DNA from: Lachnospiraceae bacterium
Lineage (GTDB): Bacteria; Bacillota; Clostridia; Lachnospirales; Lachnospiraceae
NCBI GenBank assembly: GCA_017940415.1
Contig: JAGAYR010000009.1
Coordinates: 1 to 64,000, forward strand
Length of the DNA stretch: 64,000 nt
Direction of reading: 5' to 3'
Every line of letters begins with the position of its first letter. Position 1 is the stretch's first letter. A program made the translations under genes and the position numbers. This document shows positions 1 through 64,000 of this stretch, piece by piece. The notes below the pieces were generated by a model. It made no database searches. It was not told where the DNA came from and saw nothing but the letters and a program-made list of their open reading frames with translations.

Positions 1-36
1 CAGGTGACAAAACGAAAGCGTCCCCACTGTCATCAT
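1..36. repeat. REP-like palindrome, right half (cut by window edge)
   Basis: The stretch reads TGACAAAACGAAAGCGTCCCC then ACTGTCATC, which matches the right arm of the palindromes at 25406-25475 and 62352-62400. The left arm would lie outside the window. It ends 4 bp from the stop codon of the von Willebrand lipoprotein gene, the same gene-end placement as other copies. Confidence 0.75.
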
Positions 37-40
37 AATA

Positions 41-1831
41 TTATTCCATCTCCTCAAGTATTCCTACGATGTAGATGAACTGAGCTTTCAGATCGTCTGT
101 CATGACTGAAGGATCCTGAGAGAGTCTTTCGATGATATCGTCGTAATCCGAATCTCCCGCAAAATCCGAATCTCTGTAGATCATTCCCACCTGAGCTACG
201 CCTGCGGCCCATGAGGTGTCGTAATCCATTTCTTCGGTGAACATTGAAGTGGTCACAGGGTAGGTTCTGAGCTCACTTTTGTCACCGTCGGGCTCTTTAT
301 ATCTGATGTTGAGTACGCAGTACTCGTCGGAGCCTGAGATGCTTGTTTCTTCATCGTTTCCGTATCTTGATTCAACGGTGGGTACATCATAGTCCGAGCC
401 TACGGGAACTATCTCGTAAAGGATTGTAACGGTCTGTCCTGATCCTACTTCACCGCCGTCCTTGGTATCATCCGAGAAATCCTCTGCAGACATCTGACGG
501 TTTTCGTAACCGATGATTCTGTATGCAGCTACGGTCTCGGGATTGAACTCAACCTGGAATTTGGTGTCCTTGGCTACGGTATAAAGAGTTGACCAGAGCT
601 CATTGCTGAGGGCTTTTTCCGCTTCATCGGTGCAGTCGATGTAGAAGTAGTTGCCGTTCCCGTGATCAGCAAGAGCTTCCATCTTGTCATCTTTGTAGTT
701 GCCGGCTCCGAATCCGAGGCAGGAGAGGAATACGCCGGTTTCTTTCTTTTCTTCGATGAGCTGGATAAGTCCCGCTTCCGAAGAAGTTCCCACATTGAAA
801 TCACCGTCGGTGCAAAGGATGACTCTGTTATTGCCACCTTCGATGAAATATTCCTGAGCGATGTCGTACGCTGTGATGATGCCGCCTGCACCGTTGGTGC
901 TTCCGCCTGCTTCAAGGGAATTAATTGCATCCTTGATCTCTTTGTGCTGGTCACCTCTGAGACCTTCCGCAACTACGGTTGATGAACCCGCATAGGTTAC
1001 TATTGAAACTCTGTCATTTTCGGTGAGATTTTTCTGAAGAGTCTTAAGTGCGTCCTGTGCAAGGGGAAGTCCGTTGTTCCAGAACATGGATCCTGAAGTA
1101 TCAACCAGGAATACGATGTTGGATCCGCCGGAGATATCCACCTCCTCGGCTCTTACGCCTACGCGGTACAGGAGAGTATCTTCATTCCAGGGGCAGGGCA
1201 CTATGGTCTGGCTTACGGAGAATTTTTCGCCGTCTTCGGCTGCGGGATAGGAGTAATCAAAATAGTTGATCATTTCCTCGATCCTGAGGGCATTGGGGTC
1301 AAGTCCGCCGTAACCGTAGCCGTAATCTTCGTGTTTATAAACGTCGTAAGCCTCATAAACGGTGCGTCTGAAGTTGGAATAAGTTGCCGTATCCACATCC
1401 GCCCCGAAGGTGGAGAATCTGTTGGATGCGGTATTGATAAAACCGGATTCGGTTATGCTGTTATAACCTTCCATATTCCAGGGGGTATCTGAATCTATGG
1501 GAGTTACGGGAATGCTGACGGTGCTCTGGGAAACCGCCGAATCATCACAGTCTTCGCACACCGCAGCATCATACATCACCATTCCGCCGTTATATGAATT
1601 GGTTGTTGCATATCCGCCTCCTGATGAGAAAAGAGAGAAGCCGTATCCGTCGTCGAGGCCGTCATAATGTCTTCCCACGTGTCTGATGCGGTCTTCGATT
1701 TCTTCCTGAGTATAGGTTACTTCAGGCTCCTGAACTTCCGCTACCCGGCCGCATGCCGTGAGCATCATTAGCCCTGCGATAAACAGGCTGATATAAGACT
1801 TTGAATATTTTCCGATATTTCTCTTTTTCAT
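41..1831 (-). CDS. von Willebrand factor A domain lipoprotein (YfbK-like)
   Basis: A 596-residue exported lipoprotein. The N-terminus is basic, then hydrophobic, and ends in a lipobox (LTAC, Cys about residue 27), so it should be anchored to the outer face of the membrane. Residues about 180-235 match the conserved region that precedes the vWA domain in YfbK-type proteins (EEMINYFDY, then a PCPWN stretch). The vWA domain follows with an intact MIDAS motif, DTSGSM, suggesting metal-dependent ligand binding. The C-terminal 190 residues resemble the DUF3520 tail of this family. Function is unknown; protein-protein adhesion or complex assembly is inferred. The start has a GGAGG ribosome site 8 nt upstream that lies inside a perfect 14-bp inverted repeat. 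No partner gene follows within the window. Confidence 0.9.
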   Translation of the reverse strand: MKKRNIGKYSKSYISLFIAGLMMLTACGRVAEVQEPEVTYTQEEIEDRIRHVGRHYDGLDDGYGFSLFSSGGGYATTNSYNGGMVMYDAAVCEDCDDSAVSQSTVSIPVTPIDSDTPWNMEGYNSITESGFINTASNRFSTFGADVDTATYSNFRRTVYEAYDVYKHEDYGYGYGGLDPNALRIEEMINYFDYSYPAAEDGEKFSVSQTIVPCPWNEDTLLYRVGVRAEEVDISGGSNIVFLVDTSGSMFWNNGLPLAQDALKTLQKNLTENDRVSIVTYAGSSTVVAEGLRGDQHKEIKDAINSLEAGGSTNGAGGIITAYDIAQEYFIEGGNNRVILCTDGDFNVGTSSEAGLIQLIEEKKETGVFLSCLGFGAGNYKDDKMEALADHGNGNYFYIDCTDEAEKALSNELWSTLYTVAKDTKFQVEFNPETVAAYRIIGYENRQMSAEDFSDDTKDGGEVGSGQTVTILYEIVPVGSDYDVPTVESRYGNDEETSISGSDEYCVLNIRYKEPDGDKSELRTYPVTTSMFTEEMDYDTSWAAGVAQVGMIYRDSDFAGDSDYDDIIERLSQDPSVMTDDLKAQFIYIVGILEEME

Positions 1832-1837
1832 AATAAA

Positions 1838-1891
1838 AATCCTCCGTCATACAGAGCAGTTTTTCTTTCCTGTCCTATATGACGGAGGATT
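1838..1891 (-). promoter_or_regulatory. 14-bp inverted repeat enclosing the Shine-Dalgarno of the vWA gene
   Basis: Positions 1838-1851 and 1878-1891 are perfect inverted copies (core ATCCTCCGTCATA / TATGACGGAGGAT) separated by 26 nt. In the transcript of the minus-strand gene the 3' arm contains the GGAGG ribosome site and is followed by UUUUU just before the start codon. The hairpin could block translation initiation or act as an attenuator terminator. Confidence 0.65.
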
Positions 1892-1968
1892 ATTACTCCG
1901 GGTCACAAAAATTTATAAACATCCTATTCGCCGTTTGCCTCGAATTTAAACATTACGGGCCAGAAGAA

Positions 1969-1990
1969 ATATTGAACCAAAATTCAATAT
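1969..1990. promoter_or_regulatory. Inverted repeat in the divergent intergenic region
   Basis: ATATTGAA (1969-1976) and TTCAATAT (1983-1990) form perfect 8-bp arms around CCAAAA. The repeat lies between the divergently transcribed vWA and SPFH genes, where an operator would be expected. No regulator gene adjoins it, so the assignment is positional only. Confidence 0.3.
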
Positions 1991-2079
1991 CACGCCTTAT
2001 AACGAACGATATACGGACATTATACAGCAACTGTGCGGGTTTGTGAATATCAGGCACCTGAAGGCACTTACGATATTTG

Positions 2080-2130
2080 TTGACAATCTGATATTTGGAT
2101 GATATCATAATGATATCAAATATAGGAGGA
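2080..2130 (+). promoter_or_regulatory. Promoter, operator-like palindrome and RBS of the SPFH gene
   Basis: TTGACA (2080-2085), a 17-bp spacer and TATCAT (2103-2108) form a good sigma-A promoter. The -10 lies in a perfect palindrome, GATATCAT-A-ATGATATC (2101-2117), suggesting an operator. AGGAGGA at 2124-2130 is the ribosome site. With transcription starting near 2115 the leader would be very short. Confidence 0.65.
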
Positions 2131-2137
2131 CTCAAAT

Positions 2138-3166
2138 ATGAGCAACACTAATAACAATGTTCAGGAAAAATTCATATCGGGGCATAAGACCGGAGGACTT
2201 GTTCTTTTCCTCGTCATAGTTTTATACATAGCGGCGATCCCCGTAGCCATCATTTGCGGAGAAAGCGGAATGTGGCCTCTGACGGTTCTTTCCATCCTCT
2301 GGCTGTGCCTCGGATGGATACTGCTTCTGGGACTTAAGGTTTTAAAACCCAATGAGGCACTTGTACTTACCCTTTTCGGCAAGTATGTTGGCACCCTCAA
2401 AGGTGACGGATTCTTCTTCGTAAATCCTTTCTGCACCGCTTTTAACCCCGCAGCGGGAACAAAGCTTGGACAGAGCGGAGATGTTAAGCCCACCGCTTCG
2501 GCACTTACCGTAAGTGCAAACGGAACCGCAGTTTCCGCCGCCGATCTGTACAGCAAGAAGATTTCTCTTAAGGTAATGACCCTTTCCAACAGCAAGCAGA
2601 AGGTTAACGACGTTCTCGGTAATCCCGTTGAAGTAGCTGTAGCTGTTATGTGGAGAGTAAAGGACACCGCAAAGGCCGTGTTCGAAGTTGATAACTTCAA
2701 AGAATATCTCTCCCTTCAGTGCGATACCGCAGTTCGTAATGTTGTTAAGATCTATCCTTACGACGTAACCGATAACGTAGACACCACCGGCGACGGTGAG
2801 GCAGATGACGGAAGCCTTAGAGGATCAACCGAACTTGTAGCAAGCCGTATCAAGGATGAGATCCAGAGCAAGGTTGAGAGCGCAGGTCTTGAGATCGTAG
2901 ATGCACGTATCACCTATCTGGCATATGCACCCGAGATTGCTGCTGCAATGCTTCAGAGACAGCAGGCTTCAGCCGTAGTCGATGCAAGAAAACTCATTGT
3001 CGATGGCGCTGTCGGAATGGTTGAACTTGCACTCGAGCGTCTTAATGAAAAGAACACCGTTGTGCTTGACGAAGAAAGAAAGGCAGCCATGGTTTCCAAT
3101 CTCCTGGTAGTTCTGTGCGGTAACCATGACGCGCAGCCCGTAGTTAATTCGGGCAGCCTGTACTGA
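2138..3166 (+). CDS. SPFH/Band 7 domain membrane protein
   Basis: A 342-residue protein of the stomatin/prohibitin/flotillin (SPFH) superfamily. Two adjacent hydrophobic segments (about residues 17-36 and 43-65) anchor it. The conserved KPNEALVLTLFGKYVGT follows, which opens the Band 7 fold, then a helical C-terminal part rich in Glu, Ala and Lys typical of oligomerising SPFH proteins. SPFH proteins form large membrane-associated rings or scaffolds; the specific client here is unknown. AGGAGGA 7 nt upstream fixes the start. The stop codon overlaps the next start by one base (TGATG), implying translational coupling with the ribbon-helix-helix gene. Confidence 0.88.
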   Translation: MSNTNNNVQEKFISGHKTGGLVLFLVIVLYIAAIPVAIICGESGMWPLTVLSILWLCLGWILLLGLKVLKPNEALVLTLFGKYVGTLKGDGFFFVNPFCTAFNPAAGTKLGQSGDVKPTASALTVSANGTAVSAADLYSKKISLKVMTLSNSKQKVNDVLGNPVEVAVAVMWRVKDTAKAVFEVDNFKEYLSLQCDTAVRNVVKIYPYDVTDNVDTTGDGEADDGSLRGSTELVASRIKDEIQSKVESAGLEIVDARITYLAYAPEIAAAMLQRQQASAVVDARKLIVDGAVGMVELALERLNEKNTVVLDEERKAAMVSNLLVVLCGNHDAQPVVNSGSLY

Positions 3167-3378
3167 TGGCAGAAAAAAAGCAGGTGCCTCTCAGATTATC
3201 TGAGAAGCTTTACAAAGAACTTGCCGCTTGGGCCGAAGATGATTTCAGATCATTGAACGGTCAGATCGAATACCTTCTGACGGAATGTGTCAAACAGCGC
3301 AAGAAGGACGGCAAGTATGTGGGCAAAGATATTGATGCTCCTTTGGACATAAATCTGGAGGACACAAAGCCCAAATAA
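3166..3378 (+). CDS. Arc-like ribbon-helix-helix protein
   Basis: A 70-residue protein beginning with a ribbon-helix-helix fold: a short strand (KKQVPLRLSEKLY) followed by two helices with the Arc-like R-S-L-N turn (DDFRSLNGQIEYLL). The tail is acidic and probably disordered. Such folds normally bind DNA as dimers and often serve as antitoxins, but no toxin-sized ORF adjoins it. It starts on the last base of the SPFH stop codon, so its level is tied to that protein. A role in regulating the pair, or as a soluble partner of the SPFH scaffold, is inference. Confidence 0.8.
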   Translation: MAEKKQVPLRLSEKLYKELAAWAEDDFRSLNGQIEYLLTECVKQRKKDGKYVGKDIDAPLDINLEDTKPK

Positions 3379-3412
3379 GCCTAAATTCAAGCACAAAGGA
3401 TAATAATGCGCC

Positions 3413-3446
3413 ACAGGGGAACGGACTTGTCCGTTCCCCTGTTTTT
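3413..3446 (+). terminator. Rho-independent terminator
   Basis: CAGGGGAACGGA / TCCGTTCCCCTG form a perfect 12-bp stem with a CTTG loop followed by TTTTTG. It closes the SPFH-ribbon-helix-helix operon. Confidence 0.93.
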
Positions 3447-3560
3447 GTTGTCGGGAAAGGGCGATTATTGTACAATGGCGTAGTAGAGAAATAAAGTGTT
3501 GAACAATAGTCTTTTCTATTACTATTTTCAATCTTATGAGCAGGGGTAAGTAATAAGACT

Positions 3561-6500
3561 ATGGTGACTGCAGATAGTATAATCGATGTACTAATGTTGC
3601 TTACTGCCATTATCGGCATGCTGGCAAGTTTGTACAGTTATATCGAAAAGCCCAACAAGGGATGGCTGTTCCTTACGGGCTACTATTTTGCGAGCTTTCT
3701 GAGCGGATATTACTGGATCACTTCGACTCTTGTAACTCACGTGGAGCCGAACGTTTCGCAGTTTACCGCATATCTGGGATGGAACGCGTCTTACGTTGTC
3801 CTTCTTTTTGCCATCTATGAGATGAGGAATCCTGCGACAAAAGGATTCTGGCCTTTTCTGATCTTTATTCCCGTCCCCTTAAATATTGTCCAGTTCTTTT
3901 TATATATTCAGTTCGGCGGATGGTTCAACAATGCATGGCAGGTTTCTTTTTCCACCGTCATAATGGTCTTCTGCCTGCAGTCACTTGTTTTCCACAACAA
4001 CAATAAAAAAGACGGAAGCGCCTTTCCCTATTTTAACGGACTGGTGCTTACTTTCCTGTTTGCCGAATATGTAACCTGGACGGCTACATGCTTCGACTGG
4101 CCCAGCAACGCCAAAAATCCTTATTACTACTTCTCGGTCATCTCTTATGTTGCACAGATCTTCATGCCTTGGGGCATGAAAAAAGAATACGAAGCCCGCG
4201 GCGTTAAGAAAAGTGACAGTTCCTCTACCGAGATCAAGTTCCAGGCGGTGCTCCAGGTTATCGTATCTTTCATAGTCTTCGGAGGATGTATCGGGGGTTA
4301 TTACCTGGCTCTCAGAATGAAGGATGCACTTCCGGAGGGCGTTGATACTGCGGATTCCTACACCCTCATCACAACCATGCTTTTCCTGGTATCGGTATTT
4401 CTGGGAGTGCTGATACTTATTGTCATATTCTTTATCACCATCAGATACAGGGCTGAGTATGCAAGCAAGCCCGATATGCCCGAGATCAAGGAAACGGTCA
4501 GATTAAAGAGAAGTAAGACGAATCTTTTCCTGACCCTTCTGATAACCTTCTCACTTATGACCTTTGCGGTTATATACAATTCCAAGCTGTTCTTCAGAAC
4601 CTATGCTTCGGGTGTTTACAGTTCCGGAGAGGACAAGACTAAAAACATCTCCACGGAAATGGACAATTATCTGACTCTTGCCATGTCCACGCTGAATGTT
4701 GCCGCCGAAACGGTTGATTACATGCTGGAGAACGGAAACAGCAGCGATGAGATCTGCGACTATATCTATGATCAGACACAGAGACAGTTCGAGAATTTTG
4801 ATGAAAACTTCACGGGTCTGTATGCCGTTGTAAACGGAGAATATATGGATGGAGACGGATGGATTCCGCCCACGGATTATAAACCCATGACCAGAGACTG
4901 GTATAAAACTGCGGTTGCGGGAGAAGGCGAGATAGTCATCGTATCACCCTATGTGGATGCACAGACTAATTCCGTTGTCATAACCGTCTGTAAGATGCTT
5001 AAGCATAAATCAAAAGACATAAACGGCAGGCTCTTATACAATGTGGTCGGACTTGATGTTAAGGCAAATCACATTCAGGAGATAACCGAGTGGGCTGATA
5101 TCGGAGGTAACGGTTATGCGATGATCGTCAATTCCGACGGCTTTATAGTGGCCCATCGTGATATGGCACTTCGCGGACTCATGGCTGATGATGTCTATGG
5201 ACAGGATTTCATGAACAATGTGGTGGATAAGAATGATTCCACCTTTGACCAGATTGTAAACGGAGAGGAATATACTTTCTTTACCAGTCAGGTAATGAGT
5301 CAGTGGTATGTTGTCATGGCGGTCAGAAATTCCGACCTGCTGGATGAAGCATATTCACAGGTTACAGTCAACGTCATGGTATCCCTTACCATATTTGTGC
5401 TCATTTCCATTTTCTATTATCTGGGTTACAGGAATGAGCAGGCCTACGGTAAGAAAGTCGAAGAGATGAGTTTCAACAGACAGAAGCAGGAGTATGAAGC
5501 TCAGGTTCTCCGTCTGGAAAAGAGATCCGCCGATGCCGCGAATAAAGCAAAGAGCAGCTTCCTTGCGGATATGTCCCATGAGATAAGAACGCCCATCAAC
5601 GCAATTCTGGGAATGAATGAGATGATAATGCGAGAGGCTGATTCTCCAAATATCCGGGAATATTCCGGCAACATCAAAAATTCCGGCAGGAACCTTCTTC
5701 AGCTCATCAACTCGATACTGGACTTCTCCAAGATCGAAGACGGCAAGATGGAGATCGTTCCCGTAAGATACAGCCTGAGATCTCTCATTACTTACCTGGT
5801 CAATTCCATTCAGGAGAGAGCGGATTCCAAGAATCTTGATTTCATAGTCAAGGTGGATCCGGGGCTTCCCTGTGAGATGAACGGTGATGATGCGCGTATC
5901 AATCAGATCATCCTGAATCTACTTACAAATGCGGTTAAATACACTCCTGCGGGAAGCGTAACTCTCACCATTCAGGAAAAAGAAAGAGAAGATGACAGAG
6001 TGCTTCTTCATGTATCCGTTGCGGATACGGGAATAGGCATCAAGGAATCCGACATGGGCAAGCTCTTCGAATCCTTCGAAAGGCTTGATGTCGTGCGTAA
6101 CCGTACCATCGAAGGTACCGGACTTGGAATGTCCATAACCACAAGACTTCTTGACCTGATGGACAGCGGACTGAATGTTCAGAGTAAGTACGGAGAAGGC
6201 TCCGTGTTCTCTTTTGACCTGTGGCAGAAGATAGAAAATCCTCAGCCCATGGGAGAATACAGAATGGGAAGAGTTGACGATGATTCCCATGTATATACTG
6301 AATCATTCCATGCGCCGGGCGCTCATATCCTTCTGGTAGACGACACCCATATGAACATTCTGGTTGTTGTAAATCTCCTCAAGAAGACCGGAGTACAGAT
6401 CGATACCGCGGAGAGCGGAGAAGCTGCGATCGAGCTTGCGGATAAGAGAGCATATGACGCAATCCTGCTGGATCAGCGCATGCCCGGAATGGATGGAACC

Positions 6501-7238
6501 GAAACGCTCGGTCATATAAGAGCGCTTGAAAGCAGGCTGAATGAAAAGACTCCCGTTATATGTCTGACTGCGGACGCCATTAGAGGAGCCAAGGAAAGAT
6601 ATCTGGCACAGGGCTTTACCGACTATCTGACCAAGCCTGTTGAGGGAAGAACGCTTGAACAGATGCTCTTGACCTATCTGCCCGCGGATAAAGTTACAAG
6701 AGGAAACAAACCCGCAGCTGTAGCAGATATGACACCGGTGAGGGTAGAGAATGTGAGTGAAAGTGCTCCTGCATCCGCCACACAAAAAGGTGATATCATC
6801 GGTGAATTGTCCGCTGCCGGATTCGATACGGAAAAGGCAATGGTATTTACCCACAATGACGTGGATTTCTACCGTACGATCCTTACCGTATTTGCATCGG
6901 AATATGAAGAGAGATATGCGAAGTTAAATGAATATTACAGTTCCAGGAACTGGAAAGATTACTCGATCCTGATCCATGCCATCAAGAGCAATGCCACCAC
7001 CATCGGGGCAATGGGGCTTGCGGAGAAGGCGGCGCTTATGGAGCAGGCCACCAAGAATGGTGAAGAAGTGACCATCGGCAATGAGCACGAAAATGCGCTG
7101 GCTTTGTACTCGGATGCGGCACTTATCGTCAAAAGAGTACTGGGAGTCGGCGGAGGACTCGGAATCGGTGACGCCGATATCATGGAATTTGCACCGGACA
7201 AAGAGCCGGAGATATTCGAATTCGAACCTGACAGATGA
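3561..7238 (+). CDS. Hybrid sensor histidine kinase with Cache sensor, receiver and Hpt
   Basis: A 1225-residue membrane phosphorelay protein. About seven or eight hydrophobic segments fill residues 1-300. A further segment near 320-345 leads into an extracellular dCache-like domain (about 350-590), closed by a segment near 597-617. A short coiled coil follows. The HisKA motif SHEIRTPIN places the phosphoacceptor at His673, and the ATPase domain has a recognisable N box and GTGLGM. The receiver has DD near residue 925 and phosphoacceptor Asp971 (ILLDQRMPGMDG). A C-terminal Hpt domain carries IHAIKSN with His1139. It therefore holds a full His-Asp-His relay but no DNA-binding output, and no response regulator adjoins it. 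The ligand is unknown. The start ATG has only a weak AGGGG 14 nt upstream. The stop codon lies inside a palindromic repeat. Confidence 0.92.
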   Translation: MVTADSIIDVLMLLTAIIGMLASLYSYIEKPNKGWLFLTGYYFASFLSGYYWITSTLVTHVEPNVSQFTAYLGWNASYVVLLFAIYEMRNPATKGFWPFLIFIPVPLNIVQFFLYIQFGGWFNNAWQVSFSTVIMVFCLQSLVFHNNNKKDGSAFPYFNGLVLTFLFAEYVTWTATCFDWPSNAKNPYYYFSVISYVAQIFMPWGMKKEYEARGVKKSDSSSTEIKFQAVLQVIVSFIVFGGCIGGYYLALRMKDALPEGVDTADSYTLITTMLFLVSVFLGVLILIVIFFITIRYRAEYASKPDMPEIKETVRLKRSKTNLFLTLLITFSLMTFAVIYNSKLFFRTYASGVYSSGEDKTKNISTEMDNYLTLAMSTLNVAAETVDYMLENGNSSDEICDYIYDQTQRQFENFDENFTGLYAVVNGEYMDGDGWIPPTDYKPMTRDWYKTAVAGEGEIVIVSPYVDAQTNSVVITVCKMLKHKSKDINGRLLYNVVGLDVKANHIQEITEWADIGGNGYAMIVNSDGFIVAHRDMALRGLMADDVYGQDFMNNVVDKNDSTFDQIVNGEEYTFFTSQVMSQWYVVMAVRNSDLLDEAYSQVTVNVMVSLTIFVLISIFYYLGYRNEQAYGKKVEEMSFNRQKQEYEAQVLRLEKRSADAANKAKSSFLADMSHEIRTPINAILGMNEMIMREADSPNIREYSGNIKNSGRNLLQLINSILDFSKIEDGKMEIVPVRYSLRSLITYLVNSIQERADSKNLDFIVKVDPGLPCEMNGDDARINQIILNLLTNAVKYTPAGSVTLTIQEKEREDDRVLLHVSVADTGIGIKESDMGKLFESFERLDVVRNRTIEGTGLGMSITTRLLDLMDSGLNVQSKYGEGSVFSFDLWQKIENPQPMGEYRMGRVDDDSHVYTESFHAPGAHILLVDDTHMNILVVVNLLKKTGVQIDTAESGEAAIELADKRAYDAILLDQRMPGMDGTETLGHIRALESRLNEKTPVICLTADAIRGAKERYLAQGFTDYLTKPVEGRTLEQMLLTYLPADKVTRGNKPAAVADMTPVRVENVSESAPASATQKGDIIGELSAAGFDTEKAMVFTHNDVDFYRTILTVFASEYEERYAKLNEYYSSRNWKDYSILIHAIKSNATTIGAMGLAEKAALMEQATKNGEEVTIGNEHENALALYSDAALIVKRVLGVGGGLGIGDADIMEFAPDKEPEIFEFEPDR

Positions 7239-7495
7239 CACTGGGGACGGTTCTTACTGACACATTTAGAATACTCACGGGTCCTGCCGTCTGATATTAC
7301 CGTTCTCGCTTTTCGACGTCAGGCGTAAAATGCTTCACGAGACACGTTCTCACTCATGACGCGAGGCCACTCACTTTGTTCGGGCCGGGCGGCCGCATTT
7401 TTTCGCAGACGTCGAAGTCTCGACCGATAATATCCTGACGTCACCCGTAGACTTTATCTTTATGTGTGTCAGTAAGAACCATCCCCAATGTCATC
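7234..7495. repeat. 262-bp long imperfect palindrome (MITE-like, REP-related)
   Basis: The ends are inverted copies: GATGACACTGGGGACGG plus TTCTTACTGACACA on the left, and the complement with three differences on the right. The interior is also an imperfect palindrome; for example CGTCTGATATTACCG on the left mirrors CGATAATATCCTGACG on the right. The whole element could fold into one long hairpin centred near 7365. It shares GGGGACG ends with the shorter palindromes in the window. The TGA stops of the kinase (7236-7238) and of the AraC gene (7491-7493) lie within its ends. No ORF of note is inside. Confidence 0.8.
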
Positions 7496-8360
7496 TTTTA
7501 TCACGGTATTTTTTCGGTGTTTCTCCGTATTCTTTTTTGAAACAACGGATCATGTGGCTGGCGTCGGAGAAGCCGGTTTCCTGGCTTATGGTGTTTAAGT
7601 CGTCCTTGGTATCTTTAAGTAGCTGGGCAACTTTTCTGACGCGGATCAGTTCTATGTAATTCTTGCAGGGGCGTCCGAACATCTTGATGAATTTCTTGGA
7701 AAATCCCGAGTAACTTAAATTGCACATTCTAGCCAGGTCTTCAACTCTGAGTTCTTCGGAGATGTTCTCGTCAATATAGGCGGGAAGGGCTTCGATTGAG
7801 ATAGTCTCCATAACGGTACTGTCCAGAGCTTCGGGAGTAAGACCTTCTTTTTGCCATATCCTGATTATGTCCGTTAAGATGATGTGAACCGCGGCACTGA
7901 CTGCGGAGATATAGCCCGAATCCTGAACCTGCATTTCTTTGATGGCAAGATTCATCATCTGTTTGATATCTGTTTTCTTTACCATGGAAACCGGAAAGTG
8001 GGCGCGGACGTTTTTGTCCGTTACCGCCATTTTAAAAAGAGACAGTTCGGTCCATTTCATTTCGCGTCCGGGCTGCTGTTCATGCTGATTGCCCGGCTTG
8101 AATTTGATTCCGTAATATTTTGCGTTTTCGCTTACAATCTTTAGCGAATGCATGACGGAGGGAAGCAGTACGATGACCTCGCCTGCTTTTGCCGTGATCT
8201 CACTGTTTCCTATCTGCATCTCCATTTCGCCTTCTATCATGAGAAGGATCTCCATGAAATAATGCCAGTGAAGTCCTATATGGTACCCTTCCGGATAATT
8301 CCCGGTAAAACACTCATATTTATGGTCCAGTACATCCGAATACTCGAATTTATCAGCCAT
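7491..8360 (-). CDS. AraC family transcriptional regulator with cupin-like sensor domain
   Basis: A 289-residue regulator. The N-terminal half is a cupin-type sensor barrel (residues about 10-100; histidines in YPEGYHIGLHWHYFMEIL and a GEVIVLLPSVMHSL stretch). The C-terminal 100 residues are a double helix-turn-helix AraC domain (LRVEDLARMCNLSYSGFSK, then the second helix-turn-helix TISQETGFSDASHMIRCFKK). Proteins of this layout usually activate carbohydrate genes on binding a sugar. It is divergent from the SDR/transketolase pair, its likely target. A TGTTC-N7-GAACA repeat at 8417-8433 in the shared promoter region may be its site. The stop codon lies in the palindromic element. Confidence 0.9.
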   Translation of the reverse strand: MADKFEYSDVLDHKYECFTGNYPEGYHIGLHWHYFMEILLMIEGEMEMQIGNSEITAKAGEVIVLLPSVMHSLKIVSENAKYYGIKFKPGNQHEQQPGREMKWTELSLFKMAVTDKNVRAHFPVSMVKKTDIKQMMNLAIKEMQVQDSGYISAVSAAVHIILTDIIRIWQKEGLTPEALDSTVMETISIEALPAYIDENISEELRVEDLARMCNLSYSGFSKKFIKMFGRPCKNYIELIRVRKVAQLLKDTKDDLNTISQETGFSDASHMIRCFKKEYGETPKKYRDKR

Positions 8361-8506
8361 ATCCCGAATTTCCCTATTTTTTGCAGTGTTGTTTTATTTT
8401 ATAAAAAGTAATGATTTGTTCTATTTTTGAACACCCTCATTATATCATAACCGTATTTTCACATGCTAATTTAATGACATAGACAGTCACAAAGGAGGCG
8501 ACAAAT

Positions 8507-9250
8507 ATGGTTGATGTAAAAGGCAGATGGGCGTTGGTTACCGGCGGCGCAAGAGGTATCGGAAGACTGGTTTGTCTGGCCCTTGCGGAGCGCGGATGTA
8601 ATCTTGTTATACAGAGCAGGAAAAAAGAACATGCTGACGCAGTAAAGGCTGAAGCGGAAAAGTTCGGAGTAGAGTGTGTAGCGGTTGAGGCTGAGCTTTC
8701 GGATCTTGAAAGTGTGGAGAAGATGCTTAAAGAGATCGACTCACTCGGTCACGATATCGACATTGTAATGAACAACGCGGGAATGCAGATAGCATACAGA
8801 ACAGAGTACCTTGCTACTCCTGCGGATGATTACACCACAAGTTTTCTTATCAATACCGTGGCACCCATGATGATCGTATATCATTACGTTCCGCTTATGC
8901 AGAAGAAGGGATTCGGCCGTATCGTAAACACCACAAGCGGTATAGCTCTTGAGCCCGAGCAGGCAGGATATTCCGCAAGTAAAGCGGCGCTGAATAAAGT
9001 CACGATAGATCTTGGATCCAAGCTTCAGGGAAGCGATGTAATGATTAATCTTACAGATCCCGGCTGGTGCAGAACAGACCTCGGAGGTCCCAATGCTCCC
9101 AACGCTCCGGAATCTGCTCTTCCCGGAGTAATAGTCGGTGCATTTGTTGATGACAGGAAATCCGGAAGAATCTTCGGAGCAGGTCTTTTCTACGATATGT
9201 CACTGGAAGAAGCAGTTAAACAGGCTGAGAAAATGTGCAGCCCCTATTGA
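8507..9250 (+). CDS. SDR family oxidoreductase
   Basis: A 247-residue classical short-chain dehydrogenase/reductase. The NAD(P)-binding TGGARGIG is at residues 14-21, NNAG near 90, and the catalytic Tyr-Lys in YSASK near 155. The substrate cannot be read from sequence. It starts after an AAAGGAGG ribosome site and is followed 16 nt later by the DXS-like transketolase, so the two are probably one operon controlled by the divergent AraC regulator. Oxidation or reduction of a sugar or ketose feeding the transketolase is a reasonable inference. Confidence 0.9.
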   Translation: MVDVKGRWALVTGGARGIGRLVCLALAERGCNLVIQSRKKEHADAVKAEAEKFGVECVAVEAELSDLESVEKMLKEIDSLGHDIDIVMNNAGMQIAYRTEYLATPADDYTTSFLINTVAPMMIVYHYVPLMQKKGFGRIVNTTSGIALEPEQAGYSASKAALNKVTIDLGSKLQGSDVMINLTDPGWCRTDLGGPNAPNAPESALPGVIVGAFVDDRKSGRIFGAGLFYDMSLEEAVKQAEKMCSPY

Positions 9251-9266
9251 ATAAACAGGAGGGATA

Positions 9267-11018
9267 ATGGAATACATATTACTTAACTCTATAAAAGGTC
9301 CCGAAGATGTAAAGAAGATCCCGGAAGAAAAACTTCCCGAACTTGCCAAAGAGATAAGAGAAGCTCTTTTTAACCGTCTTACCAAAAAGGGCGGACATTT
9401 TGGCCCCAATTTCGGAATGGTAGAGATGAGCATTGCTCTTCACTATGTTTTCGAATCTCCTAAGGATCAGTTTGTTTTTGACGTAGCACATCAGACTTAT
9501 CCTCACAAGATGCTCACGGGACGTGCCAAAGCATATACCGACGATGAGCATTTCGGTGAGGTCGGCGGATTTACCAATCCCGCAGAGTCCGAGCACGATA
9601 TGTTCTATATAGGTCATACCTCTACTTCGGTAAGCCTTGCAACGGGCCTTGCACACGGAAGAGACGTAATCGGCAAAAAAGGAAATGTGGTTGCGATAAT
9701 CGGCGACGGTTCATTAAGCGGAGGAGAGGCTTTGGAAGGCCTTGATTACGCCGGCGAGATGAATACAAATCTAATAATCATAGTCAATGACAATGAGCAG
9801 TCCATTGCGGAAAACCACGGCGGATTATATAAGAATCTGGCACAGCTCAGGGAATCCGGCGGTAAGTGCGTGACTAATCTTTTCAAGTCCATGGGACTTG
9901 ATTACAGATATGTGGAAGAAGGAAATGATATCTCTGCACTTATAAAGGCATTCAAAGAGGTTAAGGATATCGATCATCCCACGGTTGTGCATGTACACAC
10001 CATAAAAGGCAAGGGATATCAAAGAGCCGAGGAAAACAGAGAAGACTGGCACTGGTTCCCTCCTTTTGACAGAGAGACCGGTGAGCCTTTGAATAAGTGG
10101 GGCGGTGAGTCATATAACTCCATTTTCGCAGATCACTTACTCGAAAGACTTGAAAGTGATAAGAGCATCGTAGTGGTAACCGCGGCTGTCCCGGGTGCAG
10201 TAGGTCTGGGGCAGGAAGTGCGATCCAAGATGGGCAAAAACTATGTGGACGTAGGCATTGCCGAAGAACAGGCTACGGCTATGTGTTCAGGTATCGCCAA
10301 AAACGGAGGAAAGCCCGTCTTTGCAACTAATGCCACATTCGCTCAGAGAGTCTATGACCAGATGACTCAGGACGTAAGCCTTAATAAGAGCGCCGTGACA
10401 CTTCACTTAAGCTCATCATCCATATTCGGAATGGGCGATGCGACTCATATAGGTATCTCAGCCATAGGAATGTTTTCCAATATTCCCGGTCTTGTGTATA
10501 TGTGTCCCACCAGCAAGGAAGAGTACCTGGCAATGCTTGACTACTCCATTGATCAAAACGATCATCCCGTAGTTCTGGCTGTTCCCTGTGACGGTGTAAA
10601 TCATGCGGCTTATCCCGTATGCACCGATTTTGACGCAGTTACATACCAGATCTGCGAGAAGGGTGAAGATATCGCAATCCTTGCACTGGGTGATTTCTTC
10701 AATATCGGCAGAAAGACCGCGGAATACATTGAGGAGAAAAACGGCAAGAAAGTAACCCTGATCAATCCCAGGTTTGCAACGGGACTTGATGAGAAGACTC
10801 TTGATGAACTTCTCAAAGCTCATAAGACCATAGTCACTCTTGAAGACGGAATCTTAGACGGAGGCTTCGGTCAGAAGGTCGCTTCCTACTATGGCAATAA
10901 GGATGTGAAGGTGTTTAACTACGGCTTCGAGAGAAAATTCTACGACGGTGTCAACGTAGCTCAGGTTCTTGAAGAGAGAAGGATCACTCCCGAGCTTATC
11001 TATGAGGATATCGTATAA
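9267..11018 (+). CDS. DXS-like thiamine-diphosphate transketolase
   Basis: A 583-residue ThDP enzyme with the one-chain layout of 1-deoxy-D-xylulose-5-phosphate synthase. GGHFGPNFGMVE and DVAHQTYPHKMLTGR match the DXS amino-terminal domain. The ThDP/metal motif is GDGSLSGGEALEG ... NDN near residues 150-180. The pyrimidine domain has the catalytic Glu in GIAEEQA, where true DXS usually has AEQHA. It is shorter than the usual 620-residue DXS. Coupling to an SDR and an AraC regulator suggests a catabolic paralogue acting on a sugar phosphate, but housekeeping Dxs cannot be excluded. GGAGG precedes the ATG. A palindromic repeat directly follows the stop codon. Confidence 0.85.
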   Translation: MEYILLNSIKGPEDVKKIPEEKLPELAKEIREALFNRLTKKGGHFGPNFGMVEMSIALHYVFESPKDQFVFDVAHQTYPHKMLTGRAKAYTDDEHFGEVGGFTNPAESEHDMFYIGHTSTSVSLATGLAHGRDVIGKKGNVVAIIGDGSLSGGEALEGLDYAGEMNTNLIIIVNDNEQSIAENHGGLYKNLAQLRESGGKCVTNLFKSMGLDYRYVEEGNDISALIKAFKEVKDIDHPTVVHVHTIKGKGYQRAEENREDWHWFPPFDRETGEPLNKWGGESYNSIFADHLLERLESDKSIVVVTAAVPGAVGLGQEVRSKMGKNYVDVGIAEEQATAMCSGIAKNGGKPVFATNATFAQRVYDQMTQDVSLNKSAVTLHLSSSSIFGMGDATHIGISAIGMFSNIPGLVYMCPTSKEEYLAMLDYSIDQNDHPVVLAVPCDGVNHAAYPVCTDFDAVTYQICEKGEDIAILALGDFFNIGRKTAEYIEEKNGKKVTLINPRFATGLDEKTLDELLKAHKTIVTLEDGILDGGFGQKVASYYGNKDVKVFNYGFERKFYDGVNVAQVLEERRITPELIYEDIV

Positions 11019-11097
11019 GTGACATTGGGGACGCTACTATTTTGACATCCGGCGACGATGTCGACGGATGTCAAAATAGTAGCGTCCCCACTGTCAC
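11019..11097. repeat. REP-like palindrome
   Basis: Two arms of about 33 bp, GTGACATTGGGGACGC... and its complement ending GCGTCCCCACTGTCAC, flank a short centre. The variable stem segment here is TACTA/TAGTA. It starts one base after the TAA stop of the transketolase gene. It has no T-run and so is not a standard terminator. Confidence 0.88.
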
Positions 11098-11132
11098 CTT
11101 CGGAGCATTTTTTTGTGATTTAAGTAAAAATG

Positions 11133-11155
11133 TTACGTCCACCTGTAGGGCGTAA
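11133..11155. promoter_or_regulatory. Short inverted repeat upstream of the moxR gene
   Basis: TTACGTCC (11133-11140) and GGGCGTAA (11148-11155) form an 8-bp inverted repeat with one G-T pair, 65 bp before the MoxR start. It may be an operator or part of the 5' leader. No promoter hexamers are clear nearby. Confidence 0.25.
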
Positions 11156-11219
11156 AATGTTAAAATCATTGTGGTAAAAAACATATTGTAATGCGTCCCA
11201 ATCATGAAAGAAGATATTT

Positions 11220-12140
11220 ATGACAGAGAAATTAAGAGAACTCATAAATGAATATTTCATCGGAAATGATGAGGTTGTAGAGAACATACTGATCTGCCTT
11301 CTTGCGGGCGGACATGTACTGATAGAGGATGTGCCCGGTGTGGGTAAGACAACTCTTGTAAAGACCCTGGCAGCAGCCGTGGATCTTGATTTCGGACGTA
11401 TACAGTTTACTCCCGATACCCTTCCTTCGGATGTTACAGGCTCCACCGTTCTCAACATGAAGACGGGAGAGTTCGAATACAGGGAAGGTGCCATAATGCA
11501 CAGGATCATCCTTGCCGATGAGATTAACAGAACTTCACCCAAGACCCAGTCGGCACTTCTTGAAGCCATGGCCGAGGGTAAAGTTACCGTCGATGATAAG
11601 ATCATGAATCTTCCGGATCCTTTCATGATCATCGCAACTCAGAATCCCACATCTTTCGTAGGAACTTATCCCCTTCCCGAAGCACAGCTTGACCGCTTCA
11701 TGATGAAGCTTTCCATCGGTTACCCCACTCCGGAAAACGAGATAATCCTCACCAGAAATTTCCTGGAAGGTAAAACCGTAGACAAGATAAAGAGCGTGAT
11801 CAGTGAAGCGGATGTTCTTAAGATCAAAGAAGATGTCCGTAAGGTTAAGATCGCAGATAATGTTCTCGGATATATCGGAGAGATAGTAGCTCTTACGAGA
11901 AAAGAAAACCGTTTTGTTATGGGTGTCAGTCCCCGTGCAATGATCATGCTTGCGCAGGCGGCCCGTGCCAAGGCATATATTTCGGGCAGGGATTTTGTCA
12001 CTCCCGATGATATAAAAGCAGTTGCAGTCAATACTCTTCACCACAGAGTTGTTCTCACATATGAGGCCAAGATTGCGGGCGAGAGTATCGACAAGATCAT
12101 CTATTCAAATGTTATAAAGGCCAAGGTGCCTATGGTGTGA
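11220..12140 (+). CDS. MoxR family AAA+ ATPase
   Basis: A 306-residue AAA+ protein. Walker A is DVPGVGKTT (about residues 39-47), followed by the MoxR signature RIQFTPDTLPSDVTG. Walker B is ILADEINR and a sensor stretch follows (IATQNP). A C-terminal lid completes the usual length. MoxR ATPases act as chaperones that mature or insert metal or partner proteins. The gene heads a MoxR-DUF58-transglutaminase operon, separated from DUF58 by one base. The ribosome site is weak (GAAAGAAG). Confidence 0.93.
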   Translation: MTEKLRELINEYFIGNDEVVENILICLLAGGHVLIEDVPGVGKTTLVKTLAAAVDLDFGRIQFTPDTLPSDVTGSTVLNMKTGEFEYREGAIMHRIILADEINRTSPKTQSALLEAMAEGKVTVDDKIMNLPDPFMIIATQNPTSFVGTYPLPEAQLDRFMMKLSIGYPTPENEIILTRNFLEGKTVDKIKSVISEADVLKIKEDVRKVKIADNVLGYIGEIVALTRKENRFVMGVSPRAMIMLAQAARAKAYISGRDFVTPDDIKAVAVNTLHHRVVLTYEAKIAGESIDKIIYSNVIKAKVPMV

Positions 12141-12141
12141 G

Positions 12142-13308
12142 ATGCGAATAAGCAGGATCGCAGCACTTGTGCTGTTTGTATTATCTCTGATCTGCATATC
12201 TTTCAAAGGAGGGCCGGTTTCCTACGGCTTTTTCTTTTTCACGCTGTTTGTTCCGCTGATTTCTTTTATCTATACCCTCATCGTTTACCTGCGTTTTAAG
12301 ATCTATCAGGAGATAGATACCAGGACCATCGTTGCGGGCAATTCGACTCCTTTTTATTTTTCACTGCAAAATGAAGACTTTTTCACTCACTCCGGAGTAA
12401 AGACCGGATTTTTCACCGACTTCTCATACATAAACGATCTGGATCAAAACGCCGAATATGAGCTGATGCCCCAGACCGGCATCAGAAAAGAAACCCTTCT
12501 TGTCTGTAAGTACAGAGGGGAGTACGAGGTTGGAATAAAAAGCGTAACAGTAACAGACTATCTCAGATTATTCTCCGTAACGTTTAAAAACAGAGAGACT
12601 CTCAAGGTCAGGGTATCACCCAGACTTGAGATCCTGACATGCTCCGAGCGTCCAGATATGATCGTTTCTTCATCCGACAATCCCCCCGGAGATAAGAAGG
12701 TTCCGGATATTTTGGTAAGGGAATATATTCCCGGTGATGATGTGAGAATGATCAACTGGAAAGTAACGGCCAGAGTGGGTAAGCCCATGGTCAAGACCCT
12801 CACCGGTGAGGATACACCTGCCGTAAGGATCGTTATGGATTCATATAAGTACAGTGATAAGCCTGAAGAATATCTTCCCCTGGAAAATAAGATCCTTGAG
12901 ACTGTTCTTGCCCTTGCCTATTACTATGTTGAAAACGGAATAAGTGTAAGCGTGAGCCTCTGTACCGACAGATTCACGGACCACAGGATCGGAGGCACGG
13001 ACTCATTCGAAGAATTCTATGCCGGCATGGCGGGCTTTTGTTTCAGAAAAGATAACGACATTGCAAAGCTGATAGGTGGATGCCGTGAGGAGACAGTCCC
13101 TTCATCCTCGGAATCCGTTGTATTTGTATTGCATAAATGGACCGATGAAGCGGGGGCATATTCCCGTATGCTTTCATCGGCGACCGTAAGACAGACCCTT
13201 TTCCTCATAACAGATGATCCCGAAGAATCCGGCTCTGCGGCAGTTCCTTCAAACGTGGGCTACAGGACTCTGGGCTATGAGAGCAGATTAAACGAGGTAC
13301 TCGGATGA
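12142..13308 (+). CDS. DUF58 domain protein
   Basis: A 388-residue protein with two N-terminal membrane segments (about residues 5-20 and 25-50). The DUF58 hallmark follows: VREYIPGDDVRMINWKVTAR near residues 192-211, with a vWA-like tail. DUF58 proteins regularly pair with MoxR ATPases and are thought to be their substrates or partners at the membrane. The ATG follows the MoxR stop by one base, and the end overlaps the next gene by 4 bp (ATGA), so all three are translationally coupled. Confidence 0.9.
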   Translation: MRISRIAALVLFVLSLICISFKGGPVSYGFFFFTLFVPLISFIYTLIVYLRFKIYQEIDTRTIVAGNSTPFYFSLQNEDFFTHSGVKTGFFTDFSYINDLDQNAEYELMPQTGIRKETLLVCKYRGEYEVGIKSVTVTDYLRLFSVTFKNRETLKVRVSPRLEILTCSERPDMIVSSSDNPPGDKKVPDILVREYIPGDDVRMINWKVTARVGKPMVKTLTGEDTPAVRIVMDSYKYSDKPEEYLPLENKILETVLALAYYYVENGISVSVSLCTDRFTDHRIGGTDSFEEFYAGMAGFCFRKDNDIAKLIGGCREETVPSSSESVVFVLHKWTDEAGAYSRMLSSATVRQTLFLITDDPEESGSAAVPSNVGYRTLGYESRLNEVLG

Positions 13309-15557
13309 CCGCACTTTTGTATGAAATCATATATGTGTGGGTAGCCGCGGCAGGCCTGGTTTCTTTCTTTTTCCCGAAGATTGGGATTGAGGAAGTTACT
13401 GTTCCTGCCTTTGTGATCACGCTTATCATCGCCGCTGTTATTCCGGTACTCAGAAAAAGCGGATGGACCGTGAGGCTCATCGTGGTCGGAATACTCATCG
13501 CCCTAACCGTTGCGGGAGTTTTCCTGTACAGAAATGATGCCGTAAGAGAATATTTATACGGCTACCGGAATTACGTATATGTGCCTCTGATATCCCTGGG
13601 AGCCGTCCTTGCCGGTGAAACTCTTGCGTACATAAAACCGCTTAAGATACCTGTCACGATCCTTCTTATCGCATACATGATAATCGCAGGGGTTAAGTCC
13701 TTGCCTGTTGATAAGTTCATGATCCTGTGCGTTTCTTTGATGATCATCATTACCATCATAGAGGAAATGCAGAGAAGGTGGATTAAGACCGGAGATACCG
13801 ACGCCGGGAAGCATCTGGTATACGTATTTCCATTTGTGTGCGTAACCGTATTTTTTATCCTGATATGTCCCGCTTCCGAAGATCCTTATGACTGGCAATT
13901 TGTAAAAAGAATAGCGAAAGCGGCATATGAACTGGTCCTTGATATCGAGAGAAGAATGACTCCCGACGGAGTATACGATCCCACGGCTGTTTCCATCGGC
14001 TTTTCCGGAAGAGGTGAGATAAACGGAAATATCGCCCACAGGAGAGATGAGGTTCTGGTATTGCACGATCTTTCTTCGAGCATAAGGAACGTGAGGCTGG
14101 CAGGAAAAACTTTTGATACATTTGACGGAAGACAGTGGCTTTCAAACGATCCTTCAAATGCCGACGACGGCATTATGGATACCGTGGCTTTTCTTGCAAG
14201 CGTTTCGGAGTATACGGATGTTCCTACGGATCTGTGCAAGAGGACCATACTTACCATCGAGTATAAGGATCTTAATACTCAGTATGTATTCGCACCCTTG
14301 AAATCATTGATACGTCCCGAGGGAGCTGACGGAAATCCCGTCATCTTCGAGAGCGGGGATATGCTGTGGGAAGGTAAGGATATTCCCGGTTCCTATTATC
14401 TTAATTACTACAGATTAAACAGCGGAAATCCCATATTTGCTGACTTTCTTAAGAGTGCGGAGATTCCATCACGTGCTTCTTATGATGAACAGCTTGTCGA
14501 CAAGTCCCTTACAGGTGAAGCGGGGATAAGCTATGATGATTACCTGGAATATGTCGAAAGAGTAAGACAGTATTACGCTCAGCCGGTAGAGCTTTCCGAA
14601 GACCTTCGCTCACTTATGGATGAAGTGTATGAAGGCTGCGAAGATGATATCGATAAATTGGACAGGTTATGTTCTCTTTTGAAAAGCTATGAATACACGG
14701 ACTCTCCGGGACCTCTGCCCGATACTGTGACGGACGCGACCTCCATGCTGGACTATTTTATGCTGGAATCAAAGCGCGGTTATTGCACTCATTATGCCAC
14801 CGCTTTTGTACTCCTTGCCCGTGCGGAGGGAATTCCCGCAAGGCTTGTGCAGGGATATTATGTTACGACAAACGGCACCAGGGATGTCACCATGTATACC
14901 TCCATGGCTCATGCATGGCCGGAAATCTACATTGAAGGAGCCGGCTGGGTAACCTATGAGCCCACTCCGGGATACGGTACGGGATCTTATTGGAGGACCG
15001 AGGCTGAAAACAGTGAGATGGTGGCAAATATCGGTGCGGGTTACGAAGAATACAACCCGCAGGATGAAACTGAGCCCGAAGAGGCAACTTTCGAAACTGA
15101 GACGGAGGAGCCCGAAAAAGCGCATATTCCCTGGTTTGTGATCGTGGTACCTCCCGTATCCGGTATTTTATTTGTCATTCTGTTCATTTTGGCCGGAAAT
15201 CTGATCGTTACTTTTGTTTTCAGGCGTAAAGATACCGAAGAGCGATATAAGATCCTTTGCAGGCAGGCTCTGGGGCTTCTGGAGATTCTAGGGCAGGGAA
15301 CAAAGGTAGGTGAGACGCTGTCCGAATACGGTGAGCGTATAGGGGCTGATGCAGGCGAAGAAATCGGTGACTTTATCGGTAATCTGACACTGTATCTGTA
15401 CGCAGGAAAAGAGGACGCCAAAGAGTACGAAAAACAGGCATATTCCTACAGAAATGCACTCTTAAAGCGAGTCCGTAAAGAAAGGCCCGTAAAATACCTG
15501 ACTTATTTCCTGGGATTTCAGAAGGTCAAATACGGAAAGACTGTTGATAATGCATGA
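13305..15557 (+). CDS. TgpA-like transglutaminase domain membrane protein
   Basis: A 750-residue protein with a run of about six N-terminal membrane segments (residues 1-200). A large extracytoplasmic part contains a transglutaminase-like core: Cys494 in RGYCTHYA, His536 in SMAHAW and Glu552 in WVTYEPTPG in place of the classical Asp. A Glu/Thr-rich linker precedes one more membrane segment (about residues 612-640) and a cytoplasmic DUF4129-like tail. The family is predicted to be a surface protease or cross-linking enzyme working with MoxR and DUF58 partners. The start overlaps the DUF58 stop (ATGA). Confidence 0.9.
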   Translation: MTALLYEIIYVWVAAAGLVSFFFPKIGIEEVTVPAFVITLIIAAVIPVLRKSGWTVRLIVVGILIALTVAGVFLYRNDAVREYLYGYRNYVYVPLISLGAVLAGETLAYIKPLKIPVTILLIAYMIIAGVKSLPVDKFMILCVSLMIIITIIEEMQRRWIKTGDTDAGKHLVYVFPFVCVTVFFILICPASEDPYDWQFVKRIAKAAYELVLDIERRMTPDGVYDPTAVSIGFSGRGEINGNIAHRRDEVLVLHDLSSSIRNVRLAGKTFDTFDGRQWLSNDPSNADDGIMDTVAFLASVSEYTDVPTDLCKRTILTIEYKDLNTQYVFAPLKSLIRPEGADGNPVIFESGDMLWEGKDIPGSYYLNYYRLNSGNPIFADFLKSAEIPSRASYDEQLVDKSLTGEAGISYDDYLEYVERVRQYYAQPVELSEDLRSLMDEVYEGCEDDIDKLDRLCSLLKSYEYTDSPGPLPDTVTDATSMLDYFMLESKRGYCTHYATAFVLLARAEGIPARLVQGYYVTTNGTRDVTMYTSMAHAWPEIYIEGAGWVTYEPTPGYGTGSYWRTEAENSEMVANIGAGYEEYNPQDETEPEEATFETETEEPEKAHIPWFVIVVPPVSGILFVILFILAGNLIVTFVFRRKDTEERYKILCRQALGLLEILGQGTKVGETLSEYGERIGADAGEEIGDFIGNLTLYLYAGKEDAKEYEKQAYSYRNALLKRVRKERPVKYLTYFLGFQKVKYGKTVDNA

Positions 15558-15627
15558 ATAGATGATAAAATAGAGTAGTAATGGTGTTTTCACCAATAAA
15601 AATCGAATTCAAGGAAGGTAGATCCCT

Positions 15628-16551
15628 ATGAGCAGAAGACTTATCACTAGAAGCGATTTCGACGGTTTGGTTTGTGCAATGCTTTTGAAGGAAATGGATA
15701 TGATCGATGAGATCAAATTCGTTCACCCTAAGGATGTCCAGGACGGAAAGGTTGATATTACCGGTGATGACATTACCACTAACCTTCCTTTTGACCCCAG
15801 AGTCAAGCTTGCTTTTGACCATCATGAGAGTGAGCTTCTCAGAGTAAAATCCGAAGAGCTTAAGCAGAAATTCATCATTGAAGGCGAAGCAAAATCGGCT
15901 GCAAGGGTTGTTTATAACTATTACGGCGGTCCCAAGACTTTCAGCAGAGTATCCGAAGAGATCATGACTGCCGTTGATAAGGGCGACAGTGCCGATTTCA
16001 CCGCTGACGAGATCCTTAATCCCAAGGGATGGGTTCTTCTTAACTTCCTGATGGACGCACGTACCGGCCTCGGAAGATTCCATGATTTCAGAGTATCCAA
16101 TTACGATCTTATGATGGAACTTATCACTTACTGTGTAGACCATCCCATCGATAAGATCCTTGAACTTCCCGATGTAAAAGAAAGAGTAGACCTCTACTTC
16201 GAGCAGCAGGAGCTTTTCAAGGCTCAGCTTGACAGGATTGCCAAGATCGACGGCAAGGTCGTTATCATCGATCTTCGTAATGAAGAGACAATTTATGCTG
16301 GCAACCGTTTCATGATCTATGCTATGCATCCCGAAGTGGAAGTATCCGTACACGTAGCATGGGGCTTCAAGAAACAGAACACCGCAGTCATGATCGGAAG
16401 AAGCATCATCAACAAGGCTTCAAATGTTAACATCGGAAATCTCTGCCTTGAGTACGGCGGAGGCGGACATGCTGCAGCAGGTACCTGCCAGCTTGCAAAT
16501 GATGAAGTTGATGCAAAGCTTCCAGATATCATTAAGGCACTTCAGGGTTGA
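15628..16551 (+). CDS. DHH family phosphoesterase
   Basis: A 307-residue protein with an N-terminal DHH domain: SDFDGLVCAMLL at the start and FDHHESE (the DHH motif) near residues 70-76. A C-terminal DHHA1-type GGGGHAAAG motif lies near 283-291. This layout matches small exopolyphosphatase or nano-RNase/c-di-AMP-type hydrolases of the DHH/DHHA1 group; the substrate cannot be chosen from sequence. AAGGAAGG upstream supports the ATG. It follows the transglutaminase operon by 70 bp and is followed by a palindromic repeat. Confidence 0.88.
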   Translation: MSRRLITRSDFDGLVCAMLLKEMDMIDEIKFVHPKDVQDGKVDITGDDITTNLPFDPRVKLAFDHHESELLRVKSEELKQKFIIEGEAKSAARVVYNYYGGPKTFSRVSEEIMTAVDKGDSADFTADEILNPKGWVLLNFLMDARTGLGRFHDFRVSNYDLMMELITYCVDHPIDKILELPDVKERVDLYFEQQELFKAQLDRIAKIDGKVVIIDLRNEETIYAGNRFMIYAMHPEVEVSVHVAWGFKKQNTAVMIGRSIINKASNVNIGNLCLEYGGGGHAAAGTCQLANDEVDAKLPDIIKALQG

Positions 16552-16566
16552 ATATTAAATTAATAA

Positions 16567-16636
16567 GTGACAGTGGGGACGCTGCTATTTTGTCATCGAA
16601 TTCTTATGAAAAAATAGCAGCGTCCCCATCTGTCAC
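16567..16636. repeat. REP-like palindrome
   Basis: A 70-bp hairpin, GTGACAGTGGGGACGC... against ...GCGTCCCCATCTGTCAC. The variable stem segment is TGCTA/TAGCA. It sits 15 bp after the DHH stop, and the GGAG just after its right end serves as ribosome site for the next gene. Confidence 0.88.
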
Positions 16637-16649
16637 TTCGGAGAAAACT

Positions 16650-17504
16650 ATGAAGAGAATATTAGCCGGCATATTTGTATTTGCTTTACTCCTCGGCCTT
16701 GCGGGCTGCGGAAGGATCAAAACAGCATCCGAACTGCTGAAGGCAGCTGAGAGAGCGCATGGTGACTGCGAGCTTGTTTCCAAGGAAGAGACCGATGAGC
16801 ATACAGTTATCATAGTCCGTGATAAACTTCAGGGATTTGAATACCGTATGTCCAGTTCGATGTCCGACCTCAATATTGACGGATCCAATTTCGGAAGCTT
16901 CCCTAATACATACGACGGTTTTGATAGGGCTCTCGGGGACTATGTCATAGACAGTACAAGGGCGGAGATAAACGAATATATTTCCACAACCGGAGCGGTC
17001 GTACAAGACACGTCCTTAGATTTTTTCATGGTTCGTTCAAATGATGAGAAGGAAGCGGTAGAAGCCGCTTTAAAATGCGCGGAGATTCTTCAGGAATATA
17101 ATCTTGATCACAGAATGGACGGATGGCTCATCGTAGCCTATGCCAATGAAAAAGATGATTACCTCTATGATGTCAGATACGGCAGCGTTAAACTCCCGGA
17201 TATTACCTGGAGAACGGTAGAGACGGAAACTATCGAGTATTACATGGAAATGGCGGAAATGCAGCTTGAAACCGATGTCACTTTCGACAGAAAGGTTGAA
17301 GGTACTTTCTCTGATACGGGCGCCGAACTGGAGCATGTTGTAAATTCATATTATGATGAGGAGAATATAATAGATTCTTCATCTTCACCGGTAACTTTCT
17401 ACTATTTCACTACCCAAAAAGGTGAAAAATATTACATTTGCGATTTCCTCTATGAGGATGAGAATTACGATTACGAATGGTTTATCCGAAAGGCAGATCA
17501 ATGA
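16650..17504 (+). CDS. Putative lipoprotein of unknown function
   Basis: A 284-residue protein starting MKRILAGIFVFALLLG with a lipobox LAGC, hence a membrane-anchored exported lipoprotein. No recognised domain follows; the mature part is acidic with several short beta-type stretches. The ATG at 16650 is preferred over an in-frame ATG 102 bp upstream because it has GGAG at the right distance and opens directly on the signal peptide, whereas the longer form would translate the palindromic repeat. Its stop overlaps the start of the GH43 gene (ATGA). Confidence 0.75.
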   Translation: MKRILAGIFVFALLLGLAGCGRIKTASELLKAAERAHGDCELVSKEETDEHTVIIVRDKLQGFEYRMSSSMSDLNIDGSNFGSFPNTYDGFDRALGDYVIDSTRAEINEYISTTGAVVQDTSLDFFMVRSNDEKEAVEAALKCAEILQEYNLDHRMDGWLIVAYANEKDDYLYDVRYGSVKLPDITWRTVETETIEYYMEMAEMQLETDVTFDRKVEGTFSDTGAELEHVVNSYYDEENIIDSSSSPVTFYYFTTQKGEKYYICDFLYEDENYDYEWFIRKADQ

Positions 17505-19072
17505 TAAATCCCATAACCAAAGCTGATTTCCCCGATCCCGATGTTATATATGCGGACGGTGCGTTTTATATGATAAGTACCACAATGCATTTTCTTCCCG
17601 GCGGAGAAATCTTAAGATCCTATGACCTTATAAACTGGGAGCATTGCAGTTATGTTTTCGACCGTTTGGACAGCACGGATGCTCAGCGTCTTGAAGGGGA
17701 CAAACATATCTACGGAAAAGGTATGTGGGCCGCAACCCTCAGATATCACCGGGGCAAGTTCTACGTGGTATTTGTGTGCAACGACACCCACAAGACATAT
17801 CTGTACAAGTCTGAAGCCATAACCGGCCCCTGGACAAAATCCGAGATTGAAGGTTTTTATCACGATTGTTCGCTGCTTTTTGATGATGACAGGGTATTTC
17901 TGGTATACGGAAACACCGATGTATATCTGACCGAGCTTGATAAGGAGCTGAAAGGTCCCAAAGAAGGCGGGCTACACAGGCTTATTGTAAGCGATAAAGG
18001 AAATCCCAATCTGGGATATGAAGGTTCACACATCTATAAGATCTTCGGACGATATTACCTCTTTATGATCCATTCGAAGCGTGATAAATGGAGGAGAGTC
18101 GAGGCATGTTTTTCCGCAGATTCGCTTGAGGGTGAATTTACCGGAGGCGATGTGTTTGATGATGACAGGGGCTTTAGAAAATCCGGTGTAGCACAGGGCG
18201 GAATCGTTGAAGGACCTGATGGAATATGGCATTCCATAATGTTCCAGGACAGCGGAGCATCAGGCAGACTTCCCATCCTTGTTCCCGTTTCCTGGGAAAA
18301 GAATACGGAAGGCAAACCTGTCCCCGTATTCGGAAAAGAAGGAAGGACGCCGGAAGAATTTACCACAACCGATCTTAATCCCGGCTATGAATATGCACCT
18401 CTTACGGGAAGTGATGATTTTGACTATGATCCTTCCGAGATGTTTGCCTTGGATAAAGAGCATTACGGATGCTTTGGATTCAAAAGCTTTTGGCAGTTTA
18501 ACCATGAGCCTGATATTAATCTGATAGGATGTGATCCCGCCTCTGAGAGACTTTGGATCAAAACGGATAAGACTGCAGAGAATATTTTCCATGCAAGGAA
18601 TATTCTGACTCAGAGGATGCTCTTTCCGGAATGCAGCGCGGAAGTGACCATAGACGGTTCGCAGCTTAACGACGGAGACCATGCCGGACTGTCTGCCTTT
18701 CAGGGGGATTATCTGATGGCAGGAATATGCAAAGAAGACGGAAAATTATATGTGGAAATATCGTCATATACAAATGAGTCCGGTGATGTCTGGAAGCTTG
18801 GAGAAGGTCCGGAGAAAAACATTCATAAGATAGAACTTACAGGCAGCAGTGTCAGAGTGAGGATCAGAGCCGTATTTAATGATGAGACCGGAGACAGGGA
18901 TGTTGCGCTGGCCGGAATATACGACGGAGATGCTTACAAAGAGTTTCCGGAAGAGCACAAATTGAGGTTCAGATTGGATCATTTCACCGGCTGCAGATTC
19001 GGATTATATAATTTTTCTAAAAAAATATTCGGAGGTATAGCTTTTTTTTCCAGATATGTTAAAATGCCGTAA
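17501..19072 (+). CDS. Glycoside hydrolase family 43 protein
   Basis: A 523-residue GH43 enzyme, predicted beta-xylosidase or alpha-arabinofuranosidase. The five-bladed propeller domain has the general-base region FPDPDVI (Asp12), the pKa-modulating Asp in HDCSLLF and the general acid in YEGSHIY. MWAATLRYHRGKFYVVF is typical of the family. Residues from about 320 form a beta-sandwich tail of the kind common in GH43 xylosidases. No signal peptide is present, so it should act in the cytoplasm on imported xylo-oligosaccharides. The start overlaps the lipoprotein stop; a strong terminator follows. Confidence 0.9.
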   Translation: MINPITKADFPDPDVIYADGAFYMISTTMHFLPGGEILRSYDLINWEHCSYVFDRLDSTDAQRLEGDKHIYGKGMWAATLRYHRGKFYVVFVCNDTHKTYLYKSEAITGPWTKSEIEGFYHDCSLLFDDDRVFLVYGNTDVYLTELDKELKGPKEGGLHRLIVSDKGNPNLGYEGSHIYKIFGRYYLFMIHSKRDKWRRVEACFSADSLEGEFTGGDVFDDDRGFRKSGVAQGGIVEGPDGIWHSIMFQDSGASGRLPILVPVSWEKNTEGKPVPVFGKEGRTPEEFTTTDLNPGYEYAPLTGSDDFDYDPSEMFALDKEHYGCFGFKSFWQFNHEPDINLIGCDPASERLWIKTDKTAENIFHARNILTQRMLFPECSAEVTIDGSQLNDGDHAGLSAFQGDYLMAGICKEDGKLYVEISSYTNESGDVWKLGEGPEKNIHKIELTGSSVRVRIRAVFNDETGDRDVALAGIYDGDAYKEFPEEHKLRFRLDHFTGCRFGLYNFSKKIFGGIAFFSRYVKMP

Positions 19073-19109
19073 GTACAAATAATTATCTTTATTTGTTCGT
19101 TGGTTAGGG

Positions 19110-19144
19110 ATCGGATCCGGAGAAAACCGGATCCGATTTTTTTT
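19110..19144 (+). terminator. Rho-independent terminator
   Basis: TCGGATCCGG / CCGGATCCGA form a 10-bp stem around AGAAAA, followed by eight T residues. It closes the operon ending in the GH43 gene. Confidence 0.95.
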
Positions 19145-19463
19145 GCCCAAAAATGAGAAGTCAGGTAACGACAATTATAAAAATAGTACAAAAAGTGGGA
19201 GTTTTTTTTGGTTAAAAGTATGTCTTTAAGTTAAGGTAGCACGTTGAAGTAATATAGCGGAAAAGTGCATGAATCAAGGGCTTTAGCGGTTTTTTTAAAG
19301 TTTAGGAATGTTTAATAATCTTTAGCAATTTTTGACTTGAAAAAGCTCTATTCATCTGCTAAAAATGTAGGAAAGCATTTATAACGTACTATTTATTGTG
19401 TTTTGGGGAAAATTCAAGGAAACTATAGTACTAAAAAATGTATGAAAGGATAAAAATAGTATT
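19145..19463 (+). promoter_or_regulatory. AT-rich region with four ATAGTA boxes upstream of the TetR gene
   Basis: No gene is seen in this stretch. The sequence AAATAGTAC (19181-19189) recurs inverted as GTACTATTT (19386-19394), then as ATAGTACT (19425-19432) and AAATAGTAT (19454-19462), the last between ribosome site and start codon. These spaced boxes are candidate operators for the TetR protein encoded downstream. Promoter hexamers are not convincing. Confidence 0.4.
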
Positions 19464-20072
19464 ATGAGCACAGCTTCAGTGAGAGAGAAAATTATTAATG
19501 CGGCGCTCGATCTTTTTTCACAAAAAGGATACGATGCCACATCTGTTGATGAAATCGCTGAGTCCATTGGTATGAAGGGACCCAATATTTATAAATACTT
19601 TAAAGGCAAAGAGGAAGTATTGAAAGAACTCAGTGCCAAGATGGAAGAGGGATACAGACAGAGAATGAAGATGAATCCCGAGGAGGGTTCCAATATTTCA
19701 AACCGTGATGAACTGAAAGAATACAGCATGAATCAGATCAGATTCACCATCGAGGATGATAAGATCAAGAAGCTCAGGAAGATGGGAACCATTGAGCAGT
19801 TCAGAAATCCTCATTTCAGCAGACAGACATCCGAGCACCAGTTTGACAACATGCAGAGACAGTTTACTGCAATATTCAAAAGCCTGATGGATAAGGGAGT
19901 GCTTGATAATGATGATCCCGAAATGATGGCTATGGAGTATTACGCACCCGTTTCACTTCTTATCCAGCTCTGCGACAGAGAGCCTGACAGAAAAGAAGAA
20001 GTAATGGGAAAGGTTGAGAAGTATATTGATTTCTTCCTCAACAGATATTTCAAGAAAGCTCAAACCGCATAA
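19464..20072 (+). CDS. TetR/AcrR family transcriptional regulator
   Basis: A 202-residue regulator. The N-terminal helix-turn-helix is clear (AALDLFSQKGYDATSVDEIAES, then the TetR signature IGMKGPNIYKYFKGKEEVL). The C-terminal ligand-binding part is all helical and unspecific. It is monocistronic, with its own terminator, and has repeated ATAGTA boxes upstream that suggest autoregulation. The neighbouring GntR/ABC operon has a different operator type, so the TetR target is unclear. The ribosome site AAAGGAT lies 13 nt upstream, which is rather far. Confidence 0.9.
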   Translation: MSTASVREKIINAALDLFSQKGYDATSVDEIAESIGMKGPNIYKYFKGKEEVLKELSAKMEEGYRQRMKMNPEEGSNISNRDELKEYSMNQIRFTIEDDKIKKLRKMGTIEQFRNPHFSRQTSEHQFDNMQRQFTAIFKSLMDKGVLDNDDPEMMAMEYYAPVSLLIQLCDREPDRKEEVMGKVEKYIDFFLNRYFKKAQTA

Positions 20073-20086
20073 TATATTTGCAGAAG

Positions 20087-20116
20087 ATCGCCGGCCAAGC
20101 GCCGGCGATTTTTTTA
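20087..20116 (+). terminator. Rho-independent terminator
   Basis: ATCGCCGGC / GCCGGCGAT stem with a 5-nt loop followed by a T-run. It ends the TetR transcript. Confidence 0.93.
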
Positions 20117-20122
20117 TTGGAA

Positions 20123-20150
20123 CAGGGGGACGGTTCCTGTGTTTCACTGT
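20123..20150. repeat. REP-like fragment
   Basis: The stretch contains GGGGGACGGTTCCTGTG, close to the GGGGACGGTTCTTAC arm of the 7234-7495 element, but no matching second arm is found. It is taken as a decayed or half copy between the terminator and the GntR promoter. Confidence 0.45.
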
Positions 20151-20157
20151 TTCATGC

Positions 20158-20198
20158 TTGACAGGCGTATATATAATGTATATATTGAATATATACAA
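20158..20198 (+). promoter_or_regulatory. Promoter and operator of the GntR/ABC operon
   Basis: TTGACA (20158-20163), 17 bp, TATATT (20181-20186). The region from about 20167 to 20198 is an AT-rich inverted repeat (GTATATATA ... AATATATAC) overlapping the -10, the form expected of a YtrA-type GntR operator and consistent with autorepression. Confidence 0.65.
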
Positions 20199-20265
20199 TC
20201 GATGATCATTAAGGCGGGAAGGTTTAGCGCTGACCGGAACGCCAAGCGCGCAAAAGGATATTTAT

Positions 20266-20649
20266 ATGGACATTATTATCAGCAATGCCTCGGGTGTGCC
20301 CATCTATGAGCAGATCGAGGAACAGATCAAGAGCCTGATCATGACAGGTGAACTTGCGGCAGGGGACGCCCTTCCGTCAATGAGGATTCTGGCTAAAGAT
20401 CTTAAGATCAGTGTCATTACAACTAAGAGAGCATTCGAAGATCTCGAGCGTGACGGCTACATCGAATCCGTTGTAGGTAAGGGAAGTTTTGTAAAAGGAA
20501 TCAATCCTGAACTTATGAAGGAGACCATGAAGTACGCCATTGAAGAGTGTCTTGAAAAGGCTGCCGACAAAGCAGTCATGGGCAAGATATCCCTCGATGA
20601 ACTTAAAGAAATGCTGGAGATCATTTACGAGGAAAAAAAGCAGAAATAG
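20266..20649 (+). CDS. GntR family regulator, YtrA subfamily
   Basis: A 127-residue protein with an N-terminal winged helix (PIYEQIEEQIKSLIMTGEL, then LPSMRILAKDLKISVITTKRA and a GKGSFV wing) and only a short helical C-terminus. That short form is characteristic of the YtrA subfamily, which represses adjacent ABC transporter genes and often responds to cell-wall antibiotics. It heads the ABC operon. Its TAG stop shares its last base with a small palindromic repeat. Confidence 0.9.
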   Translation: MDIIISNASGVPIYEQIEEQIKSLIMTGELAAGDALPSMRILAKDLKISVITTKRAFEDLERDGYIESVVGKGSFVKGINPELMKETMKYAIEECLEKAADKAVMGKISLDELKEMLEIIYEEKKQK

Positions 20650-20675
20650 ATGACAGTAGCGTCCCCGATGTCATC
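20649..20675. repeat. Short REP-like derivative
   Basis: GATGACAGTAGCGTCCCC followed by GATGTCATC. It looks like a deletion product keeping the left terminus and the right arm of the longer palindromes. It fills most of the gap between the GntR and ABC ATPase genes. Confidence 0.7.
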
Positions 20676-20690
20676 AAGAGGTAGATAAAC

Positions 20691-21557
20691 ATGGATGAGA
20701 TCAGAAATGTTATTGAACTTAAAAATGTCACCAAGGACTACGGTGACTTTAAATTGGATAATGTAAGCTTTGCCGTGCCCGAAGGAACCGTATGCGGATT
20801 CATTGGTCAAAACGGTGCGGGCAAGACAACTACCATCAATCTGATCCTTGATGTCATTAAGCGTGACTCCGGTGAGATCACTCTTTTCGGAGAAAGCGTT
20901 AATAAGGATACGGCGTATCTAAGAGAAGATATCGGTGTCGTGTTTGATGAGATGGGCTTCCATGAATTCATGAATGCCCGTGACATTAACATCATGATGA
21001 AGAATATCTACAAGAACTGGGATGAAGATATTTTTTTCGAAAACCTGAAGAAGTTCTCACTTCCATCGAAAAAGAAGTGCGGCGCATTCTCCAGAGGTAT
21101 GAGGATGAAACTGCAGATTGCAGTCGCTCTGTCACACAATGCGAAACTTCTTATCATGGATGAGCCAACAAGCGGCTTGGATCCAATTGTAAGAAACGAG
21201 ATGATAAATATCTTCCGGGAATTCGTAGTGGAAGAGGACCATACTATCCTTCTGTCTTCACATATCACAAGCGATCTGGAGAAGATTGCGGATGAGGTGG
21301 TTTTTATAGACGGAGGAAAAATAGTACTGTCCGGTAACAAGGATGAGATCCTTGAAAAGCACGCTGTTTTAAAGTGCAGAAAGGATGAGGTTTCCAAGAT
21401 CAGCGAGTCACTTATCGTCAACTCTGAAGTGAGTGAGTATGGTGCGGAGATTCTTGTTAATGACAGAAGCTCTGCGGAGAAATTATATCCCGGTATGGTG
21501 ATTGAAAGAGCCGAGCTTGAACAGATCATGATCGGCTATGTTAACGGAAAGAGGTGA
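20691..21557 (+). CDS. ABC transporter ATP-binding protein
   Basis: A 288-residue ATPase subunit. Walker A is GQNGAGKTT near residue 37; the signature is FSRGMRMKLQ (a diverged LSGGQ) and Walker B is LLIMDEPTSGLD. It belongs to the YtrB-like group that pairs with ABC-2 type permeases. With the GntR regulator upstream and two permeases downstream it forms an export or antibiotic-stress transporter. GAGGTAGATAAAC precedes the ATG. Confidence 0.93.
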   Translation: MDEIRNVIELKNVTKDYGDFKLDNVSFAVPEGTVCGFIGQNGAGKTTTINLILDVIKRDSGEITLFGESVNKDTAYLREDIGVVFDEMGFHEFMNARDINIMMKNIYKNWDEDIFFENLKKFSLPSKKKCGAFSRGMRMKLQIAVALSHNAKLLIMDEPTSGLDPIVRNEMINIFREFVVEEDHTILLSSHITSDLEKIADEVVFIDGGKIVLSGNKDEILEKHAVLKCRKDEVSKISESLIVNSEVSEYGAEILVNDRSSAEKLYPGMVIERAELEQIMIGYVNGKR

Positions 21558-21594
21558 ACGGGGCGTTTCCCCGGTTTACCGGTGAGGTAAAACT

Positions 21595-22374
21595 ATGAAA
21601 GGTTTGATAATAAAGGACATCATGTGCCTTAAAAAACAGCTCACTACTTTCGCATACATCATAGCCGGAGTGGTGGTCATATCTCTATTGTATGTTTTAA
21701 GCGCCCGTTTCGGAAATCTTGCGAAAGCCGGAGTGGCACTGCTTGATGAGAACAATAACATGTCTCAGGTTGATGTTAAGAATCTGGGTTCAATGGTTTT
21801 GGTCATGTTCATGCTGATCCCCATAGTAAGTGTGGGAGATATGCTGAACGTATTCATTGCTGACGGAAAGGCCGGATTTTTCAAAGTGTCCGCATCACTT
21901 CCCATATCAATGAGTAAGAGAATGTTTTCAAGGTTCCTGACCATATATGCACTGTGCGGAATAGGAGCTGTAGTGGATATAATTCTTGCTCTGGTACTTA
22001 GCTCTCTTACTGATATCATGAGCTTCGGTAGTTTTCTGGGAATCATAATTTCATGCGCATCTGTACTTAGTATATACAGTGCACTTGTGATCTTTTACTG
22101 TGTTTCCTTAGGTTACGGTAAGGAACAGTATGCTCAGGTTTTCTCGCTGCTTACGATTGTTTTATCTTTTGTGATCATAAAGTTTTCGGCCATTAAATCT
22201 GTATTTATACGTATTTTTATCGAAGAGCAAGGCTTTGATTCCGGGACATTCTGGAAGCCTCTGGATTATTTCCGTGACAGGGGATATGTATTCCTGATCA
22301 TTGCGCTATTAGTAAGTGCGTTCAGTTATGGGCTCTCTTTATACATTGCCGAAAGAAAGAGAGGTGTCATCTGA
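21595..22374 (+). CDS. ABC-2 type transporter permease
   Basis: A 259-residue integral membrane protein with about six hydrophobic segments, starting MKGLIIKDIMCLKKQLTTF, the amphipathic start common to small ABC-2 permeases. It ends overlapping the next permease start by one base (TGATG). Together with that permease it would form the membrane part of the exporter driven by the upstream ATPase. Confidence 0.85.
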   Translation: MKGLIIKDIMCLKKQLTTFAYIIAGVVVISLLYVLSARFGNLAKAGVALLDENNNMSQVDVKNLGSMVLVMFMLIPIVSVGDMLNVFIADGKAGFFKVSASLPISMSKRMFSRFLTIYALCGIGAVVDIILALVLSSLTDIMSFGSFLGIIISCASVLSIYSALVIFYCVSLGYGKEQYAQVFSLLTIVLSFVIIKFSAIKSVFIRIFIEEQGFDSGTFWKPLDYFRDRGYVFLIIALLVSAFSYGLSLYIAERKRGVI

Positions 22375-23150
22375 TGGGCGGATTATTATATAAGGATTTT
22401 CTCTCCATAAAGGGTAAGACCCATGTTGCGATTATTTCTGTTCTTACCGTATTGCTTGTGGTCTTAAAACTGATCGTGGCCTTCGCAGATACACCGGCCG
22501 CTTGGCTGATGGAAAATTCTGAGGGCGAGGTCATGAGTTTTCTTGACTATCTTGTTTCAATGCCGGCTCAGATTCTTCCGATAATGTGTATCAGTTTTAT
22601 AGCCATGTGGATTCCGAGTGTAATTCAAAATGATGAGAAAAGTAAGATACATACATATCTGTTGGCAACTCCTGTTTCGAAGCGTACATATATCGCGGAA
22701 AAGTATGTCTTTATAGGAATATGCATTTATGCCGCATTTTCTGTCTGCGTGGCATGGGGTATCATCTCCATGGCGTTTTTGGCTGATGGAGCCGTACTGG
22801 ATATTCTGATGCTTATTTCGTCTTTTCTGATAGAACTTTTCTCCCTGGCACTTATCGGTGCAAGCATTGAATTTCCTGTTTTTGTTGCCTTCGGAAAAGA
22901 AAAAGGACAGATGATCAAAACAGGTATTCTTGAGATCTTAGCATTCTTTGCTGTCGCGTATCTGTTTTTCGGAAATCTGGATATTCTCGAGAAACTGGAT
23001 TTCAACCTTATCATGGAATGGGCAAAAACTCATTCTTTTGCACTTATGTTTATGGCGGCCGTTTCTCCGCTCATAACTCTTGTCATATATTACATCTCAT
23101 ATCGTATTTCCGCGTGCATATATGAGAGAAAGGAGAGAGACTATGAGTGA
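22374..23150 (+). CDS. ABC-2 type transporter permease
   Basis: A 258-residue membrane protein with about six hydrophobic segments and the same N-terminal pattern (MGGLLYKDFLSIKGK) as the preceding permease, so the two are probably ancient duplicates forming a heterodimer. It starts on the last base of the upstream stop and ends 8 bp inside the CPBP protease gene, indicating one translated unit. Confidence 0.85.
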   Translation: MGGLLYKDFLSIKGKTHVAIISVLTVLLVVLKLIVAFADTPAAWLMENSEGEVMSFLDYLVSMPAQILPIMCISFIAMWIPSVIQNDEKSKIHTYLLATPVSKRTYIAEKYVFIGICIYAAFSVCVAWGIISMAFLADGAVLDILMLISSFLIELFSLALIGASIEFPVFVAFGKEKGQMIKTGILEILAFFAVAYLFFGNLDILEKLDFNLIMEWAKTHSFALMFMAAVSPLITLVIYYISYRISACIYERKERDYE

Positions 23151-24081
23151 AGTTAAGGCATTGAATTCAGCCCCTGACGAAGTGAAGAGAAGCGTCAGGG
23201 AATACAGTGATACGCAGAGACTGCTTATCTATCTCGGACTAACATTTGTTATTTCTTTTGCATGGTTCTTCATGGCTAATCCCGACGGCTCCACCTGGGA
23301 AGGCATGGGCAATATGAGACAGTCCTTCGTGGCTCTCGGAATGCTTTTTCCCGTGATCGGACATGTTATTACCAGAGTGTTAACGAGGGAAGGGTTTAAG
23401 TTCAGCGGTGATAATAATTCTTATTTTGGGATTTCCTTCAAGGACAAAAAGTGGATCTGCTTCATAGCTGCATGCCTTATACCATGGATCGTTTATGAAG
23501 CTGCAAATGCCCTTTCACTTGTACTTGCACCTTCTATGTTTGATTCCGATTATTATCTGTCATTGGATATAGAAAAAAGAACGCTTGTCTTATTACCCGT
23601 ATATGCCATCGTGACCGGCCTGGTTGTTTCTTTTGCTGCATTCGGAGAAGAGGGCGGATGGCGCGGATATATGATGCCCAAGCTCCTGAAGATAATGAAC
23701 AGGCCCGCAGCTCTTATCACGGGCGGGATTATCTGGGGCATCTGGCATGCACCGCTTACCTGCATCGGTCATAATTTCGGAACGGATTACCCGGGATTTC
23801 CTTATGTTGGTATTGTTAAGATGTGTGTTTTCTGTACGCTTCTCGGTATCATGCTCACTTTTTTAACCGAAATGAGCGGATCCGTGTGGCCGGCGGCATT
23901 TATGCATGCAATATTCAACAGCAGCCCGTCCATCCTTAACGGATTTATAAACCAAGATCTAGCACCTGACACATTCATTGGAAGACATGCCGGATTTATC
24001 GGAATGGCTCTTGCTCTTCTCGCAGTTGATATCCTGATTATGGTAAAATGGAAACACTATGAAAAAAACAGATTTGCATAA
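23143..24081 (+). CDS. CPBP family intramembrane metalloprotease
   Basis: A 312-residue protein with about eight membrane segments. The CPBP (Abi) motifs are present: EEGGWRGYM (EExxxR), then GIIWGIWHAPL and a C-terminal HAIFNSS. Members include CAAX-type proteases and bacteriocin self-immunity proteins. The start at 23143 is chosen for its AAGGAGAGA ribosome site. Encoded behind a GntR/ABC exporter, a role in peptide processing or immunity is plausible but unproven. Its end overlaps the AlkD-like gene by 23 bp. Confidence 0.88.
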   Translation: MSEVKALNSAPDEVKRSVREYSDTQRLLIYLGLTFVISFAWFFMANPDGSTWEGMGNMRQSFVALGMLFPVIGHVITRVLTREGFKFSGDNNSYFGISFKDKKWICFIAACLIPWIVYEAANALSLVLAPSMFDSDYYLSLDIEKRTLVLLPVYAIVTGLVVSFAAFGEEGGWRGYMMPKLLKIMNRPAALITGGIIWGIWHAPLTCIGHNFGTDYPGFPYVGIVKMCVFCTLLGIMLTFLTEMSGSVWPAAFMHAIFNSSPSILNGFINQDLAPDTFIGRHAGFIGMALALLAVDILIMVKWKHYEKNRFA

Positions 24082-24745
24082 AGAATTGAAAAAATTTCAG
24101 GATCTGAAATACCGAGACATGCAGGTGAAGATAATCTCGACGGTAGAGCCTTCATCCATTATAGGGGTAAGGACTCCGGAGCTTAAAGCTATGGCCAAGG
24201 AGATTTTAAAGTCAGGCGATTACGAGGATTTCCTGAATGATCTTCCCCATAAATATTTCGAGGAAAACCAGCTTCATGCATTTATTCTTTCCGGCATGAA
24301 AGATGCTGAAAGTTGCTTCGAAGAGCTTGAGAAATTCCTGCCCTACGTCGATAACTGGGCAACCTGCGATCAGATGTCACCGAAGGTATTTAAGAAGCAT
24401 AAGGATGAGCTTCTTAAGCGTGTTAAAGAGTGGATCAGGTCGGATGAGACTTATACCGTAAGATTCGGAGTAGGTATGCTCATGGAGCATTTCCTTGATG
24501 ATGATTATGATGTAAAATATCCCGAAATGGTGGCAAAACTCAGATCGGACGAGTATTACGTAAATATGATGATCGCCTGGTATTTTGCCACAGCTCTCGC
24601 AAAACAGTACGATACTATCATCCCTTACATCGAGAAAAAGAAACTTGATAAGTGGACGCATAACAAGGCTATACAGAAATCTGTGGAAAGCTATCGTATT
24701 ACCGATGAGCAGAAGACTTACCTAAAGACTTTAAAAATCAAGTGA
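24059..24745 (+). CDS. DNA alkylation repair protein (AlkD-like)
   Basis: A 228-residue all-helical HEAT-like repeat protein of the AlkD/AlkC-like family. The conserved stretch near residue 100 is DNWATCDQMSPK, where Asp and Trp in the family line the DNA-base pocket. It would excise bulky or cationic alkyl bases. It overlaps the CPBP gene by 23 bp, so it is co-transcribed. Its TGA stop lies inside a half palindromic repeat. Confidence 0.88.
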   Translation: MKKTDLHKELKKFQDLKYRDMQVKIISTVEPSSIIGVRTPELKAMAKEILKSGDYEDFLNDLPHKYFEENQLHAFILSGMKDAESCFEELEKFLPYVDNWATCDQMSPKVFKKHKDELLKRVKEWIRSDETYTVRFGVGMLMEHFLDDDYDVKYPEMVAKLRSDEYYVNMMIAWYFATALAKQYDTIIPYIEKKKLDKWTHNKAIQKSVESYRITDEQKTYLKTLKIK

Positions 24746-24756
24746 CAGTGGGGATG
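24742..24756 (+). repeat. Half REP-like element giving a stop codon and a ribosome site
   Basis: GTGACAGTGGGGATG is the left terminus of the palindrome family without its partner arm. Its TGA is the stop of the AlkD-like gene, and its GGGG lies 8 nt before the ATG of the HAD gene with no other SD candidate nearby. Confidence 0.65.
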
Positions 24757-24761
24757 TAAAC

Positions 24762-25409
24762 ATGCACTACACTCATATCTTATTTGACCTTGACGGAACT
24801 CTCACGGACTCCGGCCCCGGAATCATGAACGGCTTTGAATATGCCATTACCCAAATGGGAGGATCTGTGGAAGACAGATCACAGCTCAGGAAGTTTGTGG
24901 GTCCTCCTCTTGAAGAATCCTTCGGAAAAATTCTGGGCTATTCTCCCGAAGATACGGAGAAAGCCATTGCAATCTACAGAGAGTATTATTTTCAAAAGGG
25001 CGGAGTGCTGGAAAATGAAGTATATCCCGGTGTCGTAAAGCTCCTTGAAGATCTTAAGGAAATGGGACTGCATACCGCCGTTGCAACATCCAAGTTTGAA
25101 AAGGGAACAATGATCGTTCTGGATCATTTTGATCTGAAAAAATATTTTGAATTCATCGGATGCGGTAATGATACGGATCGTAAGACCAAGAAAGATATCA
25201 TCAGCTATGTCATCAGGGAAGCCGGTATCACGGACCTCAGTAAGGTCCTTATGGTGGGAGACAGGTGCTATGATATTGATGCCGCAAGAGAAGTGGGAAT
25301 TGATTCCGCAGGCGTACTGTACGGATACGGAAACGAAGAGGAATTAAAAAATGCCGGAGCCACATATATTGCAGCTACGGCAGAGGATATTAAGAATATT
25401 ATTAAGTGA
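24762..25409 (+). CDS. HAD family hydrolase (phosphoglycolate phosphatase-like)
   Basis: A 215-residue HAD phosphatase. Motif I is FDLDGTLTDS (residues 7-16, nucleophile Asp), motif II is ATSKF, the Lys of motif III follows near 145, and motif IV is MVGDRCYDIDAA. The helical cap inserted after motif I gives the Gph/PpaX-like layout. The physiological substrate is undetermined. The stop codon TGA is the start of the palindrome at 25406. Confidence 0.9.
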   Translation: MHYTHILFDLDGTLTDSGPGIMNGFEYAITQMGGSVEDRSQLRKFVGPPLEESFGKILGYSPEDTEKAIAIYREYYFQKGGVLENEVYPGVVKLLEDLKEMGLHTAVATSKFEKGTMIVLDHFDLKKYFEFIGCGNDTDRKTKKDIISYVIREAGITDLSKVLMVGDRCYDIDAAREVGIDSAGVLYGYGNEEELKNAGATYIAATAEDIKNIIK

Positions 25410-25475
25410 CAGTCGGGGACGCTTCTGTTTTGTCATCGAAGTCTGATGACAAAACAGAAGCGTCCCCACTGTCAC
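25406..25475. repeat. REP-like palindrome between convergent genes
   Basis: A 70-bp hairpin with arms GTGACAGTCGGGGACGC... and ...GCGTCCCCACTGTCAC. The variable stem segment is TTCTG/CAGAA. It supplies the TGA of the HAD gene and ends exactly at the base before the TAA of the convergent HD-GYP gene. It is the only sequence between the two genes. Confidence 0.9.
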
Positions 25476-27278
25476 TTATATCTTTTTCCTGTATGCTTCG
25501 TACATCATCTCGCCTCTGCCCAATCCTATGAAGTACTCGATGCGGGATTTGAGCTCGGGATCAAGATCGAAGAGTTTTACGAGTTCGGGATTGTAACGTG
25601 TTCCAGAGTATTTTGACATTTCTGCGAAGACCTCATCGGGGGTCTTCGCTTTTTTGTAATTTCTTCCATACTGATCCGTGGCTGCATCAAGGCAGTCACA
25701 GATGGTGATGATATCGATTGCGGGACGGTAAGGAGTGTTGTGGTCGTAATCCTCGGGATATCCTCCTGAACCGTCATAGTAACAGTGATGCCCTGCCGCA
25801 ACATCGCGGTAGATGAAGAGTTCGGGATCCTTTTCCATAAACTTTGCACCGTATTCGGGATGCTTTTTTATGGAGTCGAATTCTTCGCTTCCCAGTTTTC
25901 TGCACTGGAGGTTTATGATGTCGGCAATACGTGTTTTGCCTACGTCATGGAAGAGCCCGCAGTGTCGCAGGTATTCCGGAATGTCTTCTTGTACCGGAAG
26001 GTCTTTGAAGAATTCCGGCATGTACTTAAGAGCACTTTCCGCAAATACTTTGGCAAGTTCCGACACTATAACGGAATGGAGATAGGTCGGGAGCTGACGT
26101 CTTACGATAAAGTCCAGAATGTAGTCTTCTTTTTCTTTTCTCGTATCCAGATATTCAACGGTCTGATAACACCACTGGGCGAGAACGTCGTTTATGAACT
26201 GTGATGGGAAGTCTTTGTACTTGGTGAAAAGATTCTCTTTGGTGGACTCTATCAGGTAGGAAATGATCTTAGCGGTCTTTTCGCTGTTCTCAACATGTTT
26301 TGCGAGGCGGAGCATCAGGAGCGGTCCGTTGTTCAAGAAATGCTGTTCTTCAACGCTCTGTTTTCCCGCTTCCTCGAATTTGACCAGACATGCCTTGTAA
26401 TATTCCAGATATTTATCAAGGGCGCCTTCGTATGTCTCTTCGCCGCTGATTATTCTTGAATGCAGATACAGACCGTATACGCGATCATTGTAATCGGTGA
26501 TGGACTTAGCCTTTGCGGAGTCTTCCGCAAACAGTCTTCCGGAATAATCGTAGAGATATTTCTGAACTTCTTCGTCAGCTTCTTCTATATGTTCCTCAAC
26601 GCACATCCAGTCCTTGTTCATGATCTCGATGATCTCAAGGATGTTTTCGTTGTCTTTGTCCATTGCCTGAACCACGTCACTGTTCCAGAATTCGTTGGCC
26701 TTTTTGTGACGCAGGTAGGAACGGTTAATGTCAAAGTCCGGATTTTCGGTATCGATAACAACGTAGTTGTACCACGCGACCCAGACGCCGCGTCTTGCTG
26801 AAGGTGTAAATTCGCTGTAGTGGTCGCAAAGTGCAAAGATCTTCTCGAGGTATTCGTCGCTCATTTTCATCTGTCCCGAGCCACGGTTTCTGATCTCACA
26901 TATTTCGTAGAAGATAGCTTTATAGACGAAGATCAGCTTTTCGTAGTCATCGCTGCCTTCGTAGAATTCCTGAAGTTTTTTGAGAAGAGGGAAGATAACG
27001 ACATAATCGTCATAATCGCCGTTGTACATCTCGACAACGCGTTCGTACAGCGCCTGCATCTCATCGGCAGACATGTCCCTTTCCAAAAGAGAACGCAGTT
27101 CACTGAGGACCTGTTCGTTTCTGCAGGCGATCTCTGTAAGTTCACGTGCACGATCCTCAAGCCGGTCGATCCACTCTTTTTTCGGGAGTTTGTTAAAGAG
27201 GGCTTCGTTCAGCTCTTCCTGACGATCCATGTTATTACAGTATTCGGTTATCAGTTTTCCGATATCCGTTTGAGCCAT
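25476..27278 (-). CDS. HD-GYP domain protein, probable cyclic-di-GMP phosphodiesterase
   Basis: A 600-residue cytoplasmic protein. The first 400 residues are helical with no recognised sensor; tetratricopeptide-like packing is possible. The C-terminal HD-GYP domain has HDVGK, a downstream HP, and HHCYYDGSGGYP, the paired motifs that bind metals and define c-di-GMP hydrolysing HD-GYP proteins. The start at 27278 is preferred because GGGGAG lies 6 nt upstream; the ORF could extend 7 codons further without a ribosome site. No diguanylate cyclase is in the window. Confidence 0.88.
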   Translation of the reverse strand: MAQTDIGKLITEYCNNMDRQEELNEALFNKLPKKEWIDRLEDRARELTEIACRNEQVLSELRSLLERDMSADEMQALYERVVEMYNGDYDDYVVIFPLLKKLQEFYEGSDDYEKLIFVYKAIFYEICEIRNRGSGQMKMSDEYLEKIFALCDHYSEFTPSARRGVWVAWYNYVVIDTENPDFDINRSYLRHKKANEFWNSDVVQAMDKDNENILEIIEIMNKDWMCVEEHIEEADEEVQKYLYDYSGRLFAEDSAKAKSITDYNDRVYGLYLHSRIISGEETYEGALDKYLEYYKACLVKFEEAGKQSVEEQHFLNNGPLLMLRLAKHVENSEKTAKIISYLIESTKENLFTKYKDFPSQFINDVLAQWCYQTVEYLDTRKEKEDYILDFIVRRQLPTYLHSVIVSELAKVFAESALKYMPEFFKDLPVQEDIPEYLRHCGLFHDVGKTRIADIINLQCRKLGSEEFDSIKKHPEYGAKFMEKDPELFIYRDVAAGHHCYYDGSGGYPEDYDHNTPYRPAIDIITICDCLDAATDQYGRNYKKAKTPDEVFAEMSKYSGTRYNPELVKLFDLDPELKSRIEYFIGLGRGEMMYEAYRKKI

Positions 27279-27328
27279 ATATGTCTCCCCTATAGACACT
27301 ATAATATCACAAAAATGTTAACAAGTGG

Positions 27329-27386
27329 GAAGATTCCACGGTTCCATAGGGTCCTGTCGCGCCACCCCCGAAACCGCGGAATCTTC
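27329..27386. repeat. Palindromic element between divergent genes
   Basis: GAAGATTCCACGGTT (27329-27343) is mirrored by AACCGCGGAATCTTC (27372-27386), 14 of 15 positions complementary, with a 28-nt GC-rich centre. It resembles the REP-type palindromes in form but not in sequence. It lies between the HD-GYP gene start and the ABC leader promoter. Confidence 0.6.
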
Positions 27387-27403
27387 ACTGCAGAGATTTT
27401 TTC

Positions 27404-27432
27404 TTGACAAAGTTTTTTTTATTCGTTATGTT
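27404..27432 (+). promoter_or_regulatory. Promoter of the ABC exporter leader
   Basis: TTGACA (27404-27409), a 17-bp spacer rich in T, and TATGTT (27427-27432). It would start a leader of about 250 nt ahead of the ABC exporter genes. Confidence 0.75.
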
Positions 27433-27497
27433 ACATAGTGTCTGTAGTGAGACAACTTGAAACTATTAACCGCGTTTACAGAAAGGAGGCAATTAAA

Positions 27498-27578
27498 TTG
27501 ATTAAGTTAAGAAATTATCAGAATAATCTACTTATGATTAATACTTACAGCCTCCGGAAAGGGTCTATGCAGGTATAA
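27498..27578 (+). CDS. Putative leader peptide of the ABC exporter operon
   Basis: A 26-codon ORF with a TTG start exactly 8 nt after AAAGGAGG, the best ribosome site in the neighbourhood. The peptide ends RKGSMQV. It sits between a consensus promoter and a strong terminator, the arrangement of BmrB, the leader peptide that controls the bmrCD multidrug exporter of Bacillus subtilis by ribosome-mediated attenuation. CCGGAA in its late codons (27554-27559) repeats the 5' arm of the terminator and could pair with its 3' arm, giving an antiterminator. The peptide shares no sequence similarity I can recall with BmrB; the analogy is by layout. Confidence 0.6.
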   Translation: MIKLRNYQNNLLMINTYSLRKGSMQV

Positions 27579-27626
27579 TGTGGTCGCACGGCCATATTGC
27601 AACTGTATAGCGGTTTTTACCATAAT

Positions 27627-27656
27627 GCCGGAAGCTAAGCTTCCGGCTATTTTTTT
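27627..27656 (+). terminator. Terminator/attenuator before the ABC exporter
   Basis: GCCGGAAGC / GCTTCCGGC stem with a TAA loop, then TATTTTTTT. It lies between the leader ORF and the first ABC gene, with no gene in between, so it is placed to act as a conditional attenuator. Confidence 0.85.
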
Positions 27657-27695
27657 ACCTTTTCGGACGTTTTGAGATAGGATGTGATTTTGAAA

Positions 27696-29444
27696 ATGAA
27701 GGAAAAATTCAGTTTATTTAAACATATAAAGCGCCACTTATGGCAGTACATAATAGCGCTTACATCGCTGATCCTCTCGGTCACGGTTTCCATGATCGTG
27801 CCTGAGGTTCAGAGACACATAGTTGACGATGTCATAGTCGAGGGGAAGATCGAGCTTCTTTTTAAGCTCCTCGTGATCTATGCCTGTCTGGGTGCATCCC
27901 GTGCGCTCTTCCAGTACATCAAGGAGTACTCTTTTGACTCCGTGTCCTCCAAGGTTGTCGTCGGAGTAAGGCGTGACCTGTTCAGACATATCCAGGGTCT
28001 TGATACGAGTTACTTTGATAAAAACAATACCGGTGAGATCATGGCCAGACTCAAGGAGGACATTGACAAGGTTTGGGAGGCTCTCTCTTTTATCTCCATG
28101 CTCCTCATTGAAGTCGCTTTTCATACAGTCTTTATTCTGGTGTGCATGATAAGACTTAATGCTTACATGGCCATCATTCCCTTTATCGCCATCGTGGTCT
28201 GCGGATTCCTTGCGGTAAAGATGGATAAAAAGCTGGACGTGGTATTCGGCGAGATATCCGAGGAGAATGCGGTTCTCAACACTACCTGTGAGGAGAATAT
28301 AGCAGGTGTCCGTACCGTCAAAGCATTTGCAAGGGAAGGACACGAGATAAGCAAGTTCAGGAAGCACAATGATAAGTACAAGGAACTGAACGTTGACCTG
28401 TCTAAGGTTTTCGTTAAGTACTATCCTTTCTTCTCATTTGTATCCGGAATAGTTCCCCTTCTTGTTATCGCCGTGGGCGGTGTGTTCTATGTAAAGGGAA
28501 TGTTCGGTATCACCCTGGGTGTTATCACCGCATACATCACTTACTCCAACAACATCGTATGGCCCATGGAGATGTTGGGATGGCTTACCAACAGTTTCTC
28601 GGAAGCCGTAGCATCCGTTAAGAAGCTGAACAAGATCTATGACGAAGTATCAACCATAAACGATCCCGAGAACCCTGTGGTTCTTGAGAAAGTAAAGGGT
28701 ACCGTTACCTTTGACAACGTCGGATTTCATAAAGAGGACATGCACGATATTCTGAAAGGAATATCCTTCGAGATCCCCGCCGGAAAAACCCTTGGAATAA
28801 TGGGTGCAAGCGGCGCGGGTAAAACTTCGATCGTCTCACTACTTACAAGACTTTATGATGTCACCGAAGGAGAGATAAGGCTTGACGGTGTACCCATCAG
28901 AAACCTGACTCTTAAGCAGCTCAGAGGAAGCATATCGCTCGTAATGCAGGATGTATTCCTTTTCTCGGATACCATCGCTGAAAATATCAAGATGGGACGT
29001 CGTCACAATATAAGTGACAGAGTTATAAGACGTTCCAGCAAAAATGCGGGTGCCAGCGAATTCATCGACAAGATGGATAAGGGTTATGACACCGTTATCG
29101 GAGAGCGCGGCGTAGGCCTTTCAGGCGGACAGAAGCAGCGTATTTCCATCGCGCGTGCATTTGCCAAGGAACTCCCCATTCTGGTAATGGACGATTCCAC
29201 CTCTGCACTTGATATGGAGACTGAGCGTGATATCCAGAAGAGGTTAAAGAGCCTTACCGAAATGACCAAAATTATCATCGCGCATCGTATCAGTTCCGTT
29301 AAGGATGCGGATGAGATCATAGTGCTCGATGAGGGTAAGATTGCGGAACGCGGAACCCACGACGAGCTGCTTGCACTTAAGGGCCTCTACTACGAGACTT
29401 ATGTGTCTCAGTACGGTGAGCCCGTATTAAAGGAGGTGATCTAA
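27696..29444 (+). CDS. Heterodimeric ABC exporter, subunit with degenerate Walker B
   Basis: A 582-residue half exporter: six membrane segments (about residues 1-310) fused to an ATPase domain. Walker A is GASGAGKTS and the signature LSGGQKQRIS, but Walker B reads LVMDDSTSALD, with Asp where the catalytic Glu normally stands. This is the hallmark of the subunit forming the non-hydrolytic site in heterodimeric exporters such as BmrCD or TM287/288. Substrates are probably drugs or peptides. The start is uncertain: ATG at 27696 is used, while TTG at 27690 has better spacing to AGGA and GTG at 27684 is also in frame. The 3' end carries a full anti-16S ribosome site for the partner gene. Confidence 0.92.
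   Translation: MKEKFSLFKHIKRHLWQYIIALTSLILSVTVSMIVPEVQRHIVDDVIVEGKIELLFKLLVIYACLGASRALFQYIKEYSFDSVSSKVVVGVRRDLFRHIQGLDTSYFDKNNTGEIMARLKEDIDKVWEALSFISMLLIEVAFHTVFILVCMIRLNAYMAIIPFIAIVVCGFLAVKMDKKLDVVFGEISEENAVLNTTCEENIAGVRTVKAFAREGHEISKFRKHNDKYKELNVDLSKVFVKYYPFFSFVSGIVPLLVIAVGGVFYVKGMFGITLGVITAYITYSNNIVWPMEMLGWLTNSFSEAVASVKKLNKIYDEVSTINDPENPVVLEKVKGTVTFDNVGFHKEDMHDILKGISFEIPAGKTLGIMGASGAGKTSIVSLLTRLYDVTEGEIRLDGVPIRNLTLKQLRGSISLVMQDVFLFSDTIAENIKMGRRHNISDRVIRRSSKNAGASEFIDKMDKGYDTVIGERGVGLSGGQKQRISIARAFAKELPILVMDDSTSALDMETERDIQKRLKSLTEMTKIIIAHRISSVKDADEIIVLDEGKIAERGTHDELLALKGLYYETYVSQYGEPVLKEVI
29430..29441 (+). promoter_or_regulatory. Full-length Shine-Dalgarno
   Basis: AAGGAGGTGATC is complementary over 12 nt to the usual 16S rRNA 3' end. 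It lies inside the last codons of the first ABC subunit and directs the second subunit, whose ATG overlaps the stop. Confidence 0.85.
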
Positions 29445-31210
29445 TGGCCGCCAATTCCATAAGAGAAGATGAGGATATATCGACAGTAAAAAAGTCGGTG
29501 ACTATAAAAAGACTCCTCAGTTATTTATTCAGATACAAAAAGACAATAGTGATCGTAATGTTCATCATGGCCTATTGTGTAGCGGTAAGCCTTATCAACC
29601 CGCTCATCATCGAATCAGCCATAGATGATTACATTACACCCGGAAATATCAAAGGCGTATTTGTACTTGTGGGTATCGCACTTGCGATGAATGCGTTAAA
29701 AGTAGTACTCGTGAAGATCAGAATGTATGTGATGAGTAAGATGACCAACTCCATCATTCAGACGATTCGTGAAGAAGTATTTACCCATCTTCAGACACTG
29801 GGATTTAAATTCTTTGATTCACGTCCCACGGGTAAGATCCTTTCCCGTGTAATGGGTGATGTTAACTCACTCAAGCAGGTGCTTCAGAACTTTGTCATCA
29901 CACTGCTCCCCGACTTTATTACGGTTGTAGCGGTAATGGTGATCATGCTCATCAAGAATTTCCGTCTTGCACTTGCCGGAATGGTGGGACTTCCCATTCT
30001 TATCGCCGGACTTCTCATTATCGAGAATCTGTGCCGTGTAAGATGGCAGATCCACAGGAAGAAGTCATCCAACCTGAACGCATTCCTTCACGAGGATATC
30101 TCTGGAATAAGGATCATCAAAACCTTTGCCGCAGAGGATGAGGCTTTGGAGACATTTGATGAACTTACCAAAGAACATCGTGACAGCTTTATGGATGCCA
30201 TAAGGGTTAATGATGCCTTTAATTCCGTTATCGAATTAAGTACCGCGGTAAGTATCATATGCATGCTTTACGTTGCTGTAACGGTCCTTCATATGGATGC
30301 AACAAACGTAGGACTTCTTGTGGCTTTCTCAAGCTACCTGTCACTTTTCTGGCAGCCCATTGCCAACCTTGGAAGCTTCTATAACCAGATCATTACAAAT
30401 CTGGCTGCGGCAGAGCGTGTGTTTGAAGTCATCGATCTTGAACCTGAGATCAAAGACGGTGAGAGAGTAGGGGAAATGCCTGCAATCACCGGACGAGTTC
30501 GTTTCAGGAATGTTGGATTTGCATATGAGGACGGAGTACCCGTTCTTGATGACGTAAACTTTGATATCACCCCCGGAGAAACAATAGCACTGGTCGGACC
30601 TACGGGCGCCGGCAAGACCACCATCGTAAATCTGATCTCCAGATTCTATGATGTGCAGACCGGATCCGTTATCGTAGATGATACCGATGTTAAAGATGTT
30701 TCGATCGACAGCCTAAGAAGTCAGCTTGGCATAATGACTCAGGATAATTATCTGTTTACCGGAACCATTCGTGAGAATATCAGATATGGTAAACTTGATG
30801 CCACTGACGAAGAGATAGAAGAAGCCTGCAGGAGGGTAAATGCTCATGATTTCATCATGAACCTGGAAAAGGGTTACGATACCGAGCTTACCGAAAGAGG
30901 CGGAGGACTCTCCGCAGGTCAGAAGCAGCTTCTTGCTTTTGCACGTACTATTTTGTCGGATCCCAAGATCCTTATTCTGGATGAGGCTACTTCATCCATC
31001 GATACCAAGTCTGAGATCCTCGTACAGAAAGGAATCGCAACAATCCTTAAAGGGCGAACATCTTTTGTCATCGCACACAGGCTTTCGACCATCAGAAATG
31101 CCGACAGGATTTTCGTTATTCAAAACGGCGGTATCGCAGAGAGCGGAAATCATGAAGAGCTTATGGCACGCAAAGGATTGTATTATAATCTGAATATGGC
31201 CCAGGCTTAA
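29444..31210 (+). CDS. Heterodimeric ABC exporter, subunit with canonical Walker B
   Basis: A 588-residue half exporter, six membrane segments then an ATPase domain. Walker A is GPTGAGKTT and Walker B is LILDEATSSID with the catalytic Glu, while the signature is LSAGQKQLL instead of LSGGQ. The degenerate signature here complements the degenerate Walker B of the preceding subunit, since one composite ATP site uses both. It is therefore the active-site partner of a heterodimer. The start overlaps the upstream TAA by one base and uses the 12-nt Shine-Dalgarno. Confidence 0.93.
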   Translation: MAANSIREDEDISTVKKSVTIKRLLSYLFRYKKTIVIVMFIMAYCVAVSLINPLIIESAIDDYITPGNIKGVFVLVGIALAMNALKVVLVKIRMYVMSKMTNSIIQTIREEVFTHLQTLGFKFFDSRPTGKILSRVMGDVNSLKQVLQNFVITLLPDFITVVAVMVIMLIKNFRLALAGMVGLPILIAGLLIIENLCRVRWQIHRKKSSNLNAFLHEDISGIRIIKTFAAEDEALETFDELTKEHRDSFMDAIRVNDAFNSVIELSTAVSIICMLYVAVTVLHMDATNVGLLVAFSSYLSLFWQPIANLGSFYNQIITNLAAAERVFEVIDLEPEIKDGERVGEMPAITGRVRFRNVGFAYEDGVPVLDDVNFDITPGETIALVGPTGAGKTTIVNLISRFYDVQTGSVIVDDTDVKDVSIDSLRSQLGIMTQDNYLFTGTIRENIRYGKLDATDEEIEEACRRVNAHDFIMNLEKGYDTELTERGGGLSAGQKQLLAFARTILSDPKILILDEATSSIDTKSEILVQKGIATILKGRTSFVIAHRLSTIRNADRIFVIQNGGIAESGNHEELMARKGLYYNLNMAQA

Positions 31211-31243
31211 TCGGTGTTCTTTTATAGAGAAAGGAATACAGTA

Positions 31244-32536
31244 TTGAACGAAGTGATAAATGATAATGAACTGATCCCGGTTATTCTCGTAGGACTAAGA
31301 ACCACCGAGCGTGAAGATGAATTCGATCACGCGATGAATGAGCTTGTAGCCCTTTGCGAAGCCTGCGATCTGGAAGTGCTGGCATCCATGACTCAGAAGC
31401 TTGAGCATCCCGACAACGCAACATGGATTGGCTCGGGCAAGGCTCAGGAGCTTGCCGAGGAAGTGAGAGTAAATGATGCTGAGCACGTTGTATGCCTCGG
31501 CAATCTTTCCCCGGCTCAGATGAAGAATCTTCAGAAGATCATAAAGGTTCCGGTATGGGACAGAACCAATCTCATACTGGAGATCTTCTCCAGAAGAGCA
31601 AGAACCCGTGAGGCAAGACTTCAGGTGGAATCAGCATATCTTCAGTATATGCTTCCCCGTCTTACCGGAATGTGGCAGCACCTCGGCCGTCAGAGCGGCG
31701 GCGGTGGCAGCAGAGCCAACAAGGGTGTGGGTGAGAAGCAGATAGAGCTTGACAGACGCCAGATCTCACACAGAATAACCGAATTGAAAAAAGAACTGGC
31801 AGAAGTGGAGCATACAAGAGATGTCCAAAGAAGCGGAAGGAGGCGTGACGGATATCCTCATGTAGCACTTGTGGGATATACCAATGCCGGAAAATCCACC
31901 CTCATGAACTGCCTGATCGGAATGACCGGAAAGTCTTCCGAGAAAGCGGATGAGAAGAAAGTCTTCGAAAAAGACATGCTCTTTGCAACACTTGATACAT
32001 CGGTCAGGAAGATATCCGTTCCCGGTAAAAAGACCTTCCTTTTGTCCGATACCGTAGGTTTCATTGAAAATATCCCTCACGACCTTATCAAGGCCTTCAG
32101 ATCAACTCTTTCCGAACTTAAATATGCGGATGTCCTTCTGATAGTAATGGATTCATCCGATCCCAATCACAAGGAGCATATGAGGATCACGGAAGATACA
32201 TTGAACGACCTTGACGCAAAGGGAATTCCCAGGATCTACGTGTATAACAAAGCAGATCTCCGTGATCCCGATATGACAGTGAAAAATATACCCGGAAGTG
32301 AATCGGTATATATCTCTGCCAAGAGCGGATACGGAATAGACGATCTCCTGAATTCATTGGAGAAGATATTCTGCGAAGGAGATAAGGATGTGGACATTGT
32401 AATCCCCTATACATCCGGGGAACTTCTGAACCGTATCCATAAAGAGGCCAAGGTTCTGACCGAGGATTACGTGGAAGAAGGAGTCCATATCACAGCCAAG
32501 GTTCCGGCGGTGCTGTGTGCATCCATGGGACTGTAG
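31244..32536 (+). CDS. hflX: GTPase HflX
   Basis: A 430-residue GTPase of the HflX family. The N-terminal HflX domain ends with the glycine-rich GGGGSRANKGVGEKQIE stretch, followed by a coiled coil and the G domain with GYTNAGKST (G1), DTVGF (G3) and NKAD (G4). HflX binds 50S and splits stalled or hibernating ribosomes, and in Firmicutes can confer macrolide-lincosamide tolerance, which suits its place after a drug-type exporter. TTG at 31244 is chosen because AAGGA is 8 nt upstream; a GTG ten codons earlier lacks a ribosome site. A terminator follows. Confidence 0.93.
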   Translation: MNEVINDNELIPVILVGLRTTEREDEFDHAMNELVALCEACDLEVLASMTQKLEHPDNATWIGSGKAQELAEEVRVNDAEHVVCLGNLSPAQMKNLQKIIKVPVWDRTNLILEIFSRRARTREARLQVESAYLQYMLPRLTGMWQHLGRQSGGGGSRANKGVGEKQIELDRRQISHRITELKKELAEVEHTRDVQRSGRRRDGYPHVALVGYTNAGKSTLMNCLIGMTGKSSEKADEKKVFEKDMLFATLDTSVRKISVPGKKTFLLSDTVGFIENIPHDLIKAFRSTLSELKYADVLLIVMDSSDPNHKEHMRITEDTLNDLDAKGIPRIYVYNKADLRDPDMTVKNIPGSESVYISAKSGYGIDDLLNSLEKIFCEGDKDVDIVIPYTSGELLNRIHKEAKVLTEDYVEEGVHITAKVPAVLCASMGL

Positions 32537-32587
32537 GCTCTACTTTATAATTTTTTAATAAAATGGTACTATGTTTGTACTAAAACT

Positions 32588-32616
32588 ATTGCATCCTGTA
32601 TAAGGATGCAATTTTT
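32588..32616 (+). terminator. Rho-independent terminator
   Basis: ATTGCATCCT / AGGATGCAAT form a perfect 10-bp stem with a GTATA loop and TTTT after it. It ends the hflX transcript and lies just before the glycosyltransferase start. Confidence 0.85.
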
Positions 32617-32638
32617 ATGGAGAAATACAGTATTTGTC

Positions 32639-35479
32639 ATGAAAAATCGTATCCGTATCAAAAAAGAACAAATCATCTTATTGCTGATAAGCATTGCGGC
32701 TTTTGTCATCAGAATCGGGTTCAAAGAGGACCTGAGCAGGGACATGGAGGTATGCCTCTTACCCTGGTATGATGAGATTTCCGGAATGAGCCTTAAAACA
32801 GCTTTGAGCACCCAGGTCGGAAATTACAATTTCCTGTATCAGCTTATCATTTTCTTACTTACGAGGATTCCGGGAAAAGCGATATACAAATATAAGCTCC
32901 TGTCCGTGATCTTTGATTATGTTCTGGCAGCAGGCGTTTTTGCTTTTGTCAGAAAGACTGCAGATGATAAAAAGGCGGCTCTCGCATATTCGATTACTTT
33001 GATTCTTCCCACTGTATGGCTGAATTCTGCCGCATGGGGGCAGTGTGATTCCATATATGTAGCTTTTATCGTATGGTCTCTTTATTTCCTGTATACGAAT
33101 AAATATATTCGCTCTTTTGTTTTCCTGGGAATAAGCCTGGCGGTGAAGCTTCAGGCAGTATTTATCATTCCCTTTTTTGTTTTTCTCTATATCCTCGGAT
33201 TGATAAATAAGGAAAAGAAGATCAGGTTATATCACTTCGGAATTATACCCGGAACGGTCATAGCAACAGCTCTTCCCAATATATTTGCCGGAAGACCGCT
33301 CACGGATATGATTGGTATCTATAAGGAACAGATTGAGAAATATCAGGATATCGCCAAGAACTATCAGACCGTCTGGAATATCCTGCATTTTGCATATGAT
33401 TCGGATGCCGCATGGTGCATCGGGTTTACTGTCATAGCTCTGATCGTTCTCGGTGTTTTCTTTTATCGGAAGAAAGCCGATGTATGGGGTAAACATTTTA
33501 TCTGGTGTGCATTTCTCATGTCCTACACCTGCGTAATGTTCCTTCCCTCCATGCACGAAAGATATGCTTATCTTTATGAAATCCTGGCTATGATCACTGC
33601 CTTTTCATATGGCATAAACTTTATTGCTGCTTTTGCATTTCAGCTTATATCCGTTAAGACATATTGTTCTTATCTCTATGGAATGCTCAGGGATATTGAT
33701 CTTCTCAGCATTTTCAATACGGTGCTGTACGCGTTCTCAATCTTTGCATTTGTGAGGGAGTTAAGTGAGAAACCTCTGATCATAAATCTGTTTGACAAGG
33801 GTGAAGAAAGCTCTTATGCACCTGCCCGTTTCCCCGTAAAGGAAAGATTCAAGCCCGGAAAGAAAGACATTACAGCCCTTCTTATTCTCACCGGAATATT
33901 CCTGCTTATAGGTTCAATGCACCTGGGCAGAAAAGAAGCTCCCGAGACATATCTGGCATTCGGAACTGAAACCGCGCAGGGAACCGAGATCTATGTATCT
34001 CTCGATGCATATCAGGATGTTGGAGCGGTCTGTATCTATCCCAGAATGTCAGGAAAAGAGTCCTTTGAATTGTTTTATGCAGAGGATGGAGAGTGGAAGA
34101 AAATTGAGGCGGATACCGTACTGAAGGGTGTTTTCACATGGAGACGGATTGATGTAAATGTCAGAACCCATCAGTTTTGTATTGTTTTCTCGGATCCTAA
34201 AGTGGAGATAGCGGAGGTTGCGTGCCTTGATCCTAACGGAAACAGAATCTCTTTATTGGAAGGTTCGTCCCCTGCGGAAGTTTTCGACGAACAGGATATG
34301 ATCCCCAGAACTCCCACCGCTTTCGATTCCATGATATTTGATGAGGTTTATCACGGAAGGACTGCTTTCGAATTCCTGAACGGAATGAAGATTTATGAGA
34401 ACACTCATCCTCCCCTTGGAAAGACTCTTATATCAATAGGAATCAGATTGTTTGGAATGAATCCTTTCGGATACCGTATCATCGTGCTTTTGTTCGGAGT
34501 AATGTGCATTCCCGTAATGTATCTGTTTGTTCTCAGGATCACAGGGGACAGCAGATATGCGATCCTTGCAGGAATTTTACAGATCACGGAATTCATGCAT
34601 TATTCTTTATCCAGGATCTCGACCATAGATATCATCGTCGCATTCTTCGTGATGTGCATGTTCTATGGATGCTTTGCATTTATTCAGGAAGAAAGAAGAC
34701 GTTATCTGTTATTGTCGGGAGCAGCCTTTGCGCTCGGTGCCGCAACCAAATGGACGGCTATATATGCCGCAGCGGGAATTGCATTTATCCTGCTCGTATG
34801 GATGATCGTTAAGATACGGGAACACAGAAAAGCTTCCTATATATCAGGATTTGTTCTGATATGCATCCTTTGCTACATGGTATTGCCCGCCGTGGTATAT
34901 GTTCTGTCATACGTTCCTTTTGTGAAAGCATATCCTAATCAGAACCTGATCGAACATGCCGTATCCAACAGTATCCATATGCTGGATTACCATAAGAATG
35001 TAACTGCGGGACATCCTTACGCATCTCCCTGGTACAGCTGGATATTTGACTGGCTTCCTCTTGTGGATTCCAGAACCATATTCGGAGACTACATGGGCGT
35101 TGTAGCTACTTTTGTAAATCCCTTTGTGTGCTATGCGGGACTTGCTTCCGTATTTCATCATGTGTATCTGACATTCAAAAAGAAGGATGCTGCATCCGCT
35201 GTTCTGGTCGTATTATATGTTTGTATGCTCCTTCCCTGGGTATTCATTACCAGAACCGTATTTATATATCAGTATTTTATTTGTACCAAGGTTTTGATAC
35301 TGATGATATGCAGGAGTATTCAGTGTATCGGATTCAAAAATGAAAACTCCGTTATCCGGTTTACCGGAGTGGTATCGATCGTGCTCTTCGTTATGTATTT
35401 CCCTGTATTATCCGGATGTATGGTTAAGAAAGAGTATATCGATTATGTGCTCAGAGCTCTTCCCAACTGGTGGTTTTGA
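32639..35479 (+). CDS. Two-module GT-C glycosyltransferase (Gpi18-like plus PMT/GT39-like)
   Basis: A 946-residue membrane protein with about twenty hydrophobic segments. Residues up to about 410 look like a Gpi18-type mannosyltransferase module. A soluble beta-type insert (about 435-560) follows. The second half has the protein O-mannosyltransferase (GT39) signature: FDEVYHGRTAFEFLNG, then ENTHPPLGKTLIS. These enzymes use polyprenyl-phosphate sugars to glycosylate surface proteins or polymers at the outer membrane face. ATG at 32639 is used; an ATG 33 bp upstream lies in the terminator hairpin. The GGAG at 32619 is 16 nt away, so the start is uncertain. Confidence 0.85.
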   Translation: MKNRIRIKKEQIILLLISIAAFVIRIGFKEDLSRDMEVCLLPWYDEISGMSLKTALSTQVGNYNFLYQLIIFLLTRIPGKAIYKYKLLSVIFDYVLAAGVFAFVRKTADDKKAALAYSITLILPTVWLNSAAWGQCDSIYVAFIVWSLYFLYTNKYIRSFVFLGISLAVKLQAVFIIPFFVFLYILGLINKEKKIRLYHFGIIPGTVIATALPNIFAGRPLTDMIGIYKEQIEKYQDIAKNYQTVWNILHFAYDSDAAWCIGFTVIALIVLGVFFYRKKADVWGKHFIWCAFLMSYTCVMFLPSMHERYAYLYEILAMITAFSYGINFIAAFAFQLISVKTYCSYLYGMLRDIDLLSIFNTVLYAFSIFAFVRELSEKPLIINLFDKGEESSYAPARFPVKERFKPGKKDITALLILTGIFLLIGSMHLGRKEAPETYLAFGTETAQGTEIYVSLDAYQDVGAVCIYPRMSGKESFELFYAEDGEWKKIEADTVLKGVFTWRRIDVNVRTHQFCIVFSDPKVEIAEVACLDPNGNRISLLEGSSPAEVFDEQDMIPRTPTAFDSMIFDEVYHGRTAFEFLNGMKIYENTHPPLGKTLISIGIRLFGMNPFGYRIIVLLFGVMCIPVMYLFVLRITGDSRYAILAGILQITEFMHYSLSRISTIDIIVAFFVMCMFYGCFAFIQEERRRYLLLSGAAFALGAATKWTAIYAAAGIAFILLVWMIVKIREHRKASYISGFVLICILCYMVLPAVVYVLSYVPFVKAYPNQNLIEHAVSNSIHMLDYHKNVTAGHPYASPWYSWIFDWLPLVDSRTIFGDYMGVVATFVNPFVCYAGLASVFHHVYLTFKKKDAASAVLVVLYVCMLLPWVFITRTVFIYQYFICTKVLILMICRSIQCIGFKNENSVIRFTGVVSIVLFVMYFPVLSGCMVKKEYIDYVLRALPNWWF

Positions 35480-35499
35480 TAAGTGAAAAGGAGGCATCT

Positions 35500-36339
35500 A
35501 TGGATAAAGCTTTTACATTAAGTAACGGTATTACGATCCCTGAGGTTGGATTCGGTTCATATCTGTCTACCGTAGATGCCGGAAAAGAAAACATAAAAAA
35601 GGCGTTTGATGCCGGATACAGATATATAGATACCGCAAGGTTCTATAATAATGAGGAAGAAGTAGGTGAGGCATGGACCGAATACGGTCTGAAGAGAGAT
35701 GAGGTATTCCTGTGCAGTAAGGTATGGCCTACATTTCTCGGATACGAGAAGACACTGGAATCTTTCGAGGAATCCTGCAGATGCCTTAAAACAGATTATC
35801 TGGATATGTATCTGATCCATTGGCCCAAGCAAAATCAGAAGGATGAAAACTGGGTGAGGCATATGGCAGAGGGCTGGAGAGCTCTCGAAGATCTGTATGA
35901 AGAGGGCAGGATAAAAGCCATCGGTGTTTCAAACTTCCTTCCTCATCATCTGATGGAACTGATGAAAACTGCGAAGATAAAGCCTATGCTGGATCAGTTG
36001 GAACTTCATGTGGGTTATATGCAGGAATATACACTTAAGTATCTTGAAGGTGAAGGAATTCTTCCTCAGGCTTGGAGCCCCCTTGGGAGAGGCAGAGTTT
36101 TAAATGATCCGAGAATAGAAAAACTTGCCGGTAAATATGGTAAGACAAATGCTCAGATTCTTCTTCGTTTTCTCATAGACAGAGGAATTCCCGTAATCCC
36201 TAAGGCATCATCCCTTGAGAGAATGAAACAAAACCTGGATGTGGACGGATTTACTCTCTCCGATGAAGAGATATCTTATCTGTCATCAATACCTGAGATT
36301 GGATGGTCAGGAGAGCATCCCGATATGGTGGATTTCTGA
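35500..36339 (+). CDS. Aldo/keto reductase
   Basis: A 279-residue NADPH-dependent aldo/keto reductase. The catalytic tetrad is visible: Asp and Tyr in YIDTARFYNNEEEVG, Lys in FLCSKVW and His in YLIHWPK. The coenzyme-binding tail has IPVIPKASSLERMKQN. The substrate is not predictable. The start at 35500 is fixed by AAAGGAGG 6 nt upstream. It lies 20 bp after the glycosyltransferase and 7 bp before a lipoprotein gene. Confidence 0.92.
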   Translation: MDKAFTLSNGITIPEVGFGSYLSTVDAGKENIKKAFDAGYRYIDTARFYNNEEEVGEAWTEYGLKRDEVFLCSKVWPTFLGYEKTLESFEESCRCLKTDYLDMYLIHWPKQNQKDENWVRHMAEGWRALEDLYEEGRIKAIGVSNFLPHHLMELMKTAKIKPMLDQLELHVGYMQEYTLKYLEGEGILPQAWSPLGRGRVLNDPRIEKLAGKYGKTNAQILLRFLIDRGIPVIPKASSLERMKQNLDVDGFTLSDEEISYLSSIPEIGWSGEHPDMVDF

Positions 36340-36346
36340 TAATATT

Positions 36347-36841
36347 ATGAAAAGATTTTTGATCTGCAGTTTAACAATATTACTTTTTGCGACGACGGGA
36401 TGTTCGAAGCAGGGTGATCAAACGGTTCAGGAGACACCTGTGTTTTCGGATTACTATCTTGTCGGAATTTCTATAGGCGGACCCTCGTATGGTGATGATG
36501 TTACCGAAGCAGAGGGCTTAGCCATCATATGTACTGACCGAAGTGTACAGGTGTATCTGCCGGAAACAGACGGCGCACATACTTTGAAGGATTATGTATT
36601 ACAGGATACTTGCAGGGATGACACCGGAAAACCTCTTTATTATGTCTGCAATTTCGTAAGTAACGGTATTGAAGGAGCCGAGCATCATTACGGCTTGATG
36701 TATATAGAAGATGATGCTTTGCATTTTGATGAGATTTCGGAAGAAGATATGAAGCCTACGGGTGAAAAAGTGACTCTGGGATGGTTTTCCGAAGTTACTC
36801 CCGAGAATGTGTATGTTTCATATAATACCTTTGTGAATTAA
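36347..36841 (+). CDS. Small lipoprotein of unknown function
   Basis: A 164-residue protein starting MKRFLICSLTILLFATTGC, a clear lipoprotein signal with Cys19. The mature part shows no known domain; it is acidic and probably beta-rich. The start was placed at the signal peptide; in-frame upstream extension would overlap the aldo/keto reductase. Its ribosome site is weak. Confidence 0.7.
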   Translation: MKRFLICSLTILLFATTGCSKQGDQTVQETPVFSDYYLVGISIGGPSYGDDVTEAEGLAIICTDRSVQVYLPETDGAHTLKDYVLQDTCRDDTGKPLYYVCNFVSNGIEGAEHHYGLMYIEDDALHFDEISEEDMKPTGEKVTLGWFSEVTPENVYVSYNTFVN

Positions 36842-36860
36842 GCTTGATTTTGATACATAT

Positions 36861-36920
36861 TGTTATAATTGACCTTTGACGCGATTCGTGTTCAAATACA
36901 TGTATCGGGAACTGTCCCGA
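36861..36920 (+). promoter_or_regulatory. Extended -10 promoter and inverted repeat before the GH67 gene
   Basis: TGTTATAAT (36861-36869) is an extended -10 element without a clear -35. Downstream, TCGGGA-ACTG-TCCCGA (36905-36920) is a perfect 6-bp inverted repeat in the leader, a possible operator for the xylan-type gene that follows. Confidence 0.5.
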
Positions 36921-36941
36921 AAGCAAAGCGAGGGAAATATT

Positions 36942-38942
36942 ATGAGTAATTACGCTAAATTATGGCTCGGTTATAAGAGCAAGAAAGAGAATAAGGATTG
37001 TAAGTCTCTTAAGCAGATTCGTATAAACGGAGCAGATCAGGCAGATGTTATAACTAAAAATGCCGTTTCTGAATTAAAAGAAGGCCTTAAGGCTATGCTT
37101 GATATAGATCCCGAGATCACCTTCGGTTCCGCAGTGGCACCTGTAGCGGTAACCTGCGGTAAGGATATTCAGGATAACGAAGAATATAGCATTTCAATTG
37201 ACGCAGATTCTCTTGTGATCGATGCCAAGAGCCCTGTAGCCGCTTTATATGCAGCATTTGATATTCTCAGAACCGTTTCTGCAGAAAAGAAAGCAGAAGA
37301 GGTTTATGCATCCGGAAAGACCGTTCGTCCTTCCAATTCTCTCAGAATGCTCAATCACTGGGATAACATGGACGGAAGTATTGAAAGAGGATATTCCGGA
37401 CAGTCTTTCTTCTATGTAAATAACGAGATCGTTATCGATGAGCGTACAAGAGATTACGCAAGACTCATCGCCTCTGTTGGTATCAATGCTGTTGTTATCA
37501 ATAATGTAAATGTAAAAGATGCGGCTTCCTATATGATCACCGACAGATATTTTGCTAAGCTGGCAGAGCTCGGTGAGATATTTGCAAGCTACGGAATCGG
37601 ATTATACTTAAGCCTTAATTACGCATCCACCATTGAGATCGGCGGTCTTGACAGTGCGGATCCTCTTGATGAGAGAGTAATCGCATGGTGGAAGGATAAA
37701 GTTGCAGAGTGCTTTGCTAAGATTCCCACCCTTAAAGGATTCCTTGTAAAGGCAGACTCCGAGGGACGTCCCGGTCCCTTTACCTACGGAAGAACCCAGG
37801 CTGACGGAGCCAACATGCTTGCTGATATCGTCAAAGAGCATGGCGGAATCATCATCTGGAGATGCTTCGTATATAACTGTAAGCAGGACTGGAGAGATTA
37901 TAAGACCGACAGAGCAAGAGCAGGATACGATAACTTCATGCCCATGGACGGTGATTATCACGACAACGTTATCCTTCAGATCAAGAACGGTCCCATGGAC
38001 TTCCAGATCAGAGAGCCTATTTCTCCCCTTCTCGGCGGTCTTAAGAAAACAAACCAGATGCTGGAAGTTCAGATTGCACAGGAGTACACCGGACACCAGA
38101 TCGACGTTTGCTATCTGATGCCCATGTTCAAAGAAATCCTTGGATTCAAGACTTACTGCAGTGAGAAGGATGATACCGTTGCCGATATCGTAAGCGGTAA
38201 GACATTTAACAGCAGATTCTCCGGAGTTGCAGCGGTTACCAATACCGGTAATGATTTCAACTGGACCGGCAACTACCTTGCAGGTGCTAACCTCTTCGGA
38301 TTCGGAAGACTTGCATTTGATACTGATCTTTCTTCAGAAGAAATCGCAGAAGAGTTCATTAAGATGACCATTTCTGAAGACCAGGAAGTAGTTGATACCA
38401 TCATGTCCATACTTCTTCCTTCACGTGCCATCTATGAAAAATACACCAGCCCTCTGGGCATCGGCTGGATGGTTACTCCCGGTGTTCACTACGGATGCAG
38501 CGTAGACGGATATGAGTATGACAGATGGGGAACCTATCACAGAGCGGATCACCTGGGAATCGGTGTGGACAGAACCGATAAGGGAACCGGATATGCTCTT
38601 CTGTACAACGAGCCCAATGCTTCAATGTACAATTCACCCGATGAGTGCCCCGACGAGCTTGTTCTCTTTTTCCACCATCTGCCTTATACACATAAACTTC
38701 ACAGCGGTAAGACTGTTATCCAGCATATCTACGACACTCATTTCGAGGGATATGAAGAGGCTAAGGGACTTGCGGCTAAGTGGGATACTCTCAAGGGTAA
38801 AGTAGATGAGGACATCTATGAGAATGTAAGAGAACGCTTCGAAAGACAGCTTTCCAATGCACGTGAATGGTGCGACCAGGTTAATTCCTACTTCTTCCGT
38901 AAGAGCGGAATTCCCGATGAGAAGGGCAGACAGATCTGGTAA
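36942..38942 (+). CDS. GH67 alpha-glucuronidase
   Basis: A 666-residue intracellular alpha-glucuronidase of family GH67, close to the usual length of about 680. It releases 4-O-methyl-glucuronic acid from the non-reducing end of short aldouronic acids derived from xylan. Conserved active-site stretches are present: KADSEGRPGP with Glu274, MPMDGDYHDN with Asp336 and FQIREPISPL with Glu358; exact role assignment is by motif recall. An N-terminal beta-sandwich precedes the barrel. No signal peptide is seen. The start at 36942 is set by GCGAGGG; a longer in-frame start lies in the promoter region. Confidence 0.93.
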   Translation: MSNYAKLWLGYKSKKENKDCKSLKQIRINGADQADVITKNAVSELKEGLKAMLDIDPEITFGSAVAPVAVTCGKDIQDNEEYSISIDADSLVIDAKSPVAALYAAFDILRTVSAEKKAEEVYASGKTVRPSNSLRMLNHWDNMDGSIERGYSGQSFFYVNNEIVIDERTRDYARLIASVGINAVVINNVNVKDAASYMITDRYFAKLAELGEIFASYGIGLYLSLNYASTIEIGGLDSADPLDERVIAWWKDKVAECFAKIPTLKGFLVKADSEGRPGPFTYGRTQADGANMLADIVKEHGGIIIWRCFVYNCKQDWRDYKTDRARAGYDNFMPMDGDYHDNVILQIKNGPMDFQIREPISPLLGGLKKTNQMLEVQIAQEYTGHQIDVCYLMPMFKEILGFKTYCSEKDDTVADIVSGKTFNSRFSGVAAVTNTGNDFNWTGNYLAGANLFGFGRLAFDTDLSSEEIAEEFIKMTISEDQEVVDTIMSILLPSRAIYEKYTSPLGIGWMVTPGVHYGCSVDGYEYDRWGTYHRADHLGIGVDRTDKGTGYALLYNEPNASMYNSPDECPDELVLFFHHLPYTHKLHSGKTVIQHIYDTHFEGYEEAKGLAAKWDTLKGKVDEDIYENVRERFERQLSNAREWCDQVNSYFFRKSGIPDEKGRQIW

Positions 38943-38952
38943 GGAATCCTAA

Positions 38953-40095
38953 ATGAAAGAAATAACCTGTGACGAGTTAAAGAGTTTACCTGAAGACTCG
39001 TATGTATTAATTGATATAAGAGATGAAGGGCTCCGGGAATATGGCATGATTCCCGGAGCTGTCAGTGTTCCTACGGAAGATCTGACGGACAGTAAGGTTC
39101 TTGCAGAGATTGATCCTGATAAAAAGCTGATCTTTTATTGTGAGATAGGTAGAATGTCTCTTGCTATCGATGACACAATGGAAGTGCTTGAAGGCAAGGA
39201 TTGTTACAGTCTCTCCGGTGGCTATGTGGGCTATGTAAGATCCGGCATCTCAAATGAGGCGGATAAGGAAGAAAAAAGAAAGAAAGCTGAGGACAGTATT
39301 CAGAAAAAGTTTCATAAACAGCTTTTTTCTCCTTTTGCCAGAGCCTGCAAGACTTATAAGCTGATAGAAGAGGGCGATAAGATTGCAGTCTGTATCTCAG
39401 GAGGAAAAGATTCCATGCTCATGGCCAAGCTTTTCCAGGAGATTAAAAAACACAGACAGGTGGAATTCGACCTTACATTCCTGGTAATGGATCCCGGATA
39501 TAAACCTGAAAACAGACAGCTTATAGAAAGCAATGCGGAAGCACTGGGAATTCCCATAACCATATTTGAAAGTACAATCTTTGATACGGTAGATACCATT
39601 GAAAAGAATCCCTGCTATCTGTGCGCAAGGATGAGAAGAGGGTATCTCTACAGTAAGGCTAAAGAACTTGGCTGTAACAAGATAGCTCTGGGTCATCACT
39701 ACGATGATGTAATCGAGACCATACTTATGGGAATGCTTCACGGTGCACAGATTCAGACCATGATGCCCAAACTTCATAGCACTAATTTCGAAGGAATGGA
39801 ACTCATAAGGCCGCTCTATTTTGTAAGGGAAAGTGACATATGCGCATGGCGCGATTATAATGATCTTCATTTCCTTCAGTGCGCATGCCATTTCACCGAT
39901 ACCTGCACAACCTGTCACACTGACGGAACGACGTCTTCAAAAAGGCTTGAAACCAAGAAGCTTATCGCAGAACTTAAGAAGACCAATCCTTTTGTTGAAT
40001 CAAATATTTTCAGAAGCATGGAGAATGTAAATCTCGATACGGTTATTGAGTACAAACAAAAGGGAGTCAGGCATAATTTTCTGGATGAGTATTGA
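38953..40095 (+). CDS. Rhodanese-TtcA fusion, predicted tRNA thiolation enzyme
   Basis: A 380-residue fusion. Residues 1-95 are a rhodanese domain with the persulfide Cys in YCEIGRMS. Residues from about 125 form a TtcA-type PP-loop ATPase: ISGGKDS near residue 150, then CYLC and the CAC...CTTC cluster that in TtcA hold a 4Fe-4S cluster. TtcA makes 2-thiocytidine in tRNA; the attached rhodanese could deliver sulfur directly. It follows the GH67 gene by 10 bp without its own promoter, so it may be transcribed with it, although the functions are unrelated. Confidence 0.88.
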   Translation: MKEITCDELKSLPEDSYVLIDIRDEGLREYGMIPGAVSVPTEDLTDSKVLAEIDPDKKLIFYCEIGRMSLAIDDTMEVLEGKDCYSLSGGYVGYVRSGISNEADKEEKRKKAEDSIQKKFHKQLFSPFARACKTYKLIEEGDKIAVCISGGKDSMLMAKLFQEIKKHRQVEFDLTFLVMDPGYKPENRQLIESNAEALGIPITIFESTIFDTVDTIEKNPCYLCARMRRGYLYSKAKELGCNKIALGHHYDDVIETILMGMLHGAQIQTMMPKLHSTNFEGMELIRPLYFVRESDICAWRDYNDLHFLQCACHFTDTCTTCHTDGTTSSKRLETKKLIAELKKTNPFVESNIFRSMENVNLDTVIEYKQKGVRHNFLDEY

Positions 40096-40111
40096 GATGT
40101 TTTTTCTGTAA

Positions 40112-40140
40112 TTGATAATAAAATGGAAATAAGTTAAAAT
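40112..40140 (+). promoter_or_regulatory. Promoter of the hydroxyacyl-CoA dehydrogenase gene
   Basis: TTGATA (40112-40117), a 17-bp spacer, TAAAAT (40135-40140). The predicted start point falls inside the following hairpin. Confidence 0.6.
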
Positions 40141-40141
40141 A

Positions 40142-40182
40142 ATACTGGGATATGTTAAAAAATTAACTATCCCGGTATTTTT
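40142..40182 (+). terminator. Terminator overlapping the next promoter's start point
   Basis: ATACTGGGATA...GTTAA / TTAAC...TATCCCGGTAT makes a 16-bp stem with one bulge and an A4 loop, followed by TTTTATT. It can end transcripts from upstream. Transcripts starting near 40147 would keep the inner part as a 5' stem-loop. Confidence 0.75.
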
Positions 40183-40201
40183 ATTGTATTTGGAGGTAAA
40201 T

Positions 40202-41167
40202 ATGGAATTACAAAATGTAGTAGTAGCCGGCGGCGGGGTGCTGGGAACGCAGATCGGACTTATGTGTGCCTATACGGGACATAAAGTGACGTTCTGGCTG
40301 AGAAGCGAAAGTTCTATCGGAAGAACCACACCTAAGATTGAGAGATATTCTGCATTAATGCTTCGGGATCTTGAAGCTGCCAAAGCGCTTATCACCAATC
40401 CTGTCGGAAAGATGCTGTACCCCAGAGGAATGATCAAATCATGGGACGGTATTACCGAAGAGAAGATTGATGAACTTCTTAAGACCGGAGGGGATAATCT
40501 CAAAAACAATATCAGCATTGAACTTGATATGGCCAAGGCTGTTGCAGATGCTGACATCGTTATCGAATCAATGTCGGAAGATCCCGATGCCAAGATAGCG
40601 GTTTACGAACAGATGAAGGATCTTCTTCCGGAGAAGACAATTCTCGTAACCAACTCTTCAACAATGCTTCCCAGCCGATTTGCTCAGCATACCGGAAGAC
40701 CTGAGAAGTATCTCTCACTTCACTTTGCAAATACTATTTGGAAAAACAACACTGCAGAGGTGATGGGACATCCCGGAACCGATCAGGCTATATATGATAA
40801 GGTTGTTGCTTTTGCTTCGGACATCAATATGGTTCCTTTACAGCTTCATAAGGAACAGCCCGGATATATCCTTAACTCTATGCTGGTGCCTTTCTTAAGC
40901 GCCGCACAGGAATTATGGGCTAAGGAAGTGGCAGATCCCGAAACCATCGATCTGACCTGGAAGCTGGCGACAAGTGCACCTGCAGGACCTTTCCAGATCC
41001 TTGATATCGTGGGACTTGAGACCGCTTATAACATCCATATTATGAAGCCTGAATCAAAGATTGAGGGATCTCTTGAAAATAAGATCTGTACTCTTCTGAA
41101 AGAGAAAATCGACAAGGGTGAGACCGGTGTTAATGCAGGTAAAGGTTTCTACGATTATAAGAAATAA
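40202..41167 (+). CDS. 3-hydroxyacyl-CoA dehydrogenase family protein
   Basis: A 321-residue two-domain dehydrogenase. The NAD-binding Rossmann fold begins VVVAGGGVLGTQIGL; the middle has the family's TNSSTM and the SLHFANTIWKNNTAEV stretch with the catalytic His. The C-terminal helical domain ends NAGKGFYDY, as in 3-hydroxybutyryl-CoA dehydrogenases. No beta-oxidation or butyrate genes adjoin it, so it may be a paralogue with another substrate. GGAGG 5 nt before ATG 40202 fixes the start. Confidence 0.88.
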   Translation: MELQNVVVAGGGVLGTQIGLMCAYTGHKVTFWLRSESSIGRTTPKIERYSALMLRDLEAAKALITNPVGKMLYPRGMIKSWDGITEEKIDELLKTGGDNLKNNISIELDMAKAVADADIVIESMSEDPDAKIAVYEQMKDLLPEKTILVTNSSTMLPSRFAQHTGRPEKYLSLHFANTIWKNNTAEVMGHPGTDQAIYDKVVAFASDINMVPLQLHKEQPGYILNSMLVPFLSAAQELWAKEVADPETIDLTWKLATSAPAGPFQILDIVGLETAYNIHIMKPESKIEGSLENKICTLLKEKIDKGETGVNAGKGFYDYKK

Positions 41168-41190
41168 TATGATTAAATGATATAGGATAG

Positions 41191-41215
41191 GCGCCCGCTG
41201 ATGCGGGCGCTTTTG
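41191..41215 (+). terminator. Rho-independent terminator
   Basis: GCGCCCGC / GCGGGCGC stem with a TGAT loop followed by TTTT. It separates the dehydrogenase from the NrtR gene. Confidence 0.9.
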
Positions 41216-41253
41216 ATGTTTGTGTATTTTTTTATCATTTTTGGAAATATTTG

Positions 41254-41281
41254 TTGCGGCAATGCTTATTGCATGTATAAT
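41254..41281 (+). promoter_or_regulatory. Promoter of the NrtR gene
   Basis: TTGCGG (41254-41259), 16 bp, TATAAT (41276-41281). The NrtR-type palindrome begins 10 bp downstream of the -10, over the predicted start point. Confidence 0.6.
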
Positions 41282-41290
41282 TGAGTTGAG

Positions 41291-41315
41291 GTTAAGTGTT
41301 AAAACAATACTTAAC
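41291..41315. promoter_or_regulatory. Predicted NrtR operator at its own gene
   Basis: GTTAAGTGTT-AAAAC-AATACTTAAC, 10-bp arms with one G-T mismatch. The same pattern occurs twice before the NAD salvage operon at 58993 and 59036. Its position just after the -10 fits autorepression. Confidence 0.75.
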
Positions 41316-41363
41316 AGTGACGTAGATAGAGCATCAACACAGTTTATATAAAGAGAAGAGATT

Positions 41364-42182
41364 ATGAATAATAAGAAAAACAAAGACGGATTAACGGAAA
41401 AGCAATTCTTAAAACAGTACAATCCCGGGAATTATAAGAGACCTTCTGTTACAACGGATGTTCTGATAATAGGCGCGGGAGAAAAGCACTCAGGTCTAAA
41501 ACTCTTGCTTATTAAAAGAGGCAATCATCCTTATATCGACTGCTGGGCATTTCCCGGTGGCTTTATCGAGGAGAACGAAACCGCATATCAGGCCGCGGCT
41601 AGGGAACTTGAAGAAGAGACCGGGCTTAAAGGCATCTATCTTGACCAGATATATACATTTACCAAGCCCGGAAGAGATCCCAGAACCTGGGTTATGAGTA
41701 TTGCGTATCTTGCACTGCTTCCGAGACTTGAAGAAGTAAAAGGACTTGACGATGCCAAAGATGCGGCATGGTTTGATATGGAATTCACTGATTCGGAGAT
41801 TGTACTTACAAACAGTGAAAAGGATGTAAGGATCGTTTACGGTCTGAAAAAAGAAAACTTCCGAAACGGAGCAGTCAGATATGATAACTTCATACCGGAA
41901 CTTAAGAGTGAAGAAAGGCTTGCTTTCGATCACGTGGAGATTCTTATCGAGGCTGTTAAGAAGCTCAGGGAGCAGGTTTTCTATAATAACCAGGCATTTT
42001 GTCTCGTTGATGAAACTTTCACTCTTCCAGAATTGCAGGCGGTATATGAATCGGTTTTAAATCGTCCGTTATATAAGAAGAGTTTTCGTGACATGATCAG
42101 CGACAGGATTGTGGAGACCGGAAAAGAGAAACGGTCGGATGTAAAAGGCGGAAGACTCAGCAAGGAGTATAGATTGAAATGA
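41364..42182 (+). CDS. nrtR: NrtR-type Nudix transcriptional regulator of NAD metabolism
   Basis: A 272-residue protein. An N-terminal Nudix domain (about residues 30-165) carries an intact Nudix box, GGFIEENETAYQAAARELEE followed by ETGL, so catalysis may be retained. The C-terminal winged helix (FTLPELQAVYESVLNRPLYK to the end) matches NrtR regulators, which sense ADP-ribose and control NAD biosynthesis. Identical palindromes precede this gene and the pncA-nadD-pncB-nadE operon in the same window, strongly supporting the assignment over a plain ADP-ribose hydrolase. It overlaps the next gene by 4 bp (ATGA). Confidence 0.88.
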   Translation: MNNKKNKDGLTEKQFLKQYNPGNYKRPSVTTDVLIIGAGEKHSGLKLLLIKRGNHPYIDCWAFPGGFIEENETAYQAAARELEEETGLKGIYLDQIYTFTKPGRDPRTWVMSIAYLALLPRLEEVKGLDDAKDAAWFDMEFTDSEIVLTNSEKDVRIVYGLKKENFRNGAVRYDNFIPELKSEERLAFDHVEILIEAVKKLREQVFYNNQAFCLVDETFTLPELQAVYESVLNRPLYKKSFRDMISDRIVETGKEKRSDVKGGRLSKEYRLK

Positions 42183-43027
42183 AGAATATGATCTTATGTT
42201 CTACCGGTGCACTTATCGGCAAGCCTAACGGCCGTGATTACAGGCTTCTGCAGCCGTTATCTGAGAAACTGACCTGCGACGGCTTTGAATTTATGATGTA
42301 CTCAGACTGGTACGATAAAAAAGATGACATTGTGAAGATGGTCAGGGAATCAGGACTTAATATACCTGCCTATCATGCACAGAAAAGCATCGGAGAGAAC
42401 ATCAGCAAAGGCGGAGATGAAGAGATAAAAGATGCCTTTGAACGCTTTAAAGTAAACTGCGACATGGCAGCGGGAATGGGCGCAGAGAAGATCGTTCTGC
42501 ATCTGTGGGACGGGTTAACCTCCGATCGTCACTTTGAGAACAACATCAAAGCATATGAAGAGGTTTTGAATATCAGTAAGTCCGCCGGTTTGGATCTTCT
42601 TGTTGAAAATGTTGTGTGTAACGGTGAAGATCCTTGGTCAAGATGGATGGAACTTCTGGAAGTATATCCGGATGCACACTTTGTATTTGATACGAAGATG
42701 GCATCTTTCCATGAACAATTGGATCTGCTGTATGAAGATGAAAATGAGTTTATGTGGAAAGACGGTCATATCCGTCATTATCACGTAAATGACTACGGCG
42801 GAGGTTTCAAAGACTGGGCAAATCTTAAAACCCTTCCCATTGGTAAAGGACATATTGATTTCGAGAAGTTCTTTGAATTTATCGGAAAGACAGGATATAT
42901 CGGTACATACACTCTTGAGTCTACTGCATTTGACAGTACCGGAAGTGTTGATACGGATATGCTTAACGATGAAGTTGAGTTTATAAGAAAAGCCTTGCTT
43001 AAGAATGGTGGGAATGATGAAGCTTGA
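42179..43027 (+). CDS. Sugar phosphate isomerase/epimerase-like TIM barrel protein
   Basis: A 282-residue protein of the AP-endonuclease-2/xylose-isomerase-like barrel family. Likely metal ligands are Glu in LLVENVV, Asp in FVFDTKMAS, His in IRHYHVND and Glu in YTLES. The substrate is unknown. It overlaps the NrtR gene by 4 bp and the VOC gene by 11 bp, so it is co-translated with a regulator of NAD metabolism, although a link in function is not evident. Confidence 0.85.
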   Translation: MKNMILCSTGALIGKPNGRDYRLLQPLSEKLTCDGFEFMMYSDWYDKKDDIVKMVRESGLNIPAYHAQKSIGENISKGGDEEIKDAFERFKVNCDMAAGMGAEKIVLHLWDGLTSDRHFENNIKAYEEVLNISKSAGLDLLVENVVCNGEDPWSRWMELLEVYPDAHFVFDTKMASFHEQLDLLYEDENEFMWKDGHIRHYHVNDYGGGFKDWANLKTLPIGKGHIDFEKFFEFIGKTGYIGTYTLESTAFDSTGSVDTDMLNDEVEFIRKALLKNGGNDEA

Positions 43028-43400
43028 ACATGTGGCAATGTTTGTAAATGATCTTGAATCCGCCAGAGATTTTTTTGTCAAATACCTGGGCGGAAGATCG
43101 AATGACGGATATCATAATCCCAAAACGGATTTCAGGTCATTTTTCATATCATTTGATGACGGAGCAAGGCTTGAAATAATGAACAAGCCCGGCATGAGCG
43201 ATATTGAAAAGCCTCTTAATCGTACGGGATATGTTCATCTTGCTTTTTCCGTTGGAAGTAAAGAAAAAGTTGATGAACTGACTGAGCAATTAACTAAAGA
43301 CGGATATGAATTAATAAGCGGTCCCCGTTATACCGGAGACGGATATTACGAAAGCTGTATTGTCGGAATCGAAGGAAATCAGATAGAGATAACAATTTGA
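43017..43400 (+). CDS. VOC (glyoxalase/bleomycin-resistance-like) family protein
   Basis: A 127-residue vicinal-oxygen-chelate protein: paired beta-alpha-beta-beta-beta units starting MKLEHVAMFVNDLESARDFF, second half from GYVHLAFSV. Metal-type residues are His4, Glu near 52, His near 73 and Glu near 123. Many members detoxify methylglyoxal or fosfomycin, but this assignment cannot be refined. The start after GGTGG is chosen over two slightly earlier ATGs. Confidence 0.88.
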   Translation: MKLEHVAMFVNDLESARDFFVKYLGGRSNDGYHNPKTDFRSFFISFDDGARLEIMNKPGMSDIEKPLNRTGYVHLAFSVGSKEKVDELTEQLTKDGYELISGPRYTGDGYYESCIVGIEGNQIEITI

Positions 43401-43416
43401 TCCTGCGGAGGAGCTT

Positions 43417-44172
43417 ATGAATAATAAGTCTGATAAAACTCACATTTCGGTTATTATTCCCGCACATAATGAAGAGAAATATATCAAACGCTGTATTGAT
43501 TCTATCAAGGAAGCAGACAGCATGTTTCCCGGAAATACCGAGATCATCGTTGTCTGTAACAGATGTACTGACAAGACAGCAGATATAGCTGCAGAGAACG
43601 GTGCAGTGGTTTTATACAACGAGGGCAGGTGCATTGCCAAAGTAAGAAATGACGGCATCAAGGCTGCAAGAGGAAAGATCATTGTAACCATAGACGCCGA
43701 CAATCGTATGACTAAGGGTACCTTGAGAGAGGTATATGCTCTGTTAAGAACCGGTAAGTATATAGGCGGTGGTGCTCCCATACGTTTCGAGAGATATTCT
43801 TTTCCATTGTGGTGTAATGACATGATGTGCAGAGTATCTTTTGCAATAACAGGTCTTTACAGCGGAATATTCTGGGCTAAGAAAGATACCTTTGATAAGA
43901 TCGGAGGCTTTGCCGATAAAAAGGCAATGGAAGATGTTGCCACGGCGAAACTTCTCAAAGAATACGGTAAAAAACACGGAAAGAATTATTCAACGCTCAG
44001 AAAGAATTATCTAATTAATTCCACCAGAAAATATGATGATCTTGGTGACTGGCTGTATTTCAAACTGATGTTTAAAAACATGGGGACACTTCTGAAAGCT
44101 GCGTTCGGTGACCGTTCGGGTCTCGATAAACTACTTGATGAAATGTTCTATGACTACAATGATAACCACTGA
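43417..44172 (+). CDS. Family 2 glycosyltransferase
   Basis: A 251-residue GT-A enzyme. The nucleotide-binding start is VIIPAHNEEKYIKRCI, the metal-binding motif is IDADN near residue 93, and a GGFADKKAMEDVAT stretch contains the probable catalytic Asp-type ED pair. It lacks membrane segments, so it is cytoplasmic or peripheral. CGGAGGAG precedes the ATG. The acceptor is unknown. Confidence 0.9.
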   Translation: MNNKSDKTHISVIIPAHNEEKYIKRCIDSIKEADSMFPGNTEIIVVCNRCTDKTADIAAENGAVVLYNEGRCIAKVRNDGIKAARGKIIVTIDADNRMTKGTLREVYALLRTGKYIGGGAPIRFERYSFPLWCNDMMCRVSFAITGLYSGIFWAKKDTFDKIGGFADKKAMEDVATAKLLKEYGKKHGKNYSTLRKNYLINSTRKYDDLGDWLYFKLMFKNMGTLLKAAFGDRSGLDKLLDEMFYDYNDNH

Positions 44173-44214
44173 TTTTATTACTGAATTATATTTATAGACG
44201 ACTGGAATTTACTT

Positions 44215-44691
44215 ATGAGCGATATGATTATTAGAAAAGCAACAAATGATGATAAAACCGAGCTTCGAAAGCTGTATTTGGCATTGGAGGAGGACGGAGT
44301 CAGATATCAGCCTGAGCATTTTGTGATCGGTGTAAGAACGGATGAATTCTTCCAATCTATATTTGATGCGGATAATCAGGATATTCTTGTGGCTGATATA
44401 GACGGAGTCGCTGTCGGATTCGTACATGTAATGATTCTGCAGCAGAAGAAGGTATCCTGCCTGAAACCTCAAAGTGTTGTATATATGCAGGATCTGTGCG
44501 TCAGCGAGGATAAGAGAAACAACGGTATCGGCGCAAGACTTGTACGTGCTGCCAAAGATTACGGTAAAGAGCATGGTGTAGACTTTATCCGTACACAGGT
44601 TTTCCCCGGAAATGTGGATGGAATGCGTTTCTATGAACGAAACGGATTTTGTGAAATGATGAAAACAATTGAATGTCAGTCATTGGACTAA
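44215..44691 (+). CDS. GNAT family N-acetyltransferase
   Basis: A 158-residue GNAT. The acetyl-CoA binding loop is VSEDKRNNGIGARLV (R/Q-x-x-G-x-G/A form) near residues 98-112, with FYERNGF near the C-terminus. The substrate is unknown. It overlaps nothing and lies 42 bp after the glycosyltransferase, in a run of small genes all on the plus strand. Confidence 0.9.
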   Translation: MSDMIIRKATNDDKTELRKLYLALEEDGVRYQPEHFVIGVRTDEFFQSIFDADNQDILVADIDGVAVGFVHVMILQQKKVSCLKPQSVVYMQDLCVSEDKRNNGIGARLVRAAKDYGKEHGVDFIRTQVFPGNVDGMRFYERNGFCEMMKTIECQSLD

Positions 44692-44701
44692 GAAGATAAA
44701 A

Positions 44702-45463
44702 ATGTTACCTGTACAAATTGAAAAACTGATAAATGCTTTTACTGAACAATCCAAAACAATACTAAAGGATAATCTGGTTGGAGTATATCTGCACGGATCT
44801 GCGGTTATGGGTTGCTTCAATCCGGGTAAAAGCGATCTTGATCTGATAGTGGTAGTTGAAAGACCCGTGTCCGATATTGATAAACGAGCCTTCATGGACA
44901 TGGTGATAAGGCTTAATTCATCTGCTCCTGCCAAGGGCATAGAAATGAGCATGGTGCTCAGAAGTGTATGTAAGCCCTTCGTATATCCCACACCCTTTGA
45001 ACTGCATTTTTCGGAAATGCATTTGAAGTGGTATGAAGATGCTCCGGAAGATTATATAAGTAAGATGAAAGGCGAAGATACAGATCTTGCCGCACATTTT
45101 ACGATTCTGGTTAACAGAGGAAGATGCATATACGGAGCACCTATTGAAGAAGTGTTTTCCGAGGTGCCCACTGCCGATTATATGGATTCCATATGGAATG
45201 ATATTGCGGACGCCGATGAAGAGATTAAAGATAATACGATGTATCTTACCCTGAATCTGGCGCGAGTACTTGCTTATAAAGAGGAAAAACTAATTCTGTC
45301 CAAAAAGGAGGGCGGAGAGTGGGCAATCGGGAATTTGCCTGAGGAATACAGGCCGATGATCAATGAAGCTATGAAAGAGTATATGGAAGGTGTGACTCCC
45401 GGCTACGATATGAACCTCGCAAAGAGATATGTGAGGTATGTACTAAGTCGGATTAAAGGATGA
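44702..45463 (+). CDS. Aminoglycoside nucleotidyltransferase-like protein (ANT(3'')/(9)-type)
   Basis: A 253-residue protein. The nucleotidyltransferase core is LHGSAVMGCFNPGKSDLDLI, with the paired metal Asp residues, and a helical C-terminal domain follows as in AadA (DUF4111). Conserved AadA-like positions include the DLAAHF stretch and NLARVLAYKE. It could adenylate streptomycin or spectinomycin, or be a housekeeping relative. ATG 44702 lies 10 bp after the preceding stop; a longer in-frame start overlaps that gene. Its end overlaps the tandem GNAT gene (ATGA). Confidence 0.8.
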   Translation: MLPVQIEKLINAFTEQSKTILKDNLVGVYLHGSAVMGCFNPGKSDLDLIVVVERPVSDIDKRAFMDMVIRLNSSAPAKGIEMSMVLRSVCKPFVYPTPFELHFSEMHLKWYEDAPEDYISKMKGEDTDLAAHFTILVNRGRCIYGAPIEEVFSEVPTADYMDSIWNDIADADEEIKDNTMYLTLNLARVLAYKEEKLILSKKEGGEWAIGNLPEEYRPMINEAMKEYMEGVTPGYDMNLAKRYVRYVLSRIKG

Positions 45464-46380
45464 ACGAAATAATAGCTGTAGGTAAAGAGAATATATTTGA
45501 GGCGGCACGTGTGCATTCCATATCGTGGATTGACTCACATAAATCCTTTTGTGATAAGAATTTTGTGGAGATGCACACGCCGGATCATCAAATCGAGTAT
45601 ATAAGCAATAAGATGAAATCTCGTACGGAATTCTACATGCTTGTGGATGAAGAGCCTGTAGGCGTTGTATCGGTTACGGGTAATCTTATTGAAGATCTTT
45701 ACGTCATTCCTTTGAAACAGAGAATGGGGTATGGAACAAAACTCCTTCAATTTGCTGTAAAGAAATGTTCAGGTACTCCATCATTGTGGATACTTGAGAA
45801 TAATAAACGTGCGGAACAGTTCTACTGCAGTAACGGATTTAAGAAGACCGGTAGAGTTCATTCGGTTACGAACGGGATTGATGAGGTTGAATTTACGATG
45901 ATGGATGTAGTTGTTAAGCCAATGGAAACCGATGATGAAAAGAAGGGGAAGGCATATGTTCATTGGAAAGCATGGCATGAAGCTTATGAACATATTATAA
46001 GTAAGGATTATCTTGATCATCTTACGCTGGAACAATGCGAGAAATGGGCATTTGAGTGGTCTGATAATACATATGTAGCGATAGTTGATGGAAAGGCTGT
46101 CGGTTTCGTGTGCTTTTCCCCAAATAAGGAAGTAGAACCGGTAATCGGTGAAATTTTCGCTATATATGTTCTTTCCGAGTATTATGGAACGGGAGTTGCA
46201 CAGAAACTCATGGATCTGGCACTTGATAGGCTGAAGGAGTATCCGGGATGTGAGTTATGGGTGCTTAAGGATAATCCGAGAGCAATCCGTTTTTATGAGA
46301 AATATGGATTTGAATTTGATGGAACTTATAAAGAACTAAAATCTCTTGATGCTACAGAAATGAGGATGGTGAGAAGATGA
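45460..46380 (+). CDS. Tandem GNAT acetyltransferase (two GNAT domains)
   Basis: A 306-residue protein made of two GNAT domains. The first (about 1-145) has the acetyl-CoA loop PLKQRMGYGTKLL and FYCSNGF; the second (about 150-306) has SEYYGTGVAQKLM and FYEKYGF. Both acetyl-CoA loops look intact. The substrate is unknown. It overlaps the nucleotidyltransferase gene and the next membrane-protein gene by 4 bp each, so three unlike proteins are translationally coupled. Confidence 0.88.
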   Translation: MNEIIAVGKENIFEAARVHSISWIDSHKSFCDKNFVEMHTPDHQIEYISNKMKSRTEFYMLVDEEPVGVVSVTGNLIEDLYVIPLKQRMGYGTKLLQFAVKKCSGTPSLWILENNKRAEQFYCSNGFKKTGRVHSVTNGIDEVEFTMMDVVVKPMETDDEKKGKAYVHWKAWHEAYEHIISKDYLDHLTLEQCEKWAFEWSDNTYVAIVDGKAVGFVCFSPNKEVEPVIGEIFAIYVLSEYYGTGVAQKLMDLALDRLKEYPGCELWVLKDNPRAIRFYEKYGFEFDGTYKELKSLDATEMRMVRR

Positions 46381-47387
46381 AAAACATCGATAAAAAATTC
46401 AGAGTATCAAAGAATAAGCTTATGACTTCCGTACTTGCTCTTTTCGGAGGTTTTATCGCAACCGGTATAATAGAAAATTCGATAACAGATTTTGATGAGA
46501 ATCTTGTTCCTTGTATGATAATAGCTGTCAGTGTGGGATTGGTTTGCGCAGCATTGTGCATCATATTCGTTAAGGAATATTATATGCAGATACGAGAGGA
46601 CGGATTCGAACTTGTAAAGGGTAAGAAGGTAACAAAATACGATTTTTCCGCTTTTGCCGGATCCAATGTTACCAGACATTATATGAACGGAATCTATACC
46701 GGAACATCCCGTGAGATACAGATTTTAGAATCATCCGGGAAGACAACCAAGATAAATGCGAATAATCTGTCCAAAGGGTCATTTGCCGAACTTGTAACAT
46801 ATCTCGGACAGACAAGATTTACTCAGGCACATGATATAGAAGCTACAGCCGAATATTTTAAAGAAGGAATCGAATTTCAGATTCCCAATGAAAAAATCGT
46901 TAAAGCGAACAAGAAAAAGGTTATAGGATGGACTGCTTTTGTAGTCGCTCTCGCTGTGCTTTTTATCGGAATGATGATATACAGCTTAATAACCAAGTAT
47001 GATTCAACAACGTTTTTTGTGATCATGATCTTTGCGGGTCTCGGAGCATTGATTGAATTGTTTATGGAACTTATACCTGCTGCGGTCACATACCATAAGA
47101 TGAAGAATATGCCTGCACGCATTCGTATTGATGAATATTCTCTTACCATAGGAGATAAGACATTCATTTCAAGCAGTATTCTCAATATTATGCTTGTACC
47201 CGCTGAATACACAATCCTTACCAGAGATTTTATTGTTATTACCAAGAACAATGAAAAGATCAAATACAATTTCGGAAAGAATGATCTCAAGGGCAAGCTT
47301 ACATATGCTTCCTACGACAAACTCAGCAGTGCAATAGAAGTCTGGTGTATTGCAAATAAGATAAATTTCATGCAGATTTTGGGATAA
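46377..47387 (+). CDS. Membrane protein with internally duplicated 2-TM plus PH-like unit
   Basis: A 336-residue protein not recognised as a known family. It has two hairpins of membrane segments (about residues 16-65 and 183-230). Each is followed by a beta-rich part that begins with a similar motif: MQIREDGFELVKGKKV in the first half and ARIRIDEYSLTIGDKTF in the second. The pattern suggests an internal duplication with PH-like cytoplasmic domains, as in bacterial PH-domain membrane proteins. The start overlaps the upstream stop (ATGA). Confidence 0.7.
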   Translation: MKNIDKKFRVSKNKLMTSVLALFGGFIATGIIENSITDFDENLVPCMIIAVSVGLVCAALCIIFVKEYYMQIREDGFELVKGKKVTKYDFSAFAGSNVTRHYMNGIYTGTSREIQILESSGKTTKINANNLSKGSFAELVTYLGQTRFTQAHDIEATAEYFKEGIEFQIPNEKIVKANKKKVIGWTAFVVALAVLFIGMMIYSLITKYDSTTFFVIMIFAGLGALIELFMELIPAAVTYHKMKNMPARIRIDEYSLTIGDKTFISSSILNIMLVPAEYTILTRDFIVITKNNEKIKYNFGKNDLKGKLTYASYDKLSSAIEVWCIANKINFMQILG

Positions 47388-47392
47388 ATAAT

Positions 47393-47935
47393 ATGTATCT
47401 ATACCATTTTTATGATGCTAGATCGGGACCTTTCAAAAGCTTAACCCAAATATCTCCGGAAGAAGCTGATGATGTTCTTGGCAGGATTAAAACGGAACGA
47501 CCCGAGTCAATGTGTGCGGCCAGAGATGCCGACTATGTCGAAAAACGGAAAAATTGTGAGGCAATACTTCGAAAAGAATTTGCCGCAAAGGGTGGAGTGA
47601 TGGAGATTTCTTCTCCTCACTATATGGTGGTGGAATTCAGTCCCTGGCTTTCAACATGGTATGAGCAGAGTGAATATATTAAGATTCCTATTGAGGAATT
47701 TGATCTTAAGACTGTATCTTTCACCTATGGTGACTCAATGCCGACATTCAGCGATCGTGTCAATGATGGTAAAGAATACCGTAAGAAGGTCTACATGTAC
47801 GATGAAATAGTAAAGCTCATTGAGAAATACGGCCTGCCTCAGGATTGGAATGATGATGGTAAATTCGGACCGGAGCGCTACATTGAGGCTCATGTCTGGA
47901 GCGACAGTACGATAAACAAATATATTAAAAGATGA
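47393..47935 (+). CDS. Hypothetical protein
   Basis: A 180-residue soluble protein, not recognised. It begins MYLYHFYDARSGPFKSLTQI and is mixed alpha/beta with a middle segment about small charged helices. It follows the membrane protein by 5 bp, so the two are probably co-transcribed. No catalytic motif is visible. Confidence 0.7.
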   Translation: MYLYHFYDARSGPFKSLTQISPEEADDVLGRIKTERPESMCAARDADYVEKRKNCEAILRKEFAAKGGVMEISSPHYMVVEFSPWLSTWYEQSEYIKIPIEEFDLKTVSFTYGDSMPTFSDRVNDGKEYRKKVYMYDEIVKLIEKYGLPQDWNDDGKFGPERYIEAHVWSDSTINKYIKR

Positions 47936-47966
47936 TTGAATCATCAGAACGGAGAATGAAATACAT

Positions 47967-48452
47967 ATGTCAGAAGCGTATTTTGCCGGAGGATGTTTTT
48001 GGTGCGTCACACCGATATATAAGATGTACGGAGTGGATAAGGTTATATGCGGTTATGCTGGTGGAGATGAAGAGAACCCGACATACGAGCAGGTGAAGCA
48101 CCAGGAAACAGGTCATAGGGAAACAATTAAGCTGGTCTATGATCCCGAAAAGGTCTCGTTTGAAAAGCTTTTGAATATTTATTTTGCCAATGTTGATCCC
48201 TTTGATTCTGAGGGCCAGTTTATTGATAAAGGCTTCTCATATACTCTTGCAATCTTCTATAACAATGATGAAGAAAAAGAAATTGCGAAGAAGAAGTTGG
48301 CAGAGATCGAAAGGAATTATGGAAAAGAGACATACGTAGCTCTTTTGCCATATAAGAATTTCTACGAAGCGGAAGAGTATCATCAGGATTATTACCTGAA
48401 GTATCCGGAAGCTTTTGAAAAGGAACTCATAGAATCCGGCAGGAAGAAATAA
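47967..48452 (+). CDS. msrA: Peptide methionine-S-sulfoxide reductase MsrA
   Basis: A 161-residue MsrA. The catalytic Cys is in AGGCFWCVTP near residues 9-12; YAGGDEENPTYEQVK and TGHRETIK are the family's substrate-pocket motifs, and the QFIDKG and YHQDYY motifs follow. It reduces methionine sulfoxide in proteins. In many MsrA the position two after GCFWC is Glu; here Thr stands there (GCFWCVTP). No MsrB gene adjoins it. Confidence 0.93.
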   Translation: MSEAYFAGGCFWCVTPIYKMYGVDKVICGYAGGDEENPTYEQVKHQETGHRETIKLVYDPEKVSFEKLLNIYFANVDPFDSEGQFIDKGFSYTLAIFYNNDEEKEIAKKKLAEIERNYGKETYVALLPYKNFYEAEEYHQDYYLKYPEAFEKELIESGRKK

Positions 48453-48488
48453 GATTCATACTTCGAAAATAGAAAGTGATCAAGTGTC

Positions 48489-48941
48489 ATGGGACATAAA
48501 ACCGAAAATGTAGAATTAACCGTCTTGTGCCTTATACAGGATGGAAATAGGCTGTTATTACAAAACAGAGTCAAAGAGGATTGGAAAGGATATACTTTCC
48601 CCGGCGGACATGTTGAAGCCGGAGAATCATTTGTTGATGCCGTTGTCAGGGAGATGAGGGAAGAAACCGGACTTGAAATCCTTAACCCCAGAATTGTTGG
48701 AATCAAACAATTTCCTATAACAGACGGGCGATACATAGTATTACTTTTCAAAGCAACCGAATTTATCGGAACCGTTGTTTCATCTGATGAAGGTGAGATG
48801 GAATGGTTAGATATAGATAAACTATCTGAAGTGAATGTAGTTGAAGATTTTCACGACCTTATGAAAGTGATAGATGATCCGGATCTCAATGAGTTTCAGT
48901 ACACTATTGAAGATGGAGAGTGGATTGTACATTTGAAATGA
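48489..48941 (+). CDS. Nudix hydrolase (MutT-like)
   Basis: A 150-residue Nudix protein with an intact box, GGHVEAGESFVDAVVREMRE followed by ETGL, near residues 37-60. The short length and conserved WKGYTFPGGH suggest an 8-oxo-dGTP-type or general nucleotide pyrophosphatase. It overlaps the next gene by 4 bp (ATGA). Confidence 0.9.
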   Translation: MGHKTENVELTVLCLIQDGNRLLLQNRVKEDWKGYTFPGGHVEAGESFVDAVVREMREETGLEILNPRIVGIKQFPITDGRYIVLLFKATEFIGTVVSSDEGEMEWLDIDKLSEVNVVEDFHDLMKVIDDPDLNEFQYTIEDGEWIVHLK

Positions 48942-49603
48942 AAATGATACGGGAAATAAAGAATCTATATAAAGAAATAAATAGCTTCAAGAAATGGGCT
49001 GCAAAACATTATCCGCAGTGTGATGAAGAACACGATAACGGAGAGTGGGAATTTGGAGTTAATTCTCATTTTGATGAAATGGTTGGTGAAGCAGAAGAAG
49101 TTATTTCAAAGGTAAATCATGAGGATGCGGACGAAGAACTAATTGATGCCTTGCTGTTTGTTGTGGCCAGGGATAATGAGTGTGAGAATCTGGCGGATGA
49201 ATTGATTAAACATGAGGGATGGTTTGAACTTCTCGCTACGAAAAGCGTGGGTTCAAAATATATAAATGCTCAATGGCAGTTTGCAAAACGCGTTGGTGAA
49301 GTTGAGTGCTGTAAGAATCTTGTGTATGAATTTATAGATTCGGAAAATGAGTATACATCCAGGATGGCACTTCAAACTCTGGCTGATATCGATTCCGAAA
49401 AGGCTGAAGAGTATGCCGAATTGATGTGGAACCGTAGAAAATATGCGGAAGGTTCTTACGAGGATGAGTACCAGAAAATCATGGCACTGCATGTTCTGCA
49501 TGCGATTAAATCGAAAAAGCTCGAAGAATATCTGGATAAAGCGATGGAATCATCGTATGTATACTTGAAAGACAACGCGGAAGGAATAAGAAAACAGTTA
49601 TAG
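48938..49603 (+). CDS. Hypothetical HEAT-like helical protein
   Basis: A 221-residue acidic, all-helical protein whose spaced helices (DALLFVVARD, MALQTLADIDSEKAEEY, IMALHVLHAIKSKKLEEYL) look like short HEAT-type repeats. No catalytic motif. It resembles scaffold or immunity-type proteins but is not assigned. The start at 48938 overlaps the Nudix stop; a longer form six codons upstream is possible. Confidence 0.7.
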   Translation: MKMIREIKNLYKEINSFKKWAAKHYPQCDEEHDNGEWEFGVNSHFDEMVGEAEEVISKVNHEDADEELIDALLFVVARDNECENLADELIKHEGWFELLATKSVGSKYINAQWQFAKRVGEVECCKNLVYEFIDSENEYTSRMALQTLADIDSEKAEEYAELMWNRRKYAEGSYEDEYQKIMALHVLHAIKSKKLEEYLDKAMESSYVYLKDNAEGIRKQL

Positions 49604-49618
49604 TTAGCGGGTAAGATT

Positions 49619-50035
49619 ATGGAATGCAGAAAAGTAAAATCTAATGAAATAGATGCTTTATGGGAACTTCAGAAACTGTATAAATCGGAAATCGGAGAAG
49701 ATGATCCGAGTGATGCAGATAAAGAACGATTAACATTGGCGGTGGATAAGGGCACGATTATATTTTACTGTGCATGGGAAGGTGATTTGGCAGTCGGCTG
49801 CTGTTCTGTCACAGTTGGTTTTTCAACATTTAATTATCTGCCGAGCGGCGTTTTTGAAGATTTTTATATTCGGCCGGAATATCGCCACAGCGGGATTGCC
49901 CGTCAACTGGTACGATTCGCATATCGCGATAGTGGCGTGGCTTCATTGACTGTCGGCTGTGCGGACTGCGATGTGAAGATGTATAAATCCCTCGACTTTT
50001 CAATTCCGTTGGGAAATCTTCTGGCGTATGAGTAG
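49619..50035 (+). CDS. GNAT family N-acetyltransferase
   Basis: A 138-residue GNAT. The core beta strand is VFEDFYIRPEYR and the acetyl-CoA loop RHSGIARQLV, near residues 82-100. The C-terminus is short (MYKSLDFSIP). Substrate unknown. Poor ribosome site, 15 bp after the preceding stop. Confidence 0.85.
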   Translation: MECRKVKSNEIDALWELQKLYKSEIGEDDPSDADKERLTLAVDKGTIIFYCAWEGDLAVGCCSVTVGFSTFNYLPSGVFEDFYIRPEYRHSGIARQLVRFAYRDSGVASLTVGCADCDVKMYKSLDFSIPLGNLLAYE

Positions 50036-50071
50036 AACTAAGCACTCTGTTATAAGCCCTTTCTTTTTTAT

Positions 50072-50761
50072 GTGATATTCGGTGTATCAGGTGAAGATTT
50101 AGAAGTATCCCGTGAAAAGCATAAAGTGGATGAACTGCCTGAGGGGCTTGATATACGCACGTTCACAAGGGAAGATCAGGGGGAATGGATTGACGGATGG
50201 TTTACCGGAACATACGGATCTGTATTAAAGGAAGCCGATAGTTCTCTTTTTGAAATCTGCAGACAAGCTAAAGAGTGTACTGTGCTTCAGGGAAGCATTA
50301 ATAATGACAGCACTCTGGATTATATGAGAAATGCTATCGGAATAATTCAGGCCTTCATTGATAAAGGAGCTGTCGGAATATTGGATCCACAGGTCATAAC
50401 TCTTTACTCGCCTGAACAGTGGACTGAAAAGTTTTTTGATAAAGAGGTTAATGCTCAGAATCATGTAATGATATTAACTTCACAGGAAGATGACGGATAT
50501 TGGCTTCACACCAGGGGAATGGCTGAGTTCGGAAGACCTGATGTGGGAATAAACAACGTCCCTGAAGATAAGATACATGATTATGAGCAGGTGATAGGCC
50601 AAATGATCTATTACGGCGGACAGGGTGTATTCTTTGAACAAGAAACACGCCTTCATACTTTCGACGGAAAGACATTTGTTGTCCGCCCGGAGTTTGTTAA
50701 TGATTTTGAAAATGAGGATTACAATAACGCCTATTACAATGTAACGGTAATTGAAGAGTAG
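50072..50761 (+). CDS. Hypothetical protein, possibly 5'-truncated
   Basis: A 229-residue protein not recognised with certainty. It starts at a GTG with no ribosome site, since a pyrimidine-rich stretch lies upstream, and there is no in-frame ATG for over 100 codons. The protein's conserved-looking core (AIGIIQAFIDKGAVGILDP) suggests a domain of a larger family, so the 5' part may have been lost. Ends 6 bp before the convergent GH26-like gene. Confidence 0.6.
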   Translation: MIFGVSGEDLEVSREKHKVDELPEGLDIRTFTREDQGEWIDGWFTGTYGSVLKEADSSLFEICRQAKECTVLQGSINNDSTLDYMRNAIGIIQAFIDKGAVGILDPQVITLYSPEQWTEKFFDKEVNAQNHVMILTSQEDDGYWLHTRGMAEFGRPDVGINNVPEDKIHDYEQVIGQMIYYGGQGVFFEQETRLHTFDGKTFVVRPEFVNDFENEDYNNAYYNVTVIEE

Positions 50762-50767
50762 TAAGTT

Positions 50768-52285
50768 TTAACAAATGTCTCTTGTTTCAATCCTGACTAT
50801 AGGCAATGTATTTATCTCGAAATATTGATTTACATCCCAATCATCCTTCGGATTTTTTCCGAAGGATTTTCCTTTTGAGGGATCGTTGATTCCATCGGAA
50901 GGAGTCATAAACATACGGATTGTGATCCTGTCATGCTTTGCTTTTGGCACATCAAAGAATGCAGGCATAAGATCGACAAAGCATGTTCCGGGTGCTTTGT
51001 AAAACCATCTGCCATTAACTTCAAGCATTAGAGAAGAGGATGTAAGATCTTCTTCGAAGTAACATTCACAGAAGAGAGGTGTTCCCTTTACTTCATATGT
51101 AAGAGCAATACCCTCGGAATCTTCACTTCCACCCCAGCGCATTTTTATCGGAGCTGAAGGGGTTCCTTTTTTGTTTAGCCTGATATTTTCGCTATCCGTG
51201 ATGACGGGAGTAAAGTAAGGATCGGTGATGATCTCTTTAAAAGTTTTCATCAGCGGCTGTTCGATTCCCACATTCTCATTATTCGGATCCTGAATCTCAA
51301 GCCCCAGTCTTCCTCTGTCTCTGAACTGATACAGGGTAAATCCCGAGAGCCACTTGTCCTTATCGCGTTTTATCATATTGCAGAAGTTCTTTACCATCTT
51401 GCACTGGTTGTAAGGGCCGTTTACATCACCGTCTGCGTTGAGCTCCGACAACACCATCGGCTTATGTTTTCTGCAGATCTTGTCATAGCGCTCCGCACTT
51501 TTTTTGGCGAGAGCGTAGACATTGCGGACTCCGAATGATTTGAAACCGGTACCGCCTTTTTCTGCAATGTCATTAGGCCATCCCCAGTGAAGAGACAGGT
51601 ATCTGTCCACGGAAACAATGTCGGCTGCTTTTATCGCAGGGATAAATGCGTCTTCTTTTTCCATCTTCTCTGTTTTTAATGATGTGTATCCGTCAAGGCA
51701 GAGGATGATATTAGCTTGAGGGGCTTCTTTATGGAAGATCTCACAGCAATGCGCAAAGAATAATCCAAGCTCTTCATATGTAGCTCTTTTGTTAAAAGAA
51801 AACCATGTGCCGGTAGCTTCATGATTGATGCGAACCATTATCCTTCCGAAGGGGCGAAGGTCTCTTGCTATCGCAACGATATGATCGTCACTTACTTTAG
51901 GATCGATGGTTATCGTAAGTATTACATCTTCGCCATGTCTTCTGATGTCCTTCATGCATTCGAATACATCGGGCCCCGATGAAGAATGTCTCTTGCCCGT
52001 AAGTCCGCCTGTGTAGGGGAAGTAATTATCGTACGGGCTGTCCCCTCCTTTTTTAGCTGTGACAAAGCTTGCGCGCTTGGGCCATTCCTTGTCGTTTGGA
52101 TAGTAGCAATACATCAGATTTATGGCACGCATGGGGCGCCCCAGCTTCGACAGGATATAATCCTGTTCAACATATTCTCCGCGTTCGCTTCCGTCCCCGA
52201 GATCTACCGAACATTCGGCAGATGATAATTTAACTTTGGTGACGGATATGGGCTCTACTGTATTGTTAGGTAAAGGATTATTCAT
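50768..52285 (-). CDS. Predicted glycoside hydrolase, GH26-like (clan GH-A)
   Basis: A 505-residue cytoplasmic protein. A TIM-barrel part carries two Glu motifs at the expected spacing for a retaining clan GH-A enzyme: RINHEATGTWFSF (acid/base; compare the HEMNGDWFWW of GH26) near residue 158 and MVLSELNADGD (nucleophile) near 285. The C-terminal 160 residues are a beta-sandwich. The match to GH26 is by motif only; beta-mannanase activity is not proven. The start at 52285 is set by AAGGAG; an ATG 30 bp upstream lacks a site. It is divergent from a WYL regulator, the likely controller. Confidence 0.65.
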   Translation of the reverse strand: MNNPLPNNTVEPISVTKVKLSSAECSVDLGDGSERGEYVEQDYILSKLGRPMRAINLMYCYYPNDKEWPKRASFVTAKKGGDSPYDNYFPYTGGLTGKRHSSSGPDVFECMKDIRRHGEDVILTITIDPKVSDDHIVAIARDLRPFGRIMVRINHEATGTWFSFNKRATYEELGLFFAHCCEIFHKEAPQANIILCLDGYTSLKTEKMEKEDAFIPAIKAADIVSVDRYLSLHWGWPNDIAEKGGTGFKSFGVRNVYALAKKSAERYDKICRKHKPMVLSELNADGDVNGPYNQCKMVKNFCNMIKRDKDKWLSGFTLYQFRDRGRLGLEIQDPNNENVGIEQPLMKTFKEIITDPYFTPVITDSENIRLNKKGTPSAPIKMRWGGSEDSEGIALTYEVKGTPLFCECYFEEDLTSSSLMLEVNGRWFYKAPGTCFVDLMPAFFDVPKAKHDRITIRMFMTPSDGINDPSKGKSFGKNPKDDWDVNQYFEINTLPIVRIETRDIC

Positions 52286-52353
52286 GACATGCTCCTTGAA
52301 TGCTCTTTTTTTCATTGTAGCAAAAAGGTAAGTGATTGGTTATATTATATTTG

Positions 52354-52379
52354 AAACATGACATACTGTTGTCATGTTT
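52354..52379. promoter_or_regulatory. Operator-like palindrome between GH26-like and WYL genes
   Basis: AAACATGACA-TACTGT-TGTCATGTTT, perfect 10-bp arms. It lies in the 125-bp divergent region, upstream of a minus-strand TATAAT (complement at 52344-52349). It is the best candidate binding site for the WYL-type regulator. Confidence 0.65.
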
Positions 52380-52410
52380 GAATTGATAGGATAATCGTAA
52401 AGGTGAGCAT

Positions 52411-53337
52411 ATGAAGATTGATAGGTTGATCGGAATTTTGTCGATACTTTTGCAAAAAGAAATCGTCACTGCGCCGGAACTTGCGGAGCATTTTGAAGTG
52501 TCCAGAAGAACCATAATCAGGGATATAGATGCTCTCAGCAATGCAGGCATACCGATTCGCACTTTACAGGGATCCGGAGGCGGTATCTCCATCATGAGCG
52601 GATACCGCATGGACAGGACTCTTCTGACATCCCGGGATATGCAGATGATCCTTGCCGGACTTCGGAGTCTGGACAGTGTGAGCGGAAGCGGATATTACGG
52701 ACAGCTGATGGAAAAGATTCAGGCAGGATCCTCTGAACTTATCAGCGGCAGGGACTCTATCCTGATTGATCTGTCATCCTGGTATAAGACTTCGCTGGCA
52801 CCCAAGATATCAACCATACAAGACGCGATTGAAAACAGACATATTCTGGATTTTTACTATTATGCTCCGTCCGGAGAGAGTAAAAGATCTATTGAACCTT
52901 ATTATGTTGTTTTCAAATGGACTAACTGGTATGTGTACGGATGGTGTCGTAAAAGGAAGGATTATCGCCTGTTTAAGCTGAACCGTATGGATAAGGTTAG
53001 AGAATCCGCTAAGTCTTTTACGGTAAGAAAAGCACCGGTGCCAGGTCTGAGTTCGGAACTTGCTTTTCCGAGAAATATCATACTCAAAGCATTGTTTGAG
53101 CCGGATATGAAGTGGAGACTGGTGGAGGAGTTCGGACCGGAATGCTATAAAGTACAGGCTGACGGACGTCTTCTTTTGATAAAAGACTACAAAGACTTGG
53201 AAAATCTTACCATGTGGCTGCTTACCTTTGGTGACAGGGTCGAAGTGCTTGAACCTGCGGAAGTAAGAGAAAAACTTAAAACCATGGCAGAATCTATGGT
53301 AAAAATGTATGGAGGAAAGAAAAATGGGAAACATTGA
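52411..53337 (+). CDS. WYL domain helix-turn-helix transcriptional regulator
   Basis: A 308-residue regulator. The N-terminal winged helix is LIGILSILLQKEIVTAPELA then FEVSRRTIIRDIDALSNAG, with the GGGISIM wing. A WYL domain begins near 150 (ILDFYYYAPSGESKRSIEPY) and the WCX tail follows. WYL domains bind nucleotides or other small ligands. The gene is divergent from the GH26-like gene and probably regulates it. AAAGGTGAG upstream fixes the start. Its end overlaps the RidA gene by 14 bp. Confidence 0.9.
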   Translation: MKIDRLIGILSILLQKEIVTAPELAEHFEVSRRTIIRDIDALSNAGIPIRTLQGSGGGISIMSGYRMDRTLLTSRDMQMILAGLRSLDSVSGSGYYGQLMEKIQAGSSELISGRDSILIDLSSWYKTSLAPKISTIQDAIENRHILDFYYYAPSGESKRSIEPYYVVFKWTNWYVYGWCRKRKDYRLFKLNRMDKVRESAKSFTVRKAPVPGLSSELAFPRNIILKALFEPDMKWRLVEEFGPECYKVQADGRLLLIKDYKDLENLTMWLLTFGDRVEVLEPAEVREKLKTMAESMVKMYGGKKNGKH

Positions 53338-53689
53338 AAGATATGACATAAGTGAAGAGTGGGCACATTCCGGTATTATCAAAGCGGGAGATTTCTGTTA
53401 TCTGAGTTACTGTGTGGGAAATATCGGTGGAACCATAGAAGAACAGATAAACGGAGCCTTTGATCAAATGGAGCAGAGACTGGCTCTTGTTGGGCTGACT
53501 CTTGAAAATGTAGTTCAGATGGATTGCCTATTCAGGGATGTATGGAATATTCCTGTCATGGAGAAGATAATAAGAGAAAGATTTAACGGAAAGTATCCTG
53601 TCAGAAAGTCCATCCAGACCGAGTTTGCACATGTGGGCGGCAAAGAAGGACTGCAGTTTCAGGCTGATGCGGTTGCGTACTGCGGTTGA
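53324..53689 (+). CDS. RidA family protein
   Basis: A 121-residue RidA/YjgF-type protein. The trimer-forming fold is indicated by GAFDQMEQRLALVGLTLENV and the family's Arg in YPVRKSIQTEFAHVG, though the substrate-contacting Arg-x-x-E pattern differs from archetypal RidA. Canonical members hydrolyse reactive enamines. GGAGG 8 nt before ATG 53324 fixes the start, which lies inside the WYL gene. Confidence 0.85.
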   Translation: MGNIERYDISEEWAHSGIIKAGDFCYLSYCVGNIGGTIEEQINGAFDQMEQRLALVGLTLENVVQMDCLFRDVWNIPVMEKIIRERFNGKYPVRKSIQTEFAHVGGKEGLQFQADAVAYCG

Positions 53690-53714
53690 TTTCTTTTGCG
53701 GAGTATAAAGAGAT

Positions 53715-54077
53715 ATGAAATACGAGTGGATTGATGAATATCTGTTAAAAAAGCCCGGGGTGACCAAGGATCTCCAGAAGGATTGGAACTGGATCCGGTA
53801 TCATATAGGCGGAAAGATGTTTGCGGCCATTTGTCTGGATGATGATGACAAGCCTTATTACATCACACTTAAACTTGAGCCGGTTGAAGGAGACTTCTGG
53901 AGACAGAAGTATGAGGATATAATCCCGGGCTATTACATGAATAAGACACATTGGAATTCTATAAAAGCAGAGGGTAATGTCCCTGATGAGGTTTTAATGG
54001 ATCTTCTTGATAAGGCATATTCAATTGTTCTGGGAAGTCTGAGTAAGAAGATGCAGAGGGAGTTGACTCTTCCCTAG
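53715..54077 (+). CDS. MmcQ/YjbR family protein
   Basis: A 120-residue protein of the MmcQ/YjbR family (CyaY-like fold). Recognisable stretches are KPGVTKDLQKDWNWIRYHIG, FAAICLDDDDKPYYITLKLEP and YYMNKTHWNSI. Such proteins are thought to bind DNA or to be small accessory factors; function is unknown. Free-standing, 25 bp after RidA. Confidence 0.85.
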   Translation: MKYEWIDEYLLKKPGVTKDLQKDWNWIRYHIGGKMFAAICLDDDDKPYYITLKLEPVEGDFWRQKYEDIIPGYYMNKTHWNSIKAEGNVPDEVLMDLLDKAYSIVLGSLSKKMQRELTLP

Positions 54078-54138
54078 GGGAATACGTTAGACTTTAAGAT
54101 GTAGCAAGATAAAAAACAGATTCTTCGAGGGACAATAT

Positions 54139-54627
54139 ATGAAGATAGACGATTATATAGAACTATATAAAAACGGCGGATATATCAAGGAGATGCGTAA
54201 GTATGTCGGGCATGCGCCTGTAATGACCTGTGCCTGCGGCGTAATCATTGAAAATGATGAGGGTGAGATTCTGTTGCAGAAGAGAAAAGATAATGGCTGC
54301 TGGGCTATTATCGGCGGCTCCATGGAAATGGGTGAAACCTTTGAAGAGACCGTCAGGCGTGAAACAATGGAAGAATCCGGATTGTCATTAGGCAGATTGG
54401 AAGTGTTCCAATTGTATTCCGGTAAGGATCGTATCATAGAGTATCCGAACGGGGATATTTGTTTTGGACCCGGTATTGTTTTTATTACAAAAGAGTACGA
54501 GGGAACGATAATAAACGATCCGAAGGAAGTGATGGAACATAGATTTTTTAAGAAAACAGAACTTCCTGATAACCTGAACCGATATGATAAGGATATAATA
54601 CTGGAATGGGCAGGCAGAAGGAGATGA
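54139..54627 (+). CDS. Nudix hydrolase
   Basis: A 162-residue Nudix protein with an intact box, GGSMEMGETFEETVRRETME followed by ESGL. The N-terminal Met-Lys-Ile-Asp-Asp-Tyr extension and RKYVGHAPVMTCAC are typical of the Lachnospiraceae/Bacillus subgroup of unknown substrate. It lies 3 bp before a small hypothetical gene. Confidence 0.88.
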   Translation: MKIDDYIELYKNGGYIKEMRKYVGHAPVMTCACGVIIENDEGEILLQKRKDNGCWAIIGGSMEMGETFEETVRRETMEESGLSLGRLEVFQLYSGKDRIIEYPNGDICFGPGIVFITKEYEGTIINDPKEVMEHRFFKKTELPDNLNRYDKDIILEWAGRRR

Positions 54628-54630
54628 AAA

Positions 54631-54876
54631 ATGGATTTGCAGAAATTATCGGAATATATCTTAGAAGGCAGAGAGATAGAATTTGAATATCAGGGTGAGA
54701 AATATTCCATCACTTATGGTGTTTCAGATGGCAAAGAAATAATCTCATTCTGCCGTTTTTATCAGGAGACTACGGAAGTGACATCCGTGGATGAATTGAT
54801 AAAAGTTGAGAGGGACGGTGTCACTGTACTCGAAATGCTGAAATCTCTTTCTGAAGACAAAATATGGATATTTTAA
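54631..54876 (+). CDS. Small hypothetical protein
   Basis: An 81-residue acidic protein (MDLQKLSEYILEGREIEFEY...). The first half is a likely two-stranded sheet and the second a helix. Good AAGGAGATG ribosome site. Not recognised; similar small proteins sit beside Nudix genes in related genomes only as far as I can recall, without a function. Confidence 0.7.
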   Translation: MDLQKLSEYILEGREIEFEYQGEKYSITYGVSDGKEIISFCRFYQETTEVTSVDELIKVERDGVTVLEMLKSLSEDKIWIF

Positions 54877-54902
54877 GTTGTGGTAAAGGCTGAAATAATA
54901 AG

Positions 54903-55027
54903 ATGAAAGTAAAAACTGTTGAATAGTAAAATATATTTCTGAGGAAGAATATAAGGAGTTTGTGGAAACATAGGTCATATTTTCGTACGGAGAAGAAGTA
55001 TCAGAAGCACGCGAGGCAATGCTGTAA
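54903..55027 (+). pseudogene. Degraded small gene
   Basis: A reading frame beginning ATGAAAGTAAAAACTG hits two stops after seven codons. In a shifted frame it continues KYISEEEYKEFVET, a TAG, then VIFSYGEEVSEAREAML and a stop. The strong coding character of both pieces with one frameshift and internal stops points to a decayed small protein gene. It lies in a 270-bp gap between the small hypothetical and the acyltransferase that otherwise holds nothing. Confidence 0.5.
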
Positions 55028-55146
55028 ATACAGATAATTTCTTCTAAGAAAACGCCCACGGATATGGTATTATTGAAAAGCTGATGATGTTATGCAATAC
55101 AAGCATATTGAGGGGGCTGTGCGATAAAGAAAAGGAAGAAATTATT

Positions 55147-56217
55147 ATGAATAAAACAACCTCACGCGGACATAGACTTAACTACATAGATAATCTCAGG
55201 TGGATATGCGTATTTTTGCTGATACCTTATCATGCGGCAATGTCATATAACATCTGGGGAGAAGATTTTTATATATATTTTGAACCAAGTAAACCTATTG
55301 CAGCACTTGTTTTGTTCTGCTCCCCTTGGATTATGCCCTTGATGTTCCTGCTTGCTGGAGTATCTGCCAGCTTTTCTCTGAAAAAGAGGGGATACCTTGG
55401 TTTTATAAAAGAGCGATTTATAAAATTGGGAATTGCATTTATTCTTGGAGTTTTGTTGATAACCCCTGTGCTTAGTTACTTTGCTGATGTTACACATAAT
55501 GGGTATAGTGGCAATTATTTCGAGCATTACAAAGTCTTTTTTACGAGGATAACTGATTTATCAGGCAATGATGGGGGCTTCGCAGTGGCTCACCTGTGGT
55601 TCATTCTGGTCCTTATCATTATTTCTATAGAAGCTTGTGTGATAATCAAAATAGTGGAAATTATACCGGTCAAGAAGAGAGAGGTCCTTGGCCTGATTTG
55701 TTTTATCGCATTGACTTTGGCGGCAATAGCCACATTTAAAATAAGACTGTTTGGCGAACCGGTCTATACGTATTTATTCCTGTTCCTGCTGGGATACTAC
55801 TTCTACAGTGACAAGAATTTCATCGAGAAGTTAAAGGAATTAAAGTGGTTTATAGTTCCGATATTTCTAATATCAGCGATTTTATATGTCTATCTGGTTG
55901 AATACACAGAGGGCTTCTACCGATTTACTACAGTATGTAATTATTTAGCATTTATTTTGGGAGTGCCGGCTATATTCTGTTTAGGTTCCCTATGGCTTGA
56001 CTTTAGAAATGATGTTACGGGATTCTTCTCGGAAATATCATATTTATACTACATAATCCATTTCCCGATACTTGTGTTTTGCCAGTACATTTTGGAAAAA
56101 ATCGGAATGAACCACACAGGAAATTTCTTTGTGACAATTCTTCTTGCGGTTCCGATAACGTTGACGTTTTGTCTCATGTATAAACGCTTTAAAAGGTTTG
56201 GGTGTAAAAACAATTAA
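55147..56217 (+). CDS. Acyltransferase family 3 membrane protein
   Basis: A 356-residue polytopic protein with about ten membrane segments. The acyltransferase 3 start is RLNYIDNLRWICVFLLIPYHAAM, with the conserved Arg and His; a middle PLMFLLAGVSASF also fits. It would acetylate or acylate a surface glycan or lipid. ATG 55147 with AAAGGAAG is chosen over an in-frame ATG 63 bp upstream. Confidence 0.88.
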   Translation: MNKTTSRGHRLNYIDNLRWICVFLLIPYHAAMSYNIWGEDFYIYFEPSKPIAALVLFCSPWIMPLMFLLAGVSASFSLKKRGYLGFIKERFIKLGIAFILGVLLITPVLSYFADVTHNGYSGNYFEHYKVFFTRITDLSGNDGGFAVAHLWFILVLIIISIEACVIIKIVEIIPVKKREVLGLICFIALTLAAIATFKIRLFGEPVYTYLFLFLLGYYFYSDKNFIEKLKELKWFIVPIFLISAILYVYLVEYTEGFYRFTTVCNYLAFILGVPAIFCLGSLWLDFRNDVTGFFSEISYLYYIIHFPILVFCQYILEKIGMNHTGNFFVTILLAVPITLTFCLMYKRFKRFGCKNN

Positions 56218-56262
56218 ATCGGATCATATGTTTCAGGAATAAGGAAATCTGGGAGAATACCT

Positions 56263-56778
56263 ATGAATGATTTTGAGATTAGAGAAGTGCATATAGAAGA
56301 TGCAGAGAGATTAGTTGAGATATACTCATATTATGTGTTAAATACAGCCGTATCATTTGAATATGATGTTCCAAGTGTTGATGAATTCAAGGAGAGGATT
56401 CGCCATACTAAAGAAAAATATCCTTATCTGGTTTGCTTAAAGGATAACAGAATAATCGGTTATGTATATGCAGGCCCATATAGCACTAGGGAAGCATATT
56501 CTTGGACAGTTAGCACCTCAATCTATATTGATAAAGAATATCGTAGATGCGGAGCGGGTTCTATGCTTTATAAAGCCTTGGAAGAAGAATTAAAGATACG
56601 AGGGATTATTAATCTTCTTGCCGGAGTTGCATATATTGATGAAGAAGATGAGTATCTTTCCCATGATAGTTACAAGTTTCATTTACGTGAAGGATATTCA
56701 GAGGTTGCACATATGGTATCTGTCGGGAAAAAGTTCGACAGATGGTACGATCTTATGTGGTTTCAAAAGAAGGTGTGA
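56263..56778 (+). CDS. GNAT family N-acetyltransferase (phosphinothricin-type)
   Basis: A 171-residue GNAT. Sequence features match phosphinothricin/methionine-sulfone acetyltransferase-like proteins: IYSYYVLNTAVSFEYDVPS near the start, YVYAGPYSTREAYSWTV, and the acetyl-CoA loop EYRRCGAGSMLY. It may detoxify amino-acid analogues. It stops 2 bp before the next GNAT start. Confidence 0.9.
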   Translation: MNDFEIREVHIEDAERLVEIYSYYVLNTAVSFEYDVPSVDEFKERIRHTKEKYPYLVCLKDNRIIGYVYAGPYSTREAYSWTVSTSIYIDKEYRRCGAGSMLYKALEEELKIRGIINLLAGVAYIDEEDEYLSHDSYKFHLREGYSEVAHMVSVGKKFDRWYDLMWFQKKV

Positions 56779-56780
56779 AG

Positions 56781-57230
56781 ATGATCAATATAATAGAATG
56801 CAATGATTATGAAGCTGCAAAGAATCTTATTCTTGATTATTCCAAAATAAAAGGAGCTGAAGCCTGCTTTGTTTCGCTTGATAAAGAACTGTCTGATTTG
56901 GAAGGCTTTTATAAAGGCGGAGCCTTACTTCTTGGCTATGAGAATGGAAAACCTATAGCAACTATAGCCATTAAGAAGATTAATGATGATATGGCCGAGG
57001 CAAAAAGATTATATATTAGTCCTGAATACAGAGGTAAAGGTTATGCCAGGCACATGCTTGATGCAATGCTCGATAAGTGCCGGGAGTTAAAGTGCAAAGA
57101 GGTCAGATTTACCACAAAACCTGAAGTTATGAGTATAGGATATGCGCTATATAAGAAAATGGGTTTTGAGGAACTTGAGAACAATGAAGGAACAGTATTA
57201 ATGCGAATGATGTTGGACATTTTGAACTAA
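56781..57230 (+). CDS. GNAT family N-acetyltransferase
   Basis: A 149-residue GNAT starting MINIIECNDYEAAKNLI. The acetyl-CoA loop is SPEYRGKGYARHML near residues 81-94; LYKKMGFEEL follows. Substrate unknown. The start is 2 bp after the preceding stop, placed by the GGTGTGA site. Confidence 0.88.
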   Translation: MINIIECNDYEAAKNLILDYSKIKGAEACFVSLDKELSDLEGFYKGGALLLGYENGKPIATIAIKKINDDMAEAKRLYISPEYRGKGYARHMLDAMLDKCRELKCKEVRFTTKPEVMSIGYALYKKMGFEELENNEGTVLMRMMLDILN

Positions 57231-57283
57231 TATATTACATTTTAACTTACTTATTGGCAAATCGGGTTTGCAGAAATGGGAAA

Positions 57284-58243
57284 ATGATAATTCGAGACTT
57301 TGAAACGAAATATATAGAGGAAGCAATGGAAATTGCCCTTGACGCATATAATTGTGAGAGAGCATTTATACGGGATCTTCCGGAAATATCAAGCATTCCC
57401 ATACTGAAACAATTATCCGAAAATGGCTTCGGTGTTGTAGCATTTGAAGGTGAGAAAATGATCGGATTTCTATGCAGTGTTGAACCTTTTGAAAATGTTT
57501 TCCGTTCCACTGACGTGAAAGGTGTTTTTTCGCCTATGGGTGCGAATGGAGCAGTTGCGGATAATCATGGTAAGATTTATGCCGCATTGTATCAGGCAGC
57601 TGCAAAAAAATGGGTAAAAGCCGGAGCGGTGTCACATGCCATTTGTTTATATGGACACGATGAGCAGGCAAAACAGCAGCTTTTTCGTTATGGATTTGGA
57701 ATGAGATGTATGGATGCCATTCGTCCGATGGAAACAATAGACTGTGTCCCATGCGATGGATATGAGTTTTTAGAATTGCCTAAGGCGGATTATGCAAGTG
57801 TTTATCCGCTTCATTTGGCTCTTAACGAGCATTACTGCTCCAGCCCGTTTTTTATGAATCGAAAGCCGGATACACTGGAAGAGTTCTTAACATTTTCTGA
57901 AAGAAACAAGGAACGTTACTTTGTAGCGAAGAAAAAGGGAGAATTATGCGCCTATTTGGAAGTGTCAAATGAAGGCGAAACATTTGTAGCATCCGGAGAT
58001 GCTTACCGTCATATCATGGGAGCATATTGTGTACCGGAACACAGGGGCAGGGGAGTATATCAGAAGCTGTTGAATTTAGTTATAAATACTTTGGAAGCGG
58101 AAGGATATACCAAACTCGGAGTGGATTTTGAAAGTATCAATCCGTCAGGAAGCGGCTTTTGGCTTAAGTATTTTAAAGCTTATACCAATAGTGTTGTGCG
58201 TAGGATAGATGAACAGATTTTGAAAAGAGTATCTCTGGTATGA
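57284..58243 (+). CDS. GNAT acetyltransferase of extended length
   Basis: A 319-residue protein, about twice the length of a single GNAT. The second half has a clear acetyl-CoA loop, VPEHRGRGVYQKLL, near residue 257; the first half (SENGFGVVAFEGEKMIGFLC) looks like a GNAT-type domain without an obvious loop. A two-domain acetyltransferase with one active site is the simplest reading. Start chosen at 57284 after GGGAAA. Confidence 0.82.
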   Translation: MIIRDFETKYIEEAMEIALDAYNCERAFIRDLPEISSIPILKQLSENGFGVVAFEGEKMIGFLCSVEPFENVFRSTDVKGVFSPMGANGAVADNHGKIYAALYQAAAKKWVKAGAVSHAICLYGHDEQAKQQLFRYGFGMRCMDAIRPMETIDCVPCDGYEFLELPKADYASVYPLHLALNEHYCSSPFFMNRKPDTLEEFLTFSERNKERYFVAKKKGELCAYLEVSNEGETFVASGDAYRHIMGAYCVPEHRGRGVYQKLLNLVINTLEAEGYTKLGVDFESINPSGSGFWLKYFKAYTNSVVRRIDEQILKRVSLV

Positions 58244-58332
58244 TCTTATCGGATTGTTATTGTCAGACATATTCCAGTTTGTCGGAATAGTAGGTTATAT
58301 TGGAAGATAATCTGCTTGCTTATGGATAAACC

Positions 58333-58366
58333 AAGGTGCAAATTTTTTGGATTTTGCACCTTTTGC
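58333..58366 (+). terminator. Hairpin with T-run
   Basis: AAGGTGCAAA (58333-58342) and TTTGCACCTT (58353-58362) form a perfect 10-bp stem followed by TTTTG. It could end the GNAT transcript. The stem's outer part recurs directly downstream (CCAAGGTGC near 58402). Confidence 0.6.
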
Positions 58367-58468
58367 CCCCCCTTTTAACCATAAAAATATGCTAAAATGG
58401 ACCAAGGTGCCAAAAATTCAAATCCCTTGAAACCCAGTAACCATGAGCAAAAGGTGGAAAAATCGAAA

Positions 58469-58924
58469 ATGGTGAAAATACTGTTTGTCTGCTGGGGCAA
58501 CATCTGCCGTTCCCCGATGGCAGAATTTGTTATGAAAGATTTAGTAGAGAAAAGAGGACTATCCAATATGTTTGAAATCGCCTCGGCAGCGACCAGTACC
58601 GAGGAAATCGGAAATCCCGTATATCCTCCCGCAAAAGCAGAACTTGCCCGTCATGGAATATCCTGTGAAGGAAAAAGAGCAAGACAGCTTAGAAGGGATG
58701 ATTACGAAAAGTACGATTATATAATCGGAATGGAGAACCTGAACTTAAGCTACATGAACAGGATTCTCGGCGGCGACCCTGAGGGTAAGGTACATCTGCT
58801 GATGGATTTCACTTCACATCCCGAGGACATAGACGATCCCTGGTATACCGGTGATTTCAAAGGAGTATTCAAACAGATAACGGAAGGCTGCGAAGCTCTT
58901 CTGAACAAATGCATTAACGATTAA
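58469..58924 (+). CDS. Low-molecular-weight protein-tyrosine phosphatase
   Basis: A 151-residue phosphatase. The P-loop is VCWGNICRS near residues 7-15 (C-x5-R), and the general-acid Asp is in IDDPWY near 130. It would remove phosphate from protein Tyr or Arg residues, but no tyrosine kinase or polysaccharide gene adjoins it. ATG 58469 starts just before the family's KILFVCWGN; AAGGTGG lies 11 nt upstream. Confidence 0.92.
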   Translation: MVKILFVCWGNICRSPMAEFVMKDLVEKRGLSNMFEIASAATSTEEIGNPVYPPAKAELARHGISCEGKRARQLRRDDYEKYDYIIGMENLNLSYMNRILGGDPEGKVHLLMDFTSHPEDIDDPWYTGDFKGVFKQITEGCEALLNKCIND

Positions 58925-58934
58925 TAATGTGAAG

Positions 58935-58969
58935 CATCGGAATTCGATACAACGAGTTCCGATGTTTTT
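58935..58969 (+). terminator. Rho-independent terminator
   Basis: CATCGGAATTCG / CGAGTTCCGATG stem with one wobble and a 6-nt loop, then TTTTT. It ends the phosphatase transcript. Confidence 0.9.
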
Positions 58970-58992
58970 ATGTGCTAAAAATATTTTTAAAA

Positions 58993-59015
58993 ATAAGTAT
59001 TGCAATAATACTTAA
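58993..59015. promoter_or_regulatory. Predicted NrtR operator 1 of the NAD salvage operon
   Basis: ATAAGTATT-GCAAT-AATACTTAA, with 8 of the arm positions perfect. It overlaps the probable -35 region (TTGCAA at 59000-59005, 16 bp before TATAAT at 59022-59027). Confidence 0.75.
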
Positions 59016-59027
59016 AATGTGTATAAT
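59000..59027 (+). promoter_or_regulatory. Promoter of the NAD salvage operon
   Basis: TTGCAA, 16 bp, TATAAT (59022-59027). It is bracketed by two NrtR-type palindromes, so bound repressor would cover both the -35 and the start point. Confidence 0.65.
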
Positions 59028-59035
59028 GAATTTAG

Positions 59036-59060
59036 ATTAAGTATTGATACAATACTTAAC
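59036..59060. promoter_or_regulatory. Predicted NrtR operator 2 of the NAD salvage operon
   Basis: ATTAAGTATT-GATAC-AATACTTAAC; the inner 9-bp arms are perfect. Centre-to-centre distance to operator 1 is 44 bp, about four helical turns, so two dimers could sit on one face. Confidence 0.8.
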
Positions 59061-59162
59061 AGCAGACTCACATTCATACAAATTGTAAGATTACTGAAAC
59101 GGATTGTGCTTTATCAAGCTAAAGTCTATTATTGATTTATATCGGAAACGGAGGACCCTATT

Positions 59163-59720
59163 ATGGCTAAGAAAATCATCGTAGTAGTTGATATGCAGAA
59201 GGATTTCATCGACGGAGCACTGGGAAGTGCAGAAGCAGTAAAGATCGTTGACCGCTGCGCGGAAAAGATAAAGGCAGCTAAAGCTAACGGTGATACCGTT
59301 ATTTTCACAAGAGACACTCACTTTGATAACTACATGAACACCGAAGAGGGAAAGAACCTTCCCGTTCCCCACTGCATCAAGGGAAGCGACGGCTGGCAGA
59401 TAACCGGAGCACTTGCCGGCATCATCGAAGATCCCGTTATCCTAGACAAAGAAACCTTCGGAAGCAGAGATCTGGGAAAGCTCGTTGCCGAGAAACTTGC
59501 TGAAGGTGATTATGACGGAATTGAACTCTTCGGACTTTGCACCGATATCTGCGTGATCAGCAACGCACTTCTTATCAAAGCTTTCTGTCCCGATATCCCT
59601 ATTTATGTAGATGCATCCTGCAGCGCGGGTGTATCTCCCGAAAGCCACGACACAGCACTTAAAGCAATGGAAACCTGTCAGATTCACGTAACCGGAAAGG
59701 GTGAGGAGCCTTGGAGATAA
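59163..59720 (+). CDS. pncA: Nicotinamidase
   Basis: A 185-residue cysteine hydrolase of the isochorismatase fold. The catalytic triad is Asp10 (VVDMQKDF), Lys near 106 and Cys in FGLCTDICVISN near 141. The metal site TRDTHFDNY and the LPVPHCIKG stretch are diagnostic of nicotinamidase. It deamidates nicotinamide to nicotinate, first step of the operon's salvage route. CGGAGG precedes the ATG. It overlaps nadD by 10 bp. Confidence 0.93.
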   Translation: MAKKIIVVVDMQKDFIDGALGSAEAVKIVDRCAEKIKAAKANGDTVIFTRDTHFDNYMNTEEGKNLPVPHCIKGSDGWQITGALAGIIEDPVILDKETFGSRDLGKLVAEKLAEGDYDGIELFGLCTDICVISNALLIKAFCPDIPIYVDASCSAGVSPESHDTALKAMETCQIHVTGKGEEPWR

Positions 59721-60352
59721 CCAGGATCTACAACATAGCATTGTTCGGAGGAACCTTCGATCCGTTCCATATGGGACATTACGAGCTTCTGAAGAATTTC
59801 ACTGAAGAGATTAAGCCCGATAAGATCTATGTCATTCCCGCAGGACATCCTTACTTTAAGGAAAATGAAGGCAAGAAAGTAAGCTCTGCCGCAGATCGCA
59901 TAGAGATGACCAAAGCTGGTCTGAAGGACCTTGATATTCCCTGGGAGATCTCGACGGTTGAAACAGACAAAGATACTCCGAGTTATTCCATAGAGACTAT
60001 CAGGTATTTCCGTAAAAAAGGAATTCCCGGGGAATCGGGCGCCGGTCATTTAAAGATATGGTTCCTTTGCGGAAGTGACTTGCTCTTTGAGATAGACAAA
60101 TGGTACAAATATGAAGAGATCCTTTCTTCCGTCACTCTGGCGGTCATACCCAGAGGAGATGATGATGTTGAAGAGATCCTTGTACGTAAAAAAGAGATGG
60201 AAGATAAGTACGGCGCTAAGATCTATATCTCCGAATACCGTGGCAGAAAGCTTTCTTCCACGATGATAAGAGAAAATCCGGAAAAGTATAAAGATCTCAT
60301 TCCGAGCGGAACATATGAGTATATATGTGAGCACGGACTGTACGGAACCTGA
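59711..60352 (+). CDS. nadD: Nicotinate-nucleotide adenylyltransferase
   Basis: A 213-residue nucleotidyltransferase. FGGTFDPFHMGHYELL near residues 12-27 holds the HxGH-type motif; the C-terminal ATP motif is LSSTMIREN. It adenylates nicotinate mononucleotide to deamido-NAD. The start is a TTG 3 nt after GAGGAG and inside pncA; no ATG is available upstream of the essential first strand, so a TTG start is likely. A short hairpin with a T-run follows before pncB. Confidence 0.9.
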   Translation: MEITRIYNIALFGGTFDPFHMGHYELLKNFTEEIKPDKIYVIPAGHPYFKENEGKKVSSAADRIEMTKAGLKDLDIPWEISTVETDKDTPSYSIETIRYFRKKGIPGESGAGHLKIWFLCGSDLLFEIDKWYKYEEILSSVTLAVIPRGDDDVEEILVRKKEMEDKYGAKIYISEYRGRKLSSTMIRENPEKYKDLIPSGTYEYICEHGLYGT

Positions 60353-60365
60353 CGATAAACGGTTT

Positions 60366-60385
60366 ACCTTCGCGTGAAGGTTTTT
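60366..60385 (+). terminator. Weak intra-operon hairpin
   Basis: ACCTTC-GCGT-GAAGGT followed by TTTTT lies between nadD and pncB, 15 bp before the pncB start. The stem is only 6 bp, so it may reduce rather than stop transcription of the distal genes. Confidence 0.5.
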
Positions 60386-60399
60386 GAAAGGAGTTATAT

Positions 60400-61599
60400 A
60401 TGGAACAGATCATCAACAGCCTGCTTGAAACAGACCTCTACAAATTTTCAATGGGACAGGCAATCTATCATCAGTTCCCCAGCTACACCACAACCTGGAC
60501 ATTCAGATGCAGAAACACAGATGTTCGCTTTACTCCCGAAATGGTCGAGGAGATCAAGCGTCAGATCAAGATGTACTGCGAGCTGAAGTTCACTGAGGAA
60601 GAGCTGGAATATCTCGGCAAGATCACATGGTTCCGGAGATCCTACGTCGATTTCTTAAGACTCTGGCATCCCAGATTCGAGGATTTCGAGATAGGTACCA
60701 AGGCACCTTGCGGACTTACCATCGAGACAAAGGGAACCTGGCTTAATACTTCCATGTATGAGATTCCTACACTTGCCATCGTAAACGGTGTTTATTTCCG
60801 TATGGGATTTGACTATGACAAGCTTCTTGCAAGCTTTAAAGAGCGCCTTGATGACAAGATCAAGAAGCTTGAGGACGGAACCTGGAAGATCGGAGCTTTC
60901 TCCGAATTCGGTATCAGAAGAAGATTATCCGCAGAGGCACAGGAGCTGGCTGTTTCTGAGCTGGCAAAGGCTAAACTGGACGGTTCTCTTTTCGTAGGAA
61001 CTTCCAATGTATATCTGGCTAAGAAATTCGGATTAAAGCCCGTCGGAACCATGGCTCATGAGTGGATCATGTGTGTAGGCCAGGGTAATCACAAGCACAA
61101 TCCAGCTTACTCCAACTGGTATGCACTTGATGCGTGGGTCAAAGAGTACGGAGTCCTCAACGGAACCGCACTTACCGATGCCATTACCACCGATTGCTTC
61201 CTTAAGGATTTCCAGCTTACATATGCGACTCTTTTCTCCGGCGTAAGACAGGACAGCGGCGATCCCATGAAGTGGGGCGATAAGATGATCAAGCATTACG
61301 AAAAGCTTGGCATTGATCCTAAGACCAAGACCCTTCTTTTCTCTGACTCTCTTGATTTTGAGAAAGCAAATAATATCAATGCATATTTCAAGGACAGAGC
61401 AAAGGTTGCATTCGGTATCGGAACTTATGTTGCCAATGACACCGAGGTTCCCGCTCTTAACATCGTAATGAAGACTACCGAGTGTAACGGTATGGATGTT
61501 GCTAAGATTTCCGATAGTGAAGGCAAGGGAATGTGCAAGAATCCCGATTATGTAGATTATCTGCAGCGTACCATCGACTGGAGAATGAAGCACGAATAA
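60400..61599 (+). CDS. pncB: Nicotinate phosphoribosyltransferase
   Basis: A 399-residue enzyme of the proteobacterial-type PncB length. The start MEQIINSLLETDLYKFSM is typical; the active-site histidine region is MAHEWIMCVGQGNHK, with GVRQDSGDP downstream. It makes nicotinate mononucleotide from nicotinate and PRPP. GAAAGGAG precedes the ATG. It stands 47 bp after nadD and 10 bp before nadE. Confidence 0.95.
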   Translation: MEQIINSLLETDLYKFSMGQAIYHQFPSYTTTWTFRCRNTDVRFTPEMVEEIKRQIKMYCELKFTEEELEYLGKITWFRRSYVDFLRLWHPRFEDFEIGTKAPCGLTIETKGTWLNTSMYEIPTLAIVNGVYFRMGFDYDKLLASFKERLDDKIKKLEDGTWKIGAFSEFGIRRRLSAEAQELAVSELAKAKLDGSLFVGTSNVYLAKKFGLKPVGTMAHEWIMCVGQGNHKHNPAYSNWYALDAWVKEYGVLNGTALTDAITTDCFLKDFQLTYATLFSGVRQDSGDPMKWGDKMIKHYEKLGIDPKTKTLLFSDSLDFEKANNINAYFKDRAKVAFGIGTYVANDTEVPALNIVMKTTECNGMDVAKISDSEGKGMCKNPDYVDYLQRTIDWRMKHE

Positions 61600-61609
61600 G
61601 AGGTAGACT

Positions 61610-62347
61610 ATGCTTGCAAATGTTGAAAAAACAGTAAATGATGTGACCGAATGGATCAAAGAATATTTTGAAACAAAGGGAAAAGGATGCAAGGCGGTTC
61701 TCGGAATATCCGGCGGTAAGGATTCCTGCATTACCGCAGCGCTTCTTGCAAGAGCTTTGGGAAAAGAAAGAGTAATCGGAGTCCTTATGCCCAACGGAGT
61801 TCAGCCCGATATCAGCGATTCCGAAGCAGTTGTTGAATTTCTCGGGATTGAACACATGGTCGTAAATATCGGAGAGACTGTTGAAGCACTTAAGAAGGCG
61901 CTTACTGATGCGGGCTCCAATGTTTCCAAAGATACTACGATCAACATCCCTCCCAGAGTACGCATGACCACTCTCTATGCCGTGGCTCAGGGACTGGATT
62001 GCGGCGGAAGAGTCATCAACACCTGCAATAAATCCGAGGACTATATCGGATACAGCACCAAGTTCGGCGATGCTGCCGGCGACATGTCCATCCTTGCGGG
62101 CTTTACCGTAGAAGAAGTTCTTCAGATGGGAGAGTACCTCGGTCTTCCCGAGCATCTCGTTCACAAGACACCTTCAGACGGACTTAGCGGAATGAGCGAT
62201 GAAGATAAGATCGGCTTTACCTATAAGGTACTGGATAAATACATCGCTACCGGAGAGTGCGAGGATCCGGACATCAAGGCCAAGATTGACCGCATGCACG
62301 TTATGAATCTTCATAAACTGGAGCTTATGCCCCATTACGAACCTTAA
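61610..62347 (+). CDS. nadE: NH3-dependent NAD(+) synthetase
   Basis: A 245-residue N-type ATP pyrophosphatase. The P-loop is GISGGKDSC near residues 31-39, followed by NTCNKSEDYIGYSTKFGD and KTPSDGLSGMSDEDKIGF. It amidates deamido-NAD using ammonia, since no amidotransferase domain is present. Last gene of the pncA-nadD-pncB-nadE operon, which thus encodes the whole route from nicotinamide to NAD. Confidence 0.95.
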   Translation: MLANVEKTVNDVTEWIKEYFETKGKGCKAVLGISGGKDSCITAALLARALGKERVIGVLMPNGVQPDISDSEAVVEFLGIEHMVVNIGETVEALKKALTDAGSNVSKDTTINIPPRVRMTTLYAVAQGLDCGGRVINTCNKSEDYIGYSTKFGDAAGDMSILAGFTVEEVLQMGEYLGLPEHLVHKTPSDGLSGMSDEDKIGFTYKVLDKYIATGECEDPDIKAKIDRMHVMNLHKLELMPHYEP

Positions 62348-62351
62348 TAAC

Positions 62352-62400
62352 AGCTGGGGACGCTTCATTTGATGACAAAAATGAAGCGTCCCCACTGTCA
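62352..62400. repeat. REP-like palindrome
   Basis: GGGGACGCTTCATTT (62356-62370) pairs with AAATGAAGCGTCCCC, and the right flank is ACTGTCA. The variable segment is TTCAT/ATGAA. The left terminal GTGACA of other copies is altered to ACAGCT. It lies 4 bp after the nadE stop codon. Confidence 0.85.
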
Positions 62401-62421
62401 TATATATTTTTTGTGTGGTAG

Positions 62422-62451
62422 AATAACTATGTAAACGCTTACATAGTTATT
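62422..62451. promoter_or_regulatory. LacI/CcpA-type operator upstream of the GH115 gene
   Basis: Perfect 13-bp arms around ACGC. The core TGTAAACGCTTACA matches the catabolite-responsive element pattern TGNAANCGNTNNCA and, as a symmetric site, LacI-family operators in general. A TAGAAT (62419-62424) at its left edge may be the -10 of the GH115 promoter, so a bound protein would block initiation. Confidence 0.75.
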
Positions 62452-62480
62452 TTTATTTCAGATCAAAAGGGGTATGAAAT

Positions 62481-64000
62481 ATGAATTTTAACATTAATAA
62501 AGATTCGGTCATAGTTATCGACGGAAACGACTGGCCCGGAGTGGCACGTGTAGCAGGCAAGGTGGCGGGGGACTTTAAACTTGTCTTCGGATCGGGCAAA
62601 GATGCAGAGACGGTTTCTTTTGCCGGAGATGTAAATTCTCTTGCGGGCAAGATCGTTGCAGGATGCATCGGAAAGTCTGCAATCATCGATGCTCTTGAAA
62701 AGGACGGTCTTATCGACCTTTCACAGGTTCGCGGCAAGAACGAGGTATATCTCTTCACCGTTGTGGAGATCTCAGGTCAGCCCACACTTGTAATCGCAGG
62801 AAGCGACAAGAGAGGAACCATCTATGGTCTGTTCCATATCTCGGATCTTATGGAAGTGAGTCCCTGGGTATGGTTTGCTGATGTATCTCCTGCCAAGAAA
62901 GAAAGCGTTGTGGTTTCCGATAAAGATATCCTCGTCAGCAAGGAGCCTTCGGTTAAGTACAGAGGCTTTTTCATAAATGATGAGTGGCCTTCATACGGCA
63001 ACTGGACTACCGATAATTTCGGCGGATTCAATGCCCGGATGTACGATCATGTATTCGAACTTCTCCTTCGTATGAAGGGAAATTATATGTGGCCCGCAAT
63101 GTGGTCTTCATGCTTTTCCGATGACGGTCCCGGAATTGAGAATGCAAGACTTGCCGATGAATACGGTGTTGTAATGGGAACCTCACACCATGAGCCTTGT
63201 ATGAGACAGGGTGAAGAGTTCTCACATGTAAAAGGTCCCGATTCAATCTATGGAAATGACTGGAACTTCAACAGAAACAGAGAAGGTCTTATCAATTTCT
63301 GGAGAGACGGTCTTAAGAGAAATGCACCTTTTGAAGATATCGTGACCGTAGGTATGAGAGGCGAAGCAGATTCCGAGATGCTCGGAAGAGAATGCACGAC
63401 TCTCGATAATATCAATTACCTTAAGGACGTTATCACAACCCAGCAGAAGCTTATCGAAGAAGTACACGGAGATAAGGCTTCCGAGATTAAGAAAGTATTT
63501 GCGGTTTATAAAGAGGTAGAGAAATTCTATTACGGCGATGAAGAAAATGAAGGCCTTAGAACCTGGGAAGGTCTCGACGGAACCATCATTCTTCTGTCCG
63601 ATGACAACCACGGAAATATGAGACTGCTTCCTCCCGCATGTGACAGAGACCATAACGGCGGTTTCGGTATGTATTATCATCTGGATTACCATGGCGGTCC
63701 CGTGTCCTTTGAGTGGGTAAATTCCAGCTATATCGCCACTGTTGCCGAGCAGATGGGTCAGGCTTATGAGTGCGGAGTAAAGGATCTCTGGATCGTAAAT
63801 GTGGGTGACATCAAGCCTGTTGAGTTCCCTCTCAACTACTTCATGGATCTTGCTTATGATTATGATAAGTGGAGCACAGAATATCCCGAGTACACCAAGG
63901 CATGGGCTGAAAAGCAGTTCGGAAAAGCAGGAAAAGAGAGTGTTTCCGAAGCGGTTAACCTCCTTGAGGATTATACCCGCATCAATTCCGTAAGACGTCC
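62481..64000 (+). CDS. GH115 alpha-glucuronidase (3' end outside window)
   Basis: The first 506 residues of a GH115 enzyme; full members run to about 800-1000. GH115 removes 4-O-methyl-glucuronic acid from internal xylose of long xylan chains, complementing the GH67 enzyme in the window. Recognisable family stretches are GTIYGLFHISDLMEVSPWVW, KYRGFFINDEWP, LRMKGNYMWPAMW, GTSHHEPCMRQ and LLSDDNHGNMR. No signal peptide is seen, so it would act inside the cell. The start after AAAAGGGG is in a different frame from an ATG 7 bp earlier that soon stops. A LacI-type operator precedes it. Confidence 0.93.
   Translation, partial: MNFNINKDSVIVIDGNDWPGVARVAGKVAGDFKLVFGSGKDAETVSFAGDVNSLAGKIVAGCIGKSAIIDALEKDGLIDLSQVRGKNEVYLFTVVEISGQPTLVIAGSDKRGTIYGLFHISDLMEVSPWVWFADVSPAKKESVVVSDKDILVSKEPSVKYRGFFINDEWPSYGNWTTDNFGGFNARMYDHVFELLLRMKGNYMWPAMWSSCFSDDGPGIENARLADEYGVVMGTSHHEPCMRQGEEFSHVKGPDSIYGNDWNFNRNREGLINFWRDGLKRNAPFEDIVTVGMRGEADSEMLGRECTTLDNINYLKDVITTQQKLIEEVHGDKASEIKKVFAVYKEVEKFYYGDEENEGLRTWEGLDGTIILLSDDNHGNMRLLPPACDRDHNGGFGMYYHLDYHGGPVSFEWVNSSYIATVAEQMGQAYECGVKDLWIVNVGDIKPVEFPLNYFMDLAYDYDKWSTEYPEYTKAWAEKQFGKAGKESVSEAVNLLEDYTRINSVRR

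Follow-up and report, generated by a model that had tools for sequence, protein, structure and literature searches.

The window analysed here, a stretch of 64,000 nucleotides from a Lachnospiraceae bacterium, is the start of contig C46 in a 2.69-Mb assembly (G000) of 48 contigs that is 84% complete, and it holds nine sites at which a palindromic motif or parts of it recur. Three of these are complete doublets of inverted arms: 11019..11097, a TACTA variant abutting the TAA stop of ORF 9267-11018; 16567..16636, a TGCTA variant whose right arm has a one-base bulge; and 25406..25475, a TTCTG variant between converging genes. The doublet at 62347..62401, a TTCAT variant, has a shortened left arm in which the inner part is missing, and at 1..36, on the reverse strand, motif search found a single doublet arm truncated by the start of the contig. 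The short copy at 20649..20675 (reverse strand) and the fragment at 24742..24756 (forward strand) are partial copies or remnants, and the congener G012 has full doublets in the corresponding positions, of 69 and 70 nt, respectively. The fragment at 20123..20150 is of a different REP family (TGAAACAGGGGGACGGTTC). The largest site, 7233..7496, is by sequence comparison a composite element in which 32-nt inverted REP-like ends (7233-7264 and 7465-7496), 94% matched, with a different second half (GACGGTTCTTACTGACACA) and 200 nt between them, surround a repeat core of about 121 bp (7304-7424); the TGA that stops ORF 3561-7238 belongs to the element. A sequence-only reading had proposed that the nine sites share one motif and that a 5-nt stem segment, different in each complete copy, is matched by its partner arm. 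All nine do hold the motif or parts of it, but 7233-7496 and 20123-20150 belong to other families; the TACTA, TGCTA, TTCTG and TTCAT segments are each paired by the partner arm in their own copy, and beyond them the stems are imperfect, with a mismatch at 11019 and a one-base bulge at 16567, 25406 and 62347.

The main type is a genome-wide family and not a handful of copies, a point on which the same reading had made its proposal depend: exact TGACANNGGGGACG occurs 65 times in G000, and 86 and 244 times in G012 and G027, the two motif-rich congeners among 59 genomes compared, with none in the reversed control. G007 has six occurrences, and none of the remaining 55 genomes has more than one. 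We take G012 to be Lachnospiraceae bacterium P6A3, with which it has an identical protein, and G027 to be the yak-rumen MAG RGIG10136. Within one mismatch of GTGACAGTGGGGACGC there are 38 places in G000 (reversed control 0), and covariance model matches, counted on both strands, number at least 81 in G000, 104 in G012, 112 in G027 and 18 in G007. No Rfam family reached its gathering threshold. The complete unit, of 63-102 nt, is an inverted pair of REP-like arms of about 31 nt, the layout of a REPIN, with the arm consensus RTGACA-NN-GGGGACG-CTNCTN-TTTTGTCAYC and a spacer that ranges from one base to about forty. Examined stretches of the three genomes held 107 doublets. Four were removed, two as the outer ones of nests and two as members of a second family, and the 103 kept comprise 27 from G000 and, as the part of all copies found among the matches listed, at least 48 from G012 and at least 28 from G027. 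The length is 63-102 nt in 94 of the 103 and shorter in nine. All 103 consist of two inverted REP units with a spacer that can fold to one hairpin and, as expected of REPINs, the copy number is high and the location mostly extragenic; a GTAG-type tetranucleotide is absent at the element ends, which are RTGACA/TGTCAY.

The doublets lie mostly at gene ends. A stop codon is found within 20 nt of 83 of 101 doublets, whereas of 400 intergenic points drawn at random in the window 21% have one that close; 96 of the 101 have one no more than 80 nt from at least one end. The stops counted are those of open frames of at least 75 codons, and the two outer nested doublets and four near locus ends are left out. 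In 28 of the 139 stops of this kind the codon ends flush with the element, and in 18 the element itself provides it as a TGA. Pairing continues for one base past the unit (matched in 72 of 101, 35 expected) and no further. The occurrence of REPs near gene ends, and the supply of a stop codon by REP ends, are both described in passages of PMC3733652. The search for empty sites that had been proposed on the basis of the window was only partly successful, in that G016 lacks the element at the gene end matching 7233-7496 but has a different downstream neighbour, and G012 lacks the 11019 doublet but has a different repeat in its place.

The absence of a transposase from the window, as first noted, holds for Y1 transposases, the sole family tested, and extends to the assembled genome, in which searches with the Pfam profile, the G012 protein and a two-sequence profile found no Y1 protein. 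A RAYT-type gene flanked by such palindromes, for which a search had been suggested, is present in both congeners, although none was found in the incomplete genome of the window itself. In G012 a 267-aa ORF with a Y1_Tnp domain (L031:5564-6367) lies between two 80-nt palindromes differing at one base, and in G027 a relative that is 70% identical (L032:1187-1930) is flanked by palindromes at 948-1014 and 1927-1995, the inner half of which, GTACCCC..TGTCAGG, is unlike that of the main type. Five contigs other than C46 end within elements (L001, L002, L007, L059, L075) and C46 starts within one, so that a gene between near-identical palindromes could be missing from the assembly. The two transposase genes both lie near what we take to be the same xylulokinase-like gene, 99% identical between G012 and G027; in G007 the xylulokinase-like gene is present and such a transposase was not found. 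Among 23 related loci of named genomes, inverted repeats of differing sequence flank both ends of the gene in seven (including G012 and G027) and one end in three, and were not found beside it in 13; among 11 further Y1 loci, L037, of the same family, has GGGGGACGGGG palindromes on both sides. The A1 profile matched in 14 of the 59 genomes, and since 12 of these 14 have 0-1 exact motifs, transposase and motif coincide in the closest pair only. A separate observation concerns a transporter gene, presumably of the MATE type, which is inverted between G012 (L031:3453-4961) and G007 (L194:870-2328), a breakpoint falling in the interval where palindrome L031:4882-4961 lies.

The RAYT-type protein has a Y1_Tnp domain above the Pfam cut-off and a HUH motif that appears as HVH in the alignment (H69 and H71 of the first sequence), and it misses the 80-bit cut-off of NCBIfam REP_Tyr_transpos, at 54.7 and 54.9 bits. 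As a candidate C-terminal helix-turn-helix, HTH_23 is matched in five of 12 relatives (best E 1.2e-4), with a weak match in G012 itself (E 0.039). A PDB sequence search with both transposases returned nothing, and a single-sequence structure model was poor (mean pLDDT 37.5). Lacking the GTAG tag and falling short of the curated REP-transposase cut-off, the system is taken as a variant of the REPIN/RAYT kind; the sequence features suggest that the transposase is like a RAYT of the inverted-repeat (TIRYT) kind and that the element works like a REPIN.

The covariation of the arms that was seen in the window extends across the family. In a set of 28 doublets, pairing holds in 96.3% of stem cells; both partners have changed in 62 cells, where shuffling gives 19 ± 3, and sliding the partner abolishes the signal. 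In 86 doublets, from which nine of less than 62 nt and eight of the G027 GTACCCC type are excluded (one copy of that type, L177:365, is kept), the variable positions give 209 matched, 50 one-sided and 20 differently changed cells, where about 36 matched would be expected, a figure summed from a per-position table for independent arms. The conserved positions give 16 matched, 42 one-sided and two differently changed cells, with 0.9 matched expected. Changes in one arm without compensation, which the sequence-only reading had named as evidence against maintained pairing, are thus present, with matched changes still in excess of those expected for independent arms. Common arm variants, such as A/T at position 18 and T/C at position 30, recur across copies. 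At positions 7-8, the TGACA/GGGG junction, 44 of the 86 doublets have a mismatch or bulge (a bulge in 21), and the adjoining core pairs are near-perfect.

Because relatedness among copies inflates tests of this kind, a comparison was made of copies that share a place in different species. Such copies are linked by flanks that are mostly 75-92% identical. In the set both doublets of a comparison measure 62 nt or more; it includes one triple (L080, L183, L166) and leaves out linked places where the element is short, single, nested, rearranged or cut by a contig end. The 16 comparisons, with 495 arm positions, yield 38 concerted, 30 one-sided and seven other changes, where 2.4 concerted changes would be expected of independent arms, and at least one concerted change is found in 14 of the 16. 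Omission of L040/L176, in which the entire inner part differs as a block, leaves 29 concerted and 30 one-sided changes, and further omission of two comparisons of the triple leaves 26 and 29. Where the doublet at 25406-25475 has TTCTG in both arms, its G012 counterpart has TACAG twice. Each arm of L054 reads GGGAACG at a place where G012 has the consensus in both, and L054 and L149 differ by a single matched pair. By eye, the spacer of 25406 is inverted relative to that of L142, and a bulge has switched arms between L085 and L155.

One reading of matched arms is that they descend from a matched master, the copies at the same place being independent insertions at favoured targets. The recurrence of the common variants at positions 18 and 30 in many copies, the evident preference for stop codons as targets and the block difference of L040 and L176 are all as this would have it, but concerted changes in nearly all same-site comparisons, several of them between otherwise like elements as in L054/L149, and the restriction of GTGACAGTGGGAACGC, in the genome's complete motif list, to the two arms of L054, make it improbable. 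Gene conversion between copies could also make arms agree. L040/L176, L050/L171, L139/L164 and L145/L159 shift to shorter-spacer forms common in G027, and the block difference in the first of these suits exchange with another copy, or a fresh insertion, better than copying inside the palindrome, so that one of these processes contributes as well; that conversion alone is responsible is nevertheless unlikely, given single-palindrome changes with no donor in the assembled genome, from which 16% is missing.

The remaining choice is between selection on the hairpin and copying of one arm from the other, the two causes that had been offered for compensatory change in the window. Under selection the arms would mutate singly and a second mutation would restore a pairing that is needed in the folded strand, either as DNA for the transposase or as RNA that terminates the transcript or stabilises its 3' end. 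One-sided states of the required sort exist, in the 50 and 42 cells counted above, and doublets at gene 3' ends would be transcribed. Selection for RNA pairing would predict G-U mismatches on the transcribed strand; wobble mismatches number 26 on the sense and 22 on the antisense strand, with no clear bias, and selection at the RNA level is not supported. Also against selection on the hairpin are changes in both arms of the GGGGACG core. Among 94 long doublets, the core is intact in both arms in 85, changed in one arm in five and has the same change in both arms in four; in nine short doublets the corresponding counts are four, two and three. Core changes should harm recognition, and most of the short palindromes lack the inner half, so that selection by the transposase is also an unlikely cause. 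On balance selection for the hairpin, which is how compensatory REPIN changes are read in passages of PMC3116915, seems rather unlikely as the explanation. Compensation is not by itself proof of selection, and copying is the better fit both to the core changes and to the wobble counts. Besides the block difference, two observations stand against copying as well: the mismatch or bulge at positions 7-8, which copying should erase, is kept in about half of the doublets, and one-sided changes are common (30 in the same-site comparisons and 92 cells in the 86 doublets). Arm-to-arm copying, by template switching together with exchange between copies, is favoured over RNA-hairpin selection, though not proven.

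The sites in the window are probably intact and decayed copies of a mobile, non-autonomous REPIN-type palindrome whose arms tend not to drift apart once it has inserted. The palindromes would most likely have spread as folded single strands moved by a Y1/HUH transposase of the RAYT/TIRYT type, such as that of the two congeners. They lie mostly at gene ends, often abutting the stop codon. Once in place, one arm may serve as template for the other during replication, by hairpin template switching, and exchange between copies would assist, so that new variants appear in both arms. We suggest tentatively, as something a little short of an even chance, that REPIN arms are self-correcting, each rewritten from the other at its own place and on the time scale of species, in short remnants too and despite the likely recognition core of the transposase, and that compensatory change is largely a by-product of replication. 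Covariation is routinely read as selection for structure, and many same-site copies in several species, broken ones among them, provide a natural test of what copying alone can do.

Parallels with known systems are close but incomplete. REPINs and RAYTs of Pseudomonas fluorescens SBW25, as described in parts of PMC3116915, share the inverted REP doublets, the hairpins, the extragenic location and the link to a Y1 transposase; the elements here differ in the lack of a GTAG-type tag, the GGGGACG core, the Lachnospiraceae host and the same-site evidence across species. TIRYT genes and TIRtrons (PMC3733652, in part) and TnpAREP subclass 2.1 (PMC6006769, in part) likewise have a Y1/HUH gene flanked by long inverted repeats. 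Excerpts on TIRYT repeats give them a GGGGWSAS motif, of which GGGGACGC matches seven of the eight letters, and describe them as also dispersed and dimeric, with a C-terminal helix-turn-helix in most of the proteins. TIR families are called moderately abundant in a passage of PMC3733652, and one in PMC6006769 reports finding no REP-like sequences next to subclass 2.1 genes, whereas here there are up to 244 arms. CGTC-tagged REPs, in the portion of PMC3733652 that treats them, resemble the present family in that CGTC is the complement of GACG and in lying near gene ends; here CGTC is inside the paired stem and not an unpaired end tag, and a transposase is associated. Our literature search found no paper describing REPINs in large numbers together with a TIRYT-like transposase in Lachnospiraceae, the case seen here. 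Template switching at quasipalindromes makes arms alike in one event and inverts spacers (PMC8604942; PMC8794818; PMC7202029), the relevant passages concerning yeast genes, an E. coli assay and rRNA stems and not REPINs. Reports of compensatory REPIN arms date from 2011 (PMC3116915, in part), and REP sub-families with alternative, complementary residues in their stems were described in 2013 (PMC3733652, in part); the addition here is the same-place evidence across species, remnants included. A bulge is needed in E. coli REPs according to a passage of PMC8266576, which recalls positions 7-8 here.

Two further repeat types accompany the main family. The second REP family, GTGAAACAGGGG(G)ACGGTTC..GTCGTTCC, has the GGGGACG core too (20123-20150; L061:271-339; L083:320-385), and L061 is a doublet of this family (TGAAACAGGGGGACGGTTC). 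Nested elements, doublet within doublet and second-family within first-family, are seen at L161:394-493, L162:356-456 and L083:301-401. The core of about 121 bp found in the composite element forms a dispersed family in its own right, occurs in seven of 31 searched genomes (L218-L236) and has, by eye, a co-varying internal stem (TTCGACGTC/GACGTCGAA and variants). The outer inverted pairs of its copies vary widely in sequence, and in 10 of 18 the match within a copy is at or above the 95th percentile of matches between copies.
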